From a virus, in the IMG/VR virus record IMGVR_UViG_3300037246_000452, positions 1-64,000 of that record: a stretch of DNA of 64,000 nt; one strand, given 5' to 3'. Positions 1-64,000 of the stretch are shown here, in pieces. The position numbers and the translations under genes are program-made. The notes beneath the pieces are model-generated. The model ran no database searches, was not told where the DNA came from, and saw nothing but the letters and a program-made list of their open reading frames with translations. The stretch's first letter is position 1. The number at the start of each line of letters is the position of its first letter.

Positions 1-407
1 TTGGCCGGCTTCTTCTTAATTGCCAAATTCACCGGCTGCTCTAAAACGAAGCCCCACTCAATATAACCTGATGCTTCCCGGGGAGTCCTTATAGCTCTTC
101 GTACCTTATCCAAGATTATAGTCGTCTTCTCCTTCTTATCATCGATTCGACTATCCGTCCTGTCATCTCCTATTAGTACCACATCTATGGTCAATTTTAC
201 AACCCCATTCTCAGCTACGTTGTTCTCTTCTTCCCTCATACCGCCATATAATATTCCAGCAGAAGGCATTCCAATCTCCCTTGACTGATCTACAAAGTCT
301 GCTTGACTGAATACATATATGGCTGCATTACCAATCTCTGATACTGTTTCCAGTGCAGCCTTAATATCCTCTACGGTTACTGTAGCCCAATCTATTGGCT
401 CTCCCAT
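1..407 (-). CDS. neck or tail-completion protein, partial at window edge
   Basis: About 135 codons of an open frame are visible and the C-terminus lies beyond base 1. The ATG at 407 overlaps the TAA of the preceding gene (TAATG) and has an AGGAGG site 8 nt upstream, so the start is secure. The protein opens with MGEPIDWATVTVEDI and contains a run of short beta-like segments. I do not recognise a domain. Its place directly after a virion-morphogenesis-like gene is where Mu-like and siphophage genomes carry small neck or tail-terminator proteins, so a structural role is inferred from context only. Confidence 0.6.
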   Translation of the reverse strand, partial: MGEPIDWATVTVEDIKAALETVSEIGNAAIYVFSQADFVDQSREIGMPSAGILYGGMREEENNVAENGVVKLTIDVVLIGDDRTDSRIDDKKEKTTIILDKVRRAIRTPREASGYIEWGFVLEQPVNLAIKKKPA

Positions 408-862
408 TACTTTATCCTCCTGTTATATTCCTCTATCATTATCTTTCGGGTCATTGTAATGTCGTCATCCCCAAACCCTAAAAACTTACGCTCAATCATC
501 CCATCCGTTCCTTCTTGGTGCCTTCTTGCGTATGGAATATCTGTATATAATACTCGCCCGTTCCTGCCCTCTGTACGGACCTCAAGGGAATGGAAGAGGT
601 CACCCGTATTAAATAGAGTTCCCCCGTCCCGACCTTCCCCCCCTTTACTTACATCTGTTCTACGTCTCTTAGCTGCCATGGATTCTGGCCATGCTTTTCC
701 ATCTGGGTCTTCCTGCGCTAAGAATCGTTTCTTATTGTTTCTGAATACAACTGCTATGGACCTATCCAATATCTCACGTATCCCTTCCTCTCCAACTGAT
801 GCAGCTTTCTTAAGCATCTCGTTGACTGCATCTGTTTTATAGGATATTTTTACGCTGCTCAT
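407..862 (-). CDS. virion morphogenesis (Mu gpG-like) protein
   Basis: This 151-residue protein fits the phage virion morphogenesis/tail completion family. Seen in the sequence: a basic N-terminal helix region, then LFNTGDLFHSLEVR near residues 84-97, IPYARRHQEG near 109-118 and the closing RKFLGFGDDD near 125-134. This order (TG-x-L-x-x-S, then YARxHQxG, then FLG) is characteristic of the family. These proteins act at the head-tail junction during assembly. Its ATG overlaps the upstream stop as ATGA, consistent with translational coupling to the connector gene at 859-1443. Confidence 0.75.
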   Translation of the reverse strand: MSSVKISYKTDAVNEMLKKAASVGEEGIREILDRSIAVVFRNNKKRFLAQEDPDGKAWPESMAAKRRRTDVSKGGEGRDGGTLFNTGDLFHSLEVRTEGRNGRVLYTDIPYARRHQEGTDGMIERKFLGFGDDDITMTRKIMIEEYNRRIK

Positions 863-1443
863 GCTACTGCTTTAAGAGCTGCTGGATACCATCTCATCAG
901 TTGCTCAATTAGATGTGCAATAGGGAAGGGTTCTTCATCTGAATCATTACTATATCTATATAGATTCATGGCTTGGAGTATTGCTACTTCTTGCAACCTT
1001 TCGGGTACACCTGTAAAGACCCCGTTGGATATCGTAAACCCAGAGTTATACTTTACCTCGAAGAAATACGTTCCGGTTCCAATGTCTGTAAGGTCTATTT
1101 TAACAGTCCCTTTAAGGAGGTCTGTAATGATGTTCTTGTCTGCTACTGCTACGCCCTCAGTGTTCAGCTCTGATCGTACTGAACCGTACTTTACAGATGT
1201 AATGCTGTTCACATACCCGTTTTTTAACCCAAGAGTAGGCATGCCTGCCTGTGCATTTTCATATCCACTCCTCAAATAAAAAACCTCAGTGTGATCTCCA
1301 ACTGCGAAATCATCCTGTAGCATATGGTCTTGTAAATGGAGGGTAGCGGCACTTAACACATCAGTTATCAGTGCGTTGACTTTTACGTTATCACTCGCTG
1401 TCAATCTGGCTCTCACCTTCGCTACTGTTACTAACCTGTCCAT
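859..1443 (-). CDS. head-tail connector, gp6-like
   Basis: The 194-residue product resembles small head-tail connector proteins of the gp6 type: an N-terminal helix with VAKVRARLTAS, a second helical stretch (NALITDVLSAATLHLQDHM), then a beta-rich middle with YVNSITSVKYGS, and a C-terminal helix ending in an aromatic WYPAAL. A longer frame reaches a TTG at 1464, but the ATG at 1443 has a GGGGGG ribosome site at the right distance and is preferred. It probably forms a ring under the portal. The family call is by pattern and position, not by an invariant motif. Confidence 0.6.
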   Translation of the reverse strand: MDRLVTVAKVRARLTASDNVKVNALITDVLSAATLHLQDHMLQDDFAVGDHTEVFYLRSGYENAQAGMPTLGLKNGYVNSITSVKYGSVRSELNTEGVAVADKNIITDLLKGTVKIDLTDIGTGTYFFEVKYNSGFTISNGVFTGVPERLQEVAILQAMNLYRYSNDSDEEPFPIAHLIEQLMRWYPAALKAVA

Positions 1444-1476
1444 ACCACTACCCCCCGTTTGCAATTAATGTCAATC

Positions 1477-1809
1477 TTAGACTTCTATTTCACCTTTACC
1501 TGCTGGTCCTTTTTCTTTTTTTGCTGCCTCTACATCAGATTGAGACATCTTCTTCTGCTTCTTAGGCTTTTTAGCCTTAACCCTTGTCACTTTGGCCTCA
1601 GGCTCTGGGTCTGCTTCAATTACAACCTCACAAAAATAGAACTGGCCGTGATTGTCTTGGAGTTCCAGAAGTTCTTCCGCCTTTTTTACTGGCAGTTCGT
1701 ACACTTTCCCACCTTTGTAGGTATCATTCTCTATGCCGTAGTGATTCCTGCCTTCTTCCAGCATTACGTGCATTGTTGTTGCCTTGTCTTTTTCTTTTGT
1801 TACTATCAT
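1477..1809 (-). CDS. hypothetical protein with basic C-terminus
   Basis: The 110-residue protein has a compact N-terminal half (KGGKVYELPVKKAEELLELQ) and a low-complexity Lys/Ala/Pro tail (KAKKPKKQKKMSQ). A GGAGG site sits 5 nt before the ATG. It lies between the beta-rich structural gene and the connector gene, where phages often encode small capsid-associated or connector accessory proteins. No family was recognised, and a structural role is only inferred from position. Confidence 0.6.
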   Translation of the reverse strand: MIVTKEKDKATTMHVMLEEGRNHYGIENDTYKGGKVYELPVKKAEELLELQDNHGQFYFCEVVIEADPEPEAKVTRVKAKKPKKQKKMSQSDVEAAKKEKGPAGKGEIEV

Positions 1810-1832
1810 ATCTTCCTCCCTGATTTACGTTA

Positions 1833-1862
1833 TAAAAGAAGGGGGCTCCTCTGAGCCCCTTT
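1833..1862 (-). terminator. rho-independent terminator
   Basis: On the minus strand a perfect stem GGGGCTC/GAGCCCC with a four-base AGAG loop is followed by a T-rich run (TTCTTTTAT). It lies just after the stop of the structural gene at 1884-2783 and should limit read-through into the connector genes, or set their level relative to capsid genes. Confidence 0.8.
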
Positions 1863-1883
1863 CTCGGTTTACTTACAAAGCCC

Positions 1884-2783
1884 TTACCCTACGATGAGGA
1901 CGTTTACCTCTGAGGTAGCCGCCCAGTCGGTGCTGCCCCCGTTACCCAGTGTGACAAGCTTGTTAGCTGCGTCAATGGTATACGCACCGTCCCATGCAAC
2001 GGTATCCCCTGAAGAGTCCCTTATATGAACAAAAGCCTCAACAGGTGTGAACGGTACCACTATGTGAAGACTCCCTATGAGAACTTCCTGCGCTGTTGGT
2101 GTTCTTGCTACGCTTGCTACATAACCAGAACCTTTGTCTCGGTCACCGGCTGTAGTAGCCTCAATGGTGTTATCACCACCTGACAAGTCTTCTGAAAATA
2201 CCACGGCTGCAGCACCTATTACAGTCTGCTTGAACAATATCTCGTTTACAGATATTGCTATTGCAGCAAGTCCCTCAGTACCTTCAGCATTTACAACTGC
2301 CACTAGGGCTGCTGAGAATACCGTTGGTGTGAGTGTTGCTACCATGCCTACAGGTATCGTGGATTCAGCTGCAATACCATCACCCTTATACATTGCTGTA
2401 GTGGCTATATGCGTTGCTGCTGTGGTGCCTGAATGACCCCTACTTGCTACAAGGTTGTCGGTATCAGTGGCGGGTACATACGTGACTTTGAGAATCTCAT
2501 TCTCCAACCTAAAAAGCTGCCCTACTATGAGGCCGTGGGCATCAATGTTAAACTTCTTTTCAGTTACAGACGTGATTGCTGTGTCAAGAGTCTTGGTAGA
2601 ATCTGTATTCACTATCTCAACTTCATATACGTCGGCACCAAGAGTTACGAACTCGTCAGCCACAACATCAGCTGCAAGCCTTAGGACTGCCGAACCATTG
2701 ATGCCGGGAACAACTGCGTTAGCAAGTTGATGTATCGCTTTTCCCTTTACTGTCTCTTTGGAGACTGCACTAATCTGGTCCAT
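1884..2783 (-). CDS. beta-rich virion structural protein (decoration-like)
   Basis: This 299-residue protein is rich in Ala, Thr, Val and Gly and low in Cys and Trp, as expected of a virion protein. Residues about 75-135 contain HGLIVGQLFRLENEILKVT, later RGHSGTT and then AATH. This is a pattern (E-x-x-x-V-T then RG-x-x-GTT then H) I associate with phage tail and head decoration modules. The last 60 residues form another beta-type unit ending WAATSEVNVLIVG. It has its own terminator downstream, and one upstream after the capsid gene, so it may be expressed at a distinct level. Decoration or head-fibre protein is my best guess. Confidence 0.6.
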   Translation of the reverse strand: MDQISAVSKETVKGKAIHQLANAVVPGINGSAVLRLAADVVADEFVTLGADVYEVEIVNTDSTKTLDTAITSVTEKKFNIDAHGLIVGQLFRLENEILKVTYVPATDTDNLVASRGHSGTTAATHIATTAMYKGDGIAAESTIPVGMVATLTPTVFSAALVAVVNAEGTEGLAAIAISVNEILFKQTVIGAAAVVFSEDLSGGDNTIEATTAGDRDKGSGYVASVARTPTAQEVLIGSLHIVVPFTPVEAFVHIRDSSGDTVAWDGAYTIDAANKLVTLGNGGSTDWAATSEVNVLIVG

Positions 2784-2807
2784 ATCTTATTCCTCCTTAA
2801 TCGAATT

Positions 2808-2840
2808 TTGAAAAAGAGCAGGAGGCTTTTACACCTCCCA
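2808..2840 (-). terminator. terminator-like hairpin after capsid gene
   Basis: The minus strand has GGGAGG, an eight-base loop, CCTCC and then a T-rich tail (TGCTCTTTTTC). It follows the major capsid gene by about 20 bases. The stem is only 5-6 bp, so termination may be partial and act to give more capsid mRNA than downstream mRNA. Confidence 0.6.
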
Positions 2841-2858
2841 CCCATGGTCAGGGTTTAC

Positions 2859-3809
2859 TTAGGAACCGATGTTGGTATATTCAACACAGGCCAGCTCTTC
2901 TTCAATCTTGAAGTCAATCCTTGCAGTAAGGACTATAATAAACACCCTTGCTGAGATATCCTTCGCAACTTCAACGCTGATCTTCCTCTGAATACCCATG
3001 ATGAAGTTCTTCGGGTTCGTATAGATACCGGAAGCTTCAGGCATGAGGCCTACAGGCACGATGGAAGAACCGAAGGCAGCTACCGGAGTGAGACCTTCGG
3101 CAAGCTGGTCACCTCTTGATGTCTCCCTTGCAGCGTATACGTCCCTATACTCAGTCTCCTGATTATGAGAAACGAAATGCTTGAACTGGCTTCTGTTCCT
3201 CAAGTAGGCAGGAGGCATTGCCTTCACACCCTTCTTGAACATCGCCCTGTCAATGGTAGCCGTAGCCTGATTTACCGTGTTGCTGGTAATCTGCTTCAAC
3301 CAACCATTATTAAGAGCGAGGAAGTCATCACCTGACTCGGTGTCCCCTAGAAGTGCGAGCTCTTCCATATCAAGGGCAGCTCTCTCCGCTATAAGAGCCA
3401 TGATGGTATCCTTGAATCCACCTTTAACAGGCTGAGCAACTGAGTTTTCCCCTGCAAGGTTAAGGTTACCCCTCTCAATGTTGTCCTCTATGACATCATA
3501 AGGAAGCCTTACTTCCGCTATAACCTCATTCGTGTCAAGAGTTACCTTCCCAAGATCGGGCTTGCTTCTGTCACCGGATGATAGGCCTGTGGCCGCAACC
3601 GCTTTCTTGAGGATTCTGCTCCCGAAGCCGATCTTATTGATCTCTCTCTTCGGGCTGTTCATTGCCACAACCCTTGCCTGATTCAGGATGGTTGGTGCAA
3701 GTATCAAGTTTCTGATAAAACTGTTACTCTGCTCAGTTGTGAGCAAACCGCCTGAGGCAAGATCGCCTATTACCATATCCGCTTTCTGGATTAGTGCCTG
3801 ATTGTCCAT
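2859..3809 (-). CDS. major capsid protein, HK97-fold type
   Basis: The 316-residue protein has the layout expected for an HK97-like major capsid protein: an N-terminal helix region (TTEQSNSFIRNLILAP), an E-loop-like stretch (KVTLDTNEVIAEVRLPYDVIEDN, residues about 89-111), a spine helix region (FKDTIMALIAERAALDMEELALLGD), and a C-terminal A-domain with GSSIVPVGLMPE and NPKNFIMGIQRKIS. It follows protease and scaffold-like genes, which is the standard order. A GGGGG site precedes the ATG. I see no large N-terminal delta domain, which suits the separate scaffold-like gene upstream. Confidence 0.85.
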   Translation of the reverse strand: MDNQALIQKADMVIGDLASGGLLTTEQSNSFIRNLILAPTILNQARVVAMNSPKREINKIGFGSRILKKAVAATGLSSGDRSKPDLGKVTLDTNEVIAEVRLPYDVIEDNIERGNLNLAGENSVAQPVKGGFKDTIMALIAERAALDMEELALLGDTESGDDFLALNNGWLKQITSNTVNQATATIDRAMFKKGVKAMPPAYLRNRSQFKHFVSHNQETEYRDVYAARETSRGDQLAEGLTPVAAFGSSIVPVGLMPEASGIYTNPKNFIMGIQRKISVEVAKDISARVFIIVLTARIDFKIEEELACVEYTNIGS

Positions 3810-3851
3810 TTTATGTTCCCCCTTATTAATTATTTAAAGTTTAATATACTG

Positions 3852-5006
3852 TTACGCTATCTCGAAGTTGAGGGCACTATCAAATATGCCTTCCTTTTCT
3901 TCTGTTTTCTGCGCTTGCACATTTGTACCGTCCAGCTCGCCTGCCCCCGTATGAACCTTACCACTCACCGCCTCATCAGCTGACTTAGCAAGTTCTGCAG
4001 TTGCATCCATTTGGGTCTTTAGGGCATCCGTGCTTTTGGTCACTTCCGCCTGTGTTGTCTCAATGCCTGTTACCTTTGTACTGAGTCCGTCTATGGCTGT
4101 TGTAACATCACTCATCACCTCAGTAAGCATTAAGGATATACCAGCCTTCAGTTCCGCAGAGAGGCCCTCACTCTTTACTACAGGCTCACCACCTGCATCA
4201 GTACCGGCATCAGCACCAGCGGTATCCGTATCACCCTTAGTAATGCCATCCCCTGCATCTTCAGCGCCCCCTGCAACAGCACCGGCTTCATCCCCCACCT
4301 CACCATCGGCTTTTACAATCGGCTTACCACCAGCACTAGCCCCAGCAACCTTGTCATCCTCTTTTTTGGCGACGGGCTCCTCGGTGGAGAGCATAGGAAC
4401 TTCCATCTTCTCCATCTTGATAGCAGTAACCGGAATAGCATTTGCAAGGCCGGTCACATACTTGCTATACTCATCTGCAGCCTTACTTATCTCCATTATG
4501 GTATCCGTACCTTCAGCATAAGCAATATTGTACAAAGTCTCCATAAAGGATTCTGTAGCCATTCTTACACCCGGGAAGAAGCCACTTTTCTGCACATTCT
4601 CTGTGAATGATTTAGAGTCTGGCCACGTCTCAAATCCCTTAATAAGAGCTACAACGCCATCAGAGAGTTTAACGCTTTTGGCGCCTTCCATATCGGTGTC
4701 ATACTTGAGCACTGTTGCTCCATCCACTTCGGCTGCTTCGAGTGGTTCAGGCATACCCATGTCAAGCAGTAGCGCCCTGAACGCATCAACATCAACCCCT
4801 TTTACTATCGCAAGCCCAGCAATCTGTGGCCCTGCTGGTGCTGCATCCTCCTTTTGGAACATTTTTAGAAAATTAAATTCGAGCATACCCTTGTCCTCCG
4901 ATTTTATTATTCGGAATGGAATCATGTTCGCACCTCTACCCACTAGAGAAATATGACCTACCTTAACATCTGAGAGCTTACGGGCTCTTACCTTTATTTT
5001 TGGCAT
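3852..5006 (-). CDS. scaffold-like protein with protease-family tail module
   Basis: The 384-residue protein has two parts. Residues 1-35 (RKLSDVKVGHISLVGRGAN, then PFRIIKSED) match the segment that usually closes XkdF-type prohead protease polyproteins. The remainder is acidic and low in complexity: a Gly/Ala/Asp-rich linker at about residues 215-275, then a heptad-like stretch (LSTKVTGIETTQAEVTKS, LKTQMDATAELAKSADE) typical of scaffolding proteins. It overlaps the protease gene by 13 bp. In related phages this region can be one protein, so this may be a split protease-scaffold. Scaffold function is inferred from composition and order. Confidence 0.7.
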   Translation of the reverse strand: MPKIKVRARKLSDVKVGHISLVGRGANMIPFRIIKSEDKGMLEFNFLKMFQKEDAAPAGPQIAGLAIVKGVDVDAFRALLLDMGMPEPLEAAEVDGATVLKYDTDMEGAKSVKLSDGVVALIKGFETWPDSKSFTENVQKSGFFPGVRMATESFMETLYNIAYAEGTDTIMEISKAADEYSKYVTGLANAIPVTAIKMEKMEVPMLSTEEPVAKKEDDKVAGASAGGKPIVKADGEVGDEAGAVAGGAEDAGDGITKGDTDTAGADAGTDAGGEPVVKSEGLSAELKAGISLMLTEVMSDVTTAIDGLSTKVTGIETTQAEVTKSTDALKTQMDATAELAKSADEAVSGKVHTGAGELDGTNVQAQKTEEKEGIFDSALNFEIA

Positions 5007-5584
5007 TTCAATATCTCCTCTACGAATGAGTATCTGTGAGAATGGTCACCCATATCCTCTGTTTTGGTGCCTCGTTTAATGACGTGGACTCCCTCATGAT
5101 TTTCATCAGGTACAGTTTCGCCACCTATTAAGACCCCCTCTGGTGAGAACTTCAATATGTAAACGTGCGTGTGGCCTTCAGTTTCATATGTTCTCCCCTC
5201 CAACTCTTCAGGTACATTAATCTCTATGTCCTCATACGTGGCAGTAGCTGCACCATCCATGGAAAAGCCATTAATCTCGCCCTTCTTCACTTTGGTCCAA
5301 ATATCCACATCCGAGATATGAATCCCGACTACCCACGAACCTTCGATAAAATCCTCATCACCCTTACGGACAATGAATGATTCAACCACAACAGCATCTA
5401 CCAGCTGATGATCATGATTCATGTCTATTGAGTCGAGCGCCATACTACGCATAAAGTCGTGTCCCATTTTACGTATCTCTACGGCATCCGTGAAGTCCCC
5501 TTGAGTATCTATCATGTCCGGGGCGTACACTTCGCTGTAAACAATTTGTAATTCGTCATCGAATTTTATAAATTTCGTCTTCAT
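4994..5584 (-). CDS. XkdF-like prohead serine protease
   Basis: The 196-residue protein carries the hallmarks of the XkdF/prohead protease group: an N-terminal strand with VYSEVYAPDMIDTQGDF, a catalytic-type histidine in SIDMNHDHQ (near residue 57), the strand GSWVVGIHISD, and the serine in KKGEINGFSMDGAA (near residue 107). These enzymes cut scaffold and capsid during head maturation. The frame opens at ATG 5584, but the nearest AGGAG lies about 20 nt upstream, which is unusually far. The C-terminus overlaps the start of the scaffold-like gene. Confidence 0.8.
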   Translation of the reverse strand: MKTKFIKFDDELQIVYSEVYAPDMIDTQGDFTDAVEIRKMGHDFMRSMALDSIDMNHDHQLVDAVVVESFIVRKGDEDFIEGSWVVGIHISDVDIWTKVKKGEINGFSMDGAATATYEDIEINVPEELEGRTYETEGHTHVYILKFSPEGVLIGGETVPDENHEGVHVIKRGTKTEDMGDHSHRYSFVEEILKCQK

Positions 5585-5730
5585 AAAAAGAGTATCTCAC
5601 AGCTCCTTTTAAAAACGCAAGACTTTTTTGCAATTAGTTGCACTTTATTTTCGTGGTAGGTTTTTGCAGTTAATTGCAAAAGGTGAGGTATTACTTATTG
5701 AGTGGTGCTATGACACTATCTCTAATGAGG
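5585..5730 (-). promoter_or_regulatory. intergenic region with two dispersed palindromes
   Basis: This 146-bp gap holds no gene I can support. It contains two copies of the dispersed palindrome only about 36 bp apart, at 5628-5643 (TTGCAATTAGTTGCAC) and 5664-5679 (TTGCAGTTAATTGCAA). It is the only place in the window with two adjacent intergenic copies. A possible weak promoter facing the protease gene (TTGCGT and GATACT, 18-bp spacer) lies between the copies and the protease start. That promoter is much less convincing than the 17-bp-spaced ones elsewhere. Confidence 0.45.
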
Positions 5731-6825
5731 TTACATAGGTAGCGGTCTTCCGTCTGCATCCAATCCTAATAGGAATAATGCATCAGCGGTATTCCCTTCT
5801 GTTAATAGTACTTCAGCTTCTAATACCTTAGTAGCACTGGTGAGTGTACTAATCTCAAGTGCTATATTTGCTAGTAGTACCTGCTCTGTTACTGTTTGAG
5901 TCATTGACCCCATGTCTATGGTATCTATAGGTGTCTGAGTCTCGTCATAAGTTATTACATTTCCTATGTAATCTAACAGCCCTCTACATCTTGGATGGTA
6001 CGGTGGAGTATCCCATCCCGCCTTAACCAAGTCCTCAGAACTCATACCTCGTAAGTTGGCTATAGCATCTTTGTTCTGTTTAGGCCATGGCGCCATGCTT
6101 CTAAGGTCTGCTGGGTCGTCTACTCTTAAAAGGGTATCCACCTTTTCGTAGGCGGTCTTAACCTCAAATACTTTTCCATGCATGGTCCTACAAACTGGAC
6201 ATGTTCTGTTATCCAACTGCTCATTAACAGCATACTTGGTTACACCTGTAGCTCGTGCTTCTATTAGATATCCATACCCAGCCAGTCGGGCCATCTGTAA
6301 TGATGAGCCTATATCAATTAAGGAATTACCAGTTGTCTTAATCTTAGGGTCAAGAACATCCTTCATACGTATCTTATCCTCCTCTCCCTTCACTACATTA
6401 GTACTGTACTCCGCATCCTCCTCTGCCAATCTTATAGCCTCTATCTCGTCAAGGGCTGCATACGCTGCCTTCTTTAAAGTGATGTTGGCATTTTCCAGCA
6501 TCAACTTATATTGCTTTACAGCCGGTACTACAATTGAAGGAACTTTGTCCCCTCTAGCTATGGAAGTTTCCTTGGCCTTCACATTAAGTCTAGTAGCCCC
6601 AAATAGTAGTGCAGACGTAAATAAAAACTTGATGTAGCTATGCTCTCCTGCCATAATTTTAGACAAGTCCATAGTCTCTATGATCTCCACCGCCTTAGTG
6701 ACATCATCCTTATCAAGGGCTGCAGCAACCTTGGTAGTAATCTTGGTAGCGTATTTGTCCCACTTCGGTCCTAGTCTTCCTGACATCGACGCTTCTAGTG
6801 AAAGATATGCTTCTACCTTAGGCAT
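5731..6825 (-). CDS. MuF/SPP1 gp7-like head morphogenesis protein
   Basis: The 364-residue protein contains the signature of phage minor head proteins: a helical N-terminal two thirds, then NRTCPVCRTMHGKVFEV near residues 208-224 and PPYHPRCRGLLDYI near 277-290 (C-x-x-C...H and H-x-x-C-R). This module is shared by Mu gpF and SPP1 gp7, which bind the portal inside the procapsid. It follows the portal gene with an 8-bp overlap and has an AGGAG site before its ATG. Both are as expected for this gene. Confidence 0.85.
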   Translation of the reverse strand: MPKVEAYLSLEASMSGRLGPKWDKYATKITTKVAAALDKDDVTKAVEIIETMDLSKIMAGEHSYIKFLFTSALLFGATRLNVKAKETSIARGDKVPSIVVPAVKQYKLMLENANITLKKAAYAALDEIEAIRLAEEDAEYSTNVVKGEEDKIRMKDVLDPKIKTTGNSLIDIGSSLQMARLAGYGYLIEARATGVTKYAVNEQLDNRTCPVCRTMHGKVFEVKTAYEKVDTLLRVDDPADLRSMAPWPKQNKDAIANLRGMSSEDLVKAGWDTPPYHPRCRGLLDYIGNVITYDETQTPIDTIDMGSMTQTVTEQVLLANIALEISTLTSATKVLEAEVLLTEGNTADALFLLGLDADGRPLPM

Positions 6826-8608
6826 GCTTGTCTCCTGTGATTAAAGCAGTGGCACAACACCCAATCTCTTTCATCCCTTCAGTATCATGGTGTGTATCTG
6901 TGTATATTCTACTGGCAACGATACTATCAAATAAGTCCCTATCTGCTTTGGTCATACTCTTCATCCTCTTCTTTAGGGACTCCTGCTCACCTTTGGTGAA
7001 TTTCTTCTTGGAGCCATCAAGCCCTGCATACGCTGTGTATTCCGTGGCCAACTCAAGGACATCGAATGAATCCATCTTCTGAATCCCTGTTGATTTTGCT
7101 ACAGCCCCGGTAGTCGTAGTAGTCGATTCTGCTGCTTTTGCACTTACGGATATACCCTCCTCCGTAAAGGGTAAGGTTGTCCCGGTGGCTTCATTGATAG
7201 CGTCTATCATATCCTCGCCACTCACGGACCCAAGCTTACTGGCTAAGTCTAAACCTTTAAGTTGACTCTCTCTGTCTTTAAGTGTAATGGGCTTACTAAT
7301 ATATTTAAAATCCCCAAAACCTAACTCCTTCAAAATCGTTACAGTCATTATCTCGTCAAACTCCACCCGTTCTGGAGCGAAAACCTGAGACTCACCTATC
7401 ATGTAAGATGTGATCGCGGTAGCATGCGTATAATCATCCGTTCTTCCTACGAATAATGGCGGCAGTCTAAAAGACGACCTTACTCTTTTCTCACTATTCT
7501 CATCGTACTTCTCGAACATAGAGTCCTGCTGCTTCTCTGACCCGAACCTCTCTACCTGTACCTTGACACTACCTTTAGAGTCAAGCCCACCTGAGGTACT
7601 CATTACCTCTACTACTGCTGCTTTATTCTTCTTCTTTGCCTTACCATCCAACATATTCTCAAGTTGAGTCTTGGCTCCTGTTACAAAGGCTCCTCCTTCA
7701 ACTATAATTAAAACTGGGGGAATTCCACCACTACTGAAATAATCAAGATTAAGCTCTTCTGCTGCTCTTGAGCCCAAAACTGATGGTAGCTGATTCAACC
7801 ATCGGGGTAGTCCATAAGGCGTATTCGTATCTTTATTTACTGTCAAGTGGATAACTTCTGTACCTCTTTCTGCTGCTGCCAGATCAGAACCTTTCTCTGC
7901 CCACTCTCCAGTACTCTTATTAATATCTCTGGATGCATTAAACTCTTTGAAATATACAGTAGTCGTGCCTATCTTTTGTACAAAGACTCTCTCTCTTAGA
8001 AGTACTTCAACCTCAAAATTCACCCCGTTCCGCATAACCGATCTTTTTACTGGGACTGCCTCGGCTAATCTAGCACATCTCATAGTTGTTACATCTATAG
8101 GCTTAAGGAATATAATCTCTCTTTTTGCATTTCTCATTACCTCAAGGAATGCATTACCTGTAGACTCCAAGTCCCTCCTTAGTGCTCTACGTTGTGTCAT
8201 AAATGATTGACCGGGGAAGGGTTCAGCAAAGAAATCTAAAGCTGCATCTATCTGAGCCTCTTCCGCAGCGGTCACTTTTTCATCATGTTTAGGTTTAATG
8301 TCTGCACCTGTGCCATCTATATTAACTTCCATGGCTGTAACACATTGTCCTAAAGTGTTATTCTCCTGTGTCAGCTCTATCAGGGTCTTGAATACATACG
8401 GTGGTTCTATTACAGTTCCTTCTCCAGTCGCCCCACTGTAATACGATAATGCAAATTCATCTTCTGATAAACCTGCCCGTGACTCAATGGTGTTGTCCCC
8501 CTTTATAAGACTCACCTTTGTATCAAGCTTGTCTTGAGGATTCTGTGTGCTCCCCTTCCCTCTAGCAGGGGTTTTCTTATCTGCACTCTTATCCACCTTT
8601 TTAATCAT
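6818..8608 (-). CDS. portal protein
   Basis: The start is placed at ATG 8608 (MIKKVDK) because GGAGG lies 5 nt before it. An earlier in-frame codon at 8626 lacks a site. The 596-residue protein shows portal features: VFKTLIELTQENNTLGQCVTAM near the N-terminus, REIIFLKPIDVTTMR, EVIHLTVNKDTNTPYGLPRW, the SGGIPPVLIIVEGG stretch in the stem region and RSSFRLPPLFVGR. The last 75 residues (KFTKGEQESLKKRMKSMTK) look like an added tail domain. The dispersed palindrome lies between the polymerase stop and this ribosome site. The neighbours (MuF-like, protease, capsid) support the call. Confidence 0.88.
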   Translation of the reverse strand: MIKKVDKSADKKTPARGKGSTQNPQDKLDTKVSLIKGDNTIESRAGLSEDEFALSYYSGATGEGTVIEPPYVFKTLIELTQENNTLGQCVTAMEVNIDGTGADIKPKHDEKVTAAEEAQIDAALDFFAEPFPGQSFMTQRRALRRDLESTGNAFLEVMRNAKREIIFLKPIDVTTMRCARLAEAVPVKRSVMRNGVNFEVEVLLRERVFVQKIGTTTVYFKEFNASRDINKSTGEWAEKGSDLAAAERGTEVIHLTVNKDTNTPYGLPRWLNQLPSVLGSRAAEELNLDYFSSGGIPPVLIIVEGGAFVTGAKTQLENMLDGKAKKKNKAAVVEVMSTSGGLDSKGSVKVQVERFGSEKQQDSMFEKYDENSEKRVRSSFRLPPLFVGRTDDYTHATAITSYMIGESQVFAPERVEFDEIMTVTILKELGFGDFKYISKPITLKDRESQLKGLDLASKLGSVSGEDMIDAINEATGTTLPFTEEGISVSAKAAESTTTTTGAVAKSTGIQKMDSFDVLELATEYTAYAGLDGSKKKFTKGEQESLKKRMKSMTKADRDLFDSIVASRIYTDTHHDTEGMKEIGCCATALITGDKHA

Positions 8609-8632
8609 CACGTCCTCCATTTGCAATTAATT

Positions 8633-11008
8633 TCACGCAGCTTCCATGTACTCTGCATAATCAACCAGATCAGCGTAGTTGTCTCCTACCTCTGCATCCG
8701 TAATAAACTTAAGCTGGGGCGTCCAGTTGAACACCTCCTCCAATGGAAGATTCTCCATAATATCCTTCATTCTGGGTACCCACACGTCGATCATATCTTC
8801 TTTTACATAAGCTGTCAAGGAATCATGTGTCATTCCCCAAAATCTACAGCTGTCAGGCGTCCCATACTGCTCCTTAAATCGAGATAAGGACCAACATGAC
8901 AGGTCACTGAGGGCTGATTGTATTGGACTGTTTATGGCCTGTCTCTCTGCGCTGGAGCGTGTAAGACCATCCCTACTATTAATCAATGGCAGATGTCTAA
9001 TCCGTCCTAATGGTGACCGTACAAATCCCTGTAGTTTCGCATGAGTAATGTACTCCCTGTGGTAATCAATCAACTCTGGGTATAATTCAAAGAATCCATT
9101 CCGCTGCTGCTCTGCTTCCATCTCTGTCATGACTACACCATAAGTATCATAAGCAAATTCCTTATAGCCTTTTGCACTCATACCATAAATTAATCCGAAG
9201 TTACCGGCCTTCCCACCTTGCCTAATGACCTTCATGATCTTCTTATCACCCTCGTCTTTAGACTGCATCATCGCCAGTGCATCTTCAAACTCATACCCGT
9301 TCAGCATGGCACCTGTCTTTAGGTGTAGGTCAAATCCTGCTGCATAGGCTTCTATCATAGGTTTAGAATTAGCTACACAGGCAATTACTCTAAGCTCTCC
9401 CTGAGAGTAATCCCAGTTCACTATCTTGTATCCCGGTGGTGCTGTGTATCCACGTCTCAACTTATCAGCCCATTTGGTATGTTTTGGAATTGTTTGACAA
9501 GCTGGGTTTTTAAAGGATAGGCGGCCGGTTACCGTCCCTGACTCTCCTTCATCCCCTCCCACATCCCCTTTATATAGTACTGCGGTCGGGTGCAATCTAT
9601 TATCTGGCCTCAGGTGTTTCATGAATCCTACCACATAAGTACTTAGCGTTTTGGATGCTGAATTGTAAGCGTTATATTCGTCCATGAACGCCTTAGCCTC
9701 TGGGACATGGGTAAATAGTTTCATATGTTTTTTATTCGTCGAAGGTATTCTGTCCTTCATCGGCAATTTCTTAGTCTTGTCCGTCCACATCTGGGGTGTC
9801 AAGTTCAGGCCTTTCTTGGTAAACATAAACTCCTTAATAATTGCTGGCCTTGTCAGCTTGAGATTATCAGCATACTTTCCAGTTATCCGTCTTGGCATTT
9901 GCTTGAATGCAATCTTCTCTAGTCTCGCAAGTTCTTTCTCAAGCTCCTTCTGTAGCTTCATGTAGTATGGAACATCAAGAACAATCCCTTCTATCTCCAT
10001 ATCCTCGAAGGCTCTTCCTGCTGGATGTATCAGCCTTGTGTACAGGTTTACAAGTGCCCTGTCCTTAAGTAATTCCTTAGCAAATACATTCCTTACCCGT
10101 AGGCCAGCATCAGTATCCCCGCCAGCGTATGTAAGCAGATCATCCTTAGGCACCAAGTCCATCCTCGACTTATCGTGTGTGTTGTTGAAGTAGTCATCAT
10201 ACCCTCCCATATCTGTTGCTATTTTTGCGTGTGTATTTAGGCCATTCAGTCTGTTCTCATTTAACAGTGAGCCGACAATAGTACTGTCAAACTTAAAGTT
10301 GCTGCATGACATACCCCACTTAACCCTCTCCCATACCAAGTCATACTTGAGATTAGCCCCACACATCGATATATCTTGGCAGTTCATAAGCCAGTTAATC
10401 TGCTCATATAATTTATCACCTTTATTGGGTTGGTCGTCAAGCCCCTCGAAGTATACAAGGTCTGACTTCCCTTCTCTGTAACTGAATGATATTGATACAA
10501 TATGAGCACTCGGGTTAAACGATACAAGCCCTACTGTTTCAAGGTCAGTACAAACTGACACCCTCCCCTTACTCGATTTAATTCGTTCTTTAACCTTAGC
10601 AATCAACTCTGTGAAATCATCAACCCATCTATAGCTACCTACCTTGGGCTCTATACTGCCAGTATTACATTGCCTCATGGCCAGTCTTACATCAATGGTG
10701 AGGTCCACATAAGATGGATAATGTATCTCCGATATGCCGGGAGAATACGAGATCATCAAACCGCCTTGCTGGTACGGATGTATCTTGCTTCTCAAGGAAC
10801 CTGTCTTTCTACCCTTCGGTACAATACCAGCTTCTTGCAGTAATTCTAAGGGCTGACTTCCCAACGCAAAAAGAATATCCCCGGGATTTATGTCGGGGAT
10901 TTGGCCTTGCTGGAATGGTTGGATTGTGTAGCTGACACCTTGTTTGAGATACTTACCAAGGATACGATCTATTTCCTGTTTCTTACTCTTGCTCCAGATT
11001 CTTAGCAA
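8633..11008 (-). CDS. DNA polymerase, family A, with proofreading domain
   Basis: The protein is about 791 residues and replicates phage DNA. The exonuclease domain shows all three motifs: CTDLETVGL, NLKYDLVW and YAGGDTDAGLRV. The polymerase domain has motif A (NWDYSQGELRV), motif B (KAGNFGLIYGMSAKG, Phe at the position equivalent to E. coli F762) and motif C (MTHDSL). The 5'-3' nuclease domain of cellular Pol I is absent. A GTG at 11023 is in frame, but the GGGAGG site favours a TTG start at 11008, which overlaps the stop of the upstream gene. It lies just upstream of the head genes, far from the other replication genes. Confidence 0.92.
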   Translation of the reverse strand: MLRIWSKSKKQEIDRILGKYLKQGVSYTIQPFQQGQIPDINPGDILFALGSQPLELLQEAGIVPKGRKTGSLRSKIHPYQQGGLMISYSPGISEIHYPSYVDLTIDVRLAMRQCNTGSIEPKVGSYRWVDDFTELIAKVKERIKSSKGRVSVCTDLETVGLVSFNPSAHIVSISFSYREGKSDLVYFEGLDDQPNKGDKLYEQINWLMNCQDISMCGANLKYDLVWERVKWGMSCSNFKFDSTIVGSLLNENRLNGLNTHAKIATDMGGYDDYFNNTHDKSRMDLVPKDDLLTYAGGDTDAGLRVRNVFAKELLKDRALVNLYTRLIHPAGRAFEDMEIEGIVLDVPYYMKLQKELEKELARLEKIAFKQMPRRITGKYADNLKLTRPAIIKEFMFTKKGLNLTPQMWTDKTKKLPMKDRIPSTNKKHMKLFTHVPEAKAFMDEYNAYNSASKTLSTYVVGFMKHLRPDNRLHPTAVLYKGDVGGDEGESGTVTGRLSFKNPACQTIPKHTKWADKLRRGYTAPPGYKIVNWDYSQGELRVIACVANSKPMIEAYAAGFDLHLKTGAMLNGYEFEDALAMMQSKDEGDKKIMKVIRQGGKAGNFGLIYGMSAKGYKEFAYDTYGVVMTEMEAEQQRNGFFELYPELIDYHREYITHAKLQGFVRSPLGRIRHLPLINSRDGLTRSSAERQAINSPIQSALSDLSCWSLSRFKEQYGTPDSCRFWGMTHDSLTAYVKEDMIDVWVPRMKDIMENLPLEEVFNWTPQLKFITDAEVGDNYADLVDYAEYMEAA

Positions 11009-11442
11009 ATCATTACCTCCCACTTCAATGTTAGGGTATCAAATTTAAACGACTGTACTATGCCTCTAGCAAAGCCCTTCATGACCGTCTGTATTTTCAT
11101 ATTGCTTGTACTGAAATTGTATCTGTTCTTCCTTGGTGCTGCTCCGCCTCCTAGCTTATCTATCACAAGGTTACCATCTATCAAGTGAAGAATAGTCACC
11201 TCGTTATTATTAGTATCATATTCGGACGTAATAATCAAGTACAAGTTACCTTTGACATGACATAGGATACCGCAACCTGCCTCATCTCCTTTAACTCCCC
11301 ACGCCCCCATGACCTGCATCTTAAAAGTCATTGCTGTGTTGGGCACCTGTATATTCACACTACCTGTCATGGTGGTAATGTTTCCTTCTTTGTAGCGTAA
11401 TTCTATTTGTAGCAAGTCAGCCAGCTTGAATATAGGCTCCAT
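11002..11442 (-). CDS. hypothetical protein
   Basis: The 146-residue protein begins MEPIFKLADLLQIELRYKEG behind an AGGAGG site. It is predicted to be mostly beta: alternating hydrophobic strands in NIQVPNTAMTFKMQVMGAW, NLYLIITSEYD and NEVTILHLIDGNLVIDKLGG, with a basic GGAAPRKNRYNF segment. I recognise no family. It is co-transcribed with, and overlaps, the DNA polymerase gene. Confidence 0.65.
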   Translation of the reverse strand: MEPIFKLADLLQIELRYKEGNITTMTGSVNIQVPNTAMTFKMQVMGAWGVKGDEAGCGILCHVKGNLYLIITSEYDTNNNEVTILHLIDGNLVIDKLGGGAAPRKNRYNFSTSNMKIQTVMKGFARGIVQSFKFDTLTLKWEVMIC

Positions 11443-11450
11443 CAGTCCTC

Positions 11451-11666
11451 CTACAATTTAAGTTCAGTGTATTGCATGTTACCGTTTACGAAACTGATAT
11501 CATACGTTGCTAAATATACTCCAATCCAAGAGCACCTAAATCTTCTAACATTCTTCGCAATAGCCTTACATTTCCAAACAATCTCCTCGCCACCAATACC
11601 GGGGAACATGTCTCCTTGCTTGAATTTCTGGTCTACATTTATCTCGTTGAACTGTGCCTCAGTCAT
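11451..11666 (-). CDS. small hypothetical protein
   Basis: A 71-residue protein with ATG at 11666, 6-7 nt after AAGGAG. The site sits inside the end of the preceding gene, whose TAA is at 11668. It contains FKQGDMFPGIGGEEIVWKC and ends in a beta-like DISFVNGNMQY. No family was recognised. The short spacing on both sides suggests it is translated as part of the polymerase transcript. Confidence 0.6.
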   Translation of the reverse strand: MTEAQFNEINVDQKFKQGDMFPGIGGEEIVWKCKAIAKNVRRFRCSWIGVYLATYDISFVNGNMQYTELKL

Positions 11667-11667
11667 A

Positions 11668-12933
11668 TTAAACTCCTTGTCCAAATAGTTGATCTAACTG
11701 CGGCATTGGTGTGGTAAACGGTACACTCATTGAGGCAAGCAGTGCCCCTACCGATTTCTTTGCCAGTGCCTTATCCTCTGTTTGCAAATGCATGGAAGCA
11801 TATTTTCCATGTAGCTTAAAACCTGCTGCAACCAGTGATTCTGCGTGACTATCTATCGCCCCTTCCACCCTGAAGGATATAGCATTGTTCTTAAGTCTCA
11901 CCGCTGCCTTAAGTGTTGCACAGAGTCCTACTACATAATATATTGAATCGGGGGATGACCCTTTAACTCTCTGGTACAATGCAGTTGCGTCTACCAAGTC
12001 CAAGGGAATCGGATTAACTCCTATTGGACCTTTAGTCTTTGGGTTCCCGAAGTATACCTTACCATCTTTATTGGTGACCTTCCCCTCGACAACCTCACCT
12101 TGAGCGTTTATTTCAACTTCAGTTATAGGTTTGGCCTTCTTCAGTGAGTCAAAGGCAGTCTTCCCCCTAGGCCACACAATACCAGAGGCGTCTGTTACAT
12201 TTGGAGTTAACTTCTTAGCAGCCTGATACACGTCATCAAGGTCTTCCTTCTTGGGGGCTCCATGATACCCTAACTTAGCGGCACTGAGTACTGTCTCTTC
12301 AAGAAGCTTCTGAAATTCAAACTGAAAGGCTTCGTAGCTTTTTACTCCAAGAATTTGCTGCTCTATCAATGCAACCGTCCCAGCCTTATAAGTATAGCTC
12401 GTCAGGTGTGTTTTGTTGATACTGAATTTAGCAACCTCGGTCAGGAACTTAACCTCAATTCCTACTTCCTGAGCTTCTTTTATTATTAGGCTATCGACTC
12501 CCAACTTTTTTAGTACCTCATACCCATCCTTCTTTTTTGTAATCTTTAATGCCATTCCGTCCTCCTTGACTTGCCCTTTATGTACTGTTACAACTTTACC
12601 GGCAGGATACTTGAACTTATCCCCTCCAACCAGTACAGGATTAATCCCCATCATCATTTTATCAGTTTCTACCTGTAACTTCTTACCATACATATCCGCC
12701 ATAGCCTTTTCCATTTTCTGTATGTCTACATTATGAGCTAGGTCTGCGACAGCTGATTGTGTCATATAGTTGGGGGACTTTTTAAGGAATGATATCTTAG
12801 CCTCTCCCTTCTTAGGAATGAAGAACTTAGGTGCGGAAGTACCCTTAGCAGTCGATGTAACTTTTGCAAAGGTGCCATCAAAATTAAGAGTCGAGGATAT
12901 TTTAATCTCCCTATTTAAAAGCTTATCTTTCAT
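11668..12933 (-). CDS. hypothetical protein with strong internal start
   Basis: The 421-residue protein is lysine-rich at both ends of its N-terminal third, and its C-terminal half has mixed alpha/beta character (DLVDATALYQRVKGSSPDS, ESLVAAGFKLHGKYASMHLQ). It is the first gene after the promoter at 12983-13011. The ATG at 12933 has only a weak AAGAAG site, whereas an internal ATG at 12555 (MALKITKKK) has a strong GGAGGACGGA site. Two products may be made, or residues 1-126 may be a separate N-terminal extension. No family was recognised. Confidence 0.6.
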   Translation of the reverse strand: MKDKLLNREIKISSTLNFDGTFAKVTSTAKGTSAPKFFIPKKGEAKISFLKKSPNYMTQSAVADLAHNVDIQKMEKAMADMYGKKLQVETDKMMMGINPVLVGGDKFKYPAGKVVTVHKGQVKEDGMALKITKKKDGYEVLKKLGVDSLIIKEAQEVGIEVKFLTEVAKFSINKTHLTSYTYKAGTVALIEQQILGVKSYEAFQFEFQKLLEETVLSAAKLGYHGAPKKEDLDDVYQAAKKLTPNVTDASGIVWPRGKTAFDSLKKAKPITEVEINAQGEVVEGKVTNKDGKVYFGNPKTKGPIGVNPIPLDLVDATALYQRVKGSSPDSIYYVVGLCATLKAAVRLKNNAISFRVEGAIDSHAESLVAAGFKLHGKYASMHLQTEDKALAKKSVGALLASMSVPFTTPMPQLDQLFGQGV

Positions 12934-12982
12934 CTTCTTAAAGGCTAGTGCTTTGTTATGTTTTTTTTGTAATCATGCTGTA

Positions 12983-13011
12983 ATCATACCACGTTATTAT
13001 TGGTTTGTCAA
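12983..13011 (-). promoter_or_regulatory. sigma70-type promoter
   Basis: The -35 TTGACA (13006-13011) and -10 TATGAT (12983-12988) are 17 bp apart, facing the 421-residue gene and the polymerase/head gene block. The -35 box lies within the last codons of the phosphatase-like gene at 12997-13668. Confidence 0.85.
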
Positions 13012-13668
13012 GATTTTATTATCACCATGCAATTGTCCTGTAACTAGGACAGGTGACACTTTAATATCCTTCCCTGTCAGTTTGGGCTGATGTTTAATCA
13101 ACTTGGTCTGAATTGTGTATGTCTGTGTTGATGTTTGTTTCTTGACTCCCGAGTATGCTCCTTTAGTGGGTTGTACTTTTTTAATCCCCCACTCCTTATA
13201 CAGGAAATCAATCTGTGCTTTCGACTCAACCACCTTCTTACAGTAATTCTTTCTGACGTAGCTAATACTATCAACTTCCCCTGTCATATGGGTTACCAGT
13301 GCTGAGAAGAAAGTCCCGGTCCTTCCGTGCCCACCAATGCAACCGGCATGTACCTGCTTTCCTGCAATTAATTGCAATGCCGTCCATTTCACCAGATTCT
13401 CAAAATGCTTTGCGTTGCTTGGCGCCTTCATATCAACTATGTGGAAATGTATGTGCTCCCCTTCAATCCATGGAAACTGTCTAAAGGTCTGCTTCATACC
13501 TGAGTCGAACCCTATGAAAACCTCCACTCCTTTATCCGGTATTACGTTGCATGAACCCCCACTAATATAATGCGTTCCGTCCTTAGTAATGATTGGTAAT
13601 AATGGATGCGTTTCCCAACATCGTTTCCAACCACTTGTTACAGTCTTCATATCAAATGCTCCTGTCAT
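12997..13668 (-). CDS. dual-specificity/tyrosine phosphatase-like protein
   Basis: The 223-residue protein carries the phosphatase P-loop C-x5-R in HAGCIGGHGRTGTFF, near residues 116-130, with the Thr after the Arg that is usual in the superfamily. Upstream, HIHFHIVDMKAPSN supplies a plausible general-acid Asp. The basic C-terminal 60 residues (KKQTSTQTYTIQTKLIKHQ) are extra. Two starts are possible: ATG 13668, overlapping the upstream TGA, and ATG 13650, behind AGGAG. A second phosphatase of the same type lies in the same transcript at 14997-15482. The substrate could be protein or RNA 5'-phosphate; the sequence does not decide. Confidence 0.75.
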   Translation of the reverse strand: MTGAFDMKTVTSGWKRCWETHPLLPIITKDGTHYISGGSCNVIPDKGVEVFIGFDSGMKQTFRQFPWIEGEHIHFHIVDMKAPSNAKHFENLVKWTALQLIAGKQVHAGCIGGHGRTGTFFSALVTHMTGEVDSISYVRKNYCKKVVESKAQIDFLYKEWGIKKVQPTKGAYSGVKKQTSTQTYTIQTKLIKHQPKLTGKDIKVSPVLVTGQLHGDNKILTNQ

Positions 13669-14768
13669 GCCACCATCTCCCCAAAATCAAATACGGGTGC
13701 AGCAGTACCTAATATTGTACTTTTGTTTAACATCTGATTCACCTGCTTTCTATTAATCTTCTGAATTTTATCCTTCGGAGTCAACCACATCCATTCAATA
13801 TCTCCTTTAGATGTTTTACTGTAAGTGGTGATAGGCTTCTTCTCTGGATGATACTCTTTCTGCTTCGTTTTATGTCCGGGATACGTCTTGAGAGCCCCAA
13901 GGTCTTCAACTTTCTGCCAGCATATGGAATCGCTGAATTCGTTCCTAAGAATAGGCTCGATAGTCTCATGCAGTTGGTGACTTGTACTAAACATTTGACC
14001 TATGTAATAATTCCCAACTCTGGAATCTTTTATCAATTGCGGTATCTGCCCTGATCTTTGAATATCTAGGATAGTTTCAATCTGTGTTTTTTCATAACAC
14101 TTGAATAACATCCCCTTATTAAAGATCGGTCCATTATTATGGCATAGCGTAAAGGCCGTATCCACCATTGCCTCCATGGAGTATTCACCTATAACATACC
14201 TGTGGAGGCATTCTGCAACTTCTCCCCATGCCTTACCCCCGTAGCTAGAGGTATACTGTCCGGTATTGAATACCGCCACCATATGTTCCGTATATTTGCC
14301 TATGCCTGCATACAAGGGCTTATCCAACAACTTCTGGGCGGCCATGTCAGACTCCATCGGAGGAGTATTAAAAAAATCCCAGATAGTAATCCCGTAATCT
14401 TTTACAATACGCTCCTTCTGCTCCTCCTTATTCTTGCAGTGCCGACTCTCTCTGGTACATATCAGTAATAAGTAGAAAAACATGTACTTGGCGTATTCTG
14501 TATTATTCTTGAAATAGAGGTCTATAATCTTCATGAACTCTTGCTTGAGGGGTTCCTCAGGCAGAACTTGTAGTCTTATTTGGGCAAAGGCATGATTCAA
14601 CATATAGAAGTTGACGGCGTGCTCTTCTGGTGTAGCCTTTGTCTGTAGCTGATCTACGAAAGGTTTCATTACTTTGGTAATTGATGCAAGTTCGATCTTT
14701 GATATATCCCTCTTTGCTACTAAGGGTCTAGTCATCTGGTATGCTATTGTGTCTTTCTCTAATACCAC
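13665..14768 (-). CDS. hypothetical protein, GTG start
   Basis: The 367-residue protein starts at GTG 14768, 5 nt after an AAGGAGG site. The longer frame to 14843 would run into a tRNA-like sequence and is rejected. It is largely helical (QEFMKIIDLYFKNNTEYAKY, QKLLDKPLYAGIGKYTEHM) with a His/Cys cluster CTRESRHCKNKEEQ. I do not recognise the family. It is the only gene between the two phosphatase-like genes and overlaps the second by ATGA, so a shared pathway is plausible. Confidence 0.65.
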   Translation of the reverse strand: MVLEKDTIAYQMTRPLVAKRDISKIELASITKVMKPFVDQLQTKATPEEHAVNFYMLNHAFAQIRLQVLPEEPLKQEFMKIIDLYFKNNTEYAKYMFFYLLLICTRESRHCKNKEEQKERIVKDYGITIWDFFNTPPMESDMAAQKLLDKPLYAGIGKYTEHMVAVFNTGQYTSSYGGKAWGEVAECLHRYVIGEYSMEAMVDTAFTLCHNNGPIFNKGMLFKCYEKTQIETILDIQRSGQIPQLIKDSRVGNYYIGQMFSTSHQLHETIEPILRNEFSDSICWQKVEDLGALKTYPGHKTKQKEYHPEKKPITTYSKTSKGDIEWMWLTPKDKIQKINRKQVNQMLNKSTILGTAAPVFDFGEMVA

Positions 14769-14802
14769 ATTGCCCTCCTTGGCTGTGCAATTAATTTCAA
14801 AT

Positions 14803-14910
14803 TGGTGGAGGGGGTAGGACTCGAACTCTACAATTACCGACATCCTCTCGCTTTCGCTATGTCGTTTGCCCCGAAGGACTTTCAGCGTCTACCAATTCCG
14901 CCACCTCCGC
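14803..14910 (-). tRNA. atypical class II tRNA-like gene (Leu-type ends)
   Basis: The minus strand begins GCGGAGGTGGCGGAATTGG and continues TAGACGC, the standard opening of a leucine tRNA including a GCG/CGC D-stem. It ends with GTAGAGTTCGAGTCCTAC, close to a T-arm but with one extra A in the stem, and an encoded CCA. The middle lacks a normal anticodon arm: a GTCC-TTCG-GGGC hairpin stands there, followed by a long arm CGACAT...ATGTCG. The acceptor pairs with one or two mismatches. It could be a decayed tRNA-Leu, or a tRNA-like RNA with another role. No anticodon is assigned. Confidence 0.45.
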
Positions 14911-14929
14911 CATACTAAACTGAATAAAA

Positions 14930-14993
14930 TGGTGGGAGAAGGGGGCCGAGAATAGGTACCTCTCACAAGCCTACCCCGAACCCCATTCCACCC
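14930..14993 (-). ncRNA. rod-like hairpin with tRNA-like ends
   Basis: A 64-nt segment between the phosphatase gene and the tRNA-like sequence starts GGGTGGA and ends TTCTCCC plus ACCA; the ends pair over six of seven positions. Inside, GGGG pairs with CCCC and TAGG with CCTA, making a rod rather than a cloverleaf. It might be an RNA processing signal, an attenuator or a minimal tRNA-like element. The weak T-run after it (ATTTTATTC) makes a terminator possible too. Confidence 0.3.
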
Positions 14994-14996
14994 AGC

Positions 14997-15482
14997 TTAC
15001 AGATATTTAATAAATGTAAGCATCTCTGTCAAATCAAACTCTTCTACAAATGCTTCCTGCTCAGGAGTTTCAACTGCTTCGGGCACGTATACATTTCTAA
15101 CATGCTCGATCACATCATACTCCGGGTGAATCAAGAAGTGCCCACCGTTCTCATTTGCATAACTGTGAACTGCCAGTCTATGCATAATGGCAAGGATTGT
15201 CCCAGTCCTACCTTGCCCTGCCGTGCAGCCGATGTAAATACGCTTACCATCCTTCATAAGCAATAACATTTGTGCTATTGCTGTGTTAAGGTCATCTTTA
15301 TCCGGCAAACAAAAATCTACAATGGGAAGATGTATCGTAGCATTACAACCTATCGGAACATCTTCAAGTAGACAAACACCGTGCGTTGCCTCGGGCTTTT
15401 TGGTGTATGGCCCTCCGTACATATCACCTTTGATATTACCGTTGTTGAATTTTACATGCCCTCTGCCTATCTTCTTACTCAT
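14997..15482 (-). CDS. dual-specificity phosphatase-like protein
   Basis: The 161-residue protein has the C-x5-R phosphatase loop in IYIGCTAGQGRTGTILA, near residues 81-97, and a candidate general-acid Asp in IHLPIVDFCLPD. It is close to the minimum length for this fold and lacks extra domains. The start has AAGGAGG. It is the first gene after the promoter at 15524-15552 and is paralogous in layout to the product of 12997-13668. Family membership is clear, but the substrate is unknown. Confidence 0.78.
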   Translation of the reverse strand: MSKKIGRGHVKFNNGNIKGDMYGGPYTKKPEATHGVCLLEDVPIGCNATIHLPIVDFCLPDKDDLNTAIAQMLLLMKDGKRIYIGCTAGQGRTGTILAIMHRLAVHSYANENGGHFLIHPEYDVIEHVRNVYVPEAVETPEQEAFVEEFDLTEMLTFIKYL

Positions 15483-15523
15483 TTCACCCTCCTTGGTTTT
15501 ATGTTTTTGTTTATTATCCGTAT

Positions 15524-15552
15524 ATATTAACAGGTTTATTTTAGTTTGTCAA
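15524..15552 (-). promoter_or_regulatory. sigma70-type promoter
   Basis: TTGACA (15547-15552) and TAATAT (15524-15529) with a 17-bp spacer face the phosphatase, tRNA-like, hypothetical, phosphatase transcript. The -35 box follows the TAA of the upstream gene by 3 bp. Confidence 0.85.
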
Positions 15553-15555
15553 GTT

Positions 15556-15906
15556 TTATTTACAATGGGGGCATCTTATGGATGCGGCTACTTCCCCTTC
15601 ATCATTGCATTGCTTACAGCCGGCTCCATCACAAAAAGTACATATGTCACTTACCTGTATTCTCTTTGTCCCAAAACAATGATTGCATAAATGCCCTAAG
15701 GCTCGTCCCGGTATCTTATGCTTCATGAGCCCTATCGCTACCACCTCCCTATTCTCAATCAGGAATACGAACTCATTGTACCGTCGATTAGCAAAAGTAT
15801 GGGTACATACGGCCGACTCCTTTAACATCTTTTGCAAATGCTTTCCTGTGACCATAGGAAGTAACATTGCTTTATCTTCCATCGCCCTCTCTGTGATCTT
15901 ATACAT
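15556..15906 (-). CDS. DnaJ-like zinc-finger small protein
   Basis: In this 116-residue protein residues about 73-115 hold four Cys pairs in the DnaJ style: CNHCFGTKRIQ, CTFCDGAG, CKQCNDEG and CPHC. The N-terminal 70 residues form a separate domain (MLLPMVTGKHLQKMLKES) that is not a J-domain. DnaJ-type zinc centres bind unfolded protein or act as structural sites, and phages often carry similar CxxCxG modules of unknown role. It is the last gene of a three-gene unit with the CsrA-like and dikinase-like genes, overlapping the former. Confidence 0.6.
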   Translation of the reverse strand: MYKITERAMEDKAMLLPMVTGKHLQKMLKESAVCTHTFANRRYNEFVFLIENREVVAIGLMKHKIPGRALGHLCNHCFGTKRIQVSDICTFCDGAGCKQCNDEGEVAASIRCPHCK

Positions 15907-16195
15907 ACTTCTTCTCCTTCATTGATTCTCTCAATATCTTAATACTTCTTGGCGCCTCTATGGCCACCCGGGCAACTTCCATCTTACCCTTAAGCCCACA
16001 GCTTATCATAACATTAGGGAATATTTCAGTTGCTTTCTTATCTGTTATAATCTTGTTCACACAAGGAAACTTCTTACCATAAGTATGAACCTTTACAACG
16101 AACTCCGTCTCTGACCTAATCTCAATAACTTCAAAGTACCCGTTATCAGATACCGCCACTTGCTCTCCCTTTGGTAACCCTAATACTAATGCCAT
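15899..16195 (-). CDS. CsrA-like RNA-binding protein with insertion
   Basis: The 98-residue protein matches CsrA/RsmA at both ends: N-terminal ALVLGLPKGEQVAVSDN resembles the opening strand LILTRRVGETLMIGD, and C-terminal VARVAIEAPRSIKILRESM resembles VRIGVNAPKEVSVHREEI, including the conserved Arg equivalent to E. coli R44. Between them lie about 40 extra residues with Cys at two positions. The N-terminal Arg pair used in RNA binding is not conserved. CsrA proteins bind GGA motifs in mRNA leaders and set carbon metabolism and motility, so a phage copy could redirect host or phage translation. Start has AGGAGG. Confidence 0.5.
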   Translation of the reverse strand: MALVLGLPKGEQVAVSDNGYFEVIEIRSETEFVVKVHTYGKKFPCVNKIITDKKATEIFPNVMISCGLKGKMEVARVAIEAPRSIKILRESMKEKKYV

Positions 16196-16204
16196 ATCAT
16201 CCTC

Positions 16205-16906
16205 CTAATTCAAAAGTTCATACATTGCTCGTTCCATAGTCACTGGCCTTGGTACTGGCTTGCACTGTTCATTTCCATAGTCTGCTATCATTTCTTGCAG
16301 ATCGTGGAAAGCTTCATCCCCTCCAATTACCTCATCAATAAACTTTTGGCTTACATTCTTATATCCTCCTGCCATCAGACAGGCAACCGTTTTAGCCTCT
16401 CCTGCAGATTGGAAGTACTCCTCAGCCTTTGAGGCCTCCATACGTATCTCAAACAATTCCTTAGGGATGCATAGGACTACCTCCCCATACATCTGAATGA
16501 GGCGTCTGTAGCAATCAAAGGTTGTCCTTGCCCCTATCCTGTTTATCCATTCCTGTACAGTGTCTTGCGTGATACCCACATTCAATATCGTATCCATCAT
16601 ACCCGGCATGCTGACAGGGGCTCCTGATCTAATCGATACAAGCGGCATGTACCCAAAGTAGTCTATAAGAGGATACATCTCATGTATAGCTTTTGTAGTC
16701 AAGTCTGTCAGGTAAGCATTTCTGGATGCACCCTGCAACTCTCTGTATCTATTACACATCTTTGTAGTCAATGTAAAACCGGGAGGGACTGGTAACCCTA
16801 TCCTTGCCATTTCAGCAAGGTTGGCACCCTTACCACCAAGCAGAGCTTTGTTCCCTACTGTTCCGTCTGTATCATTCTTTCCGAATCGGTATATTGCTTC
16901 ATCCAT
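16205..16906 (-). CDS. pyruvate phosphate dikinase N-terminal fragment
   Basis: The 233-residue protein matches only the first part of pyruvate, phosphate dikinase, a family of about 870 residues. Seen: LLGGKGANLAEMARIGLPVP near residue 22, PPGFTLTT, then SIRSGAPVSMPGMMDTILN near 91-109 and TFDCYRRLIQMYGEVVL. These include the N-terminal ATP-grasp Lys and Arg positions. The rest of the ATP-grasp, the swivelling phospho-His domain and the PEP/pyruvate barrel are absent, so the full reaction is not expected. The remaining 70 residues close with a helical tail and the frame is intact. It may bind nucleotide or interfere with the host enzyme. It heads the transcript after the promoter at 16949-16977. 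Confidence 0.75.
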   Translation of the reverse strand: MDEAIYRFGKNDTDGTVGNKALLGGKGANLAEMARIGLPVPPGFTLTTKMCNRYRELQGASRNAYLTDLTTKAIHEMYPLIDYFGYMPLVSIRSGAPVSMPGMMDTILNVGITQDTVQEWINRIGARTTFDCYRRLIQMYGEVVLCIPKELFEIRMEASKAEEYFQSAGEAKTVACLMAGGYKNVSQKFIDEVIGGDEAFHDLQEMIADYGNEQCKPVPRPVTMERAMYELLN

Positions 16907-16948
16907 TGGCGCCCTCCTTGGCTGTGGTATTAATTAATTTATAAGTAA

Positions 16949-16977
16949 ATCTTAACAAATTGAAAAAGGTTTGTCAA
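16949..16977 (-). promoter_or_regulatory. sigma70-type promoter
   Basis: TTGACA (16972-16977) and TAAGAT (16949-16954), spacer 17 bp, face the dikinase-fragment, CsrA-like, zinc-protein operon. The promoter starts 8 bp after the 3' end of tRNA-Asp. Confidence 0.85.
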
Positions 16978-16984
16978 GTAAAAA

Positions 16985-17061
16985 TGGCGCCCCTCAACGG
17001 ATTTGAACCGATGACCTCTGCACTGACAATGCATTGCTCTCCCAAACTGAGCTAGAGGGGC
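16985..17061 (-). tRNA. tRNA-Asp (GTC)
   Basis: The minus strand folds as a standard cloverleaf: acceptor GCCCCTC/GAGGGGC, D-arm GCTC...GAGC, anticodon loop TTGTCAG with anticodon GTC, T-arm with TTCAAAT, and discriminator G followed by an encoded CCA. The only flaw is an A-G pair at the base of the anticodon stem. It lies with tRNA-Pro between rtcB and the next promoter. Confidence 0.93.
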
Positions 17062-17071
17062 ACTTATAAAA

Positions 17072-17149
17072 TGGTCTGGGGGGGAGGATTTGAACCTCCG
17101 TTTCCTACGTCCAAGGCAGGAGGGTTAAGCCAGACTACCCTACCCCCAG
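17072..17149 (-). tRNA. tRNA-Pro (TGG)
   Basis: The cloverleaf has acceptor CTGGGGG/CCCCCAG, D-arm GGGT...ACCC, anticodon stem CCTGC/GTAGG with loop CTTGGAC (anticodon TGG), T-arm GAGG TTCAAAT CCTCC, and encoded ACCA. It lies 10 bp from tRNA-Asp and 20 bp from the rtcB stop codon, so it is probably cut from the rtcB transcript. Confidence 0.93.
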
Positions 17150-17169
17150 ATAATTTGTATTCTCGTACC

Positions 17170-18363
17170 CTACACCTCTTTACCTTTCTTGTAAACCTTT
17201 TTCTTATTCCTCGCCTTGATTGTCGTTATGGGTGTGAGCTTTATATCTGCACTCACCAAATCAATCTGATTCGCCATTACTTCGTCAATATTCTTATAGG
17301 CGCCCACCGCTTCCCCCATATGATGTTGCTCAAGGTCATCATGAAGTATACCCATTTTCACTAGATATGTGCTCTCTGCTTCTAGGTCAAGTATGTTTGC
17401 GCTCTCAGTCGTTGATCTCTTCCTACCTGCTCCATGGGAACATGATTGGAACGACTTAAGATTACCTTGGCCTTTGCCTATATAACTGGCTGTTCCATAA
17501 GAACCGGGGATAATACACATGTCATTGAACCTTGCTCGTATTGCACCCTTCCTATGCACCCATAAGTTCTGACCTTCATGATTTTCAAGAGCAGCAAAGT
17601 TATGGTGGCAATCTATATCTTGCTCGAACCCTATATCAGGATGAAGCTCTCTTAGTGCCTTTTGCATTTCACGCATTATGAGTCTCCTGTTTAACTTCGC
17701 ATACTTTAGGCAGAAGATCATATCCTTGATATAGTATGCCGCTTCTTCCGTGTCTGTAGGAAGAAATGCAAGATCATGCTTCTCAGGTACTTGGCTTCGC
17801 CAACGTCGATTCAATCTCTTGGCTATCTCGTTGTAATAATCGCAGACCCTCTTACCTAAGTTCCTGCTTCCTGTATGGAGAAGAAACCAGTAGTTGTCTC
17901 CATCCGTACAAAGTTCCATGAAGTGATTACCACTCCCCACTGTTCCTAACTGTAATGCTGCTTTCACCCTCAAGCCCTCTACAAACATAGTGGCCTCCGG
18001 TAACTGTAACCCCTGCACTAACGGTTCATTACGGCTTGCGGTTCCTACCGGCACCCGTAGCTTTACTCGCCTTACCCAATCCCAAATCTCAGCTTTTGTC
18101 AAGTCATGCGACAAGATGATTTTACAGGCTCTAACTCCACAACCTATGTCACTGCCTACTGCGACAGGTGAGATTGCCCCTTGTGCTGCCCAAACCCCAC
18201 CAATAGGCATACCATACCCCGGCTGTAAATCAGCCATTGCAGCAGGGCCACGAAACGTAAAGGGGTGGTTCGCTAGATTTCTTAATTGCTCCAAAGCTCT
18301 CTCTTGATAGTCCTCAGTCCAAAGGAATATAGGTTTAGGTTCGGTGGTTACTACTTGCTTCAT
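17170..18363 (-). CDS. rtcB: RtcB-type RNA ligase
   Basis: The 397-residue protein has the full RtcB signature in order: SDIGCGVRA (metal-binding Asp and Cys), GSGNHFMEL, LLHTGSRNLG, DCHHNFAAL, HRKGAIRA, PGSYGTASYIGKG and SCSHGAGR, the last holding the His that is guanylylated. RtcB joins RNA ends bearing 2',3'-cyclic or 3'-phosphate to 5'-OH using GTP and Mn, and heals cut tRNAs. The length is in the short range for the family. It is followed directly by two tRNA genes, which suggests repair of tRNAs cut by host anticodon nucleases. Start has AAGGAGG. Confidence 0.95.
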   Translation of the reverse strand: MKQVVTTEPKPIFLWTEDYQERALEQLRNLANHPFTFRGPAAMADLQPGYGMPIGGVWAAQGAISPVAVGSDIGCGVRACKIILSHDLTKAEIWDWVRRVKLRVPVGTASRNEPLVQGLQLPEATMFVEGLRVKAALQLGTVGSGNHFMELCTDGDNYWFLLHTGSRNLGKRVCDYYNEIAKRLNRRWRSQVPEKHDLAFLPTDTEEAAYYIKDMIFCLKYAKLNRRLIMREMQKALRELHPDIGFEQDIDCHHNFAALENHEGQNLWVHRKGAIRARFNDMCIIPGSYGTASYIGKGQGNLKSFQSCSHGAGRKRSTTESANILDLEAESTYLVKMGILHDDLEQHHMGEAVGAYKNIDEVMANQIDLVSADIKLTPITTIKARNKKKVYKKGKEV

Positions 18364-18372
18364 ACTCCCTCC

Positions 18373-18807
18373 TTAATACTCGTCTGAATGTCTAATTCTA
18401 TGGCAACAAGCATATACTAAATCACACTTATCAGCTTCTCGCCCTAATGCTACTATACTTCTTTCCATCAGCAAACCACTTATCCCAAATAATTTGGCCT
18501 TCGGGTCTCGATGGTGAAAGTCAAATATGCAAGCATTTATTCCGGTATATAATGCTCCACAATCAAGGCAAACACCCCCTTTGTAAACTACTAATTTACC
18601 TTTACGTACTTGTCTTTGAATCCTACGTTTATTGGTTCTGGTAGTTCTGTTCTTATCTGCCCATGCCTTTTTATGCCCCATAGGGGTGCGGTACTTCCTA
18701 CCATTATGCCCTGAAATATACTTCCTATAACGGTAATGGCAATCCTGCTCATATAATTTTTGGCCACAGCCACAGGCGCATTTTATAATTGCACCTTTAC
18801 CATTCAC
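18373..18807 (-). CDS. HNH endonuclease-like protein
   Basis: The 144-residue protein has an N-terminal CACGCGQ knuckle and a basic middle (TTRTNKRRIQRQVRKGK). The C-terminal half reads VCLDCG, then IFDFHHRDPKAKLF, then VYACCHRIRH: a C-x-x-C, HH, C-x-x-H arrangement typical of free-standing phage HNH enzymes. It starts at GTG 18807 behind GGAGG, overlapping the upstream stop. It probably makes DNA nicks or acts as a homing endonuclease. Confidence 0.75.
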   Translation of the reverse strand: MNGKGAIIKCACGCGQKLYEQDCHYRYRKYISGHNGRKYRTPMGHKKAWADKNRTTRTNKRRIQRQVRKGKLVVYKGGVCLDCGALYTGINACIFDFHHRDPKAKLFGISGLLMERSIVALGREADKCDLVYACCHRIRHSDEY

Positions 18808-19130
18808 TTTCCACCCCTCCCTATGTTGGTTGGTAGTACTGACATCTTCGCCTCTATCTGTTCCTGTGTTTCATCAAAGGCTGTACATCCTAATCCTAGA
18901 AAGTACTCTTGATTTTGATTAATGAAATTAATTGCACTGATCTCAAAGTCTAATGCCTTAAGTCTTAATCCTACAGCTTTGGCCTCCATAGCAATTAGCT
19001 TATTCTGTAGTCGTCTCCTTTCTTTCTCTTCTACCTGCCAGTGTAATGTAGCACTTACCCATAACCCTGTCATAACCAAAGCCATAACTATAAAAAACCA
19101 TGTCCAACCCTCTCCTTCTTTAAGCTTCAT
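18804..19130 (-). CDS. single-pass membrane protein with coiled coil
   Basis: The 108-residue protein starts at ATG 19130 (MKLKEGEG), behind GGGGGG and overlapping the upstream TGA. It has one membrane segment, WTWFFIVMALVMTGLWVSA, at about residues 9-27, then a charged heptad-like helix (QVEEKERRRLQNKLIAMEAKAV). This layout is shared by phage spanin-like and inhibitor proteins, but no family is recognised. It contains a reversed copy of the dispersed palindrome at 18922-18937. Confidence 0.6.
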   Translation of the reverse strand: MKLKEGEGWTWFFIVMALVMTGLWVSATLHWQVEEKERRRLQNKLIAMEAKAVGLRLKALDFEISAINFINQNQEYFLGLGCTAFDETQEQIEAKMSVLPTNIGRGGK

Positions 19131-19318
19131 GCGTTTGCCCCCCACCCATAATAATGGAAGTGTCCCATCTTAATGGCCTCGAAAGCATCCTGTTCCGTGA
19201 GTTTCGATATGAAGAACTTACCAGATTCAAGCTCATCAGCAATCAATGCTCCTGCCATTTCCCTAGCTGCAATAGCTGTGTGAATATCTTGCAATGCTAC
19301 CAATCTTAGGTTACTCAA
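19127..19318 (-). CDS. small hypothetical protein, TTG start
   Basis: A 63-residue protein whose best start is TTG 19318, six bases after GGAG; no ATG or GTG with a ribosome site is available. It overlaps the upstream 48-residue gene by 8 bp (TTGAGTAA). The sequence is helical (QDIHTAIAAREMAGALIADE) and ends with an aromatic HFHYYGWGANA. No family was recognised. Confidence 0.5.
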   Translation of the reverse strand: MSNLRLVALQDIHTAIAAREMAGALIADELESGKFFISKLTEQDAFEAIKMGHFHYYGWGANA

Positions 19319-19457
19319 AATAAGCTCCTTCTTCCATTCTTGAGAGTTCAACTTTATCAACCATCATATCTGGGTCGAAGTCCTCAACCTCTACTCCGGT
19401 TGTTACCTCTGAAATCATTCCCATTACTTCTTTGTCTAACTCTTCTGATATAAACAT
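19311..19457 (-). CDS. small acidic hypothetical protein
   Basis: A 48-residue acidic protein (MFISEELDKEVMGMISEV...) with a GGAGG site 6 nt before the ATG. It is the first gene downstream of the promoter at 19500-19528 and overlaps the next gene. It is shorter than most gene finders accept, but its position and ribosome site make it credible. Confidence 0.6.
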   Translation of the reverse strand: MFISEELDKEVMGMISEVTTGVEVEDFDPDMMVDKVELSRMEEGAYFE

Positions 19458-19499
19458 ATTGCCCTCCATGGCGTTTTGTTTTATTTAATTTATAAAGAT

Positions 19500-19528
19500 A
19501 TTTTAACAAATTAAAAAAGTTATGTCAA
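19500..19528 (-). promoter_or_regulatory. sigma70-type promoter
   Basis: TTGACA (19523-19528) and TAAAAT (19500-19505), spacer 17 bp, face the cassette that leads to the HNH gene, rtcB and the two tRNAs. Confidence 0.85.
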
Positions 19529-19536
19529 GTTTATTA

Positions 19537-19722
19537 TTACTTTTCGTACTTTTTATTTATCATACTGGTGAGATACGTTGACAGATGATCGCTCCTATCA
19601 TGGCAATTATATCCTTGCTGCCTTAGGGTATCCGCCACCTTAGGGTAATGCTCAAAGCCCTCCTCCTTAGAGTTGATGGTTTTGAGTGTATCCCTTACAA
19701 TCTTTGGAATCTTAAGTATCAC
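19537..19722 (-). CDS. small hypothetical protein
   Basis: A 61-residue protein starting at GTG 19722, overlapping the upstream TGA as GTGA; no separate ribosome site is evident, so translation is probably coupled. It is helical and basic (KIVRDTLKTINSKEEG, DTLRQQGYNCHDRSD). No family was recognised. Confidence 0.5.
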   Translation of the reverse strand: MILKIPKIVRDTLKTINSKEEGFEHYPKVADTLRQQGYNCHDRSDHLSTYLTSMINKKYEK

Positions 19723-20075
19723 TCATCAAGCCATACTACTGAATCAATACAGGTCATCTTACCCTTAACCTTTGACATCCCCTTTCCGGTAAACTCTATC
19801 TCAATGATACCGTTATACCTATGAGTATGGCATACTGCTTCCTCATCGTTGTACAGGCATTGCTTCCCCACCATACTTACAAAACCTTCTGGTGCTTCTG
19901 CCCCCGGGAGAATGGTTTTAACATCCGCACTTGGTACAACCTCTTTCTTTCGCTTGAGGTTCTGCTTCACCTTGAGCTTAGCCATATCAACCTTACCTTT
20001 AATCCGTGCTGCCGTATCCTTAGGTGCTTCGTCCTTTGGTACGTCCTTATCTTTCTTCTTGAATATAATGCCCAT
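19719..20075 (-). CDS. hypothetical protein with basic N-terminus
   Basis: A 118-residue protein; ATG 20075 is chosen over GTG 20084 because GGAGG abuts the latter. The first 55 residues are a Lys-rich helix (MAKLKVKQNLKRKKE). The rest is a small beta-like domain with two Cys (GKQCLYNDEEAVCHTHRYNG, IIEIEFTGKGMSKVKGKMTC). It might bind nucleic acid. No family was recognised. Confidence 0.55.
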   Translation of the reverse strand: MGIIFKKKDKDVPKDEAPKDTAARIKGKVDMAKLKVKQNLKRKKEVVPSADVKTILPGAEAPEGFVSMVGKQCLYNDEEAVCHTHRYNGIIEIEFTGKGMSKVKGKMTCIDSVVWLDE

Positions 20076-20100
20076 CCGATTCACCCTCCTTGGTTAAAGT

Positions 20101-20283
20101 TTATGTCCAGCCCTGTGATTTGAGGAAATTACAAAGCTGCATGGTTTCATCATAAAGCTTATGATCTGAATTCCTATCCCCCAAATGTTTTAGCAGCCAG
20201 TTCGCATTTCTGGTCTTGCCTATAGGAATATCCAACTTTGCAGTTAATTGCACCAGTTTACTTTCCGCTTCCTTCCGTACCAT
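20101..20283 (-). CDS. small hypothetical protein
   Basis: A 60-residue protein starting at ATG 20283 behind GGAGG, inside the end of the upstream gene. It is helical (KEAESKLVQLTAKLDIPIG) and ends QLCNFLKSQGWT. The codons for LVQLTAKL contain a copy of the dispersed palindrome at 20238-20253. No family was recognised. Confidence 0.5.
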   Translation of the reverse strand: MVRKEAESKLVQLTAKLDIPIGKTRNANWLLKHLGDRNSDHKLYDETMQLCNFLKSQGWT

Positions 20284-20440
20284 TAGTACCTCCACATTTA
20301 CATTCACAGTTTATAGTATCGTACCCTGCATTCTTTTGTTCATCGAGATAGTCACTTAAGATTTGTAAGTTCCAGACAATCATAAATCCTAGACTCATGA
20401 GCAAGGCCCACGTTACCCCAGCATTAACCTTCTTTTTCAT
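20258..20440 (-). CDS. small single-pass membrane protein
   Basis: A 60-residue protein starting at ATG 20440 behind GGAGG. It has a positively charged start (MKKKVNAG), one membrane segment (VTWALLMSLGFMIVWNLQIL) and a C-terminal CECKCGG motif that may bind metal. No family was recognised. Confidence 0.55.
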   Translation of the reverse strand: MKKKVNAGVTWALLMSLGFMIVWNLQILSDYLDEQKNAGYDTINCECKCGGTNGTEGSGK

Positions 20441-20720
20441 CCTTATCCTCCTTGGCATTACTTGCAGCCTCAGTCCATTCATCTACAGTCTCTTCTGCAA
20501 TTATAACAAGAGGGTGGAAGTTAATGCCATCAAAGTTTTTAAAGATGAGATACTTTATAGCATCTTCCTTGGTGGCTGGCAAGATAAAAGTACATTTCAT
20601 ATGTACCACCATGGTATCACCTGCTGCCACCTCAATCTTGGCCGGCTTAACTGCGTATATCCCTCGTATGATCGTGGTTATAAATTTCAAGTACTGGTCC
20701 TGCGTCATTTCTGCTTCCAT
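20424..20720 (-). CDS. hypothetical protein
   Basis: A 98-residue protein starting at ATG 20720 with TAATG overlap and GGGGGG upstream. It mixes helix and strand (DQYLKFITTIIRGIYAVKP, DTMVVHMKCTFILP) with an acidic C-terminus (NAKEDKDEKEG). No family was recognised. Confidence 0.55.
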   Translation of the reverse strand: MEAEMTQDQYLKFITTIIRGIYAVKPAKIEVAAGDTMVVHMKCTFILPATKEDAIKYLIFKNFDGINFHPLVIIAEETVDEWTEAASNAKEDKDEKEG

Positions 20721-21157
20721 TAATCCCCCCACACCATTTTATAAATTTTATAGCAACTGTTACATAAATACACATGATGCCCGTGTACCATAATCTGTGA
20801 TCTATAATACTGCTTGTACGATGTCGTGTTCCCTATCGTTTCGTACCCTTTCTTAGGTTTCCATAGTGCACTAGGTTCCTTGATCGTCACCTCCAGCGTT
20901 GGCTTGTCTGGATAGTTCGTATGGATATGACATAAGCAGTTACTATTGTGGCAAAAGAAATGCTTCGAGTACTTCCCACCCCATTCATTTACATGCCTCA
21001 TACTCGTACAAGCAGGGCAGAATCTATATAGTACTTCTTTCTGTAATTCCTCAATCCATACATGCGTGGTCTTCAATTGTATTAAATGCTTATGCGTCCC
21101 TTTCAGGTTGTGGTATTCACATTCTTTATTATCACACCCCTTATGTTTCATGCCCAT
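20720..21157 (-). CDS. Cys/His-rich hypothetical protein
   Basis: A 145-residue protein with many candidate zinc ligands: KGCDNKECEYHNLKGTHKH at the start, FCPACTSMRH in the middle, HFFCHNSNCLCHIH, and YLCNSCYKIY at the end. These suggest two or more zinc sites. It follows the Cys/His repeat protein and overlaps it. No family was recognised. Confidence 0.6.
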   Translation of the reverse strand: MGMKHKGCDNKECEYHNLKGTHKHLIQLKTTHVWIEELQKEVLYRFCPACTSMRHVNEWGGKYSKHFFCHNSNCLCHIHTNYPDKPTLEVTIKEPSALWKPKKGYETIGNTTSYKQYYRSQIMVHGHHVYLCNSCYKIYKMVWGD

Positions 21158-22113
21158 GTTTCACCTTTATTACTTTCATGATCTCCGGTGTGGCCATGCT
21201 GTTTTATACACTGTTCCTTTGAGCCATCCTTATTTACGATTGCATACTTACATTTATAGGGCATCACCCCTTCCGGTTCTTGGGGCCATACACCTACATC
21301 ATGATCATCAGTGCCCTTACTACAGGCTACATGATCTCCTGAGTGTCCTTTGGGTAATGAACAATAACACGATATCCCAGTGGAGGAGGGAGCGTTACAC
21401 CATTCTGATTTATCATCATCCTTATAAGGTAAACACTTATCCCCGCATTTATGAATACTCTGAGTCCATTGGTGCAGCACCGTCCCTTTATGGTCTACAG
21501 CCATATGGTCTCCTTCATGTTCTACAGGAAGAGTACAGACAAATAGCCCCTTGTCTGCTAAGCATTTACTAATCTTTATAGGAGAAAACTCATTCTTCCA
21601 TGTCCCTAAACAATCCCCATGCATCGTATACTCCTTGTGATGCCCGGTGTGCCCGTAGTGTAAGGTGTAGCTATTCATACCATTCATATGATTACAACTA
21701 TCAGCAGTAGGATTGGTAAAAGCTGAATTAGCAGGTTTCTCATATATACTTATAGGCCACGTAAACTGGTTATCATCAATAGGGTGGTGTCCTGTATGCT
21801 TCCCGCCATGACCTTCTGTAAGATAGCAGATCGTACCATTCATGTGGTTCTCCCCACAGTTAGCAGGGAACTTCTTAAGCTTCTCTTTAGCCTCATTCTC
21901 CAGTGCCCTTGCCAATTCCATCAGCCCTATAGGAGTGAACTGACATTTGATTGACCCGAGTACGTATCCTAAGCCTTCAACTACTCCCGCCCCGTGTTGT
22001 ATCGTCTCAGCCAAATCATTCAGTACACAGGTTAAATGACCTACTTGTTTAACCGTCAGGAGCTTTAGCAAATCATTGTATACCTTATCCAACTCCAAGT
22101 TCGGATGCGTCAT
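21148..22113 (-). CDS. Cys/His repeat protein
   Basis: The 321-residue protein has a helical domain (residues 1-85) followed by five copies of a module that reads C-x-(L)-x(3-5)-H-x-G-x-H and often ends in a Trp: CYLTEGHGGKHTGHH, SYTLHYGHTGHHKEY, CTLPVEHEGDHMAVDH, CSLPKGHSGDHVACS and CIKQHGHTGDHES. Each could bind one metal ion. Single copies of a C..p.GH.GdH pattern are known to me from small actinobacterial and phage proteins, but a tandem array is unusual. ATGA overlaps both ends of the gene, so it is part of a tightly coupled cassette. Confidence 0.6.
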   Translation of the reverse strand: MTHPNLELDKVYNDLLKLLTVKQVGHLTCVLNDLAETIQHGAGVVEGLGYVLGSIKCQFTPIGLMELARALENEAKEKLKKFPANCGENHMNGTICYLTEGHGGKHTGHHPIDDNQFTWPISIYEKPANSAFTNPTADSCNHMNGMNSYTLHYGHTGHHKEYTMHGDCLGTWKNEFSPIKISKCLADKGLFVCTLPVEHEGDHMAVDHKGTVLHQWTQSIHKCGDKCLPYKDDDKSEWCNAPSSTGISCYCSLPKGHSGDHVACSKGTDDHDVGVWPQEPEGVMPYKCKYAIVNKDGSKEQCIKQHGHTGDHESNKGETWA

Positions 22114-22430
22114 GGCCTTAGCCTTACTGGTGGGGTGTGTATCCTATTAGGATGTTCTTTTACATGTCTATGGTAACTCTCCCAGCGTTCCTTGTTTTTA
22201 GTCCACACTGTCAGTCGTCTTGCATACTTCTCCCACATTGAACGGTGGACTGGTCTGTTCATCCATTTAGAGAAATGGTGCCCATAGCACCTATCCCAAA
22301 ACCATAAGATATATTTCCAGTCGTTTGTTCCTGTCTTTGTTATAACCACTGCTGGCGGTACGCAGCCATGCAGCTTCTTTGCTAACATTCCTTTTATGCT
22401 GATCTTCTCATCTAAGGTTATAAGCCTCAT
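22110..22430 (-). CDS. hypothetical basic, Trp-rich protein
   Basis: A 106-residue protein rich in Trp, Arg and His (KYILWFWDRCYGHHFSKWM, RSMWEKYARRLTVWTKNKER). It overlaps genes on both sides by ATGA. The composition suggests nucleic-acid contact, but no family was recognised. Confidence 0.55.
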   Translation of the reverse strand: MRLITLDEKISIKGMLAKKLHGCVPPAVVITKTGTNDWKYILWFWDRCYGHHFSKWMNRPVHRSMWEKYARRLTVWTKNKERWESYHRHVKEHPNRIHTPPVRLRP

Positions 22431-22609
22431 TTGCTGATACCCATTGTCTTGAGTTTATTCTTAGCTCGTTTCACACAATCAAAGCAGATGAATACGTCCC
22501 CGGCTTTACCCTCCTGCCCTTCGACAAGACCCCCGGCTACACGCCCCACCTTTACCTTTTCTAATTCTTCTTTGGTTCTTTCACAAAAGCTACATCCTAC
22601 TTCTGACAT
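22427..22609 (-). CDS. ClpX zinc-binding-domain-like miniprotein
   Basis: The 60-residue protein is close to the N-terminal zinc domain of ClpX: CSFCERTKEELEKVKVG and, after an insertion of about 12 residues, VFICFDCVKRAKNKL, against CSFCGKS...VYICDECVDLC in ClpX. Both CxxC pairs are present and there is no ATPase part. The ClpX zinc domain dimerises and binds adaptors and substrates, so a free copy could alter ClpXP delivery. It is the first gene after the promoter at 22645-22673, with GGAGG before ATG 22609. Confidence 0.65.
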   Translation of the reverse strand: MSEVGCSFCERTKEELEKVKVGRVAGGLVEGQEGKAGDVFICFDCVKRAKNKLKTMGISK

Positions 22610-22644
22610 CACTGCCCTCCTTGGCCTGTTTTGATTATACCGTT

Positions 22645-22673
22645 ATAATACCAGATGTTTTGTGGTTTGTCAA
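22645..22673 (-). promoter_or_regulatory. sigma70-type promoter
   Basis: TTGACA (22668-22673) and TATTAT (22645-22650), spacer 17 bp, face the ClpX-zinc-domain-like gene and the Cys/His-rich cassette. Confidence 0.85.
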
Positions 22674-22719
22674 GTTATTAAATCAAGTGCCTTGAAGTAC
22701 TGATCTGTTGCATTCTGGA

Positions 22720-23031
22720 CTATCCGGGCGTGGTCCATTTCCCCCTCGAAAGTTTATCAAGTACTGTCCTCAGTTCATTCCTGATTATCTGTAATTTGCT
22801 GTGCGATTCAACAGTCTTCTCAAATCTCCGAAGTACCCGTATAGCCTTTCTGGCTCCATCATCAAATACTGAGCAGTTATCCATTGAACCTATATCCACT
22901 TGCATTTCAACATCGTCTGGAGTCCTCTCTTTAAGATACACCTCAGCCATCGCCCACTTAAATCCCTCGGCATACTCCCTATCATACCCTGCCGCCTTTC
23001 TTGCCTCTCTCCATTTCTTATCAAATATCAT
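22720..23031 (-). CDS. hypothetical protein
   Basis: A 103-residue protein starting at ATG 23031 (MIFDKKW) behind GGAGG. A copy of the dispersed palindrome (23044-23059) spans the stop of the previous gene and the leader. The sequence is helical (EYAEGFKWAMAEVYLKERT, KAIRVLRRFEKTVESHSK). No family was recognised. Confidence 0.6.
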   Translation of the reverse strand: MIFDKKWREARKAAGYDREYAEGFKWAMAEVYLKERTPDDVEMQVDIGSMDNCSVFDDGARKAIRVLRRFEKTVESHSKLQIIRNELRTVLDKLSRGKWTTPG

Positions 23032-23055
23032 ACCCTTCCTCCTTTGCAATTAATT

Positions 23056-23313
23056 TCAAACAAATACGTATTCTATAGCAGAATGAACTACAAACACACA
23101 AGGTACTCCTCGGTACTTGCTGGAGTAATACCTAACATGGTAGTCATTCTTTATTGTCAGGCCACTATTCTTGTACATAGGAAACAATGTAGCCAGTTCC
23201 TGCGTGTCTATATGGCTTAGGAAAGTTGTGTACTTAATCTCTCTAGCCAACTCTATCATTTCAGAGATATCCTCACCTTTTGCTTGTACACAATTAATCA
23301 GATATGTCTTCAT
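23056..23313 (-). CDS. hypothetical protein
   Basis: An 85-residue protein starting at ATG 23313 behind GGAGG, inside the end of the upstream acidic gene. It has alpha/beta character (ISEMIELAREIKYTTFLSH, KNDYHVRYYSSKYRGVPC). Its TGA stop is part of the palindrome at 23044-23059. No family was recognised. Confidence 0.55.
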   Translation of the reverse strand: MKTYLINCVQAKGEDISEMIELAREIKYTTFLSHIDTQELATLFPMYKNSGLTIKNDYHVRYYSSKYRGVPCVFVVHSAIEYVFV

Positions 23314-23503
23314 CTTCTTCCTCCGCACCCTCTATTTTAGCTCTGTAGGCCTGATCTGCTTTTTCTTCTTCATCCTCCTGATCAGTAACACAGATTTCAC
23401 CTTCATTATAACCTTCAATAATACAGTGAGCTATGTGCTCTCGGTCACAATCGTCGATTTCAACATTTACGTTTAACTTCCACCAGCCTCTTTCCTTTGC
23501 CAT
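23294..23503 (-). CDS. small acidic protein
   Basis: A 69-residue protein, first in its cassette, with AAGGAGG before the ATG. The N-terminus has a strand KLNVNVEIDDCD, and the C-terminal half is very acidic (TDQEDEEEKAD, GAEEEDEDISD). Such acidic small proteins can mimic DNA, but nothing more specific can be said. Confidence 0.55.
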   Translation of the reverse strand: MAKERGWWKLNVNVEIDDCDREHIAHCIIEGYNEGEICVTDQEDEEEKADQAYRAKIEGAEEEDEDISD

Positions 23504-23544
23504 CTTGGCCTCCTTGCCTTTGATGTTTTTTAATTGATATAAAC

Positions 23545-23573
23545 ATTATATTAAATTATAAGCAGTTTGTCAA
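23545..23573 (-). promoter_or_regulatory. sigma70-type promoter
   Basis: TTGACA (23568-23573) and TATAAT (23545-23550), spacer 17 bp. The TGA inside TTGACA is also the stop codon of the upstream gene at 23570-23818. Confidence 0.87.
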
Positions 23574-23818
23574 GAGAATAATTCATACCCATCGGTCAGG
23601 CCGAAGTCATCATCCTGACTTAGTACTACCTCCATATACCTTAAGAGCTTGTCTTTCCATCCCTTAGGGTTCTCAAGCTCGTACAACTTTATGTTGAGGT
23701 GATCAAAAGCTTGTCCTATAGCTGCGTTCCGGGCGTCCTCCTTGGCTGCTAAGATATGGGCTAGATTACCGAATTCTAGTATACTTTTCTTCGTTTTCTT
23801 CTTACGTTTAATAGCCAT
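23570..23818 (-). CDS. small hypothetical protein
   Basis: An 82-residue protein with a Lys-rich start (MAIKRKKKTKKS) and a helical body (NLAHILAAKEDARNAAIG). The ribosome site AAGGAG overlaps a copy of the dispersed palindrome (23828-23843), so a protein bound there could affect this gene. No family was recognised. Confidence 0.55.
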   Translation of the reverse strand: MAIKRKKKTKKSILEFGNLAHILAAKEDARNAAIGQAFDHLNIKLYELENPKGWKDKLLRYMEVVLSQDDDFGLTDGYELFS

Positions 23819-23849
23819 ACCTACTCCTTGCAGTTAATTGCAAACTACC

Positions 23850-24233
23850 TCAGTGTCCTGTTAAATTGAAGCCTTTTAATCCGGGACTTCTTATTACCCT
23901 CTTTTTAAAATGTGGGTCATCTGGTACTTCCAATCCGTACTTGACCCCAAGATGTTTGTACTCATGGAGCATACACACCTCAGGCCATGGACCATAACAA
24001 TGCAACTCATTAGTTGAACCATTGAAAAAGCCTCCATACTCACCCCTCTTTTTCTTCTTAGATTTACTACCCCTCCTCTTAGCCCACACCTGCTCATACG
24101 CATTCTCCATTTCAACCTTAGTGGCATGGAGTACAATAGTATGTGCCCGTACATCTATACGTTGGGGCTTATAAGCATGATGGACACAGCCGGTCATAGT
24201 ACCTACTAGTAGGATAACTGCTAACTTCTTCAT
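23850..24233 (-). CDS. lipoprotein with HExxH motif
   Basis: The 127-residue protein starts MKKLAVILLVGTMTGCVHH, a lipoprotein signal with the acylated Cys near residue 16. The mature part holds MLHEYKHLGVKYG, an HExxH zinc-peptidase-like motif, and later DPHFKKR. A longer frame exists upstream to 24293, but the signal peptide fixes this start; the ribosome site is weak, so coupling is likely. It is probably anchored in the host envelope. Possible roles are superinfection exclusion, envelope modification or lysis. Small size makes true protease activity uncertain. Confidence 0.6.
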   Translation of the reverse strand: MKKLAVILLVGTMTGCVHHAYKPQRIDVRAHTIVLHATKVEMENAYEQVWAKRRGSKSKKKKRGEYGGFFNGSTNELHCYGPWPEVCMLHEYKHLGVKYGLEVPDDPHFKKRVIRSPGLKGFNLTGH

Positions 24234-24273
24234 CCCGAAACGGTAGCATACCCACCCCCTATTATCAACTACT

Positions 24274-24825
24274 TTATAGTAATGACTTAACAAATTCTAC
24301 TGCCCCCTTACCATAGTGAGTCTCCACATACTCTTGCATTGATACCTGCTTCCGGTCATCATAACCCACTCTTTTCAACCATTCTTCAAATTTAAAAATA
24401 TCAAGCTTATATCCCCCGGCTACCGTTGTGGTCGCCCCACACATAAATTGGTGTGCATGCTGATTAAAATGAAACATCATACCCTTATCTACTTCTTTCA
24501 CAGTAGATACTCTTTTAGGTTTTACTATCGTAGCCTCCCTCATAGGGTTGCAGATGCCCTGTTCTTTTATCAGCTTCCCGATCAATTCCTGAAGACCCTG
24601 CTTATGTTTTCTTAGCTTCTCCGTTGCAAGTCCTGTTACTCCCGCCACCGTGCTCCCAAATGCAATGGCGCAGCCGGACCTGTATTCCGATATTGTCCAG
24701 CTATTCCTTGACCCATGCCTGAAGCATAAAATCCCGTCCAACTGGAATGCGTAGCCTTCTACTTCCATCAACTCGTGACTGGGGTTCTGCCTTATATTAA
24801 ACTTTTGCTTTTTCTTGGTTGCCAT
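24274..24825 (-). CDS. hypothetical protein
   Basis: A protein of 183 residues from ATG 24825 (MATKKKQKF), or 194 from ATG 24858; neither has a perfectly spaced ribosome site. It contains GYAFQLDGILCFRHGSRNSW and SGCAIAFGSTVAGVTGLAT, then a C-terminal HFNQHAHQFMCGATTTVAGG. It overlaps the upstream gene. No family was recognised. Confidence 0.55.
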   Translation of the reverse strand: MATKKKQKFNIRQNPSHELMEVEGYAFQLDGILCFRHGSRNSWTISEYRSGCAIAFGSTVAGVTGLATEKLRKHKQGLQELIGKLIKEQGICNPMREATIVKPKRVSTVKEVDKGMMFHFNQHAHQFMCGATTTVAGGYKLDIFKFEEWLKRVGYDDRKQVSMQEYVETHYGKGAVEFVKSLL

Positions 24826-25211
24826 AGCTTCTCTCTTGTCCTCCTCCGTTTTAACCATTCAGTTATTATAGGATAGTTCTCCACCGTGCCGGCTTGTACA
24901 TTTACTGCCTCATGATATCCTATGCTAAACATATCTACTATGGCTCTTACCTCACATGCCCACGTACTGCAGTCATCTTCATCAGGTGAGTTTACCCACT
25001 CTTCCCATTCAGCCAACGTCCATGACTTACCTTTAAAATAATGGCCTTTACATGCATGACAAAATAAATGGGTCTCCCTCTTATCCCCGAGGGCAAAGGA
25101 GAAATCAGCAATGTGCTGGTAGTCGCAACAATCGAAGCCTATAGCCTGTGCCTTCTTATCTTTACTATTCCCGTTACGTTCAAACCATTTCAGGCAACCG
25201 AAGTCACTCAT
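24792..25211 (-). CDS. Cys/His-containing hypothetical protein
   Basis: A 139-residue protein with GFDCCDYQHIAD and THLFCHACKGHYFKGKSW, likely a zinc site, and a basic C-terminus (EWLKRRRTREKLWQPRKSK). It starts at ATG 25211 behind AAGGTG. No family was recognised. Confidence 0.55.
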   Translation of the reverse strand: MSDFGCLKWFERNGNSKDKKAQAIGFDCCDYQHIADFSFALGDKRETHLFCHACKGHYFKGKSWTLAEWEEWVNSPDEDDCSTWACEVRAIVDMFSIGYHEAVNVQAGTVENYPIITEWLKRRRTREKLWQPRKSKSLI

Positions 25212-25396
25212 TACTTCACCTTCAGGTTATGAAGATCAGGCGCCCAATACCACACACCATCAATCTCGATATTCCTGCCCTTGACATCGGTAACTGTTCC
25301 TTCATCCTCAAAGTAGGTTCCCCTCTTAGGGTCTCTTGCACATTCCCAAACAATCGTCTTACCTACCGCCTTACTTAACTTTAACTTCTTACTCAT
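25211..25396 (-). CDS. small beta-barrel-like protein
   Basis: A 61-residue protein with short strands (GKTIVWECARD, GTVTDVKGRNIEIDGVWY) that resemble a KOW/SH3-type barrel. GGAGG lies before the ATG. The fold is a guess and no family was recognised. Confidence 0.55.
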   Translation of the reverse strand: MSKKLKLSKAVGKTIVWECARDPKRGTYFEDEGTVTDVKGRNIEIDGVWYWAPDLHNLKVK

Positions 25397-25421
25397 TTTT
25401 GGCCTCCATGCCTTTGTTATT

Positions 25422-25661
25422 TTACTTTACCAACTCTACAAAAGTTCTGTTATAGCAAGATGCTTCTTTTGCAGCATAGGCTTTTTGCAGGTTACTTATA
25501 AAAGAATTTATCGTTTTGGGCTTTCTGTTTACTTTTGAATTCCAACTCGCCCCTACTTCCAAAGTATAACCGAAGTACTGTATAAGTTCTTCCAATGTTC
25601 CTTTTACTTCTTTTTCTCTCCTGCCGGATACTTGGACTGTATGTACTTTTGATGTTGTCAT
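25422..25661 (-). CDS. small conserved-looking phage protein
   Basis: A 79-residue protein, first gene after the promoter at 25711-25739, with AGGAGG before its ATG. It contains GTLEELIQYFGYTLEVGASW and KPKTINSFISNLQKAY, a pattern I recall from small phage proteins of unknown function. No activity can be assigned. Confidence 0.6.
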   Translation of the reverse strand: MTTSKVHTVQVSGRREKEVKGTLEELIQYFGYTLEVGASWNSKVNRKPKTINSFISNLQKAYAAKEASCYNRTFVELVK

Positions 25662-25710
25662 CTTGGCCTCCTGCCGTTTGTTTTGTTTATTTATTAATTG
25701 TTTATACGTA

Positions 25711-25739
25711 AGTATACCTTTTTATAAGTGGTTTGTCAA
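25711..25739 (-). promoter_or_regulatory. sigma70-type promoter with upstream palindrome
   Basis: TTGACA (25734-25739) and TATACT (25711-25716), spacer 17 bp. A perfect copy of the dispersed palindrome (25747-25762) lies 7 bp upstream of the -35 box. The segment around the -35 is nearly the same as at the promoter at 33816-33844. Confidence 0.87.
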
Positions 25740-25763
25740 GGATTAATTGCAGTTAATTGCAAT

Positions 25764-26108
25764 TTATTTCTTGTTGGTGTAATAGTCTCCTGTCTTACGG
25801 TTCATCAAGATTGCCTGATGATATTTCTTAATACGCCTTGCTGCATTCTCCAGCATGTGTGATGGAAAGAAGAACTGCTTATGTCCTTTACTATAGTCTG
25901 GGTAGGGTTCCTTAATATCAAGTCTTATATTCCATCTATACCCATACCTCTTCCTCTCGGGATGATCACCTATCCTACACATCCCAATCCTCGGGTCCGT
26001 AAAGCCCATATAACAGCTACTATTGTTCGTCTGTTTATGTACGTATGTTTCTATCCCTAAGTCCCTCAGATGCTCCCTGAGTCGCTTCATGTGTGCTAAT
26101 GGTGTCAT
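25764..26108 (-). CDS. hypothetical protein
   Basis: A 114-residue basic protein (MKRLREHLRDLGIETYVHK, CRIGDHPERKRYGYRWNIRL, ENAARRIKKYHQAI). It overlaps the upstream gene by ATGA. No family was recognised. Confidence 0.55.
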   Translation of the reverse strand: MTPLAHMKRLREHLRDLGIETYVHKQTNNSSCYMGFTDPRIGMCRIGDHPERKRYGYRWNIRLDIKEPYPDYSKGHKQFFFPSHMLENAARRIKKYHQAILMNRKTGDYYTNKK

Positions 26109-26509
26109 GGTGCCTGTAGCTTCCTGATCTCTACTGCAAGGTCATGTAAGAAGTCCCTCTCTGCTTGTACAAACGGGATGCAGCACTCTCCCACCTTATC
26201 ATAAGGGGTTTGCATAACTCCATGCTTATTCTCTTGATGTAGTACCCAATCCTTGTAAGGTGTTCCGCCACACCATTGCCGGCCAGTCTTAATTTTTACA
26301 GGGCAATACTTACAGGAATACTGTCTCTGAGCTCCCCTAGCATAATGTTGTATCGTGAACTGTATACATAGAGGGCAGTTAGCTACTCCATTATCCTCAC
26401 CCTCTCCTTCTAGTATCTTATCCCATTTACCTACGGACTCATCCAGTATCCCCAATACTGCCTGTGATGTATCTATTAGGCTTTCGGGCCTGTACCCTTC
26501 ATTTTCCAC
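26105..26509 (-). CDS. Cys-rich hypothetical protein, GTG start
   Basis: A 134-residue protein starting at GTG 26509, 5 nt after GGAGG. It has a CPLC...CKYCPVK pair pattern and GRQWCGGTPYKDWVLH, suggesting a zinc ribbon, then a helical C-terminus. Similar CxxC-x(n)-CxxC small proteins are frequent in phages. No function is known. Confidence 0.55.
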   Translation of the reverse strand: MENEGYRPESLIDTSQAVLGILDESVGKWDKILEGEGEDNGVANCPLCIQFTIQHYARGAQRQYSCKYCPVKIKTGRQWCGGTPYKDWVLHQENKHGVMQTPYDKVGECCIPFVQAERDFLHDLAVEIRKLQAP

Positions 26510-26810
26510 ACTTACCTCCACATTTGCACTTAGGTTCAATCGATATCGTTATGTCCTTTTCATGGATGTGGAGCCGACAACCTGCATACACTTTATGCTT
26601 GTGCCAGAATTTCCGTGCCCCCAATTCTTTCAACTCTGCCTTGAAGGATTCCTTGGTAGGCCACTCCTTATTTGTGCCTATGTTGGCCTGTTTTATGGCA
26701 TTAATGCATGCTCCTATTGCGGCCATGTGGGATAAGGTCACAACCAGTATATGAGCCATACCACTGTGCTCCCCTGTTTGCAGTACTACAAATGCCTTCT
26801 TATTTTTCAT
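26499..26810 (-). CDS. hypothetical protein
   Basis: A 103-residue protein starting at ATG 26810 behind GGGGAG. It has an alpha/beta start (KKAFVVLQTGEHSGMAHILV), a helix (HMAAIGACINAIKQAN) and a C-terminal CKCGGKCGK metal-binding-like tail. No family was recognised. Confidence 0.55.
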   Translation of the reverse strand: MKNKKAFVVLQTGEHSGMAHILVVTLSHMAAIGACINAIKQANIGTNKEWPTKESFKAELKELGARKFWHKHKVYAGCRLHIHEKDITISIEPKCKCGGKCGK

Positions 26811-26961
26811 CTTTTCTCCCCTGAGTTTTAAGGTCTTCAATAACCTCGTTAATCTCTTGCGTCATACTTTGTATCTCTTCTTCTTTCTCTCCCTCGGTGA
26901 GGAAACGATACATCGGACTATCGAAATACCTTCTTATGGTATCCTCCACATTCTTTGGCAT
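26800..26961 (-). CDS. small helical hypothetical protein
   Basis: A 53-residue protein (MPKNVEDTIRRYFDSPMYRF...), ending in a charged helix with EKEEEIQSMTQEINEV. It starts at ATG 26961 overlapping the upstream TAA (TAATG) and ends inside the next gene. The tight packing and acidic helix support a real gene. Confidence 0.55.
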   Translation of the reverse strand: MPKNVEDTIRRYFDSPMYRFLTEGEKEEEIQSMTQEINEVIEDLKTQGRKDEK

Positions 26962-27305
26962 TATGCTACTATCCTCCCCGCTGCCTTGGCTGTTTCAGTA
27001 TATTCTGCCATGGTCTTATCTAAAGTTATGTACATATCCCTTTCAATAGGTAATCCGAAAGGTGGGAATCTTATTGCCTCAAGTTCTACCCTCGATACAT
27101 ATCCAATTTCCGCACAGCCTTGCCCCAAATCACATAGGCCAAAGAAGTTTCCTTCTTCTGGGTAGTACTCACTTAGCAACCATGTACATGCCCCGCCCCC
27201 AAACAATTTGATTACTGGTTTAAGGTGTGAGCCGTCCCCTTTCTCCCCGGCTTCAATACCGTTTTTAACAAGTTTCTTTTCTTGTGCTACTGTCATGATT
27301 TTCAT
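26961..27305 (-). CDS. DUF2958-like protein
   Basis: The 114-residue protein resembles DUF2958: the N-terminus has KPVIKLFGGGACTWLLSEYYPEEGN with FFGLCDLG, followed by GYVSRVELEAIRF and GLPIERDMYI. The order (acidic-aromatic, FFGLxD, GY-x-S-x-x-ELE, GLPIERD) is distinctive. The family is common on plasmids and phages and has no known biochemical role. Start has GGAGG. Confidence 0.7.
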   Translation of the reverse strand: MKIMTVAQEKKLVKNGIEAGEKGDGSHLKPVIKLFGGGACTWLLSEYYPEEGNFFGLCDLGQGCAEIGYVSRVELEAIRFPPFGLPIERDMYITLDKTMAEYTETAKAAGRIVA

Positions 27306-27326
27306 ATTGGCCTCCGGGGCTTTTGC

Positions 27327-27605
27327 TTACTTTCTAAAATGAAGGTCTGCCCAAGAATTACCGGACATGTCTACTTCCTCATTTAGTAATACCATATCAC
27401 TCTCGGGAACACAAACTGAACCGCCCCCTTCACAAAGTATGTTATACCATATTTCTGATTTAGTGGATTCCGGTAATGGTGGCCTCTGCTCCTTAAACCA
27501 TACATCACCTTCGGAGAAACAAGCCTCTTTTTTGAATACTTTGCCTACATGTGAATGCCTCTTTGTTGCTACTGAATCTCCGTGAAAGAATTTTCCGTTG
27601 TCCAT
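27327..27605 (-). CDS. small hypothetical protein
   Basis: A 92-residue protein from ATG 27605 behind GGAGG; the upstream part of the open frame is a promoter and is rejected as coding. It contains GDSVATKRHSHVGKVFKKEA and CEGGGSVCVPESDMVLLNEE, with a small beta-domain look. First gene after the promoter at 27657-27685. Confidence 0.55.
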   Translation of the reverse strand: MDNGKFFHGDSVATKRHSHVGKVFKKEACFSEGDVWFKEQRPPLPESTKSEIWYNILCEGGGSVCVPESDMVLLNEEVDMSGNSWADLHFRK

Positions 27606-27656
27606 GTCGCCCTCCGTGGCTTTGTTTATTTGTTTTTGTTGATTGTTTATAATGTA

Positions 27657-27685
27657 ATTATATATGATTGAAAAGGGTTTGTCAA
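27657..27685 (-). promoter_or_regulatory. sigma70-type promoter
   Basis: TTGACA (27680-27685) and TATAAT (27657-27662), spacer 17 bp, placed directly after a terminator and so starting a new transcript. Confidence 0.88.
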
Positions 27686-27697
27686 GTAAATAATGCA

Positions 27698-27733
27698 ATA
27701 AAAAAGCCCCTTCCATTACAGAGGGGGCTTTTA
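27698..27733 (-). terminator. rho-independent terminator
   Basis: On the minus strand AAAAGCCCC is paired with GGGGCTTTTTT around a loop of about 14 bases, with a T-run following. It ends the cassette 27763-31216 just before the next promoter. A palindrome copy (27740-27755) lies directly before it. Confidence 0.85.
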
Positions 27734-27762
27734 GTGTTCGTGCAGTTAATTGCAATCGCTAC

Positions 27763-28137
27763 TTAACACCTCGGTACTATTCGGGGGGCGTCTTTGGCGA
27801 TTTGCAATGTCATCTCATCATCTTCTTCGGCTGATAGCTCTTTGGTGGGTTGGTATCGGGTATCATAATGATCTTGTTCCACCGTAAAAGTTACAGCCGC
27901 CATAATCATAACGACTTCATCATCTTCTTCCACTGCTCCTGCTATCCTATACTCGGTGGGGTCTGCTGCCATGATAAACTCATGGCCCCCAATCGGCACA
28001 TCTGCAAGTTCCCCACTTATTGAGAAGCCCGATGCCGGACCTCCCTCTGATGCAATTACTGGACTGCACCATATCAGTAGGGACAGTAGACATAGCATTA
28101 TTGCTAAACCTCCTGCTTTCCAATTTCTATGCTTCAT
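27763..28137 (-). CDS. secreted protein with signal peptide
   Basis: The 124-residue protein has a cleavable Sec signal: basic KHRNWK, a hydrophobic core GLAIMLCLLSLLIWCS and a likely cut after PVIA. The mature part is acidic (AGAVEEDDEVVMIMAAV, ELSAEEDDEMTLQ) with one C-terminal Cys. It is exported to the host envelope or periplasm. No family was recognised. Last gene before the terminator. Confidence 0.65.
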   Translation of the reverse strand: MKHRNWKAGGLAIMLCLLSLLIWCSPVIASEGGPASGFSISGELADVPIGGHEFIMAADPTEYRIAGAVEEDDEVVMIMAAVTFTVEQDHYDTRYQPTKELSAEEDDEMTLQIAKDAPRIVPRC

Positions 28138-28163
28138 TCTTTACCTCCTTCTTTGTCTAGGGT

Positions 28164-28385
28164 TTACGAATTGTTTAAATCAAAACTATAGCACCACTCT
28201 CTGAACTCTGTCAAGGCCTTCATTATTTCAGCCTCATCTTCAATCCCTATATGGGGTGGGTACTTATCATTTAGCTTTCTTATATCTTTGTCCCCGAAGT
28301 TCTCACAAATGCCTTTCCTCCGGGCATATGCTTTTAACCGTACCTTGGTTATAGCTATATCATGCTGTGCTTTCTTGATGCTCAT
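28164..28385 (-). CDS. small hypothetical protein
   Basis: A 73-residue protein starting at ATG 28385 behind AAAGGAGG. Helical and charged (KKAQHDIAITKVRLKAYARR, EDEAEIMKALTEFREWC). No family was recognised. Confidence 0.55.
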   Translation of the reverse strand: MSIKKAQHDIAITKVRLKAYARRKGICENFGDKDIRKLNDKYPPHIGIEDEAEIMKALTEFREWCYSFDLNNS

Positions 28386-28573
28386 ACTACCTCCTTTGGT
28401 TGAACTTGTTTTACAAAATGCCATGGAGCACAGTTGGCCTTGCAGCATTTATTGTTTACCCTTCCTTGAGAAGAACAGTTGTAACCTCCTATATTATCAG
28501 CGCCTGAATTGTACCATCCTCTTCTCCAAGGACATTCTTTAGCCATCTTGCTCCATTTACCTTCAGCCATCAT
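28382..28573 (-). CDS. small Cys-rich protein
   Basis: A 63-residue protein with ECPWRRGWYNSG, YNCSSQG and NKCCKANCAPWHF: six Cys that may bind one or two zinc ions. It overlaps both neighbours. No family was recognised. Confidence 0.5.
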   Translation of the reverse strand: MMAEGKWSKMAKECPWRRGWYNSGADNIGGYNCSSQGRVNNKCCKANCAPWHFVKQVQPKEVV

Positions 28574-28755
28574 TTCACCTTATTTATAGTGGCAATATGT
28601 ATCGTACCCCTATCCTTTGTTTCTATCTCCACGATACTTCTTATCTCGTAATTATCATTGTCAACCCCAAGTAGTATCGTAGCCTTTTCAGCACAGAACG
28701 CTTCTTGGAAGAACTTCTCTACCTCGTCTTTCTTCTTTTCATCTTCTGGTGTCAT
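28570..28755 (-). CDS. small hypothetical protein
   Basis: A 61-residue protein with a charged helical start (TPEDEKKKDEVEKFFQEAF) and a beta-like end (YEIRSIVEIETKDRGTIHIA). A GGGGG site precedes ATG 28755. No family was recognised. Confidence 0.55.
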   Translation of the reverse strand: MTPEDEKKKDEVEKFFQEAFCAEKATILLGVDNDNYEIRSIVEIETKDRGTIHIATINKVK

Positions 28756-29228
28756 GAGTCCCCCGGTGTGTCTCGTAGAGTCTGCCTTATCTTTCTAAAG
28801 TATATCTTTGCATCTAGTGTAAGCTCAAGATCACGCAAACCTACATCATCTAGTGCCTTGAGTACTCCTTCCATGTAATGAGCTATTGCCAATATATCAG
28901 GGAGCCTTGCTATCAGCTTTGCATTTGCATCCCTGTTGATCGGATTAATTCCATATTTCGAGGCTTCTGTTGATCTATCCATTTTACAGATCACACCTTC
29001 CCCTTTCTCAGTATCAACTACCACCCTTCCGTCTGAGTATCTCCATGGTCCGGGAGTTTCTCTCCAGATTCTTGGCGGTGGGGGTTTAAACTTCTCACAG
29101 TCTACACCATTAGCCTCAAGGAACTTGATCTGCCTTTCTGTGCCAGCCTCATTGATCTGTTTAGCCATTACACCACAGTGCTCATGTACCAGTTCATCTA
29201 TTTCGTTTTCCTTTTTATCGTTACTCAT
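28752..29228 (-). CDS. hypothetical protein with phage DANAKLIA-type motif
   Basis: The 158-residue protein contains ETPGPWRYSDGRVVVDTEKG followed by NRDANAKLIARLPDILA. The combination of a PGPW strand unit and a DA-x-LIA-x-x-P-x-LL helix recurs in many small phage proteins of unknown function. The N-terminus is helical and charged. It overlaps both neighbours by ATGA. Confidence 0.6.
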   Translation of the reverse strand: MSNDKKENEIDELVHEHCGVMAKQINEAGTERQIKFLEANGVDCEKFKPPPPRIWRETPGPWRYSDGRVVVDTEKGEGVICKMDRSTEASKYGINPINRDANAKLIARLPDILAIAHYMEGVLKALDDVGLRDLELTLDAKIYFRKIRQTLRDTPGDS

Positions 29229-29467
29229 GATAACACCCCCACTACGTCAAAGTCTTTTGTATATGCCCCACCCCTGTGCATCAGAAGATTATCTGAGTTC
29301 TTTCCGTAATCTTCTGTAATAAGAAGTATTTCGTCCCCTTTATTGTATGTCATAGGTCCGATTGGCCGACCTGTGTCTAAGTGAGTGGGACACAGCATCT
29401 CATATTTAGTATTCTTCCGGTGTACCAATCTTACACCGTTCCTAAGCTTTACTATTTGTCCTTGCAT
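29225..29467 (-). CDS. small hypothetical protein
   Basis: An 80-residue protein from ATG 29467 behind AGGAGG, inside the end of the upstream gene. Beta-like (QIVKLRNGVRLVHRKNTKY, GDEILLITEDYGK). No family was recognised. Confidence 0.55.
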   Translation of the reverse strand: MQGQIVKLRNGVRLVHRKNTKYEMLCPTHLDTGRPIGPMTYNKGDEILLITEDYGKNSDNLLMHRGGAYTKDFDVVGVLS

Positions 29468-29781
29468 GGCTCCTCCTGCGCTATAGGTTTCTCGTGCCCG
29501 CATATCCAACACTTATCTGACGTAGTGCCTGTGTCAAACTTCTGTCTCTTCTGACAGCCTTGGCAATACTGGACTTTCACTGTCTCGTCGGGGTTAATCA
29601 ATTTATCATAGCCGGTAAGCTCATACACGTCCTGCCATGTTGAGTCACACTCAGTACATTTGATCTCTTGCCATACACATCCGGCATCACTCTGTAAGGC
29701 CCCATCACCCTCGATCTTTTTGCCTCTACAGTTAGGGCATCTGGCTCCGCCATGCTCTATGTACTCCTTATCATTCATCAT
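29452..29781 (-). CDS. zinc-ribbon protein
   Basis: The 109-residue protein has four CxxC knuckles: CPNCRGKK, CTECDSTW, CQGCQKRQ and CWICGHEK, giving two probable zinc ribbons. The start is ATG 29781 or the adjacent ATG 29778. Its role is unknown; such proteins often bind nucleic acid or RNA polymerase. Confidence 0.6.
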   Translation of the reverse strand: MMNDKEYIEHGGARCPNCRGKKIEGDGALQSDAGCVWQEIKCTECDSTWQDVYELTGYDKLINPDETVKVQYCQGCQKRQKFDTGTTSDKCWICGHEKPIAQEEPCKDK

Positions 29782-29951
29782 CTTCCGCCTCTCCTGTTGA
29801 TATGCTTTATTCTGGTTTTCTTAGGTACATGATTTCGGTTCTGTTTCTTAACCTTAGTCGTTGAGGTCTTGCACTTTCTTACAAACTTATCATGCCTTTC
29901 CTCGGCCTCAAACTCCCTCATCATTCTATCGAATCCATTTGAACCGTACAT
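29778..29951 (-). CDS. small basic protein
   Basis: A 57-residue very basic protein (MYGSNGFDRMMREFEAEERH, then KKQNRNHVPKKTRIKH and a terminal RRGGR). It begins at ATG 29951 directly after the upstream TAG and ends overlapping the zinc-ribbon gene. The charge suggests nucleic-acid binding. Confidence 0.55.
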   Translation of the reverse strand: MYGSNGFDRMMREFEAEERHDKFVRKCKTSTTKVKKQNRNHVPKKTRIKHINRRGGR

Positions 29952-30314
29952 CTAATACTCCTTCGCTGCATTGTATAGCTTATCTAATAGTCGCATCAGC
30001 TCTTGCCTTTTTTCTCTCCCTTCGCTACAGAGGTGAATCCCGTTACAATCTTTCAGCCATGCCCCACAATCACTTTTTCTGATACTCTTTACCACTTCTA
30101 GCAACTGCTCCTTTGCCTCGTCTTCAGGCCTCACAGGGATGTATGTTTTACCGCAATCATCACATTGCTGCTCCTTACCCATCTGCTCCCCATCCCATAC
30201 ATGGCCGGCAGGGCATCCCGGGCACTGTACCATAAATGTTTCACTCCCGAGGGTGCCTACTACTGTCATTGAGGGTCGCCCACATCTGGTGTTATGATAA
30301 TCTTCGGCATTCAT
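29952..30314 (-). CDS. zinc-finger hypothetical protein
   Basis: A 120-residue protein with VQCPGCPAGHVW and QQCDDCGKTYIP forming a probable zinc ribbon, then a helical region with two further Cys (SDCGAWLKDCNGIHLC). GGAGG precedes the ATG. No family was recognised. Confidence 0.58.
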   Translation of the reverse strand: MNAEDYHNTRCGRPSMTVVGTLGSETFMVQCPGCPAGHVWDGEQMGKEQQCDDCGKTYIPVRPEDEAKEQLLEVVKSIRKSDCGAWLKDCNGIHLCSEGREKRQELMRLLDKLYNAAKEY

Positions 30315-30508
30315 ACTGCTACCTCCTCAATTAAGTCCTTCATAGTAGTGCCATTAACTGTATGTTCAAAGTCTGATAACCTATTTAACAAACATAGTCT
30401 CTGGCAGTCCTCCTCCTTATCCCCCTTCGATGGCATGTTCTCTGTAATAAGAGTCTGTATCTCTTCGATTCTGTTTTCTAATGAATGGATTAAGTCTGGT
30501 AGTTCCAT
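30311..30508 (-). CDS. small coiled-coil protein
   Basis: A 65-residue protein, almost wholly helical (ELPDLIHSLENRIEEIQTL), probably a short coiled coil. It shares one base with the upstream gene stop. No family was recognised. Confidence 0.55.
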   Translation of the reverse strand: MELPDLIHSLENRIEEIQTLITENMPSKGDKEEDCQRLCLLNRLSDFEHTVNGTTMKDLIEEVAV

Positions 30509-30765
30509 TATACCAACCCCCTCGCGCCATGCTTTAGTACTTTGGGATTCATGGAGAATTTAAAGTCCCCAAATTCAAGGATGTCAGTGTGCATCAGATG
30601 TTCTACAAGCAACTTCTTTGTCGCCCGGATGTAAGGTCTTGATACCTCCTTACCTTTACTCAGGGTTACCTCAGTTACGGGCTCCTTCATTGTACCAATC
30701 CTCATAAAGATTCCTGTCTTTGGCTTCTTGTTTATCCCACTACTCTGAACCATTAATTCTAACAT
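30508..30765 (-). CDS. small hypothetical protein
   Basis: An 85-residue protein with strands (TGIFMRIGTMKEPVTEVTLS) and a helix (YIRATKKLLVEHLMHTD). ATG 30765 follows the TAG of a 52-residue gene directly, with GGGAG upstream. No family was recognised. Confidence 0.55.
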   Translation of the reverse strand: MLELMVQSSGINKKPKTGIFMRIGTMKEPVTEVTLSKGKEVSRPYIRATKKLLVEHLMHTDILEFGDFKFSMNPKVLKHGARGLV

Positions 30766-30924
30766 CTACTTTCTCCCTGTAGTGGTCATCAGTATTGTAC
30801 CGTGACCATCAGTTAATGTTGTGACCACATGGCCGGGATAAATTACGTTTCTATTAGTATGGCGCCTCATATCCTTGGCCAGATTATTGAGATACTTCGT
30901 AAAATTTACTCTCAGCTTATGCAT
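30766..30924 (-). CDS. small basic hypothetical protein
   Basis: A 52-residue protein (MHKLRVNFTKYLNNLAKDMR, then HVVTTLTDGHGTILMTTTG). It starts at ATG 30924 overlapping the upstream TAA region and ends TAG immediately before the next ATG. Packing without gaps supports it as coding. Confidence 0.5.
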   Translation of the reverse strand: MHKLRVNFTKYLNNLAKDMRRHTNRNVIYPGHVVTTLTDGHGTILMTTTGRK

Positions 30925-31216
30925 CGCATGCCATCCCTGAATCTGAGCCCCATATTCTGAGGTATTCCTGAGCCAGCTTGTTACCCTCTGTATTCATTTC
31001 CAATTCCTCAATAGGATGTAGAGTACCGTCCGTCCCACCTGACCCTGCGTTGTATGTTGGGTCTTGCCATACTGGCTTGTCTCCATAAGATGACTCTTGC
31101 ATGACTGAAATACTGTCTATCCAAAACCCCTTCGGCTTGATCGTTACAGCACGTCTGTTCTTACCTACACTCTCCACTACCTGACAATTTCCTACTGTCT
31201 TCTTCGTGATACTCAT
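30917..31216 (-). CDS. hypothetical protein
   Basis: A 99-residue protein from ATG 31216 behind GGAGG, first in its cassette. It contains RRAVTIKPKGFWIDSISVMQ and a Gly-rich YNAGSGGTDGTLHP. No family was recognised. Confidence 0.58.
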   Translation of the reverse strand: MSITKKTVGNCQVVESVGKNRRAVTIKPKGFWIDSISVMQESSYGDKPVWQDPTYNAGSGGTDGTLHPIEELEMNTEGNKLAQEYLRIWGSDSGMACDA

Positions 31217-31272
31217 TTCGCCCTCCATGGCTTTGGTTGTTGATTTGTTTTATTAATTTTTGATTATACGTA

Positions 31273-31301
31273 ATTATAACTTATTGGTTTTAGTTTGTCA
31301 A
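31273..31301 (-). promoter_or_regulatory. sigma70-type promoter with upstream palindrome
   Basis: TTGACA (31296-31301) and TATAAT (31273-31278), spacer 17 bp. A perfect palindrome copy (31308-31323) lies 6 bp upstream of the -35 box and overlaps the end of the upstream gene. Confidence 0.88.
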
Positions 31302-31303
31302 GT

Positions 31304-31726
31304 TTATTTGCAGTTAATTGCAATTAATAATCTCTTAATAAGACCTTCCTTCCATAGAGTACATTCGGAGTGGTACTCAGGTATAGGACTACCCTCTAGG
31401 TATCGATCTAGTGGCGTATCATAGTTTGGATAGCCACTGCATACCTCAGGCCTGTCCTTGTGGATGCTACACCCCTCCTTGCTTCTCCTGAGACAAGTAA
31501 AGTACGCTGTTGGCCCAGTAGCCTCTCGGGCTGTCAGTAGGTAAGGATTTAATCTCTGGGCTGTCTCCTCAGGTATCATCACCCAGTTTTCTTGAATGAA
31601 TAACATATCCCCACTTGCACCATTATTCTTATCCATAAACCATCGAGCTTGATGCTCCCCGGTGAGGCGGATTACCTCGCAGCATTTGGTACACCTCTTA
31701 CCTTCTATTATACAATGTTCACTCAT
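31304..31726 (-). CDS. YkgJ-type Cys-cluster protein
   Basis: The 140-residue protein has RCTKCCEVIRL near residue 12 and CSIHKDRPEVCSGYP near residues 86-100, with a further Cys near the end (SECTLWKEG). This C-x2-CC ... C-x2-H-x2-RP-x2-C-x2-YP pattern defines the YkgJ/UPF0153 group of putative metal-binding proteins. The biochemical role is unknown. The final codons overlap a palindrome copy. Confidence 0.75.
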   Translation of the reverse strand: MSEHCIIEGKRCTKCCEVIRLTGEHQARWFMDKNNGASGDMLFIQENWVMIPEETAQRLNPYLLTAREATGPTAYFTCLRRSKEGCSIHKDRPEVCSGYPNYDTPLDRYLEGSPIPEYHSECTLWKEGLIKRLLIAINCK

Positions 31727-32097
31727 CCAAATAATCCTCCCTTTAGTGGGTTCTTATTTGGTGGCTCCTCTCCTTTTTCTTTAGCAATCATATTCTCTAT
31801 CGCCCACTTACTCCGCTCAGCCCGGTTAAGCATAGTGCTCAGTATTCGTATTTGACTTTTCTTCCTCCACCTAAATGCTTCCATGGCCTCAAGCTCCGTA
31901 GGATGAGCAAACCTTTTACGACTCGTGTTAGAAATCCACCGGGGTTTATCATACGCTGACCATAAGTTTCCACGCTTCCTCGGCCCTATCCACCAACCAC
32001 AGGGAGTCTCTCTGTCTCCCTCATAGATTGCTAGATTGATTGTAGTCCCGTGCTCATAATGAGTTTCTACATATCGGTAAAATAGCTTTCCCTCCAT
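31723..32097 (-). CDS. hypothetical basic protein
   Basis: A 124-residue protein with many Trp and Arg (CGWWIGPRKRGNLWSAYDKP, EAFRWRKKSQIRILSTML). Overlaps both neighbours. No family was recognised. Confidence 0.55.
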   Translation of the reverse strand: MEGKLFYRYVETHYEHGTTINLAIYEGDRETPCGWWIGPRKRGNLWSAYDKPRWISNTSRKRFAHPTELEAMEAFRWRKKSQIRILSTMLNRAERSKWAIENMIAKEKGEEPPNKNPLKGGLFG

Positions 32098-32279
32098 TAA
32101 CCCTCGTCCTCCTTCGTCAGTCTCGCCATTGTCAGTGCAGATATAACCTCACATATCTTGCTACGCGCTTTTAGAAGATGACCTCTTGGTCTCAGTTGCT
32201 TCTCCGCTTCTATCCTATCTTCCAAATGCCTTTTGGTAATCTCTGCCTCTGCCAGTATATCTGCATAAGGTATGCTCAT
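32097..32279 (-). CDS. small helical protein
   Basis: A 60-residue helical protein (YADILAEAEITKRHLEDRIE) with AAGGAGG before ATG 32279. No family was recognised. Confidence 0.55.
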   Translation of the reverse strand: MSIPYADILAEAEITKRHLEDRIEAEKQLRPRGHLLKARSKICEVISALTMARLTKEDEG

Positions 32280-32620
32280 GAGCCCTCCTTACGGTATTCT
32301 TCCATAATTTTAATACAACCTTTCAGACTTATTAGAGCACTCAGTTTATGGGGCACATACCTCGCACATGATCGATTCTGATAACAGCCTTTAGCTACAC
32401 AGGCGGGGGCAGGTGTACCTATCTCACATCGGCCTCCACAGGTATAAGCACTTAGGTTAAAGTACTGCTCTCGATAGGGGTCTCTCTGCTTAAGGTTCGG
32501 AATAAAGAGGTGTCTTTCTGGTATCTCTGCTCCAGTAAGTACATCAAATACTTTACCCTCCCGCTTCATCCCAAACTTACTACCTGTTACCTTTGAGATT
32601 ATCCTTAACTTTTCAAGCAT
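32276..32620 (-). CDS. Cys-containing hypothetical protein
   Basis: A 114-residue protein with a small N-terminal beta region (VTGSKFGMKREGKVFDVLTG) and a Cys-rich middle (YTCGGRCEIGTPAPAC, GCYQNRSCARYVPHK), likely a metal site. No family was recognised. Confidence 0.55.
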   Translation of the reverse strand: MLEKLRIISKVTGSKFGMKREGKVFDVLTGAEIPERHLFIPNLKQRDPYREQYFNLSAYTCGGRCEIGTPAPACVAKGCYQNRSCARYVPHKLSALISLKGCIKIMEEYRKEGS

Positions 32621-33333
32621 CAGTCCTCCTCCTTATCTTCCGTATGTTCTATTACTCCAGCAAGATCGTAATCTCCGTTTTTAATAGCTTTCAAGCCAGT
32701 GGCCTGTACTACATGAGTGATATGAGCATCTATCTCGCCCTTGGCCTCCATCACAGTCTGGTCTACCTGCTTATTAAATTGTTGTTCTACAAATGGGATA
32801 TCTGAGGTTATATGCTGCTTTAACATTTGCACTGATCTGAGTATCTCTTCAAGATCACCCTTGCCGGCCTTACCTTTCTTTAGTTGTTCCTGTATCTTCT
32901 CAATAGTATCATCCGCCTTGCTCCCTATGCCATGCATACTTTTCTTGAATTCATGGGAGAACTCCGCACGTTTACTAATGGTTTCACATCTTTCCATGGC
33001 AATCCCATCAACCCTATCTATAGTACAAGGAACTCCATCCCCGACACCCATATTAGTCATCGCTTCCGCAAATTGTGTGTACGACATAGACACTTCGACA
33101 ATAGGTGGGCCATTACCTCCACTACTTGGCCAGTCCTTATGTAGGTGCCGGTTCATATGCGCTCTTGATATCTTTAGCGTGATGTAGTTACTATGCTTAA
33201 TGGACGACCCGAACATTTCTGCCGGTGGATTACATTGAACTCTGGAGAACCCTACTAACCCATAGGATTCATGTTGGTATTCCAATTCCTCACCCCCACC
33301 ACAAGCCTTCTTCTTTACTATTTTAATTGCCAT
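32620..33333 (-). CDS. hypothetical protein with C-terminal coiled coil
   Basis: The 237-residue protein has an N-terminal beta domain (GLVGFSRVQCNPPAEMFG, HSNYITLKISRAHMNRHLH) and a helical C-terminal half (ADDTIEKIQEQLKKGKAG, LEEILRSVQMLKQHI). AGGAG lies before its ATG. The pattern recalls phage proteins of unknown role that sit in early regions. No function can be assigned. Confidence 0.6.
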   Translation of the reverse strand: MAIKIVKKKACGGGEELEYQHESYGLVGFSRVQCNPPAEMFGSSIKHSNYITLKISRAHMNRHLHKDWPSSGGNGPPIVEVSMSYTQFAEAMTNMGVGDGVPCTIDRVDGIAMERCETISKRAEFSHEFKKSMHGIGSKADDTIEKIQEQLKKGKAGKGDLEEILRSVQMLKQHITSDIPFVEQQFNKQVDQTVMEAKGEIDAHITHVVQATGLKAIKNGDYDLAGVIEHTEDKEED

Positions 33334-33334
33334 A

Positions 33335-33421
33335 TTATACTCCTGCTGCTTTAGCTATTGTATTCAGTTCATTGTCTGGTAGAAAAGCCAGTTTTAAAAT
33401 ACAGCCCCACCCTCTAACCAT
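33335..33421 (-). CDS. possible 28-residue micro-ORF
   Basis: ATG 33421 follows GGGGAAAA and opens 28 codons (MVRGWGCILKLAFLPDNEL...). It overlaps the end of the upstream gene by 28 bp, and its TAA lies just before the ATG at 33333. The ribosome site is good, but the length gives little proof. Confidence 0.3.
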   Translation of the reverse strand: MVRGWGCILKLAFLPDNELNTIAKAAGV

Positions 33422-33762
33422 TTTTCCCCGTCCCAGAAATAATTAAACTCCTGTACCTCATGCTCCATAGCTGCCCCAACAGATGGGTAACTTCTTGCTT
33501 TTTGTTCAGTTTCTCCCCGATCTCTTTCGTAGAAAGTGGAATAACCCTTTATCCTGTTATCAAAGTTATGGCCTTCGGGGCATTCAAGACTTTCTCTAAG
33601 GGATGATACATTACCTAAAGCTATGAGTGCCTCGGCCTTTTCCTGAGAATGATAATGTTTTATGAGCGTTACCCCAACTCCATCATGGTATCCATCCCAG
33701 TGATTGTATATTGTTTTTACACCATTCCTTGTCTTTACTGTGATACTTGCTCTTGTTCCCAT
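33394..33762 (-). CDS. conserved-type phage protein (MGTRASI family)
   Basis: The 122-residue protein opens MGTRASITVKTRNGVKTIYN and continues HWDGYHDGVGVTLIKHY. This opening, with a strand pair and an HWDGY motif, recurs in many phage and plasmid proteins of unknown function. First gene after the promoter at 33816-33844, with GGAGG before the ATG. Confidence 0.65.
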   Translation of the reverse strand: MGTRASITVKTRNGVKTIYNHWDGYHDGVGVTLIKHYHSQEKAEALIALGNVSSLRESLECPEGHNFDNRIKGYSTFYERDRGETEQKARSYPSVGAAMEHEVQEFNYFWDGEKWLEGGAVF

Positions 33763-33815
33763 GATGGCCTCCTGCCGTTTTGTTTGTTTTTTTTTTTGTT
33801 TTTTGATTATAAGTA

Positions 33816-33844
33816 ATTATAACTTTTTATAAGTGGTTTGTCAA
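33816..33844 (-). promoter_or_regulatory. sigma70-type promoter with upstream palindrome
   Basis: TTGACA (33839-33844) and TATAAT (33816-33821), spacer 17 bp. A palindrome copy (33852-33867) lies 7 bp upstream of the -35. The downstream leader holds a run of 13 T on the plus strand. Confidence 0.88.
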
Positions 33845-33879
33845 GGATTAAATGCAGTTAATTGCAATCTGGTACATTT

Positions 33880-34008
33880 TTATTGTACTGGTATATCTCC
33901 ATCACTCCACGGTCCATCGTCATCATCGTTACCTTTAAACCATACCATTCCTGCTATAAATAATGCTATCAGTACTGCGTGTAATACCCTTGTCTGTAGT
34001 TCGTCCAT
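33880..34008 (-). CDS. 42-residue single-pass membrane protein
   Basis: The micro-protein reads MDELQTRVLHAVLIALFIAG, then MVWFKGNDDDDGPW: one membrane helix at about residues 8-24 and an acidic tail. AAGGAGGAAGGT precedes the ATG. It is the last gene of the terminase transcript. Holin-like or signalling roles are possible but unproven. Confidence 0.6.
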   Translation of the reverse strand: MDELQTRVLHAVLIALFIAGMVWFKGNDDDDGPWSDGDIPVQ

Positions 34009-34018
34009 ACCTTCCTCC

Positions 34019-34237
34019 TTAGTTATAATACTCGTTCCATGTCCTTGCCTTAATACGCCTCACGACTACTTTACAAAAATCACAGTTAGCTTCTGCGGGG
34101 CATAAGTCTGCCGGGTCTACATGTACTATCTTAAAACCCGCTGTCTTACAAATATTACCATGAGTTACCTCAACCACTTTGGCCTCTTTCTTATCGGGGT
34201 CATACGTTACCAAGTTCACCTTCCTTCTCATACCCAT
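34019..34237 (-). CDS. small zinc-type protein
   Basis: A 72-residue protein from ATG 34237 behind AAGGAGG. It has strands (RRKVNLVTYDPDKKEAKVVE) and ADLCPAEANCDFCKVVVRR, three Cys that may bind metal. A palindrome copy (34250-34265) lies between the terminase stop and this ribosome site. Confidence 0.55.
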   Translation of the reverse strand: MGMRRKVNLVTYDPDKKEAKVVEVTHGNICKTAGFKIVHVDPADLCPAEANCDFCKVVVRRIKARTWNEYYN

Positions 34238-34266
34238 AACTTCCTCCTTATGCAATTAAGTGCAAC

Positions 34267-36204
34267 CTATTCATCCTCACCCTCTTCCATGTCCTCTACT
34301 TCCGCTGCTTTCATGTTGTCCTTCTTAACCATCTCTATTACTGAGTTCGGTATCTGAGATGGGTTTAGCTTATGCCTTATCCATAGCTCAGTCCTCATCG
34401 TAAGTCCATATACAACACCGGCCACAGCATCGGCCACATCGTTACTACCGTTTGGTGGATGATCTATCTTTCCGGTCTTAGGGTCTTTCTCAAGAGAGAC
34501 AAATTCCTTCCGTAGCTTATCATGCCGGGGGATTATTAACCTTCTATCATAGAGTGCTGTCTTCGTCATATAGTAAGGCGCTGACGGTACTGAATCAATC
34601 GATTGCTGGCCGGTTATGAATCCCTTCTGTCTGAGTATTTGCTGAGAGTCCCTAGACTGGTACTGGTCAAAGCTTACCCACTGGATATTGAGTCCGAGTT
34701 GTTTCAGTTTATACAGCATAGCCCTGATCTTTCCGAATATAATCTCACCGTTCTTTGGTGGACTTACCTCCAGAGTGCCATCCAAATGTATCTCTGGCAG
34801 TATCTCTTCAACATCCCCTCGATCTATATTCACAAACCTCTTTACATGGCCTATAGCTATACCCGCACTGTCTCCTGTCACTGCAAGGTCGATATGCACC
34901 CAGCGAGGCTCATCAGGTCTTACAAACATATCTGGGAGCAGACTTAGCTTGACGTTCTTGAAGTCCACCTTCTCATTATTAAAGATGGAATATATCTCAT
35001 CTGACATGGCCTCACTAACAGCTTCAGTCTCCAGTATAAACGGATGCCTTGCAAGGGTGGATACTCCCGCAATCTCTCGAAGGGCATCAATAATGTCTGT
35101 CTCAAATTCGGGCTTGAACTCTATCGGAATATCCTTGACTAACTCCGCGTCATCCTCATGTACTTCCTCCCCTTCCTCAAGCATTCTGGGCTTTCTGGCA
35201 TCATCTCCTATAAATACTCTAAACCATATCCCTAGAAAGTCATCTGGCTTAATATCCCACACTCTTTTATCATAAACGTATATCTGGGATGTCCCCTTCT
35301 CAGCTACTTCCTTATCCCTCTCCGCCTCTTTTATGTCTGTGAACTGTCCCGGGTACCTCTTCGATGAGACTAGACAAAGGATGCCGGGGAGTTTACCTGC
35401 CTTCAGGAAACGTGACTTCCTTCTACGTGCAATGGAGTTATACACTGCTACGGCCTGATCATATGTTCCTCCATCAACACTTGCCTTCGAGTTCTCCGTT
35501 ACTGACATGTAGTTCAGTTCATCTATCAGTCCCCCGATAACATTCTGTCCAATGGCTGCTGAGTCCGAACCTGATACAGGCTTGACTATAATTCTATTCG
35601 GAAACCTCATCTCTGACTCCAGATTCCTGTCGAAGGGAAACTCATTCTGGAAATAAGGACTCTTCTGAATCATATCCTTGAACCTCATGAAGTCAACCCC
35701 CTTAGCCAGTGCTGCCGTGATACTCTGGAATATAAACTCAATCTCGTGCGATGAGTCCAGCCCAAACTCTGCGTGGGGGTTCCTCATACAAGACAACAGG
35801 TACACCTGATAAGCATTGAGGTATATTGCTATTGTAGTTTTAGCTGACCCGATTCCGCCAGTAAGTACTACCTCTATATACTTACCCGAACTCATCTCCT
35901 CAATATAATCCATTACAATAGGATACACTTCGTTACCTTTGTTCAGAAAGTAAGGGTCTTCTACAAACTGCCTTACTGATACAGGTTGCGTTCTCCATTT
36001 GATGTTCTTCTTCATATGAGCAAACGTATTATTCCCTGCATGTAGGCCGGCCAGATCAAGTACAACACTCTTGAAGAACTTCTCCCTCAGTGCTGGCTTG
36101 CCTATCTCCATGCCCACTTTATATACAGCCTCACCTCTATCTCCCCCTAACGCTTCTATCAGGAATTCCTTTGCATGGGTCTCACTTACTTTCTTAGTTA
36201 ACAT
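34267..36204 (-). CDS. terL: terminase large subunit
   Basis: The 645-residue protein packages DNA. ATPase motifs: Walker A LTGGIGSAKTT near residues 114-124 and Walker B VIGGLIDELN. Nuclease motifs: HIDLAVTGDSAGIAIG, VSFDQYQSRDSQQIL and SNDVADAVAGVVYGL, which supply the three acidic positions of the RNase H-like fold. Start ATG 36204 is chosen for its GGAGG site; it overlaps the small-subunit-like gene. Both domains are complete, so the gene looks functional. Confidence 0.93.
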   Translation of the reverse strand: MLTKKVSETHAKEFLIEALGGDRGEAVYKVGMEIGKPALREKFFKSVVLDLAGLHAGNNTFAHMKKNIKWRTQPVSVRQFVEDPYFLNKGNEVYPIVMDYIEEMSSGKYIEVVLTGGIGSAKTTIAIYLNAYQVYLLSCMRNPHAEFGLDSSHEIEFIFQSITAALAKGVDFMRFKDMIQKSPYFQNEFPFDRNLESEMRFPNRIIVKPVSGSDSAAIGQNVIGGLIDELNYMSVTENSKASVDGGTYDQAVAVYNSIARRRKSRFLKAGKLPGILCLVSSKRYPGQFTDIKEAERDKEVAEKGTSQIYVYDKRVWDIKPDDFLGIWFRVFIGDDARKPRMLEEGEEVHEDDAELVKDIPIEFKPEFETDIIDALREIAGVSTLARHPFILETEAVSEAMSDEIYSIFNNEKVDFKNVKLSLLPDMFVRPDEPRWVHIDLAVTGDSAGIAIGHVKRFVNIDRGDVEEILPEIHLDGTLEVSPPKNGEIIFGKIRAMLYKLKQLGLNIQWVSFDQYQSRDSQQILRQKGFITGQQSIDSVPSAPYYMTKTALYDRRLIIPRHDKLRKEFVSLEKDPKTGKIDHPPNGSNDVADAVAGVVYGLTMRTELWIRHKLNPSQIPNSVIEMVKKDNMKAAEVEDMEEGEDE

Positions 36205-36841
36205 CGATTGGCTCCTCCAACTTCCCATACTTAAAAATTTCTATAACTTTCTGTGTAGCTATGGCCAGTTGTTCATTATCTTCCTTTGACTCCACATGGA
36301 GCTGTTGTACTTCGGTGTCCGTCATAGAGAACGACCCTATCAGATGTTTCTGTATTGGCGCCACCTTCTTAAGTAATCCCAGATCAAACTGGAGGTCCGA
36401 AAGCTGATTTAGTAAGTCCTTCATAAGACCCATCTCTTTCCGCATAGCATCAAATAGCAGGGGGGCTCCGTGTTCCTTATTGTACAGCTTCTGCATCCTC
36501 ATCATCTGCATCTCTACAAGCTCCGTGAGAGCCGTATGGGCATCTATCCTCTTATCTACAGGTGTGAAGATGGTCAGGGTGTCTACCTTGTCCTCTGTGC
36601 CCTTTGTGTCGCTTGGAATCAGTACCTTACTATGCAAGTGAGGTGTGATTTTATCTTTCTTATACCTGACAAGCTGCTTCTGGAGTGTCCCCGGCTTCAT
36701 ATCAGTCAGTAACTTCCACTCTTCTTGTATCTTCGCTACTACTTTGGGCGCACTGGTGTTTTTGATAAGCATAGACTCGATGATATCTAGCTTAGCCTGC
36801 CCCAGCCCTGTGAGTGTCTTGTACTGCCTTACTACAGCCAT
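36194..36841 (-). CDS. probable terminase small subunit
   Basis: The 215-residue protein directly precedes and overlaps the large subunit. Its N-terminus (LGQAKLDIIESMLIKNTSAP, then KVVAKIQEEWKLL) looks like a helix-turn-helix of the kind that binds pac or cos DNA, and the C-terminal half is helical, suited to ring assembly. There is no invariant motif, so the call is by position and layout. Confidence 0.6.
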   Translation of the reverse strand: MAVVRQYKTLTGLGQAKLDIIESMLIKNTSAPKVVAKIQEEWKLLTDMKPGTLQKQLVRYKKDKITPHLHSKVLIPSDTKGTEDKVDTLTIFTPVDKRIDAHTALTELVEMQMMRMQKLYNKEHGAPLLFDAMRKEMGLMKDLLNQLSDLQFDLGLLKKVAPIQKHLIGSFSMTDTEVQQLHVESKEDNEQLAIATQKVIEIFKYGKLEEPIDVN

Positions 36842-36842
36842 C

Positions 36843-37676
36843 TTATCCTCCCATATTCTCTATCGTAGGGTCTACTCCATCCGCCAGCCCAGATATATCT
36901 ACTTCTTTGGTTACTGAGAGCAACCTCTCCGACAGAGTGGGGTCATTTGCAATTAGTTGCACAGCTGCGGATAGTATATCATCTATTGACCTACTGTTAG
37001 CCTTACACATCTGACCTAAAGTCCTGAAGCCCTCCCTATCTTTAGCCTTCATCCTTAACCAGATATTCTCCTGCCCGTTGAAGTCAAAAATCATGTAGCC
37101 ATAGTCCAGTGTATCTCCGAAGGTACTGAATAGGTGGTTCAACACTTTGCTCAGGTCATCTATAGTCTTGATCTCTTTTGCTGCCTGAGTAAACTCGGCT
37201 TGCATCTCCTTGGGAAGACTCTTCTTGGTCTGTTTAATCAGTTTAGCAAACTCTGCATCATCTGCAAAACCGAAGGCATCCTGTAATAAGTCTTCTTCAT
37301 ACTTATCCGACACTGACTGATACATATTCATGAACTTCTCAGGGTCAAGCTTACCCCTGATCATATTCATCCTTACAACTTGAAAGGTCTCAGCATCCCC
37401 ATCAAAGTTCGGGTCTGTAATCACCGTGCAGGGCACTGTCTCAAAGTCCAGATACTTAGCGGCCTCCCACCTGTGATGACCACCCACAATACGGTATGTT
37501 CCCTCATCAAGAGGTCTTACAAAGATGGGGTCTACTATCCCTACCTGTGCATAGTTATCACAGAGCAGATCGAAAGATCGGGCATCCATCTTGTTCGGGT
37601 TGTTCTCATTCGGAACCAACTGGTCTATAGGTAAGTCCACCCGCTTATGACTCTTTGTTAATTCTTTGGCATCCAT
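36843..37676 (-). CDS. ParB/Srx-like nuclease domain protein
   Basis: The 277-residue protein has a ParB N-domain: VDLPIDQLVPNENNPNKMD, then YAQVGIVDPIFVRPLDEG and the core YRIVGGHHRWEAAKYLDFE. Related phage proteins bind CTP or cut DNA, and they often sit beside terminase or methylase genes. The C-terminal 150 residues are helical and unlike chromosomal ParB. Codons for AAVQLIAND carry a copy of the dispersed palindrome (36947-36962). It is a candidate binder of repeated sites, though that is speculation. Confidence 0.8.
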   Translation of the reverse strand: MDAKELTKSHKRVDLPIDQLVPNENNPNKMDARSFDLLCDNYAQVGIVDPIFVRPLDEGTYRIVGGHHRWEAAKYLDFETVPCTVITDPNFDGDAETFQVVRMNMIRGKLDPEKFMNMYQSVSDKYEEDLLQDAFGFADDAEFAKLIKQTKKSLPKEMQAEFTQAAKEIKTIDDLSKVLNHLFSTFGDTLDYGYMIFDFNGQENIWLRMKAKDREGFRTLGQMCKANSRSIDDILSAAVQLIANDPTLSERLLSVTKEVDISGLADGVDPTIENMGG

Positions 37677-37677
37677 C

Positions 37678-38328
37678 TTAAACCTCCCTCAAAAAGTTTA
37701 ATGTATATCCTTCTGCATACTTATGGCCACACTTGGCCCCAATCACTTTATGTACTGCTTCTATGTTTTCCATCGATCTTGGATGAACGCCACTCCTTGC
37801 CTCCCTCCGGTACTGCTCTATTGCAATTAATTTCACCATCAAGTCATTAGCAGTCATAGGGATGAAATAATTGGCACTGGTCGGTATTCCGTCAAACGCA
37901 TGTGCTTCTAATATCCTGACTACTCCCTGTAGGTTAGCAGGTCTTAGTGCTATCTTGCAAGCATGATTTAAAAATTTATGATCTTGGTTCATATCTGAGG
38001 CCGAGGGTATTACTACTTCGTGGGGACTAAAGGTACTTAATACTCCCTCTATCCTCTCCAGTATCTTATAGTAGCCTACTTGTGCCGGCTCTCCCTCGGT
38101 CAGGTTCATACATCTATGCAGCTGATAGCCCAGCTTCTCTTTAGCTTGCATAAAATCCAAGCACTGCTCTGCGTATGATTCATCCACGGTCTCCTTGCCA
38201 TACTCATACACCCTACCGTACACTGTGAGTACAAATACTTCCCCGCCCTCACGAATTCTTCTAACAACTAAAGCCCCCGTTGAGAGGGCTTCGTCGTCCA
38301 TATGTGCTGCTATTATTAAAGTTCTCAT
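37678..38328 (-). CDS. PIG-L/LmbE-type deacetylase
   Basis: The 216-residue protein has the zinc site of the PIG-L family: IIAAHMDDEALSTGA at the N-terminus, the NQDH motif in SASDMNQDHKFLNHA, and the closing GHKYAEGY. Known members remove acetyl groups from N-acetylglucosamine-linked substrates. With GalE a few genes upstream, it may serve sugar decoration of virion or DNA, or modify host surface sugars. The substrate is not visible in the sequence. A palindrome copy lies within the gene (37821-37836). Confidence 0.85.
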   Translation of the reverse strand: MRTLIIAAHMDDEALSTGALVVRRIREGGEVFVLTVYGRVYEYGKETVDESYAEQCLDFMQAKEKLGYQLHRCMNLTEGEPAQVGYYKILERIEGVLSTFSPHEVVIPSASDMNQDHKFLNHACKIALRPANLQGVVRILEAHAFDGIPTSANYFIPMTANDLMVKLIAIEQYRREARSGVHPRSMENIEAVHKVIGAKCGHKYAEGYTLNFLREV

Positions 38329-38348
38329 CTTTACTCCCTATTGCTTGT

Positions 38349-38531
38349 TTAAGCTTGGACAAGTCTTCTGTGCTTTGTTATTTGTTGATACCTGTAGGCA
38401 TAGCCAGCATTAACAAATTCCTTTTCCGTGCCGGTAAAGTTTTTAGATTTAGAACTAAAGACCTGTTCGTACTGGAAAGGACTTACTTCTTTGTATCCTA
38501 TGCTCTCTACGTCATCTGGTAATTGTGTCAT
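38349..38531 (-). CDS. small hypothetical protein
   Basis: A 60-residue protein (MTQLPDDVESIGYKEVSPF...) with GGAG before its ATG and a basic end (YQQITKHRRLVQA). No family was recognised. Confidence 0.55.
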   Translation of the reverse strand: MTQLPDDVESIGYKEVSPFQYEQVFSSKSKNFTGTEKEFVNAGYAYRYQQITKHRRLVQA

Positions 38532-38539
38532 TTTATCTC

Positions 38540-39637
38540 CTACTTAAAAGAGACCACCCATCTCCGTTTGTCGTTCAACCTCTTAATCTCCTTCTCTACT
38601 ATGTCCCGGACATCTGCGAGTGACTCATTTGGAACTCCTCCCCACAGCATTAGTACCTCATCCTGCCTGTCCTTCAAATAAGAGAGGTGAGGTATTACCA
38701 ACCTTCTGTCTACCTGTCCCCCCTCCACTACAAATACTGTTGACCCCATGGCATATACTGCCTTCTCTGAGGGTATTGCATCTATCACCTCATACTCTTT
38801 TCTGAGGCTGGTATAAAATGCCTTCAGTGCGAACTTACCTTGCCTGTTGTGCATGTCCAGTGCTGCTCCCGACAATCCCTTCAGTCTTATCTCTATGGGC
38901 ATATCATCTGGCTCTACCTCCCAACCACCCATGGTATTGTGTGACAACTCAAGGATGGGGGCCAGTGCTAAATGCATTGAGTCTACTGCTGATAACGTAC
39001 ACTGCTTAATTGCATGATGATATTCCTCTGGCAACCTTTCACAGTATGCATCTATCACTTGCGTTAATCCGGGTATGTCCCTCTTCCTTCTCTGCTCGGT
39101 CTTCCTTGGTACAAATCCTGCCAGTGTACATATGGCAAGGTATCTCTCTTCCAGTGTCTCCGTACCATTTCCTTCCAGTGCCCAGCCTACCAACTCCTCA
39201 GTGGACATCTGTGAATACCTGTTGTACTGAACTATCCCTTCTGTGGAGTAATCAACTGACACTGACAACTCACAACATATTCTGCTCTTGGGCGACTTAC
39301 ATGCTTCTTCTATGACGTGTGCAGTTAATGTCAAATCCCCCAAAGACATTCTTACCTTCTTATTCTTTGAGAAGGCCACCACCTGCCATACCAACTCTGG
39401 GTTACCTATGCTGATATCTTCTATGGTGATGATTGCCAACGATCTCCACAAATACGTGGGGTCATCGTTGTACAAGTACCCAGCACACTTTAATGCTGTT
39501 TCAACATCACCTCTCCGTATAGCTTTCTGTAATCCACTCCTTACCAGCCACTTATTATCTGGATGAACCAATGCCCTTGGTACTATGGGTTTAACTCCTA
39601 CCAACTGTTCCTGTACTTTGTGTAACACTTTCAACAT
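38540..39637 (-). CDS. RarA/MgsA C-terminal-domain-like protein
   Basis: The 365-residue protein contains LVRSGLQKAIRRGDVETALK followed by CAGYLYNDDPTYLWRSLAI and ITIEDISIGNP. This resembles the tetramerisation part of RarA/MgsA clamp-loader-like ATPases (helical repeat, then SEDIG). The ATPase domain is missing. RarA acts at stalled forks, so a phage protein with only the C-terminal part could join or block host RarA. The similarity is moderate. The gene is the first after the promoter at 39682-39710 and has GGAGG upstream. Confidence 0.5.
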   Translation of the reverse strand: MLKVLHKVQEQLVGVKPIVPRALVHPDNKWLVRSGLQKAIRRGDVETALKCAGYLYNDDPTYLWRSLAIITIEDISIGNPELVWQVVAFSKNKKVRMSLGDLTLTAHVIEEACKSPKSRICCELSVSVDYSTEGIVQYNRYSQMSTEELVGWALEGNGTETLEERYLAICTLAGFVPRKTEQRRKRDIPGLTQVIDAYCERLPEEYHHAIKQCTLSAVDSMHLALAPILELSHNTMGGWEVEPDDMPIEIRLKGLSGAALDMHNRQGKFALKAFYTSLRKEYEVIDAIPSEKAVYAMGSTVFVVEGGQVDRRLVIPHLSYLKDRQDEVLMLWGGVPNESLADVRDIVEKEIKRLNDKRRWVVSFK

Positions 39638-39681
39638 ATACTAACCTCCATTGATGTAAATATAAATGTTTAATTGTGTAA

Positions 39682-39710
39682 AGCATACCATACTATAATA
39701 GTTTTGTCAA
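39682..39710 (-). promoter_or_regulatory. sigma70-type promoter
   Basis: TTGACA (39705-39710) and TATGCT (39682-39687), spacer 17 bp, face the operon from the RarA-C-like gene to terminase. The TGA in TTGACA is the stop codon of galE. Confidence 0.87.
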
Positions 39711-40681
39711 GTTAATTGTTGCTCCCACTCCCATGCATCCTGCACCATAGAGGTCAGGTCACTGTGCTCAGGCTCCCACCCGAAACGACTTCTTATCCTC
39801 TTATTGTCGGCCACTGCTCGGGCTACATCCCCCTCCCTCCTTGGGGCGTGTATAACAGGTAGCATCATACCAGTGACTCTCTCCACCTCAACTACCATAT
39901 CTTCCACTGAATACCCCTCACCCGTTCCTACGTTTAAGGTAATAGATGGGGTGTCCTCCTCTAAATACCTTACAGCCTGAATATGAGCCTCCGATACATC
40001 CTTTACATGGACATAATCGCGTAAGCATGTGCCGTCTGGGGTGTCATAGTCCGTACCGTAAATAGAAAGCTCTGACTTATTCTTAATGGCGTTGAAACAA
40101 TTCTTTAGCAGGTGGGTTGCTTTGGGGTTGCGGGGGCCAATACCATTTACAAGGTCAGCTCCCAGCACATTGAAATACCTCAGGATTGCATACTTGATAC
40201 CTATACGATCTGCCGCACTGGTTATCATCTGCTCTCCCACCATCTTGGTCATGCCATAAGGATTGCTAGGGTTCAAAGGTGTAATTTCTGTCAGGGTCAT
40301 ACTACTTTTAGTTGCCCCATACACTGCTGCCGTGCTGGAGAATATCAAGCGTTTAACACTTGTGCAGTTAATTGCACTGAGCAATGCGATTACTCCTCCG
40401 ATGTTATTCTCATAATACTTCAAGGGGTCTTCGACTGATTCCGGGGCTGAGAGGCTGGCAGCAAACATCATTACTGTATCTACTTTGTACTCATTAATCA
40501 CTGACCTTACTCTGTCCACCTCCTGAACTCTGGCTACCACACACCTAACATGCTTGGGGAGACTCGCAGGGTGGCCGGTTGAAAGGTCGTCGATCACTAC
40601 AACTTCTTCCCCTTGATTTACTAGCTGGTGTACTACTGTACTGCCGATATACCCTGCCCCTCCTACTACTAATGTACTCAT
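39707..40681 (-). CDS. galE: UDP-glucose 4-epimerase
   Basis: The 324-residue protein is a full-length short-chain dehydrogenase of the GalE type: NAD-binding GGAGYIGS at residue 7, VIDDLSTGH, the catalytic SSTAAVYG and YGMTK pair (Tyr and Lys near residues 142 and 146), RYFNVLGAD and DYVHVKDVSEAH. It interconverts UDP-glucose and UDP-galactose, or the acetylated forms. Start has AAGGAG. Its likely use is to supply sugars for modification, in step with the PIG-L-type gene. Confidence 0.92.
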   Translation of the reverse strand: MSTLVVGGAGYIGSTVVHQLVNQGEEVVVIDDLSTGHPASLPKHVRCVVARVQEVDRVRSVINEYKVDTVMMFAASLSAPESVEDPLKYYENNIGGVIALLSAINCTSVKRLIFSSTAAVYGATKSSMTLTEITPLNPSNPYGMTKMVGEQMITSAADRIGIKYAILRYFNVLGADLVNGIGPRNPKATHLLKNCFNAIKNKSELSIYGTDYDTPDGTCLRDYVHVKDVSEAHIQAVRYLEEDTPSITLNVGTGEGYSVEDMVVEVERVTGMMLPVIHAPRREGDVARAVADNKRIRSRFGWEPEHSDLTSMVQDAWEWEQQLT

Positions 40682-40750
40682 GTCTTATACTCCTTAATTG
40701 ACTGACTCATGTAAAGTGTTGGTATACAACAACTTTCAATATCGGGGTCT

Positions 40751-40786
40751 ATGTCTTACTAATGTCTTGTCTTATGTCTTAAGACA
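40751..40786. repeat. ATGTCTT direct repeats and TGTCTTAAGACA palindrome
   Basis: Three copies of ATGTCTT (40751, 40762, 40774) are spaced 11-12 bp apart, about one helical turn, and the last forms the palindrome TGTCTTAAGACA (40775-40786). They lie in the 129-bp gap upstream of galE, which otherwise holds no gene. The phase suggests an operator for galE. Confidence 0.5.
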
Positions 40787-40810
40787 CTATATATAATACC
40801 CTATGACATA

Positions 40811-41035
40811 TCAAGTCTTTTCTTTCTTCTGTTCTTTATACCACTCGGTAAACTGTTCTAGGTTGCCTCTATAGAATAGGCAGTTACAGTGAGTTGTTTC
40901 ATTACAAGCATCATGCAATACATCGAAGCAATAGTTGGCTTGCATAGTTGATATATCATCTTTCTCTACCTCGGAACTATCCTCTACGGTACTTCCTGTT
41001 TGAGTGGGTATATTTAACCCTTTATACTTTTTCAT
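40811..41035 (-). CDS. small Cys-rich protein, paralog of 42929-43201
   Basis: A 74-residue protein opening MKKYKGLNIPTQTG, with YCFDVLHDACNET, CNCLFYRGNLEQFTEW. The opening and the C-x-CLF-x4-N-x-EQ-x3-W ending are shared with the gene at 42929-43201. The four Cys may bind zinc or a cluster. AAGGAGG lies before the ATG. Function unknown. Confidence 0.58.
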   Translation of the reverse strand: MKKYKGLNIPTQTGSTVEDSSEVEKDDISTMQANYCFDVLHDACNETTHCNCLFYRGNLEQFTEWYKEQKKEKT

Positions 41036-41044
41036 TCTTCCTCC

Positions 41045-41281
41045 TTAACCGATCTTCTTTAACATTTTCAACTTCGATTCTATCTGCCGTACTCCTATGG
41101 ATAGGTTTCCTATAATGTTCCGATAAAATACGCTATCTCTAAGCGACTGACACCCTACACTACCCATGTCCCTTTGTAGTACGTCTCTGGCTCTTATAGT
41201 CATCTTGAGTTCTTTCTCATAACTCTCTATCCTATCCCTTCGTTCTTCTTTATCTCCCCAACCTGTGCAATCTTTATTCAT
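41045..41281 (-). CDS. small helical protein
   Basis: A 78-residue charged helical protein (EERRDRIESYEKELKMTIRA, IESKLKMLKKIG). GGAG lies before ATG 41281. No family was recognised. Confidence 0.55.
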   Translation of the reverse strand: MNKDCTGWGDKEERRDRIESYEKELKMTIRARDVLQRDMGSVGCQSLRDSVFYRNIIGNLSIGVRQIESKLKMLKKIG

Positions 41282-41294
41282 CCCGCCAACTCCT

Positions 41295-41471
41295 TTATAC
41301 TTTCCTTGCTTCCGTTAGTAATCCTCTCTGTCTCTTAATGATCTTATTATATAGCATTCGTTCTATTGGACATGTGAGCTTACTCATAGTATGTTCTAAG
41401 GTTAATATTATTCTTACTAAGGCTCTTATAATCGCTCTATCTTTATCTGTTCTTTCCTTCTCCGCACCCAT
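41295..41471 (-). CDS. small basic helical protein
   Basis: A 58-residue protein (MGAEKERTDKDRAIIRALVR...), ending KIIKRQRGLLTEARKV. It starts at ATG 41471 overlapping the upstream TGA (TGATG), with GGAGGG before it. The composition suits a small nucleic-acid-binding or structural helix pair. Confidence 0.55.
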   Translation of the reverse strand: MGAEKERTDKDRAIIRALVRIILTLEHTMSKLTCPIERMLYNKIIKRQRGLLTEARKV

Positions 41472-41764
41472 CAGCCCTCCGCTCCCGACTTACCATTGGC
41501 TGTTATCCTCTCCAGTATAGAAGGACTACAACTTATTATCCGCAGACTATCTTTATCTACAACCTTCGGCCCAAACACTGATAACATTAACTCACCTATA
41601 TGACTAGCCCACTGAGCTATTATAATATCCCCCGTGGCACTGTCCCGGTACTTAGTCATACCATTCCATGTTTCTTCCTCTATGAAGCCATTGAATTCCA
41701 CCCCATTAATGAGAAAGTCATATGCTGCTCTCTTTCTGTTTACCTGTATCTCTATCTTACTCAT
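41471..41764 (-). CDS. hypothetical protein
   Basis: A 97-residue protein from ATG 41764 behind GGAGG. Beta-rich N-terminus (KIEIQVNRKRAAYDFLINGV) and a helical end (CSPSILERITANGKSG). No family was recognised. Confidence 0.55.
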   Translation of the reverse strand: MSKIEIQVNRKRAAYDFLINGVEFNGFIEEETWNGMTKYRDSATGDIIIAQWASHIGELMLSVFGPKVVDKDSLRIISCSPSILERITANGKSGAEG

Positions 41765-42225
41765 AATCCCTCCATCTGGGTTAGGCATACAACCAGCCTA
41801 TCTCTTGTTAATGGGTTAAGGTTCATTGAGAAGGCTTCTTTCTCATAGTAGCTTCTTGCTGTATCTCCGAACTTCCTACTCATGCCTCGCCAGTCCGCTA
41901 CCATTTGTCGTATGTACTTATGAGGCATTGGTTTAGCATGGCCTTCTTTGTCTACCCAATGGTTCCAGTGATGTTTATTTCTTCCATAATGTAAGGCCCA
42001 CGCCTTCCTGAAATCTTCATCTATTAACTTCTGCCCCGCCACACCCGTTTCCCAATCTACAGGGCAGTAGAACTTCCATGCGTAAGGGAAGAACTCAGCT
42101 GGCAGGAACTTTGACAGGTCATGTGTTATAGCATGCCAGTACAATCCCATCTTCCAAGCCTCTATCCCCACATTCTTCTTATGCTCTAAAATATACATCA
42201 GGTAGTGCCAATACATTCTTATCAT
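41761..42225 (-). CDS. DUF5662-like protein
   Basis: The 154-residue protein has YILEHKKNVGIEAWKMGLYW then HAITHDLSKFLPAEFFPYAW and later HYGRNKHHWNHW. The HxxxHD-x-SKF and N-x-HHWNHW motifs match a phage family with an HD-like metal site that I know as DUF5662. Phosphohydrolase activity is possible but unproven. GGGGG lies upstream of the ATG. Confidence 0.7.
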   Translation of the reverse strand: MIRMYWHYLMYILEHKKNVGIEAWKMGLYWHAITHDLSKFLPAEFFPYAWKFYCPVDWETGVAGQKLIDEDFRKAWALHYGRNKHHWNHWVDKEGHAKPMPHKYIRQMVADWRGMSRKFGDTARSYYEKEAFSMNLNPLTRDRLVVCLTQMEGL

Positions 42226-42566
42226 AATACCATCCCCCGGGAATACCCGTTATATATTGCATCTAACTTATGAGCCCTTGCTCTACCTTTGTTTATCCTT
42301 GCAATCTCCTTGTAATAGGCTTCCCAACTCATAGAACATTTCTTCAGGTCAATATTTAGGGAGTGATGAAACTCGTCTCCCTCTATTACATAGTAGAACC
42401 AATACCTATCCCTCGCCCACTGTATTACTTCTTTGAAGTCCCGCCAAACCTTTGCTATCCTTGCACCGTAGATAGTCTCGAATACTATAAATAGAGTGAG
42501 TACTACTAGGACTAATATAAAAATAAACCATATCCTACTTAGCCATAATGTATATACTGCAATCAT
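42222..42566 (-). CDS. single-pass membrane protein
   Basis: A 114-residue protein from ATG 42566 behind GGAGG. Residues 9-31 form one membrane helix (WFIFILVLVVLTLFIVFETI), followed by a basic cytoplasm-like part (KKCSMSWEAYYKEIARINKG). No family was recognised. Confidence 0.58.
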   Translation of the reverse strand: MIAVYTLWLSRIWFIFILVLVVLTLFIVFETIYGARIAKVWRDFKEVIQWARDRYWFYYVIEGDEFHHSLNIDLKKCSMSWEAYYKEIARINKGRARAHKLDAIYNGYSRGMVL

Positions 42567-42925
42567 GCTTCCCTCCTTGGTTTGCATCGATGTAGGGTAA
42601 TTCTTTTGTTTTCATCCCTTGCCCTTATATACCTTGGACAACTATCGGCTCCTGACCTCATGACCTTATGAGTACATCGATCTCCTTCCCTCCAGATACA
42701 TTCATTATACCCACGCTCTACCTTATCTCCCTCAAGCAGTGGTTGCTTTAAGAATGGTCCTTCCATTACTTCCAGAGGTAATATCTCCTGACTACCCGGC
42801 CCCAACTTAGTAGGATTCTTACTATCCTGAGCCTCCAGCTTCTTAAGTCTATTATCTAAGTCGTCAATTAAATCAAAGAGTGCTGAGAATCCGCCCCACT
42901 TCCTGACTTCTTTAGTAATACTCAT
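42563..42925 (-). CDS. Cys-containing hypothetical protein
   Basis: A 120-residue protein with a helical N-terminus and a C-terminal CIWREGDRCTHKVMRSGADS with CPRYIRARDE and a final CKP, a likely zinc site. It overlaps the next gene. No family was recognised. Confidence 0.55.
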   Translation of the reverse strand: MSITKEVRKWGGFSALFDLIDDLDNRLKKLEAQDSKNPTKLGPGSQEILPLEVMEGPFLKQPLLEGDKVERGYNECIWREGDRCTHKVMRSGADSCPRYIRARDENKRITLHRCKPRREA

Positions 42926-42928
42926 AGG

Positions 42929-43201
42929 CTAATCTCCAGATGTTTGATCAGATTCAACGCTTCTGCCTGAGGCCTTATCTCTGCTTACTTTAGCTGCCCG
43001 GGCATCGAACCATGGAACATACTGCTCAATATTCTTCTCATCGAATAGGCAGACACTACAGTCTTGTACCCCTTTAGCCTTCTCAGGGCAGTCCTTAAGC
43101 TCCACCTTATTACAATCAAGGCATTGCTCTGTTTCATAACATAATGAATCTCCCTTGTTCTTGTTCTGTGCTGGTACAAATTTTCCTTTAAACTTTTTCA
43201 T
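42929..43201 (-). CDS. small Cys-rich protein, paralog of 40811-41035
   Basis: A 90-residue protein opening MKKFKGKFVPAQNKNKG with CLDCNKVELKDC and CSVCLFDEKNIEQYVPWF. It shares its opening and ending motifs with the gene at 40811-41035, so the two arose by duplication. Six Cys suggest metal binding. GGAGG lies before the ATG. Confidence 0.6.
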   Translation of the reverse strand: MKKFKGKFVPAQNKNKGDSLCYETEQCLDCNKVELKDCPEKAKGVQDCSVCLFDEKNIEQYVPWFDARAAKVSRDKASGRSVESDQTSGD

Positions 43202-43654
43202 GATTTACCCTCCTTCAACTCTTTAATTAATTCATGAACCCACTCAATCTTAACAGACCATTTCACTTTACTTCTTTCAACGTGTAGCGTGAAGCAGTCA
43301 ATCATATAATCTACTGCCTGTTGATTTGCCCAGGTATTAACCGCCCGGAGCTTAGCCAATACCTGAGCCCTCCTACCCCTTAGGATAGAGAAGCCAGCAT
43401 GTTTAACTCCATGGCAGTCAGGGCATAAGGCCTGTATGCCTACCAGTACCTGTTGTCTTTTCTTATCATCATAATACCAGACTTCGTGAGCCTCTACTGG
43501 ATGTGCTCTTCCTTTACCCCCACATATCTCACACTTATACCCCGCCAGTTTGTAGCAATGCCTTCTAATCAAGTCCCATTCACTCTTTTTTGAGCATGGT
43601 ACGAAGATTCTTTTTCTGTACTCCGTCTGGTACTAATTCAATTGATAATTTCAC
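43198..43654 (-). pseudogene. HNH endonuclease gene with a +1 frameshift
   Basis: Two frames make one protein. From GTG 43654 (behind GGAG, overlapping the upstream stop) the first frame reads MKLSIELVPDGVQKKNLRTM and then LKKE-stop. Another frame continues SEWDLIRRHCYKLAGYKCEI and holds CEICGGKGRAHPVEAHE and LCPDCHGVKH, a C-x2-C/HE/C-x2-CH HNH site. The join lies at six A residues (plus-strand T run 43586-43591). With five A the frames fuse to LKKSEWDLIRR, the expected family sequence. Either the gene is broken, the base is a sequencing error, or ribosomes shift there. A rescue start at TTG 43572 is possible. Confidence 0.7.
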
Positions 43655-44268
43655 CTCGATCTCCTTGGCTGGGTCACCGCTTTCTCTAAGGGCCATCCTA
43701 ATTTTAATCTTTTATATATAATGCCTCGGGGGAATCCTTGCTGTTCTTCTAGTTCAGTAACAGCTATCTTTTTACCTTCCCATTCCACAAAGACAGTTGA
43801 TTTCTTATTACGTTGATTCTTTTTATTGCTTAGCCATCTACAGTTATTTGGCTCATAATTACCGTCATTATCTTCCCTGTCTATAGTGATTCTACTCCCT
43901 TTGGGTCTATCCCCCATATCTTTGAGAAAATTCTCAAACTTTAGCCACTTAGTACAAACTGTAATTCCTCGGCCACCATAGTTACTGTAACCTTCTCTGT
44001 TATTATTGGTACATCTTTGAATCATGTTATGCCACGAGTTGTAGGTTCCACTTGTAACTCCTGCTTTGGTATGTCCGTGCTTTCTAGCCTCTCTCTTCCA
44101 ACAACCGCATGATATAGTCTTACCATTTTTAAGAGCTATTTTAGTGGCTACAGTTGTAGTTCCACAATCACACTTACAAACATATGCTATGTTACGGCCA
44201 ACTTTTGTTTCCTCAACTACTGTTAATCTACCATATTTCTTTGTTGTATCGAAAAAAATACGCCTCAT
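43651..44268 (-). CDS. AP2/HNH-type mobile endonuclease
   Basis: The 205-residue protein has an N-terminal zinc unit (YGRLTVVEETKVGRNIAYVC, CDCG, SCGCWKREA), a core SWHNMIQRCTNNNREGYSNY, then YGGRGITVCTKW, DMGDRP, ITIDREDNDGNYEPNNCRW, and a C-terminal helix-turn-helix-like unit ending GWPLEKAV. The core and tail recur at 49110-49541 and 55438-55899. Such genes are free-standing homing elements. It is the first gene after its own promoter. Confidence 0.75.
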   Translation of the reverse strand: MRRIFFDTTKKYGRLTVVEETKVGRNIAYVCKCDCGTTTVATKIALKNGKTISCGCWKREARKHGHTKAGVTSGTYNSWHNMIQRCTNNNREGYSNYGGRGITVCTKWLKFENFLKDMGDRPKGSRITIDREDNDGNYEPNNCRWLSNKKNQRNKKSTVFVEWEGKKIAVTELEEQQGFPRGIIYKRLKLGWPLEKAVTQPRRSR

Positions 44269-44297
44269 GATACACCTCCAATTTTTAATTATAAATC

Positions 44298-44326
44298 AGT
44301 ATACCATGAGGCGTTAATTATGTCAA
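44298..44326 (-). promoter_or_regulatory. sigma70-type promoter
   Basis: TTGACA (44321-44326) and TATACT (44298-44303), spacer 17 bp, facing the AP2/HNH gene and the following small genes. Confidence 0.83.
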
Positions 44327-44337
44327 TCTATACTTGG

Positions 44338-45216
44338 TTAAACTGCAACCTCAATATCTATGTTGGGATATAAAGCGGCAAACGTGTTAAGGGTATCATC
44401 TGGACCGACTTCTTCCATAAGTTCTTTAAGAGTCTTTTGTTTACCCTTACCCTTCCCCTTGCCTAATCCGTTTTCTAAGAATTGCTGACAAATGTATTCA
44501 AGAGCAACCGTGTTATATTCCGTACCACTTGTTTTCATTTGTTTAGCCACTGCAGCTTCAATAATTTCCTTTTGGTCGGTATGCACCTTGAATGTTAGCG
44601 TGGTAACGGTATTGCCTGTATCTCCGGCCCCGTCATCACCACCTTCATCCGTACCGCCCAGACTTTTAACAGTTTCAATTAACTGCAGGCACGTCATCGA
44701 ATTGGCCTTTTCAACCCACTCTTCCACGTTCTCCTCATTAAGCAGGTGAGCAATTTCTTTCAGCTTGGTCCAGCCGACTGACTTAACGTCGTCCCACTTA
44801 ACACCGGACTCAACAAGGTCTCTGTAAATCTGAACGAGATACATGGCCTTCCTGTAATGCATGCCGAATTCATCAGTGATGTAGTCCTTGAAAGACTCAT
44901 GACCTGAGAACCAATCCTCCTCCTGCATTTTGGAGAGAAAACCACCGATCTTGAAGTTATTGAATTCACCTTCCTCGATGAGTTCCTTAACCAGATCAGA
45001 GACTTCAGTTTCCTTGATGTTTTCAACGGCAAATACCGTCTGAACAATCAAGTCCTCGCTGACCTCCTTCTTTGCCTTTGTCTTCGCCTTTGGTGCTGCC
45101 TTTGTTGCTGATTCTGTTGCTCCTTCTTTCGCCTTCGTTTTAAGTGCCATATCCTTTCCTCCTGTTTTTGTAGCCTCGACCTTCGTAGTCTCTGGCTTAG
45201 TTTCTGTTTCGGCCAT
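44338..45216 (-). CDS. hypothetical phage protein with low-complexity ends
   Basis: The 292-residue protein has a Lys/Ala/Thr-rich N-terminus, a folded core (FKIGGFLSKMQEEDWFSGHE, YLVQIYRDLVESGVKWDDV, SVGWTKLKEIAHLLNEENV) and a C-terminus with a Gly/Lys run (GLGKGKGKGKQK). ATG 45216 has GGAGG, and an internal ATG 45150 (MALKTKAKE) also has a strong AGGAGG site. The core resembles a phage helical domain seen next to replication genes. Its function is unknown. It forms a one-gene transcript with its own promoter, which hints at high expression. Confidence 0.6.
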   Translation of the reverse strand: MAETETKPETTKVEATKTGGKDMALKTKAKEGATESATKAAPKAKTKAKKEVSEDLIVQTVFAVENIKETEVSDLVKELIEEGEFNNFKIGGFLSKMQEEDWFSGHESFKDYITDEFGMHYRKAMYLVQIYRDLVESGVKWDDVKSVGWTKLKEIAHLLNEENVEEWVEKANSMTCLQLIETVKSLGGTDEGGDDGAGDTGNTVTTLTFKVHTDQKEIIEAAVAKQMKTSGTEYNTVALEYICQQFLENGLGKGKGKGKQKTLKELMEEVGPDDTLNTFAALYPNIDIEVAV

Positions 45217-45260
45217 ATTGCCCTCCCTGATTTAGTTATTTATTAATTATTTATACTGTA

Positions 45261-45289
45261 ATTATACCTAATTGAATATGGTTTGTCAA
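45261..45289 (-). promoter_or_regulatory. sigma70-type promoter with upstream palindrome
   Basis: TTGACA (45284-45289) and TATAAT (45261-45266), spacer 17 bp. A perfect palindrome copy (45297-45312) lies 7 bp upstream of the -35. Confidence 0.88.
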
Positions 45290-45313
45290 GTAAATATTGC
45301 AGTTAATTGCAAA

Positions 45314-45451
45314 TTACCCTAGACTATCTATCCATGCTGCAAAGGCATAACCGGCAATAAGCATTATAGGCACTGTAAATATATATACCCAAGTGTTATT
45401 ACTCAACCATGCAACAAGCTTCTCCGCCCTTTCTTCACACTTACAACTCAT
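45314..45451 (-). CDS. 45-residue membrane protein
   Basis: The protein MSCKCEERAEKLVAWLSNN continues with one membrane segment (WVYIFTVPIMLIAGYAFAAW). It starts at ATG 45451 inside the end of the MazG-like gene with AAGGTG upstream. Its role is unknown. Confidence 0.55.
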   Translation of the reverse strand: MSCKCEERAEKLVAWLSNNTWVYIFTVPIMLIAGYAFAAWIDSLG

Positions 45452-45743
45452 GGCTATCACCTTCATAATTGTAGTACTTACCCGCAGTCCCAAATTTCTC
45501 TTCCTTGGCCTTGTTGATGTTGGCCCTACTCAACCTTCCGTGCTTTACAATCACGTCCACCCAGAAGAGTATATGCCCTATCTCTTCCTCAAGCTTCTCC
45601 CTATTGGTCTTGCCTGTCTTATGCTTTTTGTCGTTCCATCCGAATAGTTTAACCTTAGAGACAGCTATAGCCACTTCGTTACATTCCTCAGCCAGCTTGG
45701 TAAGGTTCTTCCGGGAGTCATTATACATTGTTCCTTGGCTCAT
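45441..45743 (-). CDS. MazG-like pyrophosphohydrolase
   Basis: The 100-residue protein has the two-part acidic site of all-alpha NTP pyrophosphatases: KLAEECNEVAIAV (E-E-x-x-E) and KLEEEIGHILFWVDVIV (E-x-x-x-x-x-x-x-D). These enzymes hydrolyse (d)NTPs or (p)ppGpp. It is of minimal length, as in other phage MazG-like proteins. GGAGG precedes the ATG. It sits in the nucleotide-metabolism region with ThyX and a DUF1599-like gene. Confidence 0.75.
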   Translation of the reverse strand: MSQGTMYNDSRKNLTKLAEECNEVAIAVSKVKLFGWNDKKHKTGKTNREKLEEEIGHILFWVDVIVKHGRLSRANINKAKEEKFGTAGKYYNYEGDSHEL

Positions 45744-46183
45744 GATTTTTCCTCCATAGTTTTAATATCATGGCATTGGTAGCACAGTACCTGTAGCCCT
45801 GATACTGAGCAAAATAGTTTCAGTATATAAGCTCCTGCATGTGCCAGCGTAGTAAACGGTCCACACCCTTTGATATGATCTATATTGTAGGCACTGGTCT
45901 CCTTCATCCCACCCTTTGCTGCCGGCACCTTGACCTTCTCTTTGAGGTAATACGTGTCACCGCAATAGGCACAGGGAACCACCCATTTCTTCTTACTGCT
46001 ATCGGTACAGGGTATTCTTGCATTAAGTACGGCATCCTTGTACATCTGACTGTTACGCCACTCCTTACGCAATGCAGCTTTCAGCTTACCTACAAACTTC
46101 CCCTCTGTCATGCCATACTTAGGATGCTTGGCCTGTTTCTTACCCTTGCTACCATTCTTCTTCTTTGCTAAATACTTTATCAT
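45740..46183 (-). CDS. HNH endonuclease-like protein
   Basis: A 147-residue protein with a basic N-terminus (KKKNGSKGKKQAKHPKYG) and an HNH-type core: VPCAYCGDTYYLKEKV, AYNIDHIKGCGPF and QVLCYQCHDIKTMEE. The C-x2-C, N-x-DH and C-x2-CH elements fit. Start ATG 46183 overlaps the micro-protein stop. Confidence 0.7.
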   Translation of the reverse strand: MIKYLAKKKNGSKGKKQAKHPKYGMTEGKFVGKLKAALRKEWRNSQMYKDAVLNARIPCTDSSKKKWVVPCAYCGDTYYLKEKVKVPAAKGGMKETSAYNIDHIKGCGPFTTLAHAGAYILKLFCSVSGLQVLCYQCHDIKTMEEKS

Positions 46184-46260
46184 CGTTGCTTACCCGCTAC
46201 TATAAAGAAGATGGGTAGTATTATCCCTATGCATACTATCACCATACCTACATACTCCAT
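46180..46260 (-). CDS. 26-residue membrane peptide
   Basis: The peptide MEYVGMVIVCIGIILPIFFI with VAGKQR is a single membrane helix with a basic end. GGGGGACAAT precedes its ATG, and a palindrome copy (46272-46287) lies just upstream. It overlaps the HNH gene start. Confidence 0.5.
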   Translation of the reverse strand: MEYVGMVIVCIGIILPIFFIVAGKQR

Positions 46261-46316
46261 ATTGTCCCCCTGTGCAATTAATTGCAACTACTTGCGTGAT
46301 TTGGCCCCTACATACT

Positions 46317-46706
46317 TTAGCTTCCCGGGTCAGCATTAACACCTATAAGGCAGCACTTCTTGTATTTCTTCCCAGACTTACAAGGGCAAGGGTCATTCCG
46401 TTTGGTTTTATTAAACTTCACCAATGTTATACCCTTCTTGGTTAGCACCCTAACTTTATCTTTCATAGCTGGGTTGTCAATCAGGAATTGAGGAAGGTCT
46501 TTCTTCTTTACCAGATCGAAGTCTTTCAACTCTGCATTACTGGCATTCCTCAACATGGCGTAAGTCACCATATCCTGATCATCCACCACCAGTATTTTCT
46601 TCTTTGGTTCCTTAAGTTTAAATGATGCCTCATCCAATATGACACCCACCTTTTGCACCCCTCTAAATGCTGGGGTTTCGTTGATGGTTTTTACTGCTGC
46701 ACTCAT
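46317..46706 (-). CDS. SEC-C motif protein
   Basis: The 129-residue protein ends in RNDPCPCKSGKKYKKCCL, the SEC-C zinc motif found at the C-terminus of SecA and in many small proteins. The N-terminal 95 residues (KKILVVDDQDMVTYAMLRNA) are a separate alpha/beta unit. SEC-C binds SecB in SecA and ribosomal or other partners elsewhere. The phage role is unknown. Start has GGAGG. Confidence 0.75.
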   Translation of the reverse strand: MSAAVKTINETPAFRGVQKVGVILDEASFKLKEPKKKILVVDDQDMVTYAMLRNASNAELKDFDLVKKKDLPQFLIDNPAMKDKVRVLTKKGITLVKFNKTKRNDPCPCKSGKKYKKCCLIGVNADPGS

Positions 46707-46888
46707 ATGTCACCTCCAATTAATTTAAGAGCAGGTACTATATCCTCCTCAATATCCAGCTCAAGGCGGGGTAGTACTATTTCCTTTACGGTACACTCCT
46801 CCAATGCAGATTTTGGGAATGTAACGTTAGTCACAACCGTGACGGTAATAGTTATATTGTTCCCTTTGATGTCTATATCTACACTCAT
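46703..46888 (-). CDS. small beta-rich protein
   Basis: A 61-residue protein from ATG 46888 behind AAAGGAG, with alternating strands (SVDIDIKGNNITITVTVVTN). Overlaps the SEC-C gene. No family was recognised. Confidence 0.55.
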   Translation of the reverse strand: MSVDIDIKGNNITITVTVVTNVTFPKSALEECTVKEIVLPRLELDIEEDIVPALKLIGGDI

Positions 46889-46889
46889 T

Positions 46890-47798
46890 TTAACTCTCCT
46901 TTGGCATTGTGCCTTCTTTATATTTGTCACCGAAGCATTGCTTAGAAACCGCACACTCGGTAACTCGTTTATCGTATATGTCAATACATACTCTCCCAGA
47001 GAAACAACCTCCCTGCTCCCTGAACTCTATTACCTTTATAGCCTCGTCACATCCGTCCTGAGTCAGTGCATCGTCGCGCTTTACATGATACTCTTTGAAG
47101 GGTGTAAAAGGTGCATCTTTAAAGCCCTGCCCCTTCAGTCCATGATCAGATATCCCAAAGCCCTTAACCATATAGAGGACGGATGCCTCTTTGAGGTTGA
47201 TCATCTTGGCTGCTAGGCCTCCGTACTCCTCCACCAAGCGCATGTAAAGGTTTGTTCTTTTTCTATGCTCAGCTTTGGGCGCCTTGAGGACTTTAAACTG
47301 GTCCTTATCAATAGACTTGAGTTCAACTATTCTGTATTTCTTTTCTCCGGGAAGGTGCAATAGTACATCAATGCCCCCCGATATACCAGAACTTTTTGAC
47401 TTGAATCTCAGTTCCTGATAATGCCAGTCTTGATGTCCACAGGTGCTGCATGCTCCGGGGTGTTTACAGAAAGTCACCACATGCTTGCACCTTCTACACT
47501 TCCAATCCCCCACTGCTATAGCACGAGCCCACCTATTCCTAAATTCCTCGTGCAGTAGCTCCCCAAGATCAAAGGTGTATCGAAGGGACGTTCCAATGAA
47601 CATACCCTTCTTCTCCTCCCCTGTAACATCAAGTAATTGGTACTCCCTTGCACAGAACTTCCTGTCCGGGTTCGTAATGTCTGAGGCATGCAGTCTTTTT
47701 ATAGGTCTTGCCGGCTCATACTTTGGCATGAGGTGATGCAGGTATTCCTTAATACCTTCCTTAGGCAGTAAGTCCTTAGCTTTCTTGCCCCAAGCCAT
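46890..47798 (-). CDS. PD-(D/E)XK nuclease (Cas4/RecB-like)
   Basis: The 302-residue protein contains RLHASDITNPDRKFCAREYQ, HEEFRNRW, SGGIDVLLHLPGEKKYRIVE and ELKSIDKDQF. The Asp in GGIDV and the E-L-K triad form the PD-(D/E)XK active site. C-x2-C knuckles in the middle (CRRCKHVVTFC, CSTCGHQDW) and Cys near the C-terminus (TECAVSKQCFG) recall the iron-sulphur Cas4/AddB group. Start ATG 47798 has only a weak site and lies just after the thyX stop. It is probably an exonuclease for recombination or processing. Confidence 0.78.
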   Translation of the reverse strand: MAWGKKAKDLLPKEGIKEYLHHLMPKYEPARPIKRLHASDITNPDRKFCAREYQLLDVTGEEKKGMFIGTSLRYTFDLGELLHEEFRNRWARAIAVGDWKCRRCKHVVTFCKHPGACSTCGHQDWHYQELRFKSKSSGISGGIDVLLHLPGEKKYRIVELKSIDKDQFKVLKAPKAEHRKRTNLYMRLVEEYGGLAAKMINLKEASVLYMVKGFGISDHGLKGQGFKDAPFTPFKEYHVKRDDALTQDGCDEAIKVIEFREQGGCFSGRVCIDIYDKRVTECAVSKQCFGDKYKEGTMPKES

Positions 47799-47808
47799 TC
47801 CCGATTTT

Positions 47809-48486
47809 TTAGTTGTCAAGCCCTTCAAGAGGAACCTCCACACCTTCAAAGAACACTGGCTGCATGTCCTTGAACTCTTCAAGTAGAGGGCACATAAGCT
47901 GCCTCATTTTAGGGTGTGCGAACTTAGAGATTCGTTGCGTAAACACCTCTCGCCATTGTCGGAAGTTACACGTTACTACGATCTCGGCTTTCAAATCCAC
48001 AGGTAACAGACCTCGTGCTTCCTGTGCTGAGGCGCCTAGCTCAAGCTGCTCAAAGTAGTAACTCTCCGCAGCTTCCATACCCTTTACCCATGACTTCCGC
48101 CTTCGTTTCTTAGCTCGTATAACTTCCGCTGAGTCATTCGATTGTATTGTATGGAACAAGGACTCAATTACGGTAATCTCCTTATCGAACTTCTTCTTGG
48201 AGTAGTTGCAATACCGTGTACTCTCCTGAGAGAATGAGCATAGCCTGTGTCGCACTATCTCATGAGTAATACCTCTATCCATAATGAAGTGCACACTTGC
48301 CCCTGCATGCTCTATCACAGATAAGTGTCCCTTCTTGATGATACCTCGGATAAACGTCTCAGCATCCTCGTCCTTCTCACCTGCTATACTCTTATAGCAT
48401 GTTCGTCCCGCAAACTCTACCAATCTAAGTGAGTCACTGTAATTAGGCATCTGTAGTATCTGTGACTGTGGTTTAACGATTCTCAT
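47809..48486 (-). CDS. thyX: flavin-dependent thymidylate synthase
   Basis: The 225-residue protein has the ThyX motif RHRLCSFSQESTRYC (R-H-R-x7-S-x-R-Y) near residues 79-93, with HLSVIEHAGASVHF and KAEIVVTCNFRQWREVF. ThyX makes dTMP from dUMP with FAD and methylene-tetrahydrofolate. The length is normal for the family. AAGGAGG lies before its ATG. It supplies thymidine for phage DNA together with the neighbouring nucleotide genes. Confidence 0.94.
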   Translation of the reverse strand: MRIVKPQSQILQMPNYSDSLRLVEFAGRTCYKSIAGEKDEDAETFIRGIIKKGHLSVIEHAGASVHFIMDRGITHEIVRHRLCSFSQESTRYCNYSKKKFDKEITVIESLFHTIQSNDSAEVIRAKKRRRKSWVKGMEAAESYYFEQLELGASAQEARGLLPVDLKAEIVVTCNFRQWREVFTQRISKFAHPKMRQLMCPLLEEFKDMQPVFFEGVEVPLEGLDN

Positions 48487-48719
48487 AATTCCTCCTTATT
48501 GTCTAAAAAATATCCTTCACTCTCATCAAAACTAGGCTCTGCTAACGTACATCCACAAGCCCAGCATTCACCATCTTCTTTATTTACAAAGGCCTTACAC
48601 TGAGGACACCTCAGACTTTCTTTCTTAAAAGTCTCCCCATGTCCCACCCGGTAGTTATCTGTTGTTGGCATCTGGATACAAGGGTAGTCTCCTAAACATC
48701 CGTCATCACCCCCACTCAT
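48483..48719 (-). CDS. zinc-ribbon small protein
   Basis: A 78-residue protein with RCPQCKAFVNKEDGECWACG, a four-Cys ribbon, and an acidic C-terminus (DESEGYFLDNKEEL). It overlaps thyX and the DUF1599-like gene. Function unknown. Confidence 0.6.
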   Translation of the reverse strand: MSGGDDGCLGDYPCIQMPTTDNYRVGHGETFKKESLRCPQCKAFVNKEDGECWACGCTLAEPSFDESEGYFLDNKEEL

Positions 48720-49108
48720 GGCTTACCTGCCCCTTCAAAAGTACCATTAGGCTTAGTCTCCTCTTCCTTAGCATCATGCCCTGCTGCAACTTCTTCTGCC
48801 AGCATGTAGGAGTAATTACCTAAATCCCCTGCGGTGTCTATCATAGACTCATCCTTTACCTGCTGGTCCTTCCCGCTGAATCTCAGATTAGCGAAGCGCA
48901 TCATCTTATCCGTCATCCTTACCAGTAGCCCGAACTGGATGAAGTCTTCCACCGTTTCTAGTTTAGCAGAACCCCCACACATTTCCCTCAGGATTCCACC
49001 TGTCTTCTGATATGAACTTCCATAATCATTGTTCTTGGCCTTAAATATCTCAGCCCCCTCATGCATTCGTGCTGGTACTCCTTGTGCTTGTGCTTTTGCT
49101 TTTTCCAT
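48716..49108 (-). CDS. DUF1599-like nucleotide-metabolism protein
   Basis: The 130-residue protein has KAKNNDYGSSYQKTGG, then LLVRMTDKMMRFANL and DESMIDTAGDLGNYSYML. This KNxDYG, R-M-x-DK, DES-x-x-DT-x-DL-x-NY order fits DUF1599/nucleotide-modification-associated proteins, related to all-alpha pyrophosphatases. It lies beside thyX, so a dNTP role is likely. Start has AAGGAGG. Confidence 0.7.
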   Translation of the reverse strand: MEKAKAQAQGVPARMHEGAEIFKAKNNDYGSSYQKTGGILREMCGGSAKLETVEDFIQFGLLVRMTDKMMRFANLRFSGKDQQVKDESMIDTAGDLGNYSYMLAEEVAAGHDAKEEETKPNGTFEGAGKP

Positions 49109-49109
49109 T

Positions 49110-49541
49110 CTACCCTCCTTGATATTCTTTTAATGCTCTCTCTATGGGCCATCCACGCTTCAACCTATGTAATACTGTGTGAGTTGATAACCCTAATCTC
49201 TTTGACCACCCCGGGGCAGTATCAGTGACATCCTTAAAAGTGTACATCTTAACTCTAGGTTGATTACAACTTTGTTCTTTGGCTGTCGCCCATCTGCAAT
49301 TCTTTTTGGAGTAACCCTTTGTTCCGTCTTTCCTATCGATAGACATGCCTTCAGGTTTTTCCCCCATATCCTTAAAGAAGTTAGCGAAATTATCCCACCG
49401 TTTACAGAGCTTTATACCTTTACCTCCATACCGAGGATATTTGTGATGATTTGGATTGTTGCATCTCGCCCTAATTCCTTTCCATAACACATACAACGCT
49501 GTACTTGACATTCCATGTGTTGCGTTACCATGTTTACGCAT
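49110..49541 (-). CDS. AP2/HNH-type mobile endonuclease
   Basis: The 143-residue protein lacks the zinc unit of its paralog at 43651 but shares the core: VLWKGIRARCNNPNHHKYPR, YGGKGIKLCKRWDN, DMGEKPEGMSIDRKDG and NCRW, plus the C-terminal HTH ending HRLKRGWPIERAL. It is first in its transcript, as the 43651 paralog is in its own. Mobile element function is inferred. Confidence 0.72.
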   Translation of the reverse strand: MRKHGNATHGMSSTALYVLWKGIRARCNNPNHHKYPRYGGKGIKLCKRWDNFANFFKDMGEKPEGMSIDRKDGTKGYSKKNCRWATAKEQSCNQPRVKMYTFKDVTDTAPGWSKRLGLSTHTVLHRLKRGWPIERALKEYQGG

Positions 49542-49574
49542 GTGGCCTCCTTAAATATTAAATTTATATATTTA

Positions 49575-49603
49575 AGTCTACCAAATTATTACTTGTTTGT
49601 CAA
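49575..49603 (-). promoter_or_regulatory. sigma70-type promoter
   Basis: TTGACA (49598-49603) and TAGACT (49575-49580), spacer 17 bp, inside the last codons of the resolvase-like gene. It starts the transcript to thyX and the nucleotide genes. Confidence 0.82.
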
Positions 49604-49960
49604 TTCTTTAAAGGTATGCATTTTCATAACTATAAACTCAGAGTCAATGTCCTGTAGCTCTCCTGTGTCGTCTACAAAGGAAAGAGTAAGCAGAGGCACC
49701 CTGCCTGTTTCTCGTGCCTCCACTCCAATTTTATTAAGCCATGATTTCTTAAGGGATATAGACTGATGAATGGTAGCCTTGGCCTCAATTCTAAACTCTA
49801 TACCTTTAAGTGTTGTGGTACCATCACTCTTAGCCCCCACCATTGCCCCGCTTCCCGGTGTCAACCTCCCCTTTAAACCGACGACAACCCTTTTCTCAGA
49901 AGTTGTTCCATGATCTTTACGTGCTCCTGTAGAAAATCTATTGCCTAAGATTTTAGCCAT
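49589..49960 (-). CDS. resolvase-like PD-(D/E)XK endonuclease
   Basis: The 123-residue protein from ATG 49960 (GGAG upstream) has a basic start, then RLTPGSGAMVGAKSDGTT, GIEFRIEAKATIHQSISLKK and SWLNKIGVEA. The G-S-G...K-x-D and E-x-K order resembles phage Holliday-junction-resolvase-like nucleases. It directly follows recA with an 8-bp overlap. The exact DNA substrate is not certain. Confidence 0.65.
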   Translation of the reverse strand: MAKILGNRFSTGARKDHGTTSEKRVVVGLKGRLTPGSGAMVGAKSDGTTTLKGIEFRIEAKATIHQSISLKKSWLNKIGVEARETGRVPLLTLSFVDDTGELQDIDSEFIVMKMHTFKELTNK

Positions 49961-51125
49961 ACAGCAACTCCAGATTGGCGTCAATTACTGCCTGCTCATA
50001 GTACTTTTTAAGTTCTGTATTATTGTTTAAATGTTCTTTTAGTGCCTGCTGAGTTTTAAATTCAAATTTCTCTTCCAAGGATACTACATCATGTAAGCTC
50101 CATTTATTCTTACCTTGCTGTATTAGTCCAAAGTCTTTCAAAAATCCTGATAATGTTGCCCAACTCTCAACATATCCAGCTGGATTATCATTGAAGGGCA
50201 ACATCTGCATATCATAAACAATGTTCTTGGATACAATAGGAACTCGGTGCTTCATGATAGTTACTGCCGTTTCCTTGTAGCATGCTAAGGCTTCACTGAT
50301 TGTCTTATCAAGTTTCTCCTTACCGTATATCCTACATGTAAGCCCTGATGCATGTTCCAATGTTGCTCCCCCGGGTTGATATTCAGGGTCACCAAACATC
50401 TGGCCTATTTTTGTTCTTACCTGATTAATGAAAATCGGTGTTGGGTACCTGCCATTTGCTTCTGCTCTAGTTAACCCAACCAAACATTTCCTCATTAAAG
50501 TGCCTATCAATTTACTGGCACCTCCCACTGCTGCTTTCTCTGCTGAATTGGCATCTTCATTTTTGGTAAGAATACTTCCCAAAGAATCGAAGAGGATAAT
50601 AGATACATCATCAGCATTAAGCATAGCCTCAAACATATCTACGGCTTCCTCCCCCCAAGTGGGCTTTAGAACTATCAACCTATCAATGTCAACTCCCAAC
50701 AGTGCCCACCATACAGGGTCATAGGACTTCTCTACATCTATTACCACACAATAGAGGTGAGGATTAATCTTTTGCTCCATAGCTATAGTGAGTATGGCAA
50801 GATTCGTTTTCCCCGAACTCTTCTTCCCGTAAAAGATACTGGCTTTCCCCCTCGGAACACCCCCGCCAGTTCCTAAGTCAAACGGATATACCCCTGTAGG
50901 AATGCGCTCAACATTACCAATCTCTCCTCCAATGGAGCCTGCTGCTTCCCCCATAACCGTTTTAACATTCTTCATTACATCAAGAACTGAATTTCCCGTC
51001 CCAGCTGCGAACTTATCCTTGTTATCCTGCTTACTCTTCTTTGTATTGTTCTTATGGACTACAACAGGGACTTTCTTTTTTTCTGTATCGTTTCCTGTTG
51101 CGCTTTTCTTAACCTTTTTAACCAT
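49953..51125 (-). CDS. recA: RecA-family recombinase
   Basis: The 390-residue protein has Walker A FYGKKSSGKTNLAI near residue 100, CVVIDVEKSYDP, Walker B VSIILFDSLGSI and the DNA-binding L2 region FINQVRTKIGQMFGDPEYQ with PGGATLEHASG. The N-terminal 60 residues are basic and low in complexity and extend beyond standard RecA. It drives recombination and repair of phage DNA. AGGAGG lies before ATG 51125. The neighbours (resolvase-like, SF2 helicase) form a recombination set. Confidence 0.93.
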   Translation of the reverse strand: MVKKVKKSATGNDTEKKKVPVVVHKNNTKKSKQDNKDKFAAGTGNSVLDVMKNVKTVMGEAAGSIGGEIGNVERIPTGVYPFDLGTGGGVPRGKASIFYGKKSSGKTNLAILTIAMEQKINPHLYCVVIDVEKSYDPVWWALLGVDIDRLIVLKPTWGEEAVDMFEAMLNADDVSIILFDSLGSILTKNEDANSAEKAAVGGASKLIGTLMRKCLVGLTRAEANGRYPTPIFINQVRTKIGQMFGDPEYQPGGATLEHASGLTCRIYGKEKLDKTISEALACYKETAVTIMKHRVPIVSKNIVYDMQMLPFNDNPAGYVESWATLSGFLKDFGLIQQGKNKWSLHDVVSLEEKFEFKTQQALKEHLNNNTELKKYYEQAVIDANLELLYG

Positions 51126-51159
51126 ACTTCAATCCTCCTGACTATTGCAATTAATTTCA

Positions 51160-51474
51160 CTAGGACTCAAGGTCGTCAAGCATACCCTGCATTTTTTTAC
51201 CTACCCACTCATACCCCTCATTGAAAGCCTCATCAAGGTCAACCTTCTCACAAGGAATTGATACCCCTACATCGAACCGGATACTTTCATAGTCTCCAAG
51301 GTTCACGGTCTTACCAGCTTTGACTGTTACAATGCATGCCTCCCCTTCTATAATCTTACCCCCCAAATCCTCCTCTTGGGTATCAATCACTTCATCCTCA
51401 CCTTTACCTTTAGTCATCGTAACCGTGCCTTTACCTTTTGCCAGTTCTTCTTTCTTTTTCTTAAACTTTAGCAT
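51160..51474 (-). CDS. hypothetical protein
   Basis: A 104-residue protein with a Lys-rich start, an acidic middle (GEDEVIDTQEEDLGG) and a beta stretch (EACIVTVKAGKTVNLGDYES, RFDVGVSIPCE) followed by an acidic helix. It is cotranscribed with recA, and its stop lies at a palindrome copy. A replication accessory role is possible but not shown. Confidence 0.58.
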   Translation of the reverse strand: MLKFKKKKEELAKGKGTVTMTKGKGEDEVIDTQEEDLGGKIIEGEACIVTVKAGKTVNLGDYESIRFDVGVSIPCEKVDLDEAFNEGYEWVGKKMQGMLDDLES

Positions 51475-51488
51475 AATTCCTCCTTGTC

Positions 51489-51929
51489 TTAAATTGCATT
51501 ATACCATTGACCTTCTAGTGTATTCATGGCCGTTGTCTTCGCGCCTTTGTCTTTGCCTAGAAGTTTTGCCTTTACCTTCTGTAGCAGTCCCACTTGATGC
51601 TTCGTGTAGCACCTATGAGGTGTATCGAATATCTGTGAGGGTATCCAATTCTTTTGCTCCCAGATCAGGAGAAGCTTAGTAGTAATCCCAAGTCTGTTTG
51701 CCACGGTCCTTGCCTTGTAAGCCAGTATTTCTTTACCGTTATACTCTTTCCTACTCATCCCGGCAGGTGGCTTAATGCTGGCCTTATACTCCCGAGCTTT
51801 CTTTTTTAATAGCTCCCTGTGCTCCGGGTCGTTGTCATACTTATCCTTCCTGTCCTTCGCAATCGTAACTTTGTTATTAATGTAATGCTGTTTATGTGAA
51901 AACCCATTACCATTTTTATGTCGTCCCAT
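51489..51929 (-). CDS. MerR-type helix-turn-helix protein
   Basis: The 146-residue protein has a basic N-terminus and a C-terminal MerR-like unit: ARTVANRLGITTKLLLIWEQ, WIPSQIFDTPHRCYTKHQVG, LLQKVKAKLL. The V-A-x-x-L-G-I-T-x-x-x-L-x-x-W-E and R-x-YT-x-x-Q elements are typical. It probably binds DNA. It is a candidate, among others, to bind the dispersed palindrome. GGGGG lies before the ATG. Confidence 0.7.
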   Translation of the reverse strand: MGRHKNGNGFSHKQHYINNKVTIAKDRKDKYDNDPEHRELLKKKAREYKASIKPPAGMSRKEYNGKEILAYKARTVANRLGITTKLLLIWEQKNWIPSQIFDTPHRCYTKHQVGLLQKVKAKLLGKDKGAKTTAMNTLEGQWYNAI

Positions 51930-51937
51930 ACATCCCC

Positions 51938-53338
51938 CTATTTATCTACTACAATCGCGCCTATCTCATGATACCACGCTAATCTTTTATTTTCGTATCC
52001 CTGAAATACGTTACTGGTCTTGTCCAGTACATCAAAGACTATTGGCACCACGCCTTTAACCTTTCCCCACTCTGAAGCATCTATCTTACCTTCATACTCC
52101 CTCAATATCCTGCCCACTGTCTGCCTTACATCTGAGCGAGGATGACATAGGATTGCTGTATTCCACCAAGGGGCGTCAGTACCCTCTTCACACATCTTAA
52201 ATGTTGCTAGGACTAATGGGAGGGCTTTAATACGATCTCGTTCTGCCTCTGCCTTAATACCCCCTATGAAGTACCCCATGTCATCTTTAGGTACTCCAAG
52301 CCCTCTAAGCTTCCCCTCTAACAGTTCTAACATTTCTTTTGTCTCAGAGAATACCACCACGTTTCTGCCAGCCTTATGGCATTGCCTAGCAAATTGCGCT
52401 ATCAGGTTCGTCCTGCTTTTATGCCTCGACAACATCTTATTTAGATGCATGGTCTTGCCGGCCGTATGTGGTAGTGGGCCTATACTTGACTCCCCTGTTA
52501 CTTTATCTTTTATTACTACCTGCGGTATCTTCCATGTAGACGTAACCCGTATTACCTTTGGTACCATAGGGAGTCCGTCTGCTACTATTCGTACAGGACC
52601 AATATGTGCCCTAAATACCACATCCCTACCATCCTTACGTTTGGGGGTGGCAGATAGGCCCATCCTTAATAATGCCGGGAAGAGCCACATAGCCTCACTA
52701 AACTTTTCTGCCCCCATCCTGTGAACCTCATCACATATTATAAACCCGAAGTCTTTATACACCCAAGAAGGATATCTCCCTCTTTTGCAAAGACTCTGCA
52801 TGTATCCTATAACTACTTTCTTTCCTACAACATCACATTTGTCCCCGTATATCTCCCCGATCTCTGAATCCTTTAACCCCAGAAAGTCCCTGCAAGCTTT
52901 GCGCCACTGGCCCTTCAAGTCTTCTTTATGTACCATTATGAGAGTTTTTCTTCCCACATTGGCAATCAACTGCATACTACAGGCAGTCTTTCCCTTTCCT
53001 GTTGCAGCCTGAATCACAAATGACTCTCTTGCTTGCAGGAGCTTTGTCGCGTCACGGACTATCCTGACTTGATCATCGTTCCTTGGCTTAAATGATGAAG
53101 TGAAATTAATTGCAGGGCCAACCACTCGTCTGTCGTCATCAGATACAGGTGTACAGTTTCTAGGTATCTCTATCAATGGTTTACTACTATTGGTGCTGAG
53201 TAGTCTATACATCTTGATATCTTCTTTGTCTTCAAACCTAGACTTACGGGTGTACATCTTCTCAAATGCCTTAGTATATTCGTACACTGCTGAACTTCCT
53301 GTCCATAGTGGTTTTTGTGTCTGCATCAACTTCTTCAT
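51938..53338 (-). CDS. SF2 DNA helicase
   Basis: The 466-residue protein shows superfamily 2 motifs in order: I QAATGKGKTACS near residue 112, II ICDEVHRMG, III GLSATPKRKDG, IV VVVFSETKEML, V FKMCEEGTDAP and VI RQTVGRILREYEG. It resembles UvsW/RadD-like phage helicases that remodel recombination or replication intermediates. The start is ATG 53338 behind AAGGAG. A reversed palindrome copy lies at 53100-53115 within the gene. Confidence 0.9.
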   Translation of the reverse strand: MKKLMQTQKPLWTGSSAVYEYTKAFEKMYTRKSRFEDKEDIKMYRLLSTNSSKPLIEIPRNCTPVSDDDRRVVGPAINFTSSFKPRNDDQVRIVRDATKLLQARESFVIQAATGKGKTACSMQLIANVGRKTLIMVHKEDLKGQWRKACRDFLGLKDSEIGEIYGDKCDVVGKKVVIGYMQSLCKRGRYPSWVYKDFGFIICDEVHRMGAEKFSEAMWLFPALLRMGLSATPKRKDGRDVVFRAHIGPVRIVADGLPMVPKVIRVTSTWKIPQVVIKDKVTGESSIGPLPHTAGKTMHLNKMLSRHKSRTNLIAQFARQCHKAGRNVVVFSETKEMLELLEGKLRGLGVPKDDMGYFIGGIKAEAERDRIKALPLVLATFKMCEEGTDAPWWNTAILCHPRSDVRQTVGRILREYEGKIDASEWGKVKGVVPIVFDVLDKTSNVFQGYENKRLAWYHEIGAIVVDK

Positions 53339-53363
53339 CTTCACTCCTTGATAGAGGAATTAC

Positions 53364-53396
53364 GGGGGGCGGTGTAGTGTGGTGGCCCGACCCCCC
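53364..53396 (-). other. GC-rich hairpin between ssDNA-binding-like and helicase genes
   Basis: GGGGGG and CCCCCC pair on either side of a 21-base loop, with no following T-run. It may partly stop transcription or protect the upstream mRNA end, giving more of the ssDNA-binding-like protein than of the helicase. Confidence 0.4.
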
Positions 53397-53414
53397 GACC
53401 TCAATTACTTAGAC

Positions 53415-54173
53415 TTACAGCTCATTCTTATAAGATTGACCAGCATCACTTCCACTCTGATCTGCAGAACCCATGGCCTTTGTGCCGAAGCCCAACTTTC
53501 TCAGTTCATCTGCAGTACGGTACTCAAGGAATTCTCCATAATCCAGAGGCTCACATACCGTATCTGGAAGCTCCTTTTGAATTTCTTTGAGGGTGTTGGT
53601 CTCATCATAATCAAAGACGTTACCTACCCCAGCCTCCTTGTCCCCTGTACGTGATACATCAAAGGTTGCTCCGGTCAGACCACCACGCTTAGCAGCTATC
53701 TTCTGAAGTTGCTTGACAGTACCACGTTTGGCAATAAAGAGTTTAATCTGGTCTTCATACACTGTACCATCCTTGGCAGTATACTTGTCATGATCGATAA
53801 TAGTCAACGCCCCTGCAAGATAAGGTTTGTCACCCCCCTGACATAGTGGGCAGGGCTCACTGTCCTGAGTACATATAAAGTAGTTCTGGTACGAACCATT
53901 CAAGAACATACTATGCTCATAGTACATCAGCATGTCGAGTACACCGTCGTCGTCCAGTGCTCCATCCATGAATGTAATCATGTTGTCCTTGTTTGGTGGC
54001 ATCCAGTACCGTCTTGGTTTGCCAGCTGCTTCCTTAGCTGCCTGAGCTTTTTGCTCTTCCTGCTCCATGGATTCAGCTGCTGCCTTTCCTTTTTTCATCC
54101 AACCAGTATTGGTGGACTTTTCCTTCTTCGGCTCAGCTGATTTAGCTGCTGCCTTATTCTTCTTTTTAATCAT
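53415..54173 (-). CDS. putative ssDNA-binding protein
   Basis: The 252-residue protein has a basic N-terminus and a core with MITFMDGALDDDGVLDMLMY, YEHSMFLNGSYQNYFICTQD, CPLCQGGDKP and LTIIDHDKYTAKDG, then VSRTGDKEAGVGNVF. The order F-x-D, H, C-x6-CPLC, IDH-x-x-Y is found in phage proteins of the T4 gp32-like or analogous ssDNA-binding type with a zinc site. The C-terminus is rich in Ser/Gly/Asp rather than strongly acidic. First in its transcript and near the primase. Confidence 0.62.
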   Translation of the reverse strand: MIKKKNKAAAKSAEPKKEKSTNTGWMKKGKAAAESMEQEEQKAQAAKEAAGKPRRYWMPPNKDNMITFMDGALDDDGVLDMLMYYEHSMFLNGSYQNYFICTQDSEPCPLCQGGDKPYLAGALTIIDHDKYTAKDGTVYEDQIKLFIAKRGTVKQLQKIAAKRGGLTGATFDVSRTGDKEAGVGNVFDYDETNTLKEIQKELPDTVCEPLDYGEFLEYRTADELRKLGFGTKAMGSADQSGSDAGQSYKNEL

Positions 54174-54221
54174 GGTTCTTCTCCTTTTTGGGTTTTGTAT
54201 GACTCTCGGTCATCTTCGGTA

Positions 54222-54250
54222 AGGATACTAAACAAACGTGAATTTGTCAA
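54222..54250 (-). promoter_or_regulatory. sigma70-type promoter
   Basis: TTGACA (54245-54250) and TATCCT (54222-54227), spacer 17 bp. The TGA of TTGACA is the stop codon of the upstream 71-residue gene. It drives the ssDNA-binding, helicase, recA operon. Confidence 0.83.
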
Positions 54251-54462
54251 GTCTTTAATCTTACTTGTACTACTCCTTCTCGCAGAGGGCATCTTGGGTC
54301 CACCCAACCCATGCGCTCTGCACCATCCGCTAACAAATCCAATTCAAAATGTTGTAACGTACAGACCTGTTCATTTCTAAATACTGCCAGCATAGGCTTT
54401 GCCTGTGTTACATTTTTTCTAAAGGGACATGCCTCACATGATCTAACAATGTACTCTTTCAT
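54247..54462 (-). CDS. small Cys-rich protein
   Basis: A 71-residue protein with SCEACPFRKN, EQVCTLQHFE and DPRCPLREG, four or five Cys in a pattern that may bind a metal or cluster. It overlaps the primase stop. No family was recognised. Confidence 0.6.
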   Translation of the reverse strand: MKEYIVRSCEACPFRKNVTQAKPMLAVFRNEQVCTLQHFELDLLADGAERMGWVDPRCPLREGVVQVRLKT

Positions 54463-55421
54463 AATTCAATTCCCATCCTTTCGAGGTTCTCTGCAATTAC
54501 TTGCAATGGGGTTTCCCCCGCATCCCCGTACTCTTCCTCTGGTTCTATGTGAGAACATTTTACTCCCAACTTCTTGAAGTGCTTCTCTGCCCTCTCTCGT
54601 CCACGATCTCCACCAGTCCCTATGTCGAAGTACGTCACTATCTCGGCAGCGTCCCTTAGCCTCTTATATTTTGCGTCAGGCATACTTCCCATCAGTCCCG
54701 CAGCCACGTTTGGATACACTTCATAGATTCTTAATAGATCAAATGGGCCTTCTACTACCACCACCGGCTCATCTAGGTCAAGCTTATCTTCGTTCATCCA
54801 TATCTGAGGATTTCTGTGTCCCTGATAATCATAAGCGTAATACCTTAGTTGTGCCTCCCCCGTCACGTCCCTACCGTGCAATCCATAACATCTTCCGTGA
54901 AAGTCCATGACCGGAAAACATACCGTCTGCCTCTGGAAGTCGAACTTAATGTTCAAATCATCAACTACGCAGTCTGGAACTTCTCGCCCCTTCAGGTATG
55001 GATGCCCTTTGGCTGAATTGAATGAGTTTAACCATACCATTGGAAACTCCACCAGCTCCCCCACCTTACTTTGCATGGTCTCATCATAGTCGAGGATACC
55101 TTCTGTTTCATCGTCTTCCTCTTCTTCAAGAGCAATCTCAAGGGCAGACTTGATATCTACATCAACTTTGTGCTCAAGTCTATTCATCATCCGAATATCC
55201 ATTACAAGATCATAAGCATTACCCACGAACCCGCAAGTGAAACAATGAAACAAAGATTCGCCATGAGATTGCTCACCTCCACCAAAGGAAGGGTTGTTGT
55301 CCGTCCCGTTGGTGTGCTTCCAAGGAGCCCGGGGGCATTGTGCTGTAACCCATGTGGACGTACCCCCTTTAAGCTTTGCTCCTAAAAAGGTGAGGAACTG
55401 AGTTATATCATGGCGCTTCAT
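54459..55421 (-). CDS. DnaG-type primase
   Basis: The 320-residue protein has an N-terminal zinc domain (QCPRAPWKHTNGTDNNPSFG, FHCFTCGFVGN) and a TOPRIM domain with VVVVEGPFDLLRIYEVYP (catalytic Glu) and TYFDIGTGGDRGRERAEKHF (acidic site). The core between them reads LNIKFDFQRQTVCFPVMDFH. It makes primers for replication. It is shorter than cellular DnaG and lacks the helicase-binding tail, as in many phages. GGAGG lies before its ATG. Confidence 0.88.
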   Translation of the reverse strand: MKRHDITQFLTFLGAKLKGGTSTWVTAQCPRAPWKHTNGTDNNPSFGGGEQSHGESLFHCFTCGFVGNAYDLVMDIRMMNRLEHKVDVDIKSALEIALEEEEDDETEGILDYDETMQSKVGELVEFPMVWLNSFNSAKGHPYLKGREVPDCVVDDLNIKFDFQRQTVCFPVMDFHGRCYGLHGRDVTGEAQLRYYAYDYQGHRNPQIWMNEDKLDLDEPVVVVEGPFDLLRIYEVYPNVAAGLMGSMPDAKYKRLRDAAEIVTYFDIGTGGDRGRERAEKHFKKLGVKCSHIEPEEEYGDAGETPLQVIAENLERMGIEL

Positions 55422-55437
55422 TAGTTACCTCCTTATT

Positions 55438-55899
55438 TTAACTATTTACCTGCTTATTCTTTCCTGCGTTATTACCTGTAGGAGTATTCAACGCTCGTTC
55501 CACACTCCACCCTAAATCCTGTATCCGTCTCCATACCATTTTATATCGGTTACCCTGCCCCCCACATAAAGCTATCAGTGGTACAGTTTCTCCCTCATAT
55601 TCAACGAATAATGTACTTCTTCTATTACGTTGGTTCTCTAAACAAGATACCCACCTGCAGTTATCTTTGGAATATCCTTTGTTGTTATCAATCCTATCTA
55701 ACTGCATTCCTTCAGGTCGTTCTCCCATGTCAGCTAGGAAATTAGCGAAGTTATCCCAGTCGTTGCTGTATCTTATCCCTCTTCCCCCGTACCATTTATA
55801 TATTTTACAGTTGGGGTCATTACATCTTTGCCGCATTCCTGTCCAGACACTATATAGAGGATGCTTATTTCCTCGATGAGCTAATCCGTGCCAGTGCAT
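55438..55899 (-). CDS. AP2/HNH-type mobile endonuclease
   Basis: The 153-residue protein shares the core of the genes at 43651 and 49110: VWTGMRQRCNDPNCKIYKWY, GGRGIRYSNDWDN, DMGERPEGMQLDRIDN and NCRWVSC, and the closing GWSVERALNTP. It sits between the primase and an unknown gene and is probably a homing insertion. Confidence 0.72.
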   Translation of the reverse strand: MHWHGLAHRGNKHPLYSVWTGMRQRCNDPNCKIYKWYGGRGIRYSNDWDNFANFLADMGERPEGMQLDRIDNNKGYSKDNCRWVSCLENQRNRRSTLFVEYEGETVPLIALCGGQGNRYKMVWRRIQDLGWSVERALNTPTGNNAGKNKQVNS

Positions 55900-56381
55900 T
55901 ATTTCACCTTAAAACTTCTGGCACCCTTTTGCTCCTCTACCAGTATAACCTTCTGCTGTTCCGGTGTGAGGTATGAGTCTACATCCTTGAGAGTGAAGCC
56001 GGCCAGTTCAAGAGCAAGACCTTCTTTTACTTCCTCAAACATATCAATGAGTTGCCCGGTGTCCTTTATGGACCGACTCTTACCCATCGCCCCAACATTG
56101 AGGACATTTTTACCAGAGTCAGATACAAGCTCCAACTTCTCATCCTTCGTAAGATCAAGGTCTTCAGTGACTATCCCCATGATCTTATTTTTGGAGGCAG
56201 TCAATTTTACTAAGAGAGGTTTCAGCTTATCCTGAAGAGCTTTTATCTTAGTCTCAATATCTGCATACGTATCCACCTCCTTTGCAATAATGTCAACTGC
56301 CACCTCCGTTGCCGTGGTTACTATTTCAGTCTTTTCCTCTTGTTCTACTGGTTTTGTCTTGGTCTTAAATTTTAATGCCAT
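55899..56381 (-). CDS. hypothetical helical protein
   Basis: A 160-residue protein opening MALKFKTKTKPVEQEEK, then mainly helical (ADIETKIKALQDKLKPLLVK, DMFEEVKEGLALELAGF). The MALK opening resembles the internal starts at 12555 and 45150. It is first after the promoter at 56417-56445. No family was recognised. Confidence 0.6.
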   Translation of the reverse strand: MALKFKTKTKPVEQEEKTEIVTTATEVAVDIIAKEVDTYADIETKIKALQDKLKPLLVKLTASKNKIMGIVTEDLDLTKDEKLELVSDSGKNVLNVGAMGKSRSIKDTGQLIDMFEEVKEGLALELAGFTLKDVDSYLTPEQQKVILVEEQKGARSFKVK

Positions 56382-56416
56382 ATTATCCTCCTTGGTTTTA
56401 TTATTTTAATGCTGTA

Positions 56417-56445
56417 ACTATAACTTATTTATTTAGTTTTGTCAA
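56417..56445 (-). promoter_or_regulatory. sigma70-type promoter
   Basis: TTGACA (56440-56445) and TATAGT (56417-56422), spacer 17 bp. The TGA of TTGACA is the stop of the upstream HNH gene. It drives the primase operon. Confidence 0.85.
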
Positions 56446-57059
56446 GAGAATTTATTATACTTCATTAGATTCTCTTTCTGGGTAATAATCTGTAAATTTC
56501 CTTGTACATGTAAACCAGACACCCTAACTCCGTTAAGAGGTATAATATGGTCTACATGGAACTGCTCCCCATATCGCTCAGTGAGTTTAGCTGCTAAAAT
56601 GTAGTATTGTTGTATCTTCCAATCATCCGCCCAAGCTGGCATAGCTTTCAGCTTAGCTGCTCTTCTTTTAGCGGTACTATAATTTACCTTGTCCTTGTTA
56701 GCCCTTCTCCAATACTGCTTATAAACCTTATGCGCTTCTTTTGTTTTAGCAGGCTGTATGGTCCCTCTCTTGCGTATAACTTCTGGTAGATTATCCTTAT
56801 ACCTTTTCATAGCGGCAAGTTCATGTTCTCGGTTGCTTTCGTACCTAGTCCTTCGTATAGCCTGCCGCACTGGTACTGGGGTACTATAGTATCTTTTTGC
56901 TACTTTGGCTATTACAGTTTCTTTATTGTTTTGATACCACTTAGCACTGTAAGCTTTCGCACATAGTAAACACTTGCCTTTCTTACCATCTTTAGTCCGT
57001 GGTTCATTACCAAACTCTGATAACTCCTTGGGTACACCACACCCTTTACATACTTTCAT
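56442..57059 (-). CDS. HNH endonuclease with zinc knuckle
   Basis: The 205-residue protein has N-terminal CKGCGVPKELSEFGN and CLLCAKAY, a long basic helical middle and the HNH core EQFHVDHIIPLNGVRVSGLH, VQGNLQIITQKENLMK. The D-H, H and N residues are present. It is probably a homing endonuclease inserted after dnaB. Confidence 0.82.
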   Translation of the reverse strand: MKVCKGCGVPKELSEFGNEPRTKDGKKGKCLLCAKAYSAKWYQNNKETVIAKVAKRYYSTPVPVRQAIRRTRYESNREHELAAMKRYKDNLPEVIRKRGTIQPAKTKEAHKVYKQYWRRANKDKVNYSTAKRRAAKLKAMPAWADDWKIQQYYILAAKLTERYGEQFHVDHIIPLNGVRVSGLHVQGNLQIITQKENLMKYNKFS

Positions 57060-57068
57060 AACTACACC

Positions 57069-59183
57069 TCAATCCAGAAATAACATATCATCGGTATTTT
57101 CCATAACTTCTTGAAAATTCATTAAATTAAAATCCCAGTTTATATTGAATCCACCTACCTCACCATTCCTACCTTTGAGAATGTTTACTTTTCTCTGCAT
57201 TTTGGTTGCGATGCTCTCCTCCTCCAATAGACCTAGAACTATAGTGCTGAGCTGACCAATAGCATCTGAATACCCAATATCCTCAAGTCCTATATCCTCT
57301 CCTTTACTTGCCTTCATTTTCTTGGCTGCGTCCCTGTTAAACTGGTAGCTGCAGATTGTCGGGATTCCAAGATCGGTTGCCAATGCTTGCTTTATAAGTT
57401 CCGCATTCTCATCAATCCTTGCAAACTTATTCATTCTCTTATCTGGGTGCTTTAGTAGGTATGCTCCATCGATGATAAGGGCTCCCGGTTTCAACTGTTT
57501 ACATAGTGCCCAGATATCCTCAACTGTAGCTGTGAGGTTACCATCTACAATCCAGCAAGGGACTGGATGATCTTCCATCAGTTTCAAGCCATGAGTCATC
57601 TGCTTATACCCTGCTGTAGACAAGGCTGCTTGTTTGATATGAGTTAATGGTTTATGGGTATGCATTGCCGCCACTCGTTGTATCAAGGGTAAGGGCGTCA
57701 TTTCCATTGAGACCAGAAGCGTTGGGCGTTTCATCTTACTCCATATGTAATGCATAATGAATAAGAGAAGAAATGTCTTTCCTGAATTGTGTGTAACAAA
57801 TCCTTCAGCTATAAAGTTATTGTAAGGGTCGGCACATACTAAGTCATAAGTATCTTCCATCCCAAATAATTCAATACTTATTATTTTCTCTGCATGTACC
57901 AAATTCTGTCCGAAACGACTTCTAGTCCCCTCATACCCCATCCCTGCACCGTGCTCTTTACCATGCTCTGAGTTTGTCAATAATCCTAAATTCGATACAG
58001 CATTGTTATTAGTATCCTCATCTTTATGATGTATATGCAACGAGCTTTCAGAGAATACAAAACCGTGATTTGGGTTCGTTTTCAATTGCTGAATAAAGTC
58101 TTGGAGGTTAACTCCATTTAGGGCTGCGTCATAATTAGCTCGCTGCTCTAGTACTCTATGGTATACACACCCATTTATAACTCTGGTGGGATAAGGGGCG
58201 TAGGGCATCTTTGTACAAATCTCTTTTCTGTAGCGTCCAGTTTGTTTATAACCTTTTCCAGTATCAGGAGCTTTACATATTACCTCGTCGCCTACTACTA
58301 AATCTCCCAAAGGCCTAAAACCATTAGGTGTCATAAACATGTGGTCTGTGGTTGCCCTTACTACTTTTCCCGATTCCGTAGTAACAGTGTATGTCTCCTT
58401 CTTTCCAGAGTACACAATATCTTCGACTATGTTAAGCCCTGTCAAGTCGTCGTCCATCAAAGATTGTACTCTCGTGGGGATACTTAAATCCCACTTTCTA
58501 GCACCCCTTCCTTGTTTAGCGGTTTTTCCATGCATTCCTCGGTATACCTCTTTGAGGGTGTAATACCTCCCACTACCTTTTGATTTTCTGGAGATATAAA
58601 GTTTTGTATCACCGGATAAACAAGCCGGCCGGCCCACGATAGATATAACGTCTCCCGGCATTAAACCCCCGGTCATCTTGTCGAGGTAATCCCATCCGGT
58701 ATTGATTCCGTAGTCGTCCCCAAACTTCATCTTTTCTTTATATTCTTTGGTGATAATATCACAAGCATGCCTAAAGTCTACCAGTTGAGTACCGTACTTC
58801 TTAACTGTGAGGCCTGTTAGTATCCCTGTAAGCATTTCAATGGCTTGGCCAGGGTTCATGTTCTCTTTGGTCAAGAACATCTTTGCTTCGTCGAATCCTT
58901 GCTTCAAGGCATTATGAAAATATCTATCCTTTACCTTGTCGGCATAGAATGAGGCCGGTTCAATGGCCTTTGGCAATATAAGGTCTTCAAACTGATTTTC
59001 TACTGTGGCCATCTTTGGGATAGTACCGTGATCATGGATGAAGTTCTTTATATAACCATGCAACTCCAACTCTGTGGGGCGCAGATAATCTGTATCTATA
59101 CAAAGCTTGACGAATGATTCAACATCACCTTCCTTGATAATGGATGAAATTAATTGCAATCCTATCGAACTCTTCTTAATCAT
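57069..59183 (-). CDS. dnaB: DnaB-type replicative helicase with intein
   Basis: The 704-residue precursor contains a 279-residue intein (residues 188-466), leaving a 425-residue helicase. The N-terminal part is short. The helicase core shows GINTGWDYLDKMTGGLMPGD, the P-loop VGRPA joined to SGKTFLLLF after splicing, Walker B GALIIDGAYLL and SYQFNRDAAKKMK. The insertion cuts the P-loop, so the helicase is inactive until splicing. The adjacent 191-residue gene may be its loader. A reversed palindrome copy lies near the start (59144-59159). Confidence 0.9.
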   Translation of the reverse strand: MIKKSSIGLQLISSIIKEGDVESFVKLCIDTDYLRPTELELHGYIKNFIHDHGTIPKMATVENQFEDLILPKAIEPASFYADKVKDRYFHNALKQGFDEAKMFLTKENMNPGQAIEMLTGILTGLTVKKYGTQLVDFRHACDIITKEYKEKMKFGDDYGINTGWDYLDKMTGGLMPGDVISIVGRPACLSGDTKLYISRKSKGSGRYYTLKEVYRGMHGKTAKQGRGARKWDLSIPTRVQSLMDDDLTGLNIVEDIVYSGKKETYTVTTESGKVVRATTDHMFMTPNGFRPLGDLVVGDEVICKAPDTGKGYKQTGRYRKEICTKMPYAPYPTRVINGCVYHRVLEQRANYDAALNGVNLQDFIQQLKTNPNHGFVFSESSLHIHHKDEDTNNNAVSNLGLLTNSEHGKEHGAGMGYEGTRSRFGQNLVHAEKIISIELFGMEDTYDLVCADPYNNFIAEGFVTHNSGKTFLLLFIMHYIWSKMKRPTLLVSMEMTPLPLIQRVAAMHTHKPLTHIKQAALSTAGYKQMTHGLKLMEDHPVPCWIVDGNLTATVEDIWALCKQLKPGALIIDGAYLLKHPDKRMNKFARIDENAELIKQALATDLGIPTICSYQFNRDAAKKMKASKGEDIGLEDIGYSDAIGQLSTIVLGLLEEESIATKMQRKVNILKGRNGEVGGFNINWDFNLMNFQEVMENTDDMLFLD
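57786..58622 (-). mobile_element. intein with HNH homing domain in dnaB P-loop
   Basis: The intein begins CLSGDTKLYI at residue 188 and ends GFVTHN at 466, followed by Ser. Block B is GKVVRATTDHMFMTPNG, block F TYDLVCADPYNNFIAEG. The middle holds LHIHHKDEDTNNNAVSNLGL with LLTNSEHGKEH, an HNH-type endonuclease segment. All splice residues (Cys1, block B T-x-x-H, His-Asn end, +1 Ser) are present, so splicing should work. Inteins at this P-loop site are known in RecA and helicase families. Confidence 0.9.
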
Positions 59184-59191
59184 ATGGCTCC

Positions 59192-59767
59192 CTATTTGAC
59201 TATTTTAAAATGTGCTGTGATGTGATCATAGAAGGCCACGCCATATTGTGACTTCAACAGCTGCATATCTGCTATGTAAAGGACCGTCTGTAGGTCAGCT
59301 GCAAACCTCCTGTGTAGCCAACCAAGCAAAGTTGATACTTCCCATGTTGCTATATCACCCCCGCTGCTCTTTTGTAAGAAAAAGTTGGGAATACAAATCA
59401 ATGGAGGCTCGAAGTTCTTATGTGCCTTCTCCATCTTAAGTATTTCCTGAACGGTAACCAGTCTGGCATCAAGGTAATTCCTGAGACACGCCCCGACAAT
59501 GGCCATCATCCTATCCTCAACATTCACAACTGAGCCGGTGAATACCATGCCAGCCTGTCCGTCCTCTGGACTCCTGATGGTCTTGAGCCATTCTCGTTCT
59601 TTATCCCCACAATGATCACTAAAGGCTGTATACGTAAAGTATTTTGGGATACCTGCAATCTTACAAACTTCCGCAAGGTCTTCCACCATACGCTCATGGT
59701 GTTCGCGCTTCAATACACCTGATTCGTAATACTTCTTGTATAGCGCCATGTGATTATCTACTGCCAT
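59192..59767 (-). CDS. hypothetical protein, possible helicase loader
   Basis: The 191-residue protein directly precedes dnaB in the transcript and has AGGAGG before its ATG. It has alpha/beta character (PKYFTYTAFSDHCGDKERE, FEPPLICIPNFFLQKSSGG, TLLGWLHRRFAADLQTVLYI). No Walker motif is present, so it is not an AAA+ loader. A loader or helicase partner is inferred only from position. Confidence 0.55.
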   Translation of the reverse strand: MAVDNHMALYKKYYESGVLKREHHERMVEDLAEVCKIAGIPKYFTYTAFSDHCGDKEREWLKTIRSPEDGQAGMVFTGSVVNVEDRMMAIVGACLRNYLDARLVTVQEILKMEKAHKNFEPPLICIPNFFLQKSSGGDIATWEVSTLLGWLHRRFAADLQTVLYIADMQLLKSQYGVAFYDHITAHFKIVK

Positions 59768-59869
59768 TCATTCCTCCTGAATTAAATTGAAGCCCCCATT
59801 TTCCGATTGTGGGATGGTTGGTAGGAGGCCACTGTTATCAGCACCAATCAGGTTAAGTGTTACGGACAC
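59768..59869 (-). CDS. possible 33-residue micro-ORF
   Basis: GTG 59869 opens 33 codons (MSVTLNLIGADNSGLLPTIP...) whose TGA is directly followed by ATG 59767. An AGGAG lies only 2-3 bases before the GTG, which is tight. The gap would otherwise be a 140-bp space with no gene. Weak support. Confidence 0.3.
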   Translation of the reverse strand: MSVTLNLIGADNSGLLPTIPQSENGGFNLIQEE

Positions 59870-59907
59870 CGCTCCTGCCTATTCGCTCGGTCAGAGGCCG
59901 TAAAATT

Positions 59908-60117
59908 CTAATCTTTAAGTTTATCCCATTCACGACGTAGATCAAATACTTCAGGATTGTCTACTATACCGATTATTTGGGATATAGCATTATCAGCACT
60001 TAAGGTAGAGTCTGGTATTATATGCTCGTTCATAACATCTATCACCTTGGTAATAACCTGATTGGCTTTTTCCAATTGTGCAAATAAGTGAGCCTCAACT
60101 ACTGTCTCTGTTTTCAT
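59908..60117 (-). CDS. small helical protein
   Basis: A 69-residue protein (VVEAHLFAQLEKANQVITKV...) with AAGGAGG before ATG 60117, first after the promoter at 60144-60172. No family was recognised. Confidence 0.58.
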   Translation of the reverse strand: MKTETVVEAHLFAQLEKANQVITKVIDVMNEHIIPDSTLSADNAISQIIGIVDNPEVFDLRREWDKLKD

Positions 60118-60143
60118 AAATCCTCCTTAATGATTATTAAACT

Positions 60144-60172
60144 ATAATACCTTGTTTATTTAGTTTTGTCAA
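60144..60172 (-). promoter_or_regulatory. sigma70-type promoter
   Basis: TTGACA (60167-60172) and TATTAT (60144-60149), spacer 17 bp, in the last codons of the upstream gene. It drives the dnaB operon. Confidence 0.86.
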
Positions 60173-60347
60173 GATTATTATTCTTAGCCTTAGCATGCTC
60201 TCGGTACTCCTTAATATTATTTTGTAACATTAACACGCTATTCTTACAACAATGTCCGGCCATATAGTGCCCTGCCTCGATAAATTCTTTCTCAAGTTCT
60301 CGAAGTAAGGCGCAGCACTTAGAGGCGTTAGCTATAATATTACTCAT
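60156..60347 (-). CDS. small helical protein with Cys pairs
   Basis: A 63-residue protein with SKCCALLRELEKEFIEAGHY and AGHCCKNSVLM: two CC pairs and two His might bind metal. AGGAGG lies before its ATG. No family was recognised. Confidence 0.55.
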   Translation of the reverse strand: MSNIIANASKCCALLRELEKEFIEAGHYMAGHCCKNSVLMLQNNIKEYREHAKAKNNNLDKTK

Positions 60348-60571
60348 AAGAATCCTCCTACTAAATACTCAAGTCCACTAATGGCACGGTAATCCGTTGT
60401 TGCTAAAATCATGTCATGATCGTCTTGTAACTCCTGTCGTATTACCTCTGCCGGTATACATATCTCAGAGAAGCCGGGACTTACACTTATCTTAGATTCA
60501 TCGTACCTAAATTCGTCCGGGTCAAGATACCCGTATGTTTCGTTCCAAGCTACCTCGTCAAAGTCTTGCAT
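60344..60571 (-). CDS. small acidic protein
   Basis: A 75-residue acidic protein (FDEVAWNETYGYLDPDEFRY, VIRQELQDDHDMI). GGGAGG lies before ATG 60571. First after the promoter at 60606-60634. No family was recognised. Confidence 0.55.
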   Translation of the reverse strand: MQDFDEVAWNETYGYLDPDEFRYDESKISVSPGFSEICIPAEVIRQELQDDHDMILATTDYRAISGLEYLVGGFL

Positions 60572-60605
60572 AACATCCCTCCCTATAGTTTCACCAACAG
60601 ATGTC

Positions 60606-60634
60606 AGGGTAGCACTGAGCTATTGTTTAGTCAA
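60606..60634 (-). promoter_or_regulatory. sigma70-type promoter
   Basis: TTGACT (60629-60634) and TACCCT (60606-60611), spacer 17 bp. It is the weakest match in the set, but has the same geometry, and its TGA is the stop of the upstream membrane-protein gene. Confidence 0.65.
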
Positions 60635-60774
60635 GGGCAAGGTGGCTGAATAGGAAGTAACCATAATAGTCTCACCAGTAACCCAAAAGTGTAAGCTATA
60701 AAACATACTATTAACAAACCACGTAGCATAGTAGGCTTTAGCCGTCCTTCCTCTAAATACTCAAAGTTCCTCAT
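60631..60774 (-). CDS. 47-residue membrane protein
   Basis: The protein MRNFEYLEEGRLKPTMLRG continues with one membrane helix (LLIVCFIAYTFGLLVRLLWL). GGGGGG precedes ATG 60774, which overlaps the preceding gene's TGA. Its own TGA sits in the -35 box of the next promoter. Confidence 0.58.
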   Translation of the reverse strand: MRNFEYLEEGRLKPTMLRGLLIVCFIAYTFGLLVRLLWLLPIQPPCP

Positions 60775-60875
60775 ATAACCCCCCATACCCATATACCTAA
60801 GTTAATGATTAGTATCCATGATACTCCTAAAATGACAGTGATACATGCGGCTATTACTGTATTATTCCAATTCAT
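60771..60875 (-). CDS. 34-residue membrane protein
   Basis: The protein MNWNNTVIAACITVILGVSW continues with ILIINLGIWVWGVI and is nearly all membrane helix. AAGGAGG lies before ATG 60875, which overlaps the initiator-gene stop. With the 47-residue protein it forms a pair of tiny membrane proteins, possibly holin-like. Confidence 0.58.
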   Translation of the reverse strand: MNWNNTVIAACITVILGVSWILIINLGIWVWGVI

Positions 60876-61837
60876 ACTTTACCCTCCTTCTCTAATTGTT
60901 CAAGTTCTTCCAGTGTCATAGGTTTATGCTCTTTCAGTTCCACCACCTTTGGCTTCTCCTTCTTTGGTTGTGCAGTTAATTGCAAACCAGTCTTCTTTCC
61001 TGCCTCAGTCAAGGCATCTACATTTTGCTTCATCCATGCTATTGCCAGTTCAGTGTTTGAAAGCAGGAATCCGAGGATAGGTTTATCGGGGGGAGTCTTC
61101 ATCCCTAGACTGTCCTTACAGTGCATATGGAAGTCTATCCACCGGGGGATAATATACTCCACCATAGGTAAAACATCATTCCCTCCTTTTCGTATCATGT
61201 CTTTAAAGTTCCGGGTATCTTTCATTGTAAAAGTCAGATACTCAACTCCCTGTGTTTCAATCATCAGCTGCCGGTAAGTTTCCTTTACCTGATTTAGAGG
61301 TGACATCTTCTTTACCTGCTCCTCTTTATTCTTCTTGAATTGCTCTATCATAGAACTTGCTCCGCCCTTCGTATACTTCATAAACTCCTCCGCTATTTCT
61401 TTTTTTGTTTTACTAGAAAGGAGGTCGCCTTCTCTATAAGCCTTCTCTACTAGCCTTATAAGCCTTTGGGTGGCAGTGTGCAACATATCCATTGCATAGT
61501 GCGACTCCTCTAAGGCAGTGTGCAACATATCCGTCTCACTGTGCAACATACTAATAGTCTCACTCTGCGACTTATATGATGCACCCTGCAACTGCTCAGT
61601 ATCAAGAGAATACGTTACACTTTTAGATTTTCCAGATACCGTAACCCATCCATTCTTCTTAAGACTTGTGAGTGCTCTGAACACCGTGGACCTATCCATA
61701 CCCATGAACTTTGCTATAGTGTCTACAGAAGGCCATGCCTTGCCTTCCTCATTAGCATAAGTGGCCAGTACCTGTAGCACCATCTTCTCCGTACCTTTCA
61801 AGTCTGAATCTAATACCAGCTTGTTCCACTTAAACAT
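60872..61837 (-). CDS. winged-helix replication initiator (lambda O-like)
   Basis: The 321-residue protein has an N-terminal winged helix: KGTEKMVLQVLATYANEEGK, WPSVDTIAKFMGMDRSTVF and RALTSLKKNGWV. This is followed by a heptad-repeat segment (residues about 79-121, ISMLHSETDMLHTALEESHY) encoded by the iteron array, and then a helical C-terminal part. The plan of DNA-binding N-domain, internal repeats and partner-binding C-domain matches lambda O and other initiators whose origin lies inside the gene. A palindrome copy lies near the C-terminus (60970-60985). Confidence 0.72.
   Translation of the reverse strand: MFKWNKLVLDSDLKGTEKMVLQVLATYANEEGKAWPSVDTIAKFMGMDRSTVFRALTSLKKNGWVTVSGKSKSVTYSLDTEQLQGASYKSQSETISMLHSETDMLHTALEESHYAMDMLHTATQRLIRLVEKAYREGDLLSSKTKKEIAEEFMKYTKGGASSMIEQFKKNKEEQVKKMSPLNQVKETYRQLMIETQGVEYLTFTMKDTRNFKDMIRKGGNDVLPMVEYIIPRWIDFHMHCKDSLGMKTPPDKPILGFLLSNTELAIAWMKQNVDALTEAGKKTGLQLTAQPKKEKPKVVELKEHKPMTLEELEQLEKEGKV
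61391..61602. other. candidate replication origin: six ~21-bp iterons and AT-rich tract
   Basis: Six repeats start at 61474, 61495, 61516, 61537, 61561 and 61582 (spacing 21, 21, 21, 24, 21), consensus CASTGTGCAACATATCC; copies 1 and 3 share 17 bases. On the gene's downstream side an AT-rich tract follows (61391-61420). Iterons then an AT tract inside the initiator gene is the arrangement of lambda ori. Confidence 0.68.
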
Positions 61838-61873
61838 ATTTTCCTTTTTGCAATTAGTTTCAATCTTTAATAG

Positions 61874-61960
61874 ACACAGGATACAGCTTTAGTCGCTACA
61901 ACATAATGCCAGAGGACTATCCCCTGTGGTGTTCTGTTAGTCACCTATATATCCTATGCC
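61874..61960 (-). ncRNA. structured RNA candidate in initiator leader
   Basis: An 87-nt segment is closed by an 11-bp helix (GGCATAGGATA with TATCCTGTGTC, two wobbles) and holds an inner hairpin CCACAGG-GGATAGT-CCTCTGG with a seven-base loop. The size and outline recall a tRNA, but there is no canonical T-loop. It lies between the tRNA-like RNA and the initiator start and could control that gene. Confidence 0.35.
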
Positions 61961-61971
61961 TATTAAAAAGA

Positions 61972-62111
61972 TGATCGGGGCAGGATTCGATACCTGCAAG
62001 GTACTAAACGTGTACTTAGCCTTTCCCTACTTCACCCTAACCTCGTAATGATTAACCGCCGTAGCTGTTAAACCCTCATAGTAGTGATGCGTTACCTTAC
62101 GCTACCCGATC
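61972..62111 (-). tRNA. tRNA-like RNA with enlarged anticodon region
   Basis: The ends form a perfect 7-bp acceptor (GATCGGG/CCCGATC), a GCG/CGC D-arm whose loop has GG, and a perfect 5-bp T-stem (GCAGG/CCTGC) around TATCGAAT, one base longer than a normal T-loop. Between D-arm and T-arm lie about 85 nt instead of about 22-40. CTACT can pair with AGTAG across a 48-nt loop, which would place an insertion in the anticodon loop, and a CTAA/TTAG hairpin could be a variable arm. No CCA is encoded. It may be an intron-containing or decayed tRNA. Confidence 0.45.
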
Positions 62112-62127
62112 ATATTAAATTTAACTC

Positions 62128-62898
62128 CTACTGCTCAGTAGGTTTCTTCTCATCCTTCTCAGTCTGGGCCTTATGCTCATCACTGGGAGTAGCCGTAACC
62201 TCTTCATTTTCTGCATCAAGCAATACCGCATCACTTGCACCGTCTGCCGTTTGCTCCACAGTAACGGTAGTGTCTTCTGCTAGGGCAAGTTGAGAATCTT
62301 CCATGCCACCGGGAACCTCTTTAGCGAAGTGGAGCGTTTCCAGCATCTTTGTGTAATCCGTACTGTAGTTGCCTTCCTCAATCTCTACATTGCCAAAGTA
62401 CTGCTCAAGGATTGTGAGGTACCTTTCTATAGAGTAGTCCTTGAGGAGCTGTTTACGGTACTGGCAGCATTGCGCTTCGTCAATCATGGCAGAGCTTAAG
62501 GCCACCACTGTCTCTGCAAAGGGGCCATCCTGCAGTGCTCTCATCAATACCTTTACACCTTCTTGGCCCCCCGGTATCTTCATAAAGCTTTCTATACCAA
62601 AGAAGCATGAGCCTCTTCTTCTGACGTTATCAAGCTTGGCAAACTTAATGTCAGGAAATACCTCTTTGATAAGGGCTACAACATCCTGTACATCATTATC
62701 CTTCTCAGGAGCAAACCTAACCCTTGAACCAATCATTATGCTGGCTCCATCAACCTCAAGTACAGGCTTATAGCCAACCCTGAGACCTCCCTTCTTTCCG
62801 AGCACTAGATAGTCAAGGTTTCCCTCTGTGCCTATCATGAGCTCGAAATCACTGATGTCTATCTTTTTCGTTCCTTCTTGCAACTGCTTATCATCCAT
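62128..62898 (-). CDS. hypothetical protein with acidic tail
   Basis: The 256-residue protein has a folded N-terminal two thirds (IDISDFELMIGTEGNLDYLV, GGLRVGYKPVLEVDGASIMI, RRRGSCFFGIESFMKIPGG) and an acidic low-complexity tail (ATPSDEHKAQTEKDEKKPTE). GGAGG lies before its ATG. It is cotranscribed with the AAA+ gene and precedes the initiator. No family was recognised. Confidence 0.6.
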   Translation of the reverse strand: MDDKQLQEGTKKIDISDFELMIGTEGNLDYLVLGKKGGLRVGYKPVLEVDGASIMIGSRVRFAPEKDNDVQDVVALIKEVFPDIKFAKLDNVRRRGSCFFGIESFMKIPGGQEGVKVLMRALQDGPFAETVVALSSAMIDEAQCCQYRKQLLKDYSIERYLTILEQYFGNVEIEEGNYSTDYTKMLETLHFAKEVPGGMEDSQLALAEDTTVTVEQTADGASDAVLLDAENEEVTATPSDEHKAQTEKDEKKPTEQ

Positions 62899-62899
62899 A

Positions 62900-63979
62900 T
62901 CAGTCCTCCTCTTTATTAAAGTAATGTTCTTTGATTACATCTAACGTGATCTCTGTTACCTGTGCATGTGATACCTCCTTGTTCAGGTTTAATGTGTCAT
63001 CAATAATCTCACTGACTGCATCTGCAACTTTTTGATTTACATAGTTCTCATCAAAGGTTGCCAAAAGTGCGTTGGTCAGTTTAAAGGCTCCCTGCTCATC
63101 CAGTCCCTTCATGGTGAATATCTCATTAATCCTTCCCGGTCTGTAAACTTCCTTAGGAATGGCGTCAATGGCATTGGTAGTCATTACGGTCAGTACTCTT
63201 GATTTATGCTCCTGTAGCCACCATAACAGCTGTTCTAATAGTCTGCCTGTTACACCTGAGTCATCCCCTTGTGTAAATAGTTTCTCCATTTCATCCAATA
63301 GCAGGATGCAGGGCTCTTCCATATCAAGTTGTTGGAATACTGCTTTGAGTCGGCCTTCGCTCTCCCCTACCCACTTTACCATAATACCTGACATATCCAA
63401 TCTATAGAGAGGGATGTCAAGCTTACTGGCCATCATCTTGGCACCAACCGTTTTTCCCACTCCGGGGCAACCATGCAATAGTACCCCTCGCGGTATTAAT
63501 CTATGATCATCACATTCAAGGAAGAACTTACCATTCTTGTCCAGCCAGTTCATCAAAGGCACATCTGGAAGGTAACAAGGCAGATTCGTATCTATTTCCT
63601 CAATACCTTTATGATCTACCATAAGTGCCCTTCTCGTCTTCCTAATTCCAAAGGGTGTGATAGCCCCTTCTGCATATGTAAGCTTCAATACATTGCGAAC
63701 CTCGAAGAGCGTGAGGCCACTTAAGGCTTGTGTCGTGTGAAGTATATTATCATCCTCAACTATATCTACCACATGCTCAGCAATCAACTCCTTTGGTGTC
63801 GGCAGTACCCCTGCATCAAAAAACAGGTAATGCTCACATTCTGGATTAATGAGTATCAGGCATGACGCCCTTTCCTCAAAACTGTCATATATCTTCTGCC
63901 AGTTATCCTGCTCCTTAGTACCTATGATAGCTACATACTTATTGGTTCCCATCATCTTAAGTACGGTATTTGTCGGCAT
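62900..63979 (-). CDS. AAA+ ATPase (FtsH/Cdc48-like)
   Basis: The 359-residue protein has an N-terminal phage-specific domain and an AAA module from about residue 120: Walker A LLHGCPGVGKTVGAK, pore-like GIMVKWVGESEGRLKAVFQQ, Walker B CILLLDEMEKLF, sensor VMTTNAIDAIP and Arg fingers YRPGRINEIF. Such phage ATPases remodel proteins or DNA complexes, for example RavA- or Cdc48-like. Start ATG 63979 lies 21 bp from the window end with only a weak ribosome site, so the true start could differ. Confidence 0.88.
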   Translation of the reverse strand: MPTNTVLKMMGTNKYVAIIGTKEQDNWQKIYDSFEERASCLILINPECEHYLFFDAGVLPTPKELIAEHVVDIVEDDNILHTTQALSGLTLFEVRNVLKLTYAEGAITPFGIRKTRRALMVDHKGIEEIDTNLPCYLPDVPLMNWLDKNGKFFLECDDHRLIPRGVLLHGCPGVGKTVGAKMMASKLDIPLYRLDMSGIMVKWVGESEGRLKAVFQQLDMEEPCILLLDEMEKLFTQGDDSGVTGRLLEQLLWWLQEHKSRVLTVMTTNAIDAIPKEVYRPGRINEIFTMKGLDEQGAFKLTNALLATFDENYVNQKVADAVSEIIDDTLNLNKEVSHAQVTEITLDVIKEHYFNKEED

Positions 63980-64000
63980 GACATGGCCAACGCTGCATGA

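What the first reader, a model, noticed from the sequence alone, without database searches (positions are those of the whole stretch)
1459..61864. Genome-wide dispersed palindrome TTGCARTTAATTKCAA
About 28 near-identical 16-bp sites with twofold symmetry are spread over 60 kb. A 14-base palindrome core would not be expected even once by chance in this length. Copies lie in coding sequence without breaking frames (often encoding LQLIA or similar), in leaders before ribosome sites, and beside promoters. Mycobacteriophage stoperators and parS arrays are the nearest known analogies. The site suggests a phage-encoded dimeric protein that coats, silences, partitions or packages this genome, or a marker of self DNA. 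Candidate binders in the window are the ParB-like protein (36843-37676) and the MerR-like protein (51489-51929).
Basis: seen in the sequence. Interest (0 to 1): 0.88.

Follow-up and report, generated by a model that had tools for sequence, protein, structure and literature searches.

The report
Genome-wide phage palindromes and their reader
This phage and its distant relatives scatter one short mirror-image DNA word evenly over their whole genomes, and the evidence points to an uncharacterised phage protein that reads it, whose DNA-reading residues change when the word changes, so a hidden genome-wide control or packing system becomes testable.

Summary
The 89.1-kb phage carries about 40 copies of TTGCAATTAAYTGCAA (28 in the window; under 1 expected). 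In named relatives (Stenotrophomonas DLP5/DLP3, Vibrio VHS1, Rhodobacter RcZahn, Rhizobium TM16) and dozens of viral contigs the same or a lineage-specific palindrome of the same geometry recurs 13-50 times. Spacing is more even than chance in most genomes. Between DLP5 and DLP3, 33 of 35 sites are kept (97.7% identity in sites, 83.5% in flanks).

The best candidate is the core protein at 44338-45216 (-), phrog_17202, of unknown function. Recognition-helix residues R122/K123/A124/Y126 are invariant in 38 TGCAAT genomes but altered in TCCAAT and GGCAAT lineages. R153 replaces K exactly where half-site base 3 is C: 6/6 against 0/56, the only perfect column of 2206, with at least five independent switches. 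Its own gene carries a site in 31 of 40 genomes (8 expected). In strong promoters the site lies 7 bp upstream of -35.

Inferred, not shown: an autoregulated master regulator that silences or organises the genome, resembling P1 C1 operators and L5 stoperators.

The parts
44338..45216 (-). Gene of the inferred site-binding protein, 292 aa (phrog_17202, unknown function): disordered Lys/Ala-rich N-terminus, helical domain 56-187 with HTH (helix 109-117, recognition helix 121-137), RHH-like segment ~203-248
   Evidence: Core in 13/13 larger genomes; residues 122/123/124/126 and 153 co-vary with the palindrome; AF2 model
45297..45312 (.). Palindromic site upstream of the binder's own promoter
45284..45289 (-). 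-35 TTGACA of the binder gene, 7 bp downstream of the site
   Evidence: 7-bp gap is the family-wide peak
45261..45266 (-). -10 TATAAT of the binder gene (17-bp spacer)
25747..25762 (.). Palindromic site, promoter-linked
25711..25739 (-). Promoter TTGACA-N17-TATACT, 7 bp downstream of site 25747
31308..31323 (.). Palindromic site, promoter-linked
31273..31301 (-). Promoter TTGACA-N17-TATAAT, 6 bp downstream of site 31308
33852..33867 (.). Palindromic site, promoter-linked
33816..33844 (-). Promoter TTGACA-N17-TATAAT, 7 bp downstream of site 33852
1459..1474 (.). Palindromic site, intergenic
5628..5643 (.). Palindromic site, intergenic, upstream of the prohead protease gene
5664..5679 (.). Palindromic site, intergenic, paired with 5628
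8621..8636 (.). Palindromic site at a gene boundary (contains the upstream TGA stop)
13362..13377 (.). Palindromic site inside an ORF
14785..14800 (.). Palindromic site at the 5' end of an ORF
18922..18937 (.). Palindromic site inside an ORF
20238..20253 (.). Palindromic site inside an ORF
23044..23059 (.). Palindromic site directly 5' of a ribosome-binding site
23828..23843 (.). Palindromic site directly 5' of a ribosome-binding site
27740..27755 (.). Palindromic site near a terminator-like hairpin
34250..34265 (.). Palindromic site directly 5' of a ribosome-binding site
36947..36962 (.). Palindromic site inside the ParB-like gene
37821..37836 (.). Palindromic site inside an ORF
39319..39334 (.). 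Degenerate palindromic site inside an ORF
40362..40377 (.). Palindromic site inside an ORF
44673..44688 (.). Palindromic site inside the binder gene itself
46272..46287 (.). Palindromic site 5' of a ribosome-binding site
51145..51160 (.). Palindromic site at a gene boundary upstream of recA
53100..53115 (.). Palindromic site inside the helicase gene
54491..54506 (.). Palindromic site inside the primase gene
59144..59159 (.). Palindromic site inside the dnaB gene
60970..60985 (.). Palindromic site inside the RepO-like gene
61848..61863 (.). Palindromic site directly 5' of the RepO-like gene's ribosome-binding site

Best explanation
The palindromes are binding sites for a phage-encoded protein that acts as a dimer, the product of the core gene at 44338-45216 (-). 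SHOWN by computation: the sites are under strong selection as DNA; each lineage has its own version of the word with the same geometry; residues of this protein's helix-turn-helix, and residue 153, change with the word; its own promoter carries a site at a fixed distance; a minority of other strong promoters share that architecture. INFERRED: the protein binds as a dimer, each HTH reading one half-site (R122/K123/A124/Y126 the outer bases, residue 153 the inner A or C); it limits its own synthesis and modulates RNA polymerase where the site is centred near -50; and at the 90% or so of sites without a promoter it acts across the whole genome. Most likely it is a master regulator that silences the extrachromosomal phage genome, as C1 does on plasmid-prophage P1 with 22 dispersed operators, the even spacing ensuring that no stretch over about 5-6 kb lacks a site. 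Binder identity ~0.85; the silencing function given the binder ~0.45. The confidence below is for the statement as a weighted whole.
For: Dispersed lineage-specific palindromes in most relatives. Site conservation DLP5/DLP3 33/35; coding-site null 14 vs 0.7. Of 2206 columns in nine co-inherited core proteins only residue 153 of this protein separates C3 from A3 half-sites perfectly (R in 6/6 vs 0/56; next best MCC 0.80); at least five independent switches, all with K153R; L241 and L243 were found after the rule was noticed and fit it; G022, first scored as motif-less, has TGMACTTAAGTKCA, 8 vs 0.5 expected. Recognition helix: 0/38 TGCAAT genomes altered at 122/123/124/126; TCCAAT lineage R122S+Y126H (3 of 37 conserved columns changed in all), GGCAAT lineage K123T+A124I (the only 2 of 37). 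Site near its own gene start in 31/40 genomes vs 8.1 expected; seven neighbouring core genes at 1-13 vs ~7. -35 box exactly 7 bp downstream of 21 of 397 sites, 0.13 expected per offset, almost only on the gene strand and with near-consensus -35 boxes. Extrachromosomal lysogeny reported for DLP5 (PMC8228603) and VHS1 (PMC3148565); P1 C1: 22 operators, prophage is a plasmid, autoregulated (PMC8546580).
Against: No binding experiment exists. The HTH/RHH assignment rests on an AF2 model without a significant PDB match. The rule is not complete: S/Q/A at 153 also goes with A3 (RcZahn, L177, L305-L322), L189 has G3 with A153, L190/L242 (GATCG) keep K153 and an otherwise unaltered helix, and for TGAAAT/TGACAT no covarying residue was found. 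The phylogenetic sign test has only five pairs (p 0.0625). Against silencing: the protein is a universal core gene of the replication-recombination module, unlike typical dispensable immunity repressors; the site lies upstream of, not over, the promoter; most sites are far from promoters; VHS1 lacks a site near the binder gene.
Confidence: 0.6

Rival explanations
1. Same binder, but the main role is genome organisation or segregation of the circular phage DNA (bridging, compaction, partition, as MatP, SlmA or Noc do on bacterial chromosomes); promoter effects are secondary.
For: Even spacing with bounded gaps: CV 0.46 DLP5, 0.49 G002, 0.52 G016, 0.61 G000, each p<=0.001; about 90% of sites without a linked promoter; site orientation flips between DLP5 and DLP3; universal core gene next to recA/nuclease/ruvC genes; extrachromosomal state.
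Against: Fixed 7-bp spacing to -35 boxes and the site at its own promoter point to a transcription role; no structural match to MatP or similar; two genomes (G001, G013) show no significant regularity.
Confidence: 0.25
2. Same binder, but it is a lytic-cycle transcription switch: an activator or modulator at the -50 position of a few promoters, the other sites being decoys or weak roadblocks.
For: Fixed 7-bp spacing upstream of -35 suggests contact with RNA polymerase; conserved in all members; two sites precede the capsid-gene cluster.
Against: Linked promoters have near-consensus -35 boxes and sites with poor -35 boxes show no -10 enrichment, so they should not need an activator; it does not explain strong conservation and even spacing of ~90% of sites.
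Confidence: 0.15
3. The sites serve replication or recombination (Chi-like or initiator sites) and the protein loads or stops the recA/nuclease machinery.
For: The gene ends the recA - junction nuclease - Cas4-type exonuclease - ruvC run (DLP5, RcZahn); frequent, even sites.
Against: Chi-type sites are asymmetric and strand-specific; these are symmetric and promoter-linked in a fixed way; RepO-like initiators change their N-terminal domain among phages with the same motif.
Confidence: 0.07
4. A protein other than 44338-45216 reads the sites (MerR-like, ParB-like or a host factor).
For: MerR-like is a syntenic transcription-regulator-like gene.
Against: MerR not detected in RcZahn and TM16 and not tracking the motif; ParB-like not detected in VHS1, G003, G015, G008; the same motif in phages of Vibrio, Stenotrophomonas and Rhodobacter argues against a host factor.
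Confidence: 0.1
5. RNA-level element or codon-usage artefact.
For: Many copies precede ribosome-binding sites; LQLIA-type codons.
Against: Synonymous-codon null 14 vs 0.7; two frames used; common variants (A at position 4 with G at 13; C at 11 with A at 6) break the hairpin pairs; conserved also inside ORFs.
Confidence: 0.02

Closest known systems
P1 C1 repressor and its dispersed operators
   Same: Temperate phage kept as a plasmid; 22 operators dispersed over the genome; C1 represses its own promoters (PMC8546580)
   Different: The P1 operator is asymmetric (17 bp); here it is a palindrome, about half the sites in this genome lie inside ORFs, spacing is even, and the protein is a conserved replication-module gene with no detected relation to C1
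Mycobacteriophage L5-type repressor and stoperators
   Same: More than 20 sites per genome, in promoters and short intergenic gaps (PMC9283540); site versions differ between lineages
   Different: Stoperators are 13-bp asymmetric, bound by a monomer and orientation-dependent; here the site is symmetric, can flip between relatives, and often lies within ORFs; different protein
SPbeta SPBRE and MrpR
   Same: Repeated phage element found in silico long before its binding protein was identified (PMC10516654)
   Different: SPBRE lies in about 10 promoter regions; MrpR has a tyrosine-recombinase fold
MatP/matS, Noc/NBS, SlmA/SBS (from general knowledge)
   Same: Short palindromes scattered over a replicon and read by one dimeric protein; MatP also has an RHH
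   Different: Bacterial chromosome systems; no fold match found; here also promoter-linked sites
ParB/parS
   Same: Palindromic sites on an extrachromosomal replicon
   Different: parS sites are usually clustered; the phage's ParB-like protein is not detected in several relatives with sites

Membership tests
P1-type dispersed operators of a master repressor | Many copies of one operator dispersed over a temperate phage genome | tested here: met
   ~40 sites; relatives 13-50; temperate state known only for relatives
P1-type dispersed operators of a master repressor | Operator at the regulator's own promoter | tested here: met
   31/40 genomes vs 8.1 expected
P1-type dispersed operators of a master repressor | Represses lytic promoters and gives immunity | not testable with these tools
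   needs expression and plating assays
P1-type dispersed operators of a master repressor | Repressor homologous to C1 | tested here: inconclusive
   no Pfam family assigned, only an unknown PHROG; direct comparison with C1 not run
L5-type stoperators | Asymmetric site bound by a monomer | tested here: not met
   site is a palindrome
L5-type stoperators | Sites confined to promoters and intergenic gaps | tested here: not met
   21/40 sites inside ORFs
L5-type stoperators | Orientation correlated with transcription | tested here: inconclusive
   biased in this genome, but one site flips between DLP5 and DLP3
ParB/parS | ParB with HTH binding parS | tested here: not met
   only ParB_N found; not detected in VHS1, G003, G015, G008
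ParB/parS | Clustered sites | tested here: not met
   sites evenly dispersed
MerR-family operator system | MerR HTH present wherever the sites are and tracking the motif | tested here: not met
MerR-family operator system | Site in the -35/-10 spacer | tested here: not met
   site ends 7 bp upstream of -35
MatP/Noc/SlmA-type organiser | Dispersed palindromes along a replicon | tested here: met
MatP/Noc/SlmA-type organiser | Homology of the binding protein | tested here: not met
   no significant PDB sequence or fold match
MatP/Noc/SlmA-type organiser | Structures the nucleoid, membrane tether or division effect | not testable with these tools
   needs microscopy or Hi-C

The most novel reading that the evidence does not exclude
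A viral counterpart of bacterial nucleoid-organising systems: one autoregulated dimeric phage protein marks the entire phage genome at evenly spaced, selectively maintained palindromes, combining promoter control with genome-wide silencing or organisation, and protein and site co-evolve so that each lineage has a private DNA code for self.
Probability: 0.35. Interest if true: 0.88.

Novelty: new variant of a known kind. Interest (0 to 1): 0.76.

Why it matters
It suggests a function for a core protein family annotated as unknown in a widespread group of large siphoviruses (phages of Vibrio, Stenotrophomonas, Rhodobacter and Rhizobium and many uncultivated ones), gives a readable protein-to-DNA specificity code (residue 153 to half-site base 3, recognition helix to the outer bases), and makes testable how extrachromosomal prophages control or organise their whole genome. 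The motif variants may mark immunity groups, which bears on superinfection.

Tried and rejected
MerR-like binder: rejected. ParB-like binder: rejected. RepO-like initiator: N-terminal domain differs among phages with the same motif. XRE-type HTH of RcZahn/TM16: not found in the other genomes searched. RNA hairpin: variants break the pairs; Rfam found only tRNAs. Codon artefact: rejected. First impression that the 44338 protein does not track the motif was overturned by looking only at columns conserved in the TGCAAT class. PDB sequence and fold searches gave nothing significant; viral fold matches are unannotated, with weak DUF3102 and ParB-like hits. Searching papers for the motif strings gave no hits. 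DLP3 virion mass spectrometry (PMC7326821) names gp61 and others but not gp62, the binder homologue, which weakly argues against a packaged coat; the ghosts had lost their DNA, so this is not decisive. DNA megablast against phages found nothing.
Full report
OBSERVATION. The window is 1-64000 of an 89,218-bp virus record with a 127-bp direct terminal repeat. With up to three mismatches TTGCARTTAATTKCAA gives 58 strand-matches in the window, against 3.0 +/- 1.8 in dinucleotide shuffles. About 40 sites lie in the whole genome against ~0.6 expected. The informative core is TGMAATTAAYTGCA. 19 of 40 sites are intergenic or at gene edges (10% expected); a dozen abut a ribosome-binding site and 21 are inside ORFs. 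A synonymous-codon null leaves 0.7 coding sites (maximum 3) where 14 are seen.

RELATIVES. The terminase, capsid and replication proteins place the phage with Delepquintavirus (DLP5), Vibrio VHS1-like phages, RcZahn and RHph_TM16, about 50-56% identical in terminase and capsid. An unbiased dyad search gives nearly every genome its own dispersed palindrome of the same geometry: TGCAATNNATTGCA in most, TGCACTTAAGTGCA (G001, L223, L241), TGCACCNNGGTGCA (L243), GTCCAATNNATTGGAC (G003), GGCAATNNATTGCC (L218), TGCAAC/TGCAAG types (L233, L217), GTGATCNNNNGATCAC (G013), TGAAAT and TGACAT types (L204, L179). DLP5 and DLP3 keep 33 of 35 sites with 97.7% identity inside and 83.5% outside. Spacing is more regular than random in 10 of 12 genomes tested (G001 and G013 are not); by inspection the largest gaps are 4.9 kb here and about 6 kb in DLP5.

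WHO READS THEM. Proteins found in all larger genomes include structural, replication and recombination proteins and one HTH-like protein of unknown function, window 44338-45216. MerR-like and ParB-like proteins fail presence and tracking tests. Among 37 columns of the 44338 protein conserved in 38 TGCAAT genomes, the TCCAAT lineage changes only R122S, Y126H and L147V, and the GGCAAT lineage only K123T and A124I. Residues 122-126 start the AF2 recognition helix 121-137. Residue 153 is R in all six genomes whose half-site base 3 (counted from the centre: T7 G6 C5 A4 A3 T2 N1) is C and in none of 56 with A; no other of 2206 columns in nine co-inherited proteins does this. A tree of seven other core proteins forces at least five independent switches, each accompanied by K153R; the sign test cannot go below p 0.0625 with five pairs. 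Two of the six (L241, L243) were fetched after the rule had been noticed; G022 was first scored as having no motif. Left out of that test: G015 and its relatives (base 3 not conserved, R153), L189 (G3, A153), L190/L242 (half-sites that cannot be aligned).

ARCHITECTURE. Upstream of the binder gene the sequence reads TTGCAATTAACTGCAA-tatttac-TTGACA-N17-TATAAT. Over 397 sites in 30 phage records or loci a promoter's -35 begins exactly 7 bp after the site 21 times (0.13 expected per offset); these have strong -35 boxes and lie almost only on the gene strand. The binder gene has a site near its start in 31 of 40 genomes (8.1 expected), while seven neighbouring core genes range from 1 to 13 (about 7 expected). 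Only about 7% of sites are promoter-linked (28 of 376).

MECHANISM. Shown computationally: selection on the sites, co-variation of one protein with them, a site at its own promoter, fixed promoter geometry, even dispersal. Inferred: dimer binding, autoregulation, and a genome-wide role. Because DLP5 and VHS1 are reported to persist extrachromosomally in lysogens (PMC8228603; PMC3148565), and because P1, also a plasmid prophage, uses 22 dispersed C1 operators (PMC8546580), a silencing master regulator is the leading reading. Universal conservation, even spacing and ORF-internal sites keep an organising role open.

LIMITS. No binding data; motif labels for 20-kb loci rest on few sites; part of the residue analysis is post hoc; absence of homologues is at the sensitivity of the searches used; novelty was judged on the held paper library, where the motif strings have no hits and term searches of the RcZahn and DLP3 papers found no mention of palindromes.

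Noticed in passing
57069-59183 (-): The DnaB-type helicase appears to carry an in-frame intein inserted in the Walker A loop (GRPA|CLSGDTK ... THN|SGKT), with an HNH-like stretch (HIHHKDEDTNNN) inside.
   Followed up: no
16205-16906 (-): Pyruvate phosphate dikinase homologue is only 233 aa here, against about 640-735 aa in DLP5, DLP3 and RcZahn; it looks like an N-terminal fragment.
   Followed up: no
43651-44268, 49110-49541, 55438-55899, 56442-57059 (-): Several HNH-endonuclease-like genes (possible homing endonucleases) are interspersed in the replication module.
   Followed up: no
17170-18363 (-): RtcB-like RNA ligase gene next to two tRNA genes (Asp, Pro).
   Followed up: no
36843-37676 (-): The ParB_N-only protein next to the terminase is itself patchily distributed among relatives.
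   Followed up: partly
51489-51929 (-): The MerR-like protein has a conserved basic N-terminal motif (WYxxNxxxxxxxRxxRYxxDPxYR) and evolves fast; its target does not appear to be the palindrome and remains unknown.
   Followed up: partly
15899-16195 (-): A small conserved protein with weak CsrA similarity (E 7e-5, below the Pfam cut-off) is present in 12 of 13 larger genomes.
   Followed up: no
L190, L242: Azospirillum sp. RU38E (L242) and a viral contig (L190) share a GGATCGnnCGATCC palindrome that the residue-153 rule does not explain.
   Followed up: partly
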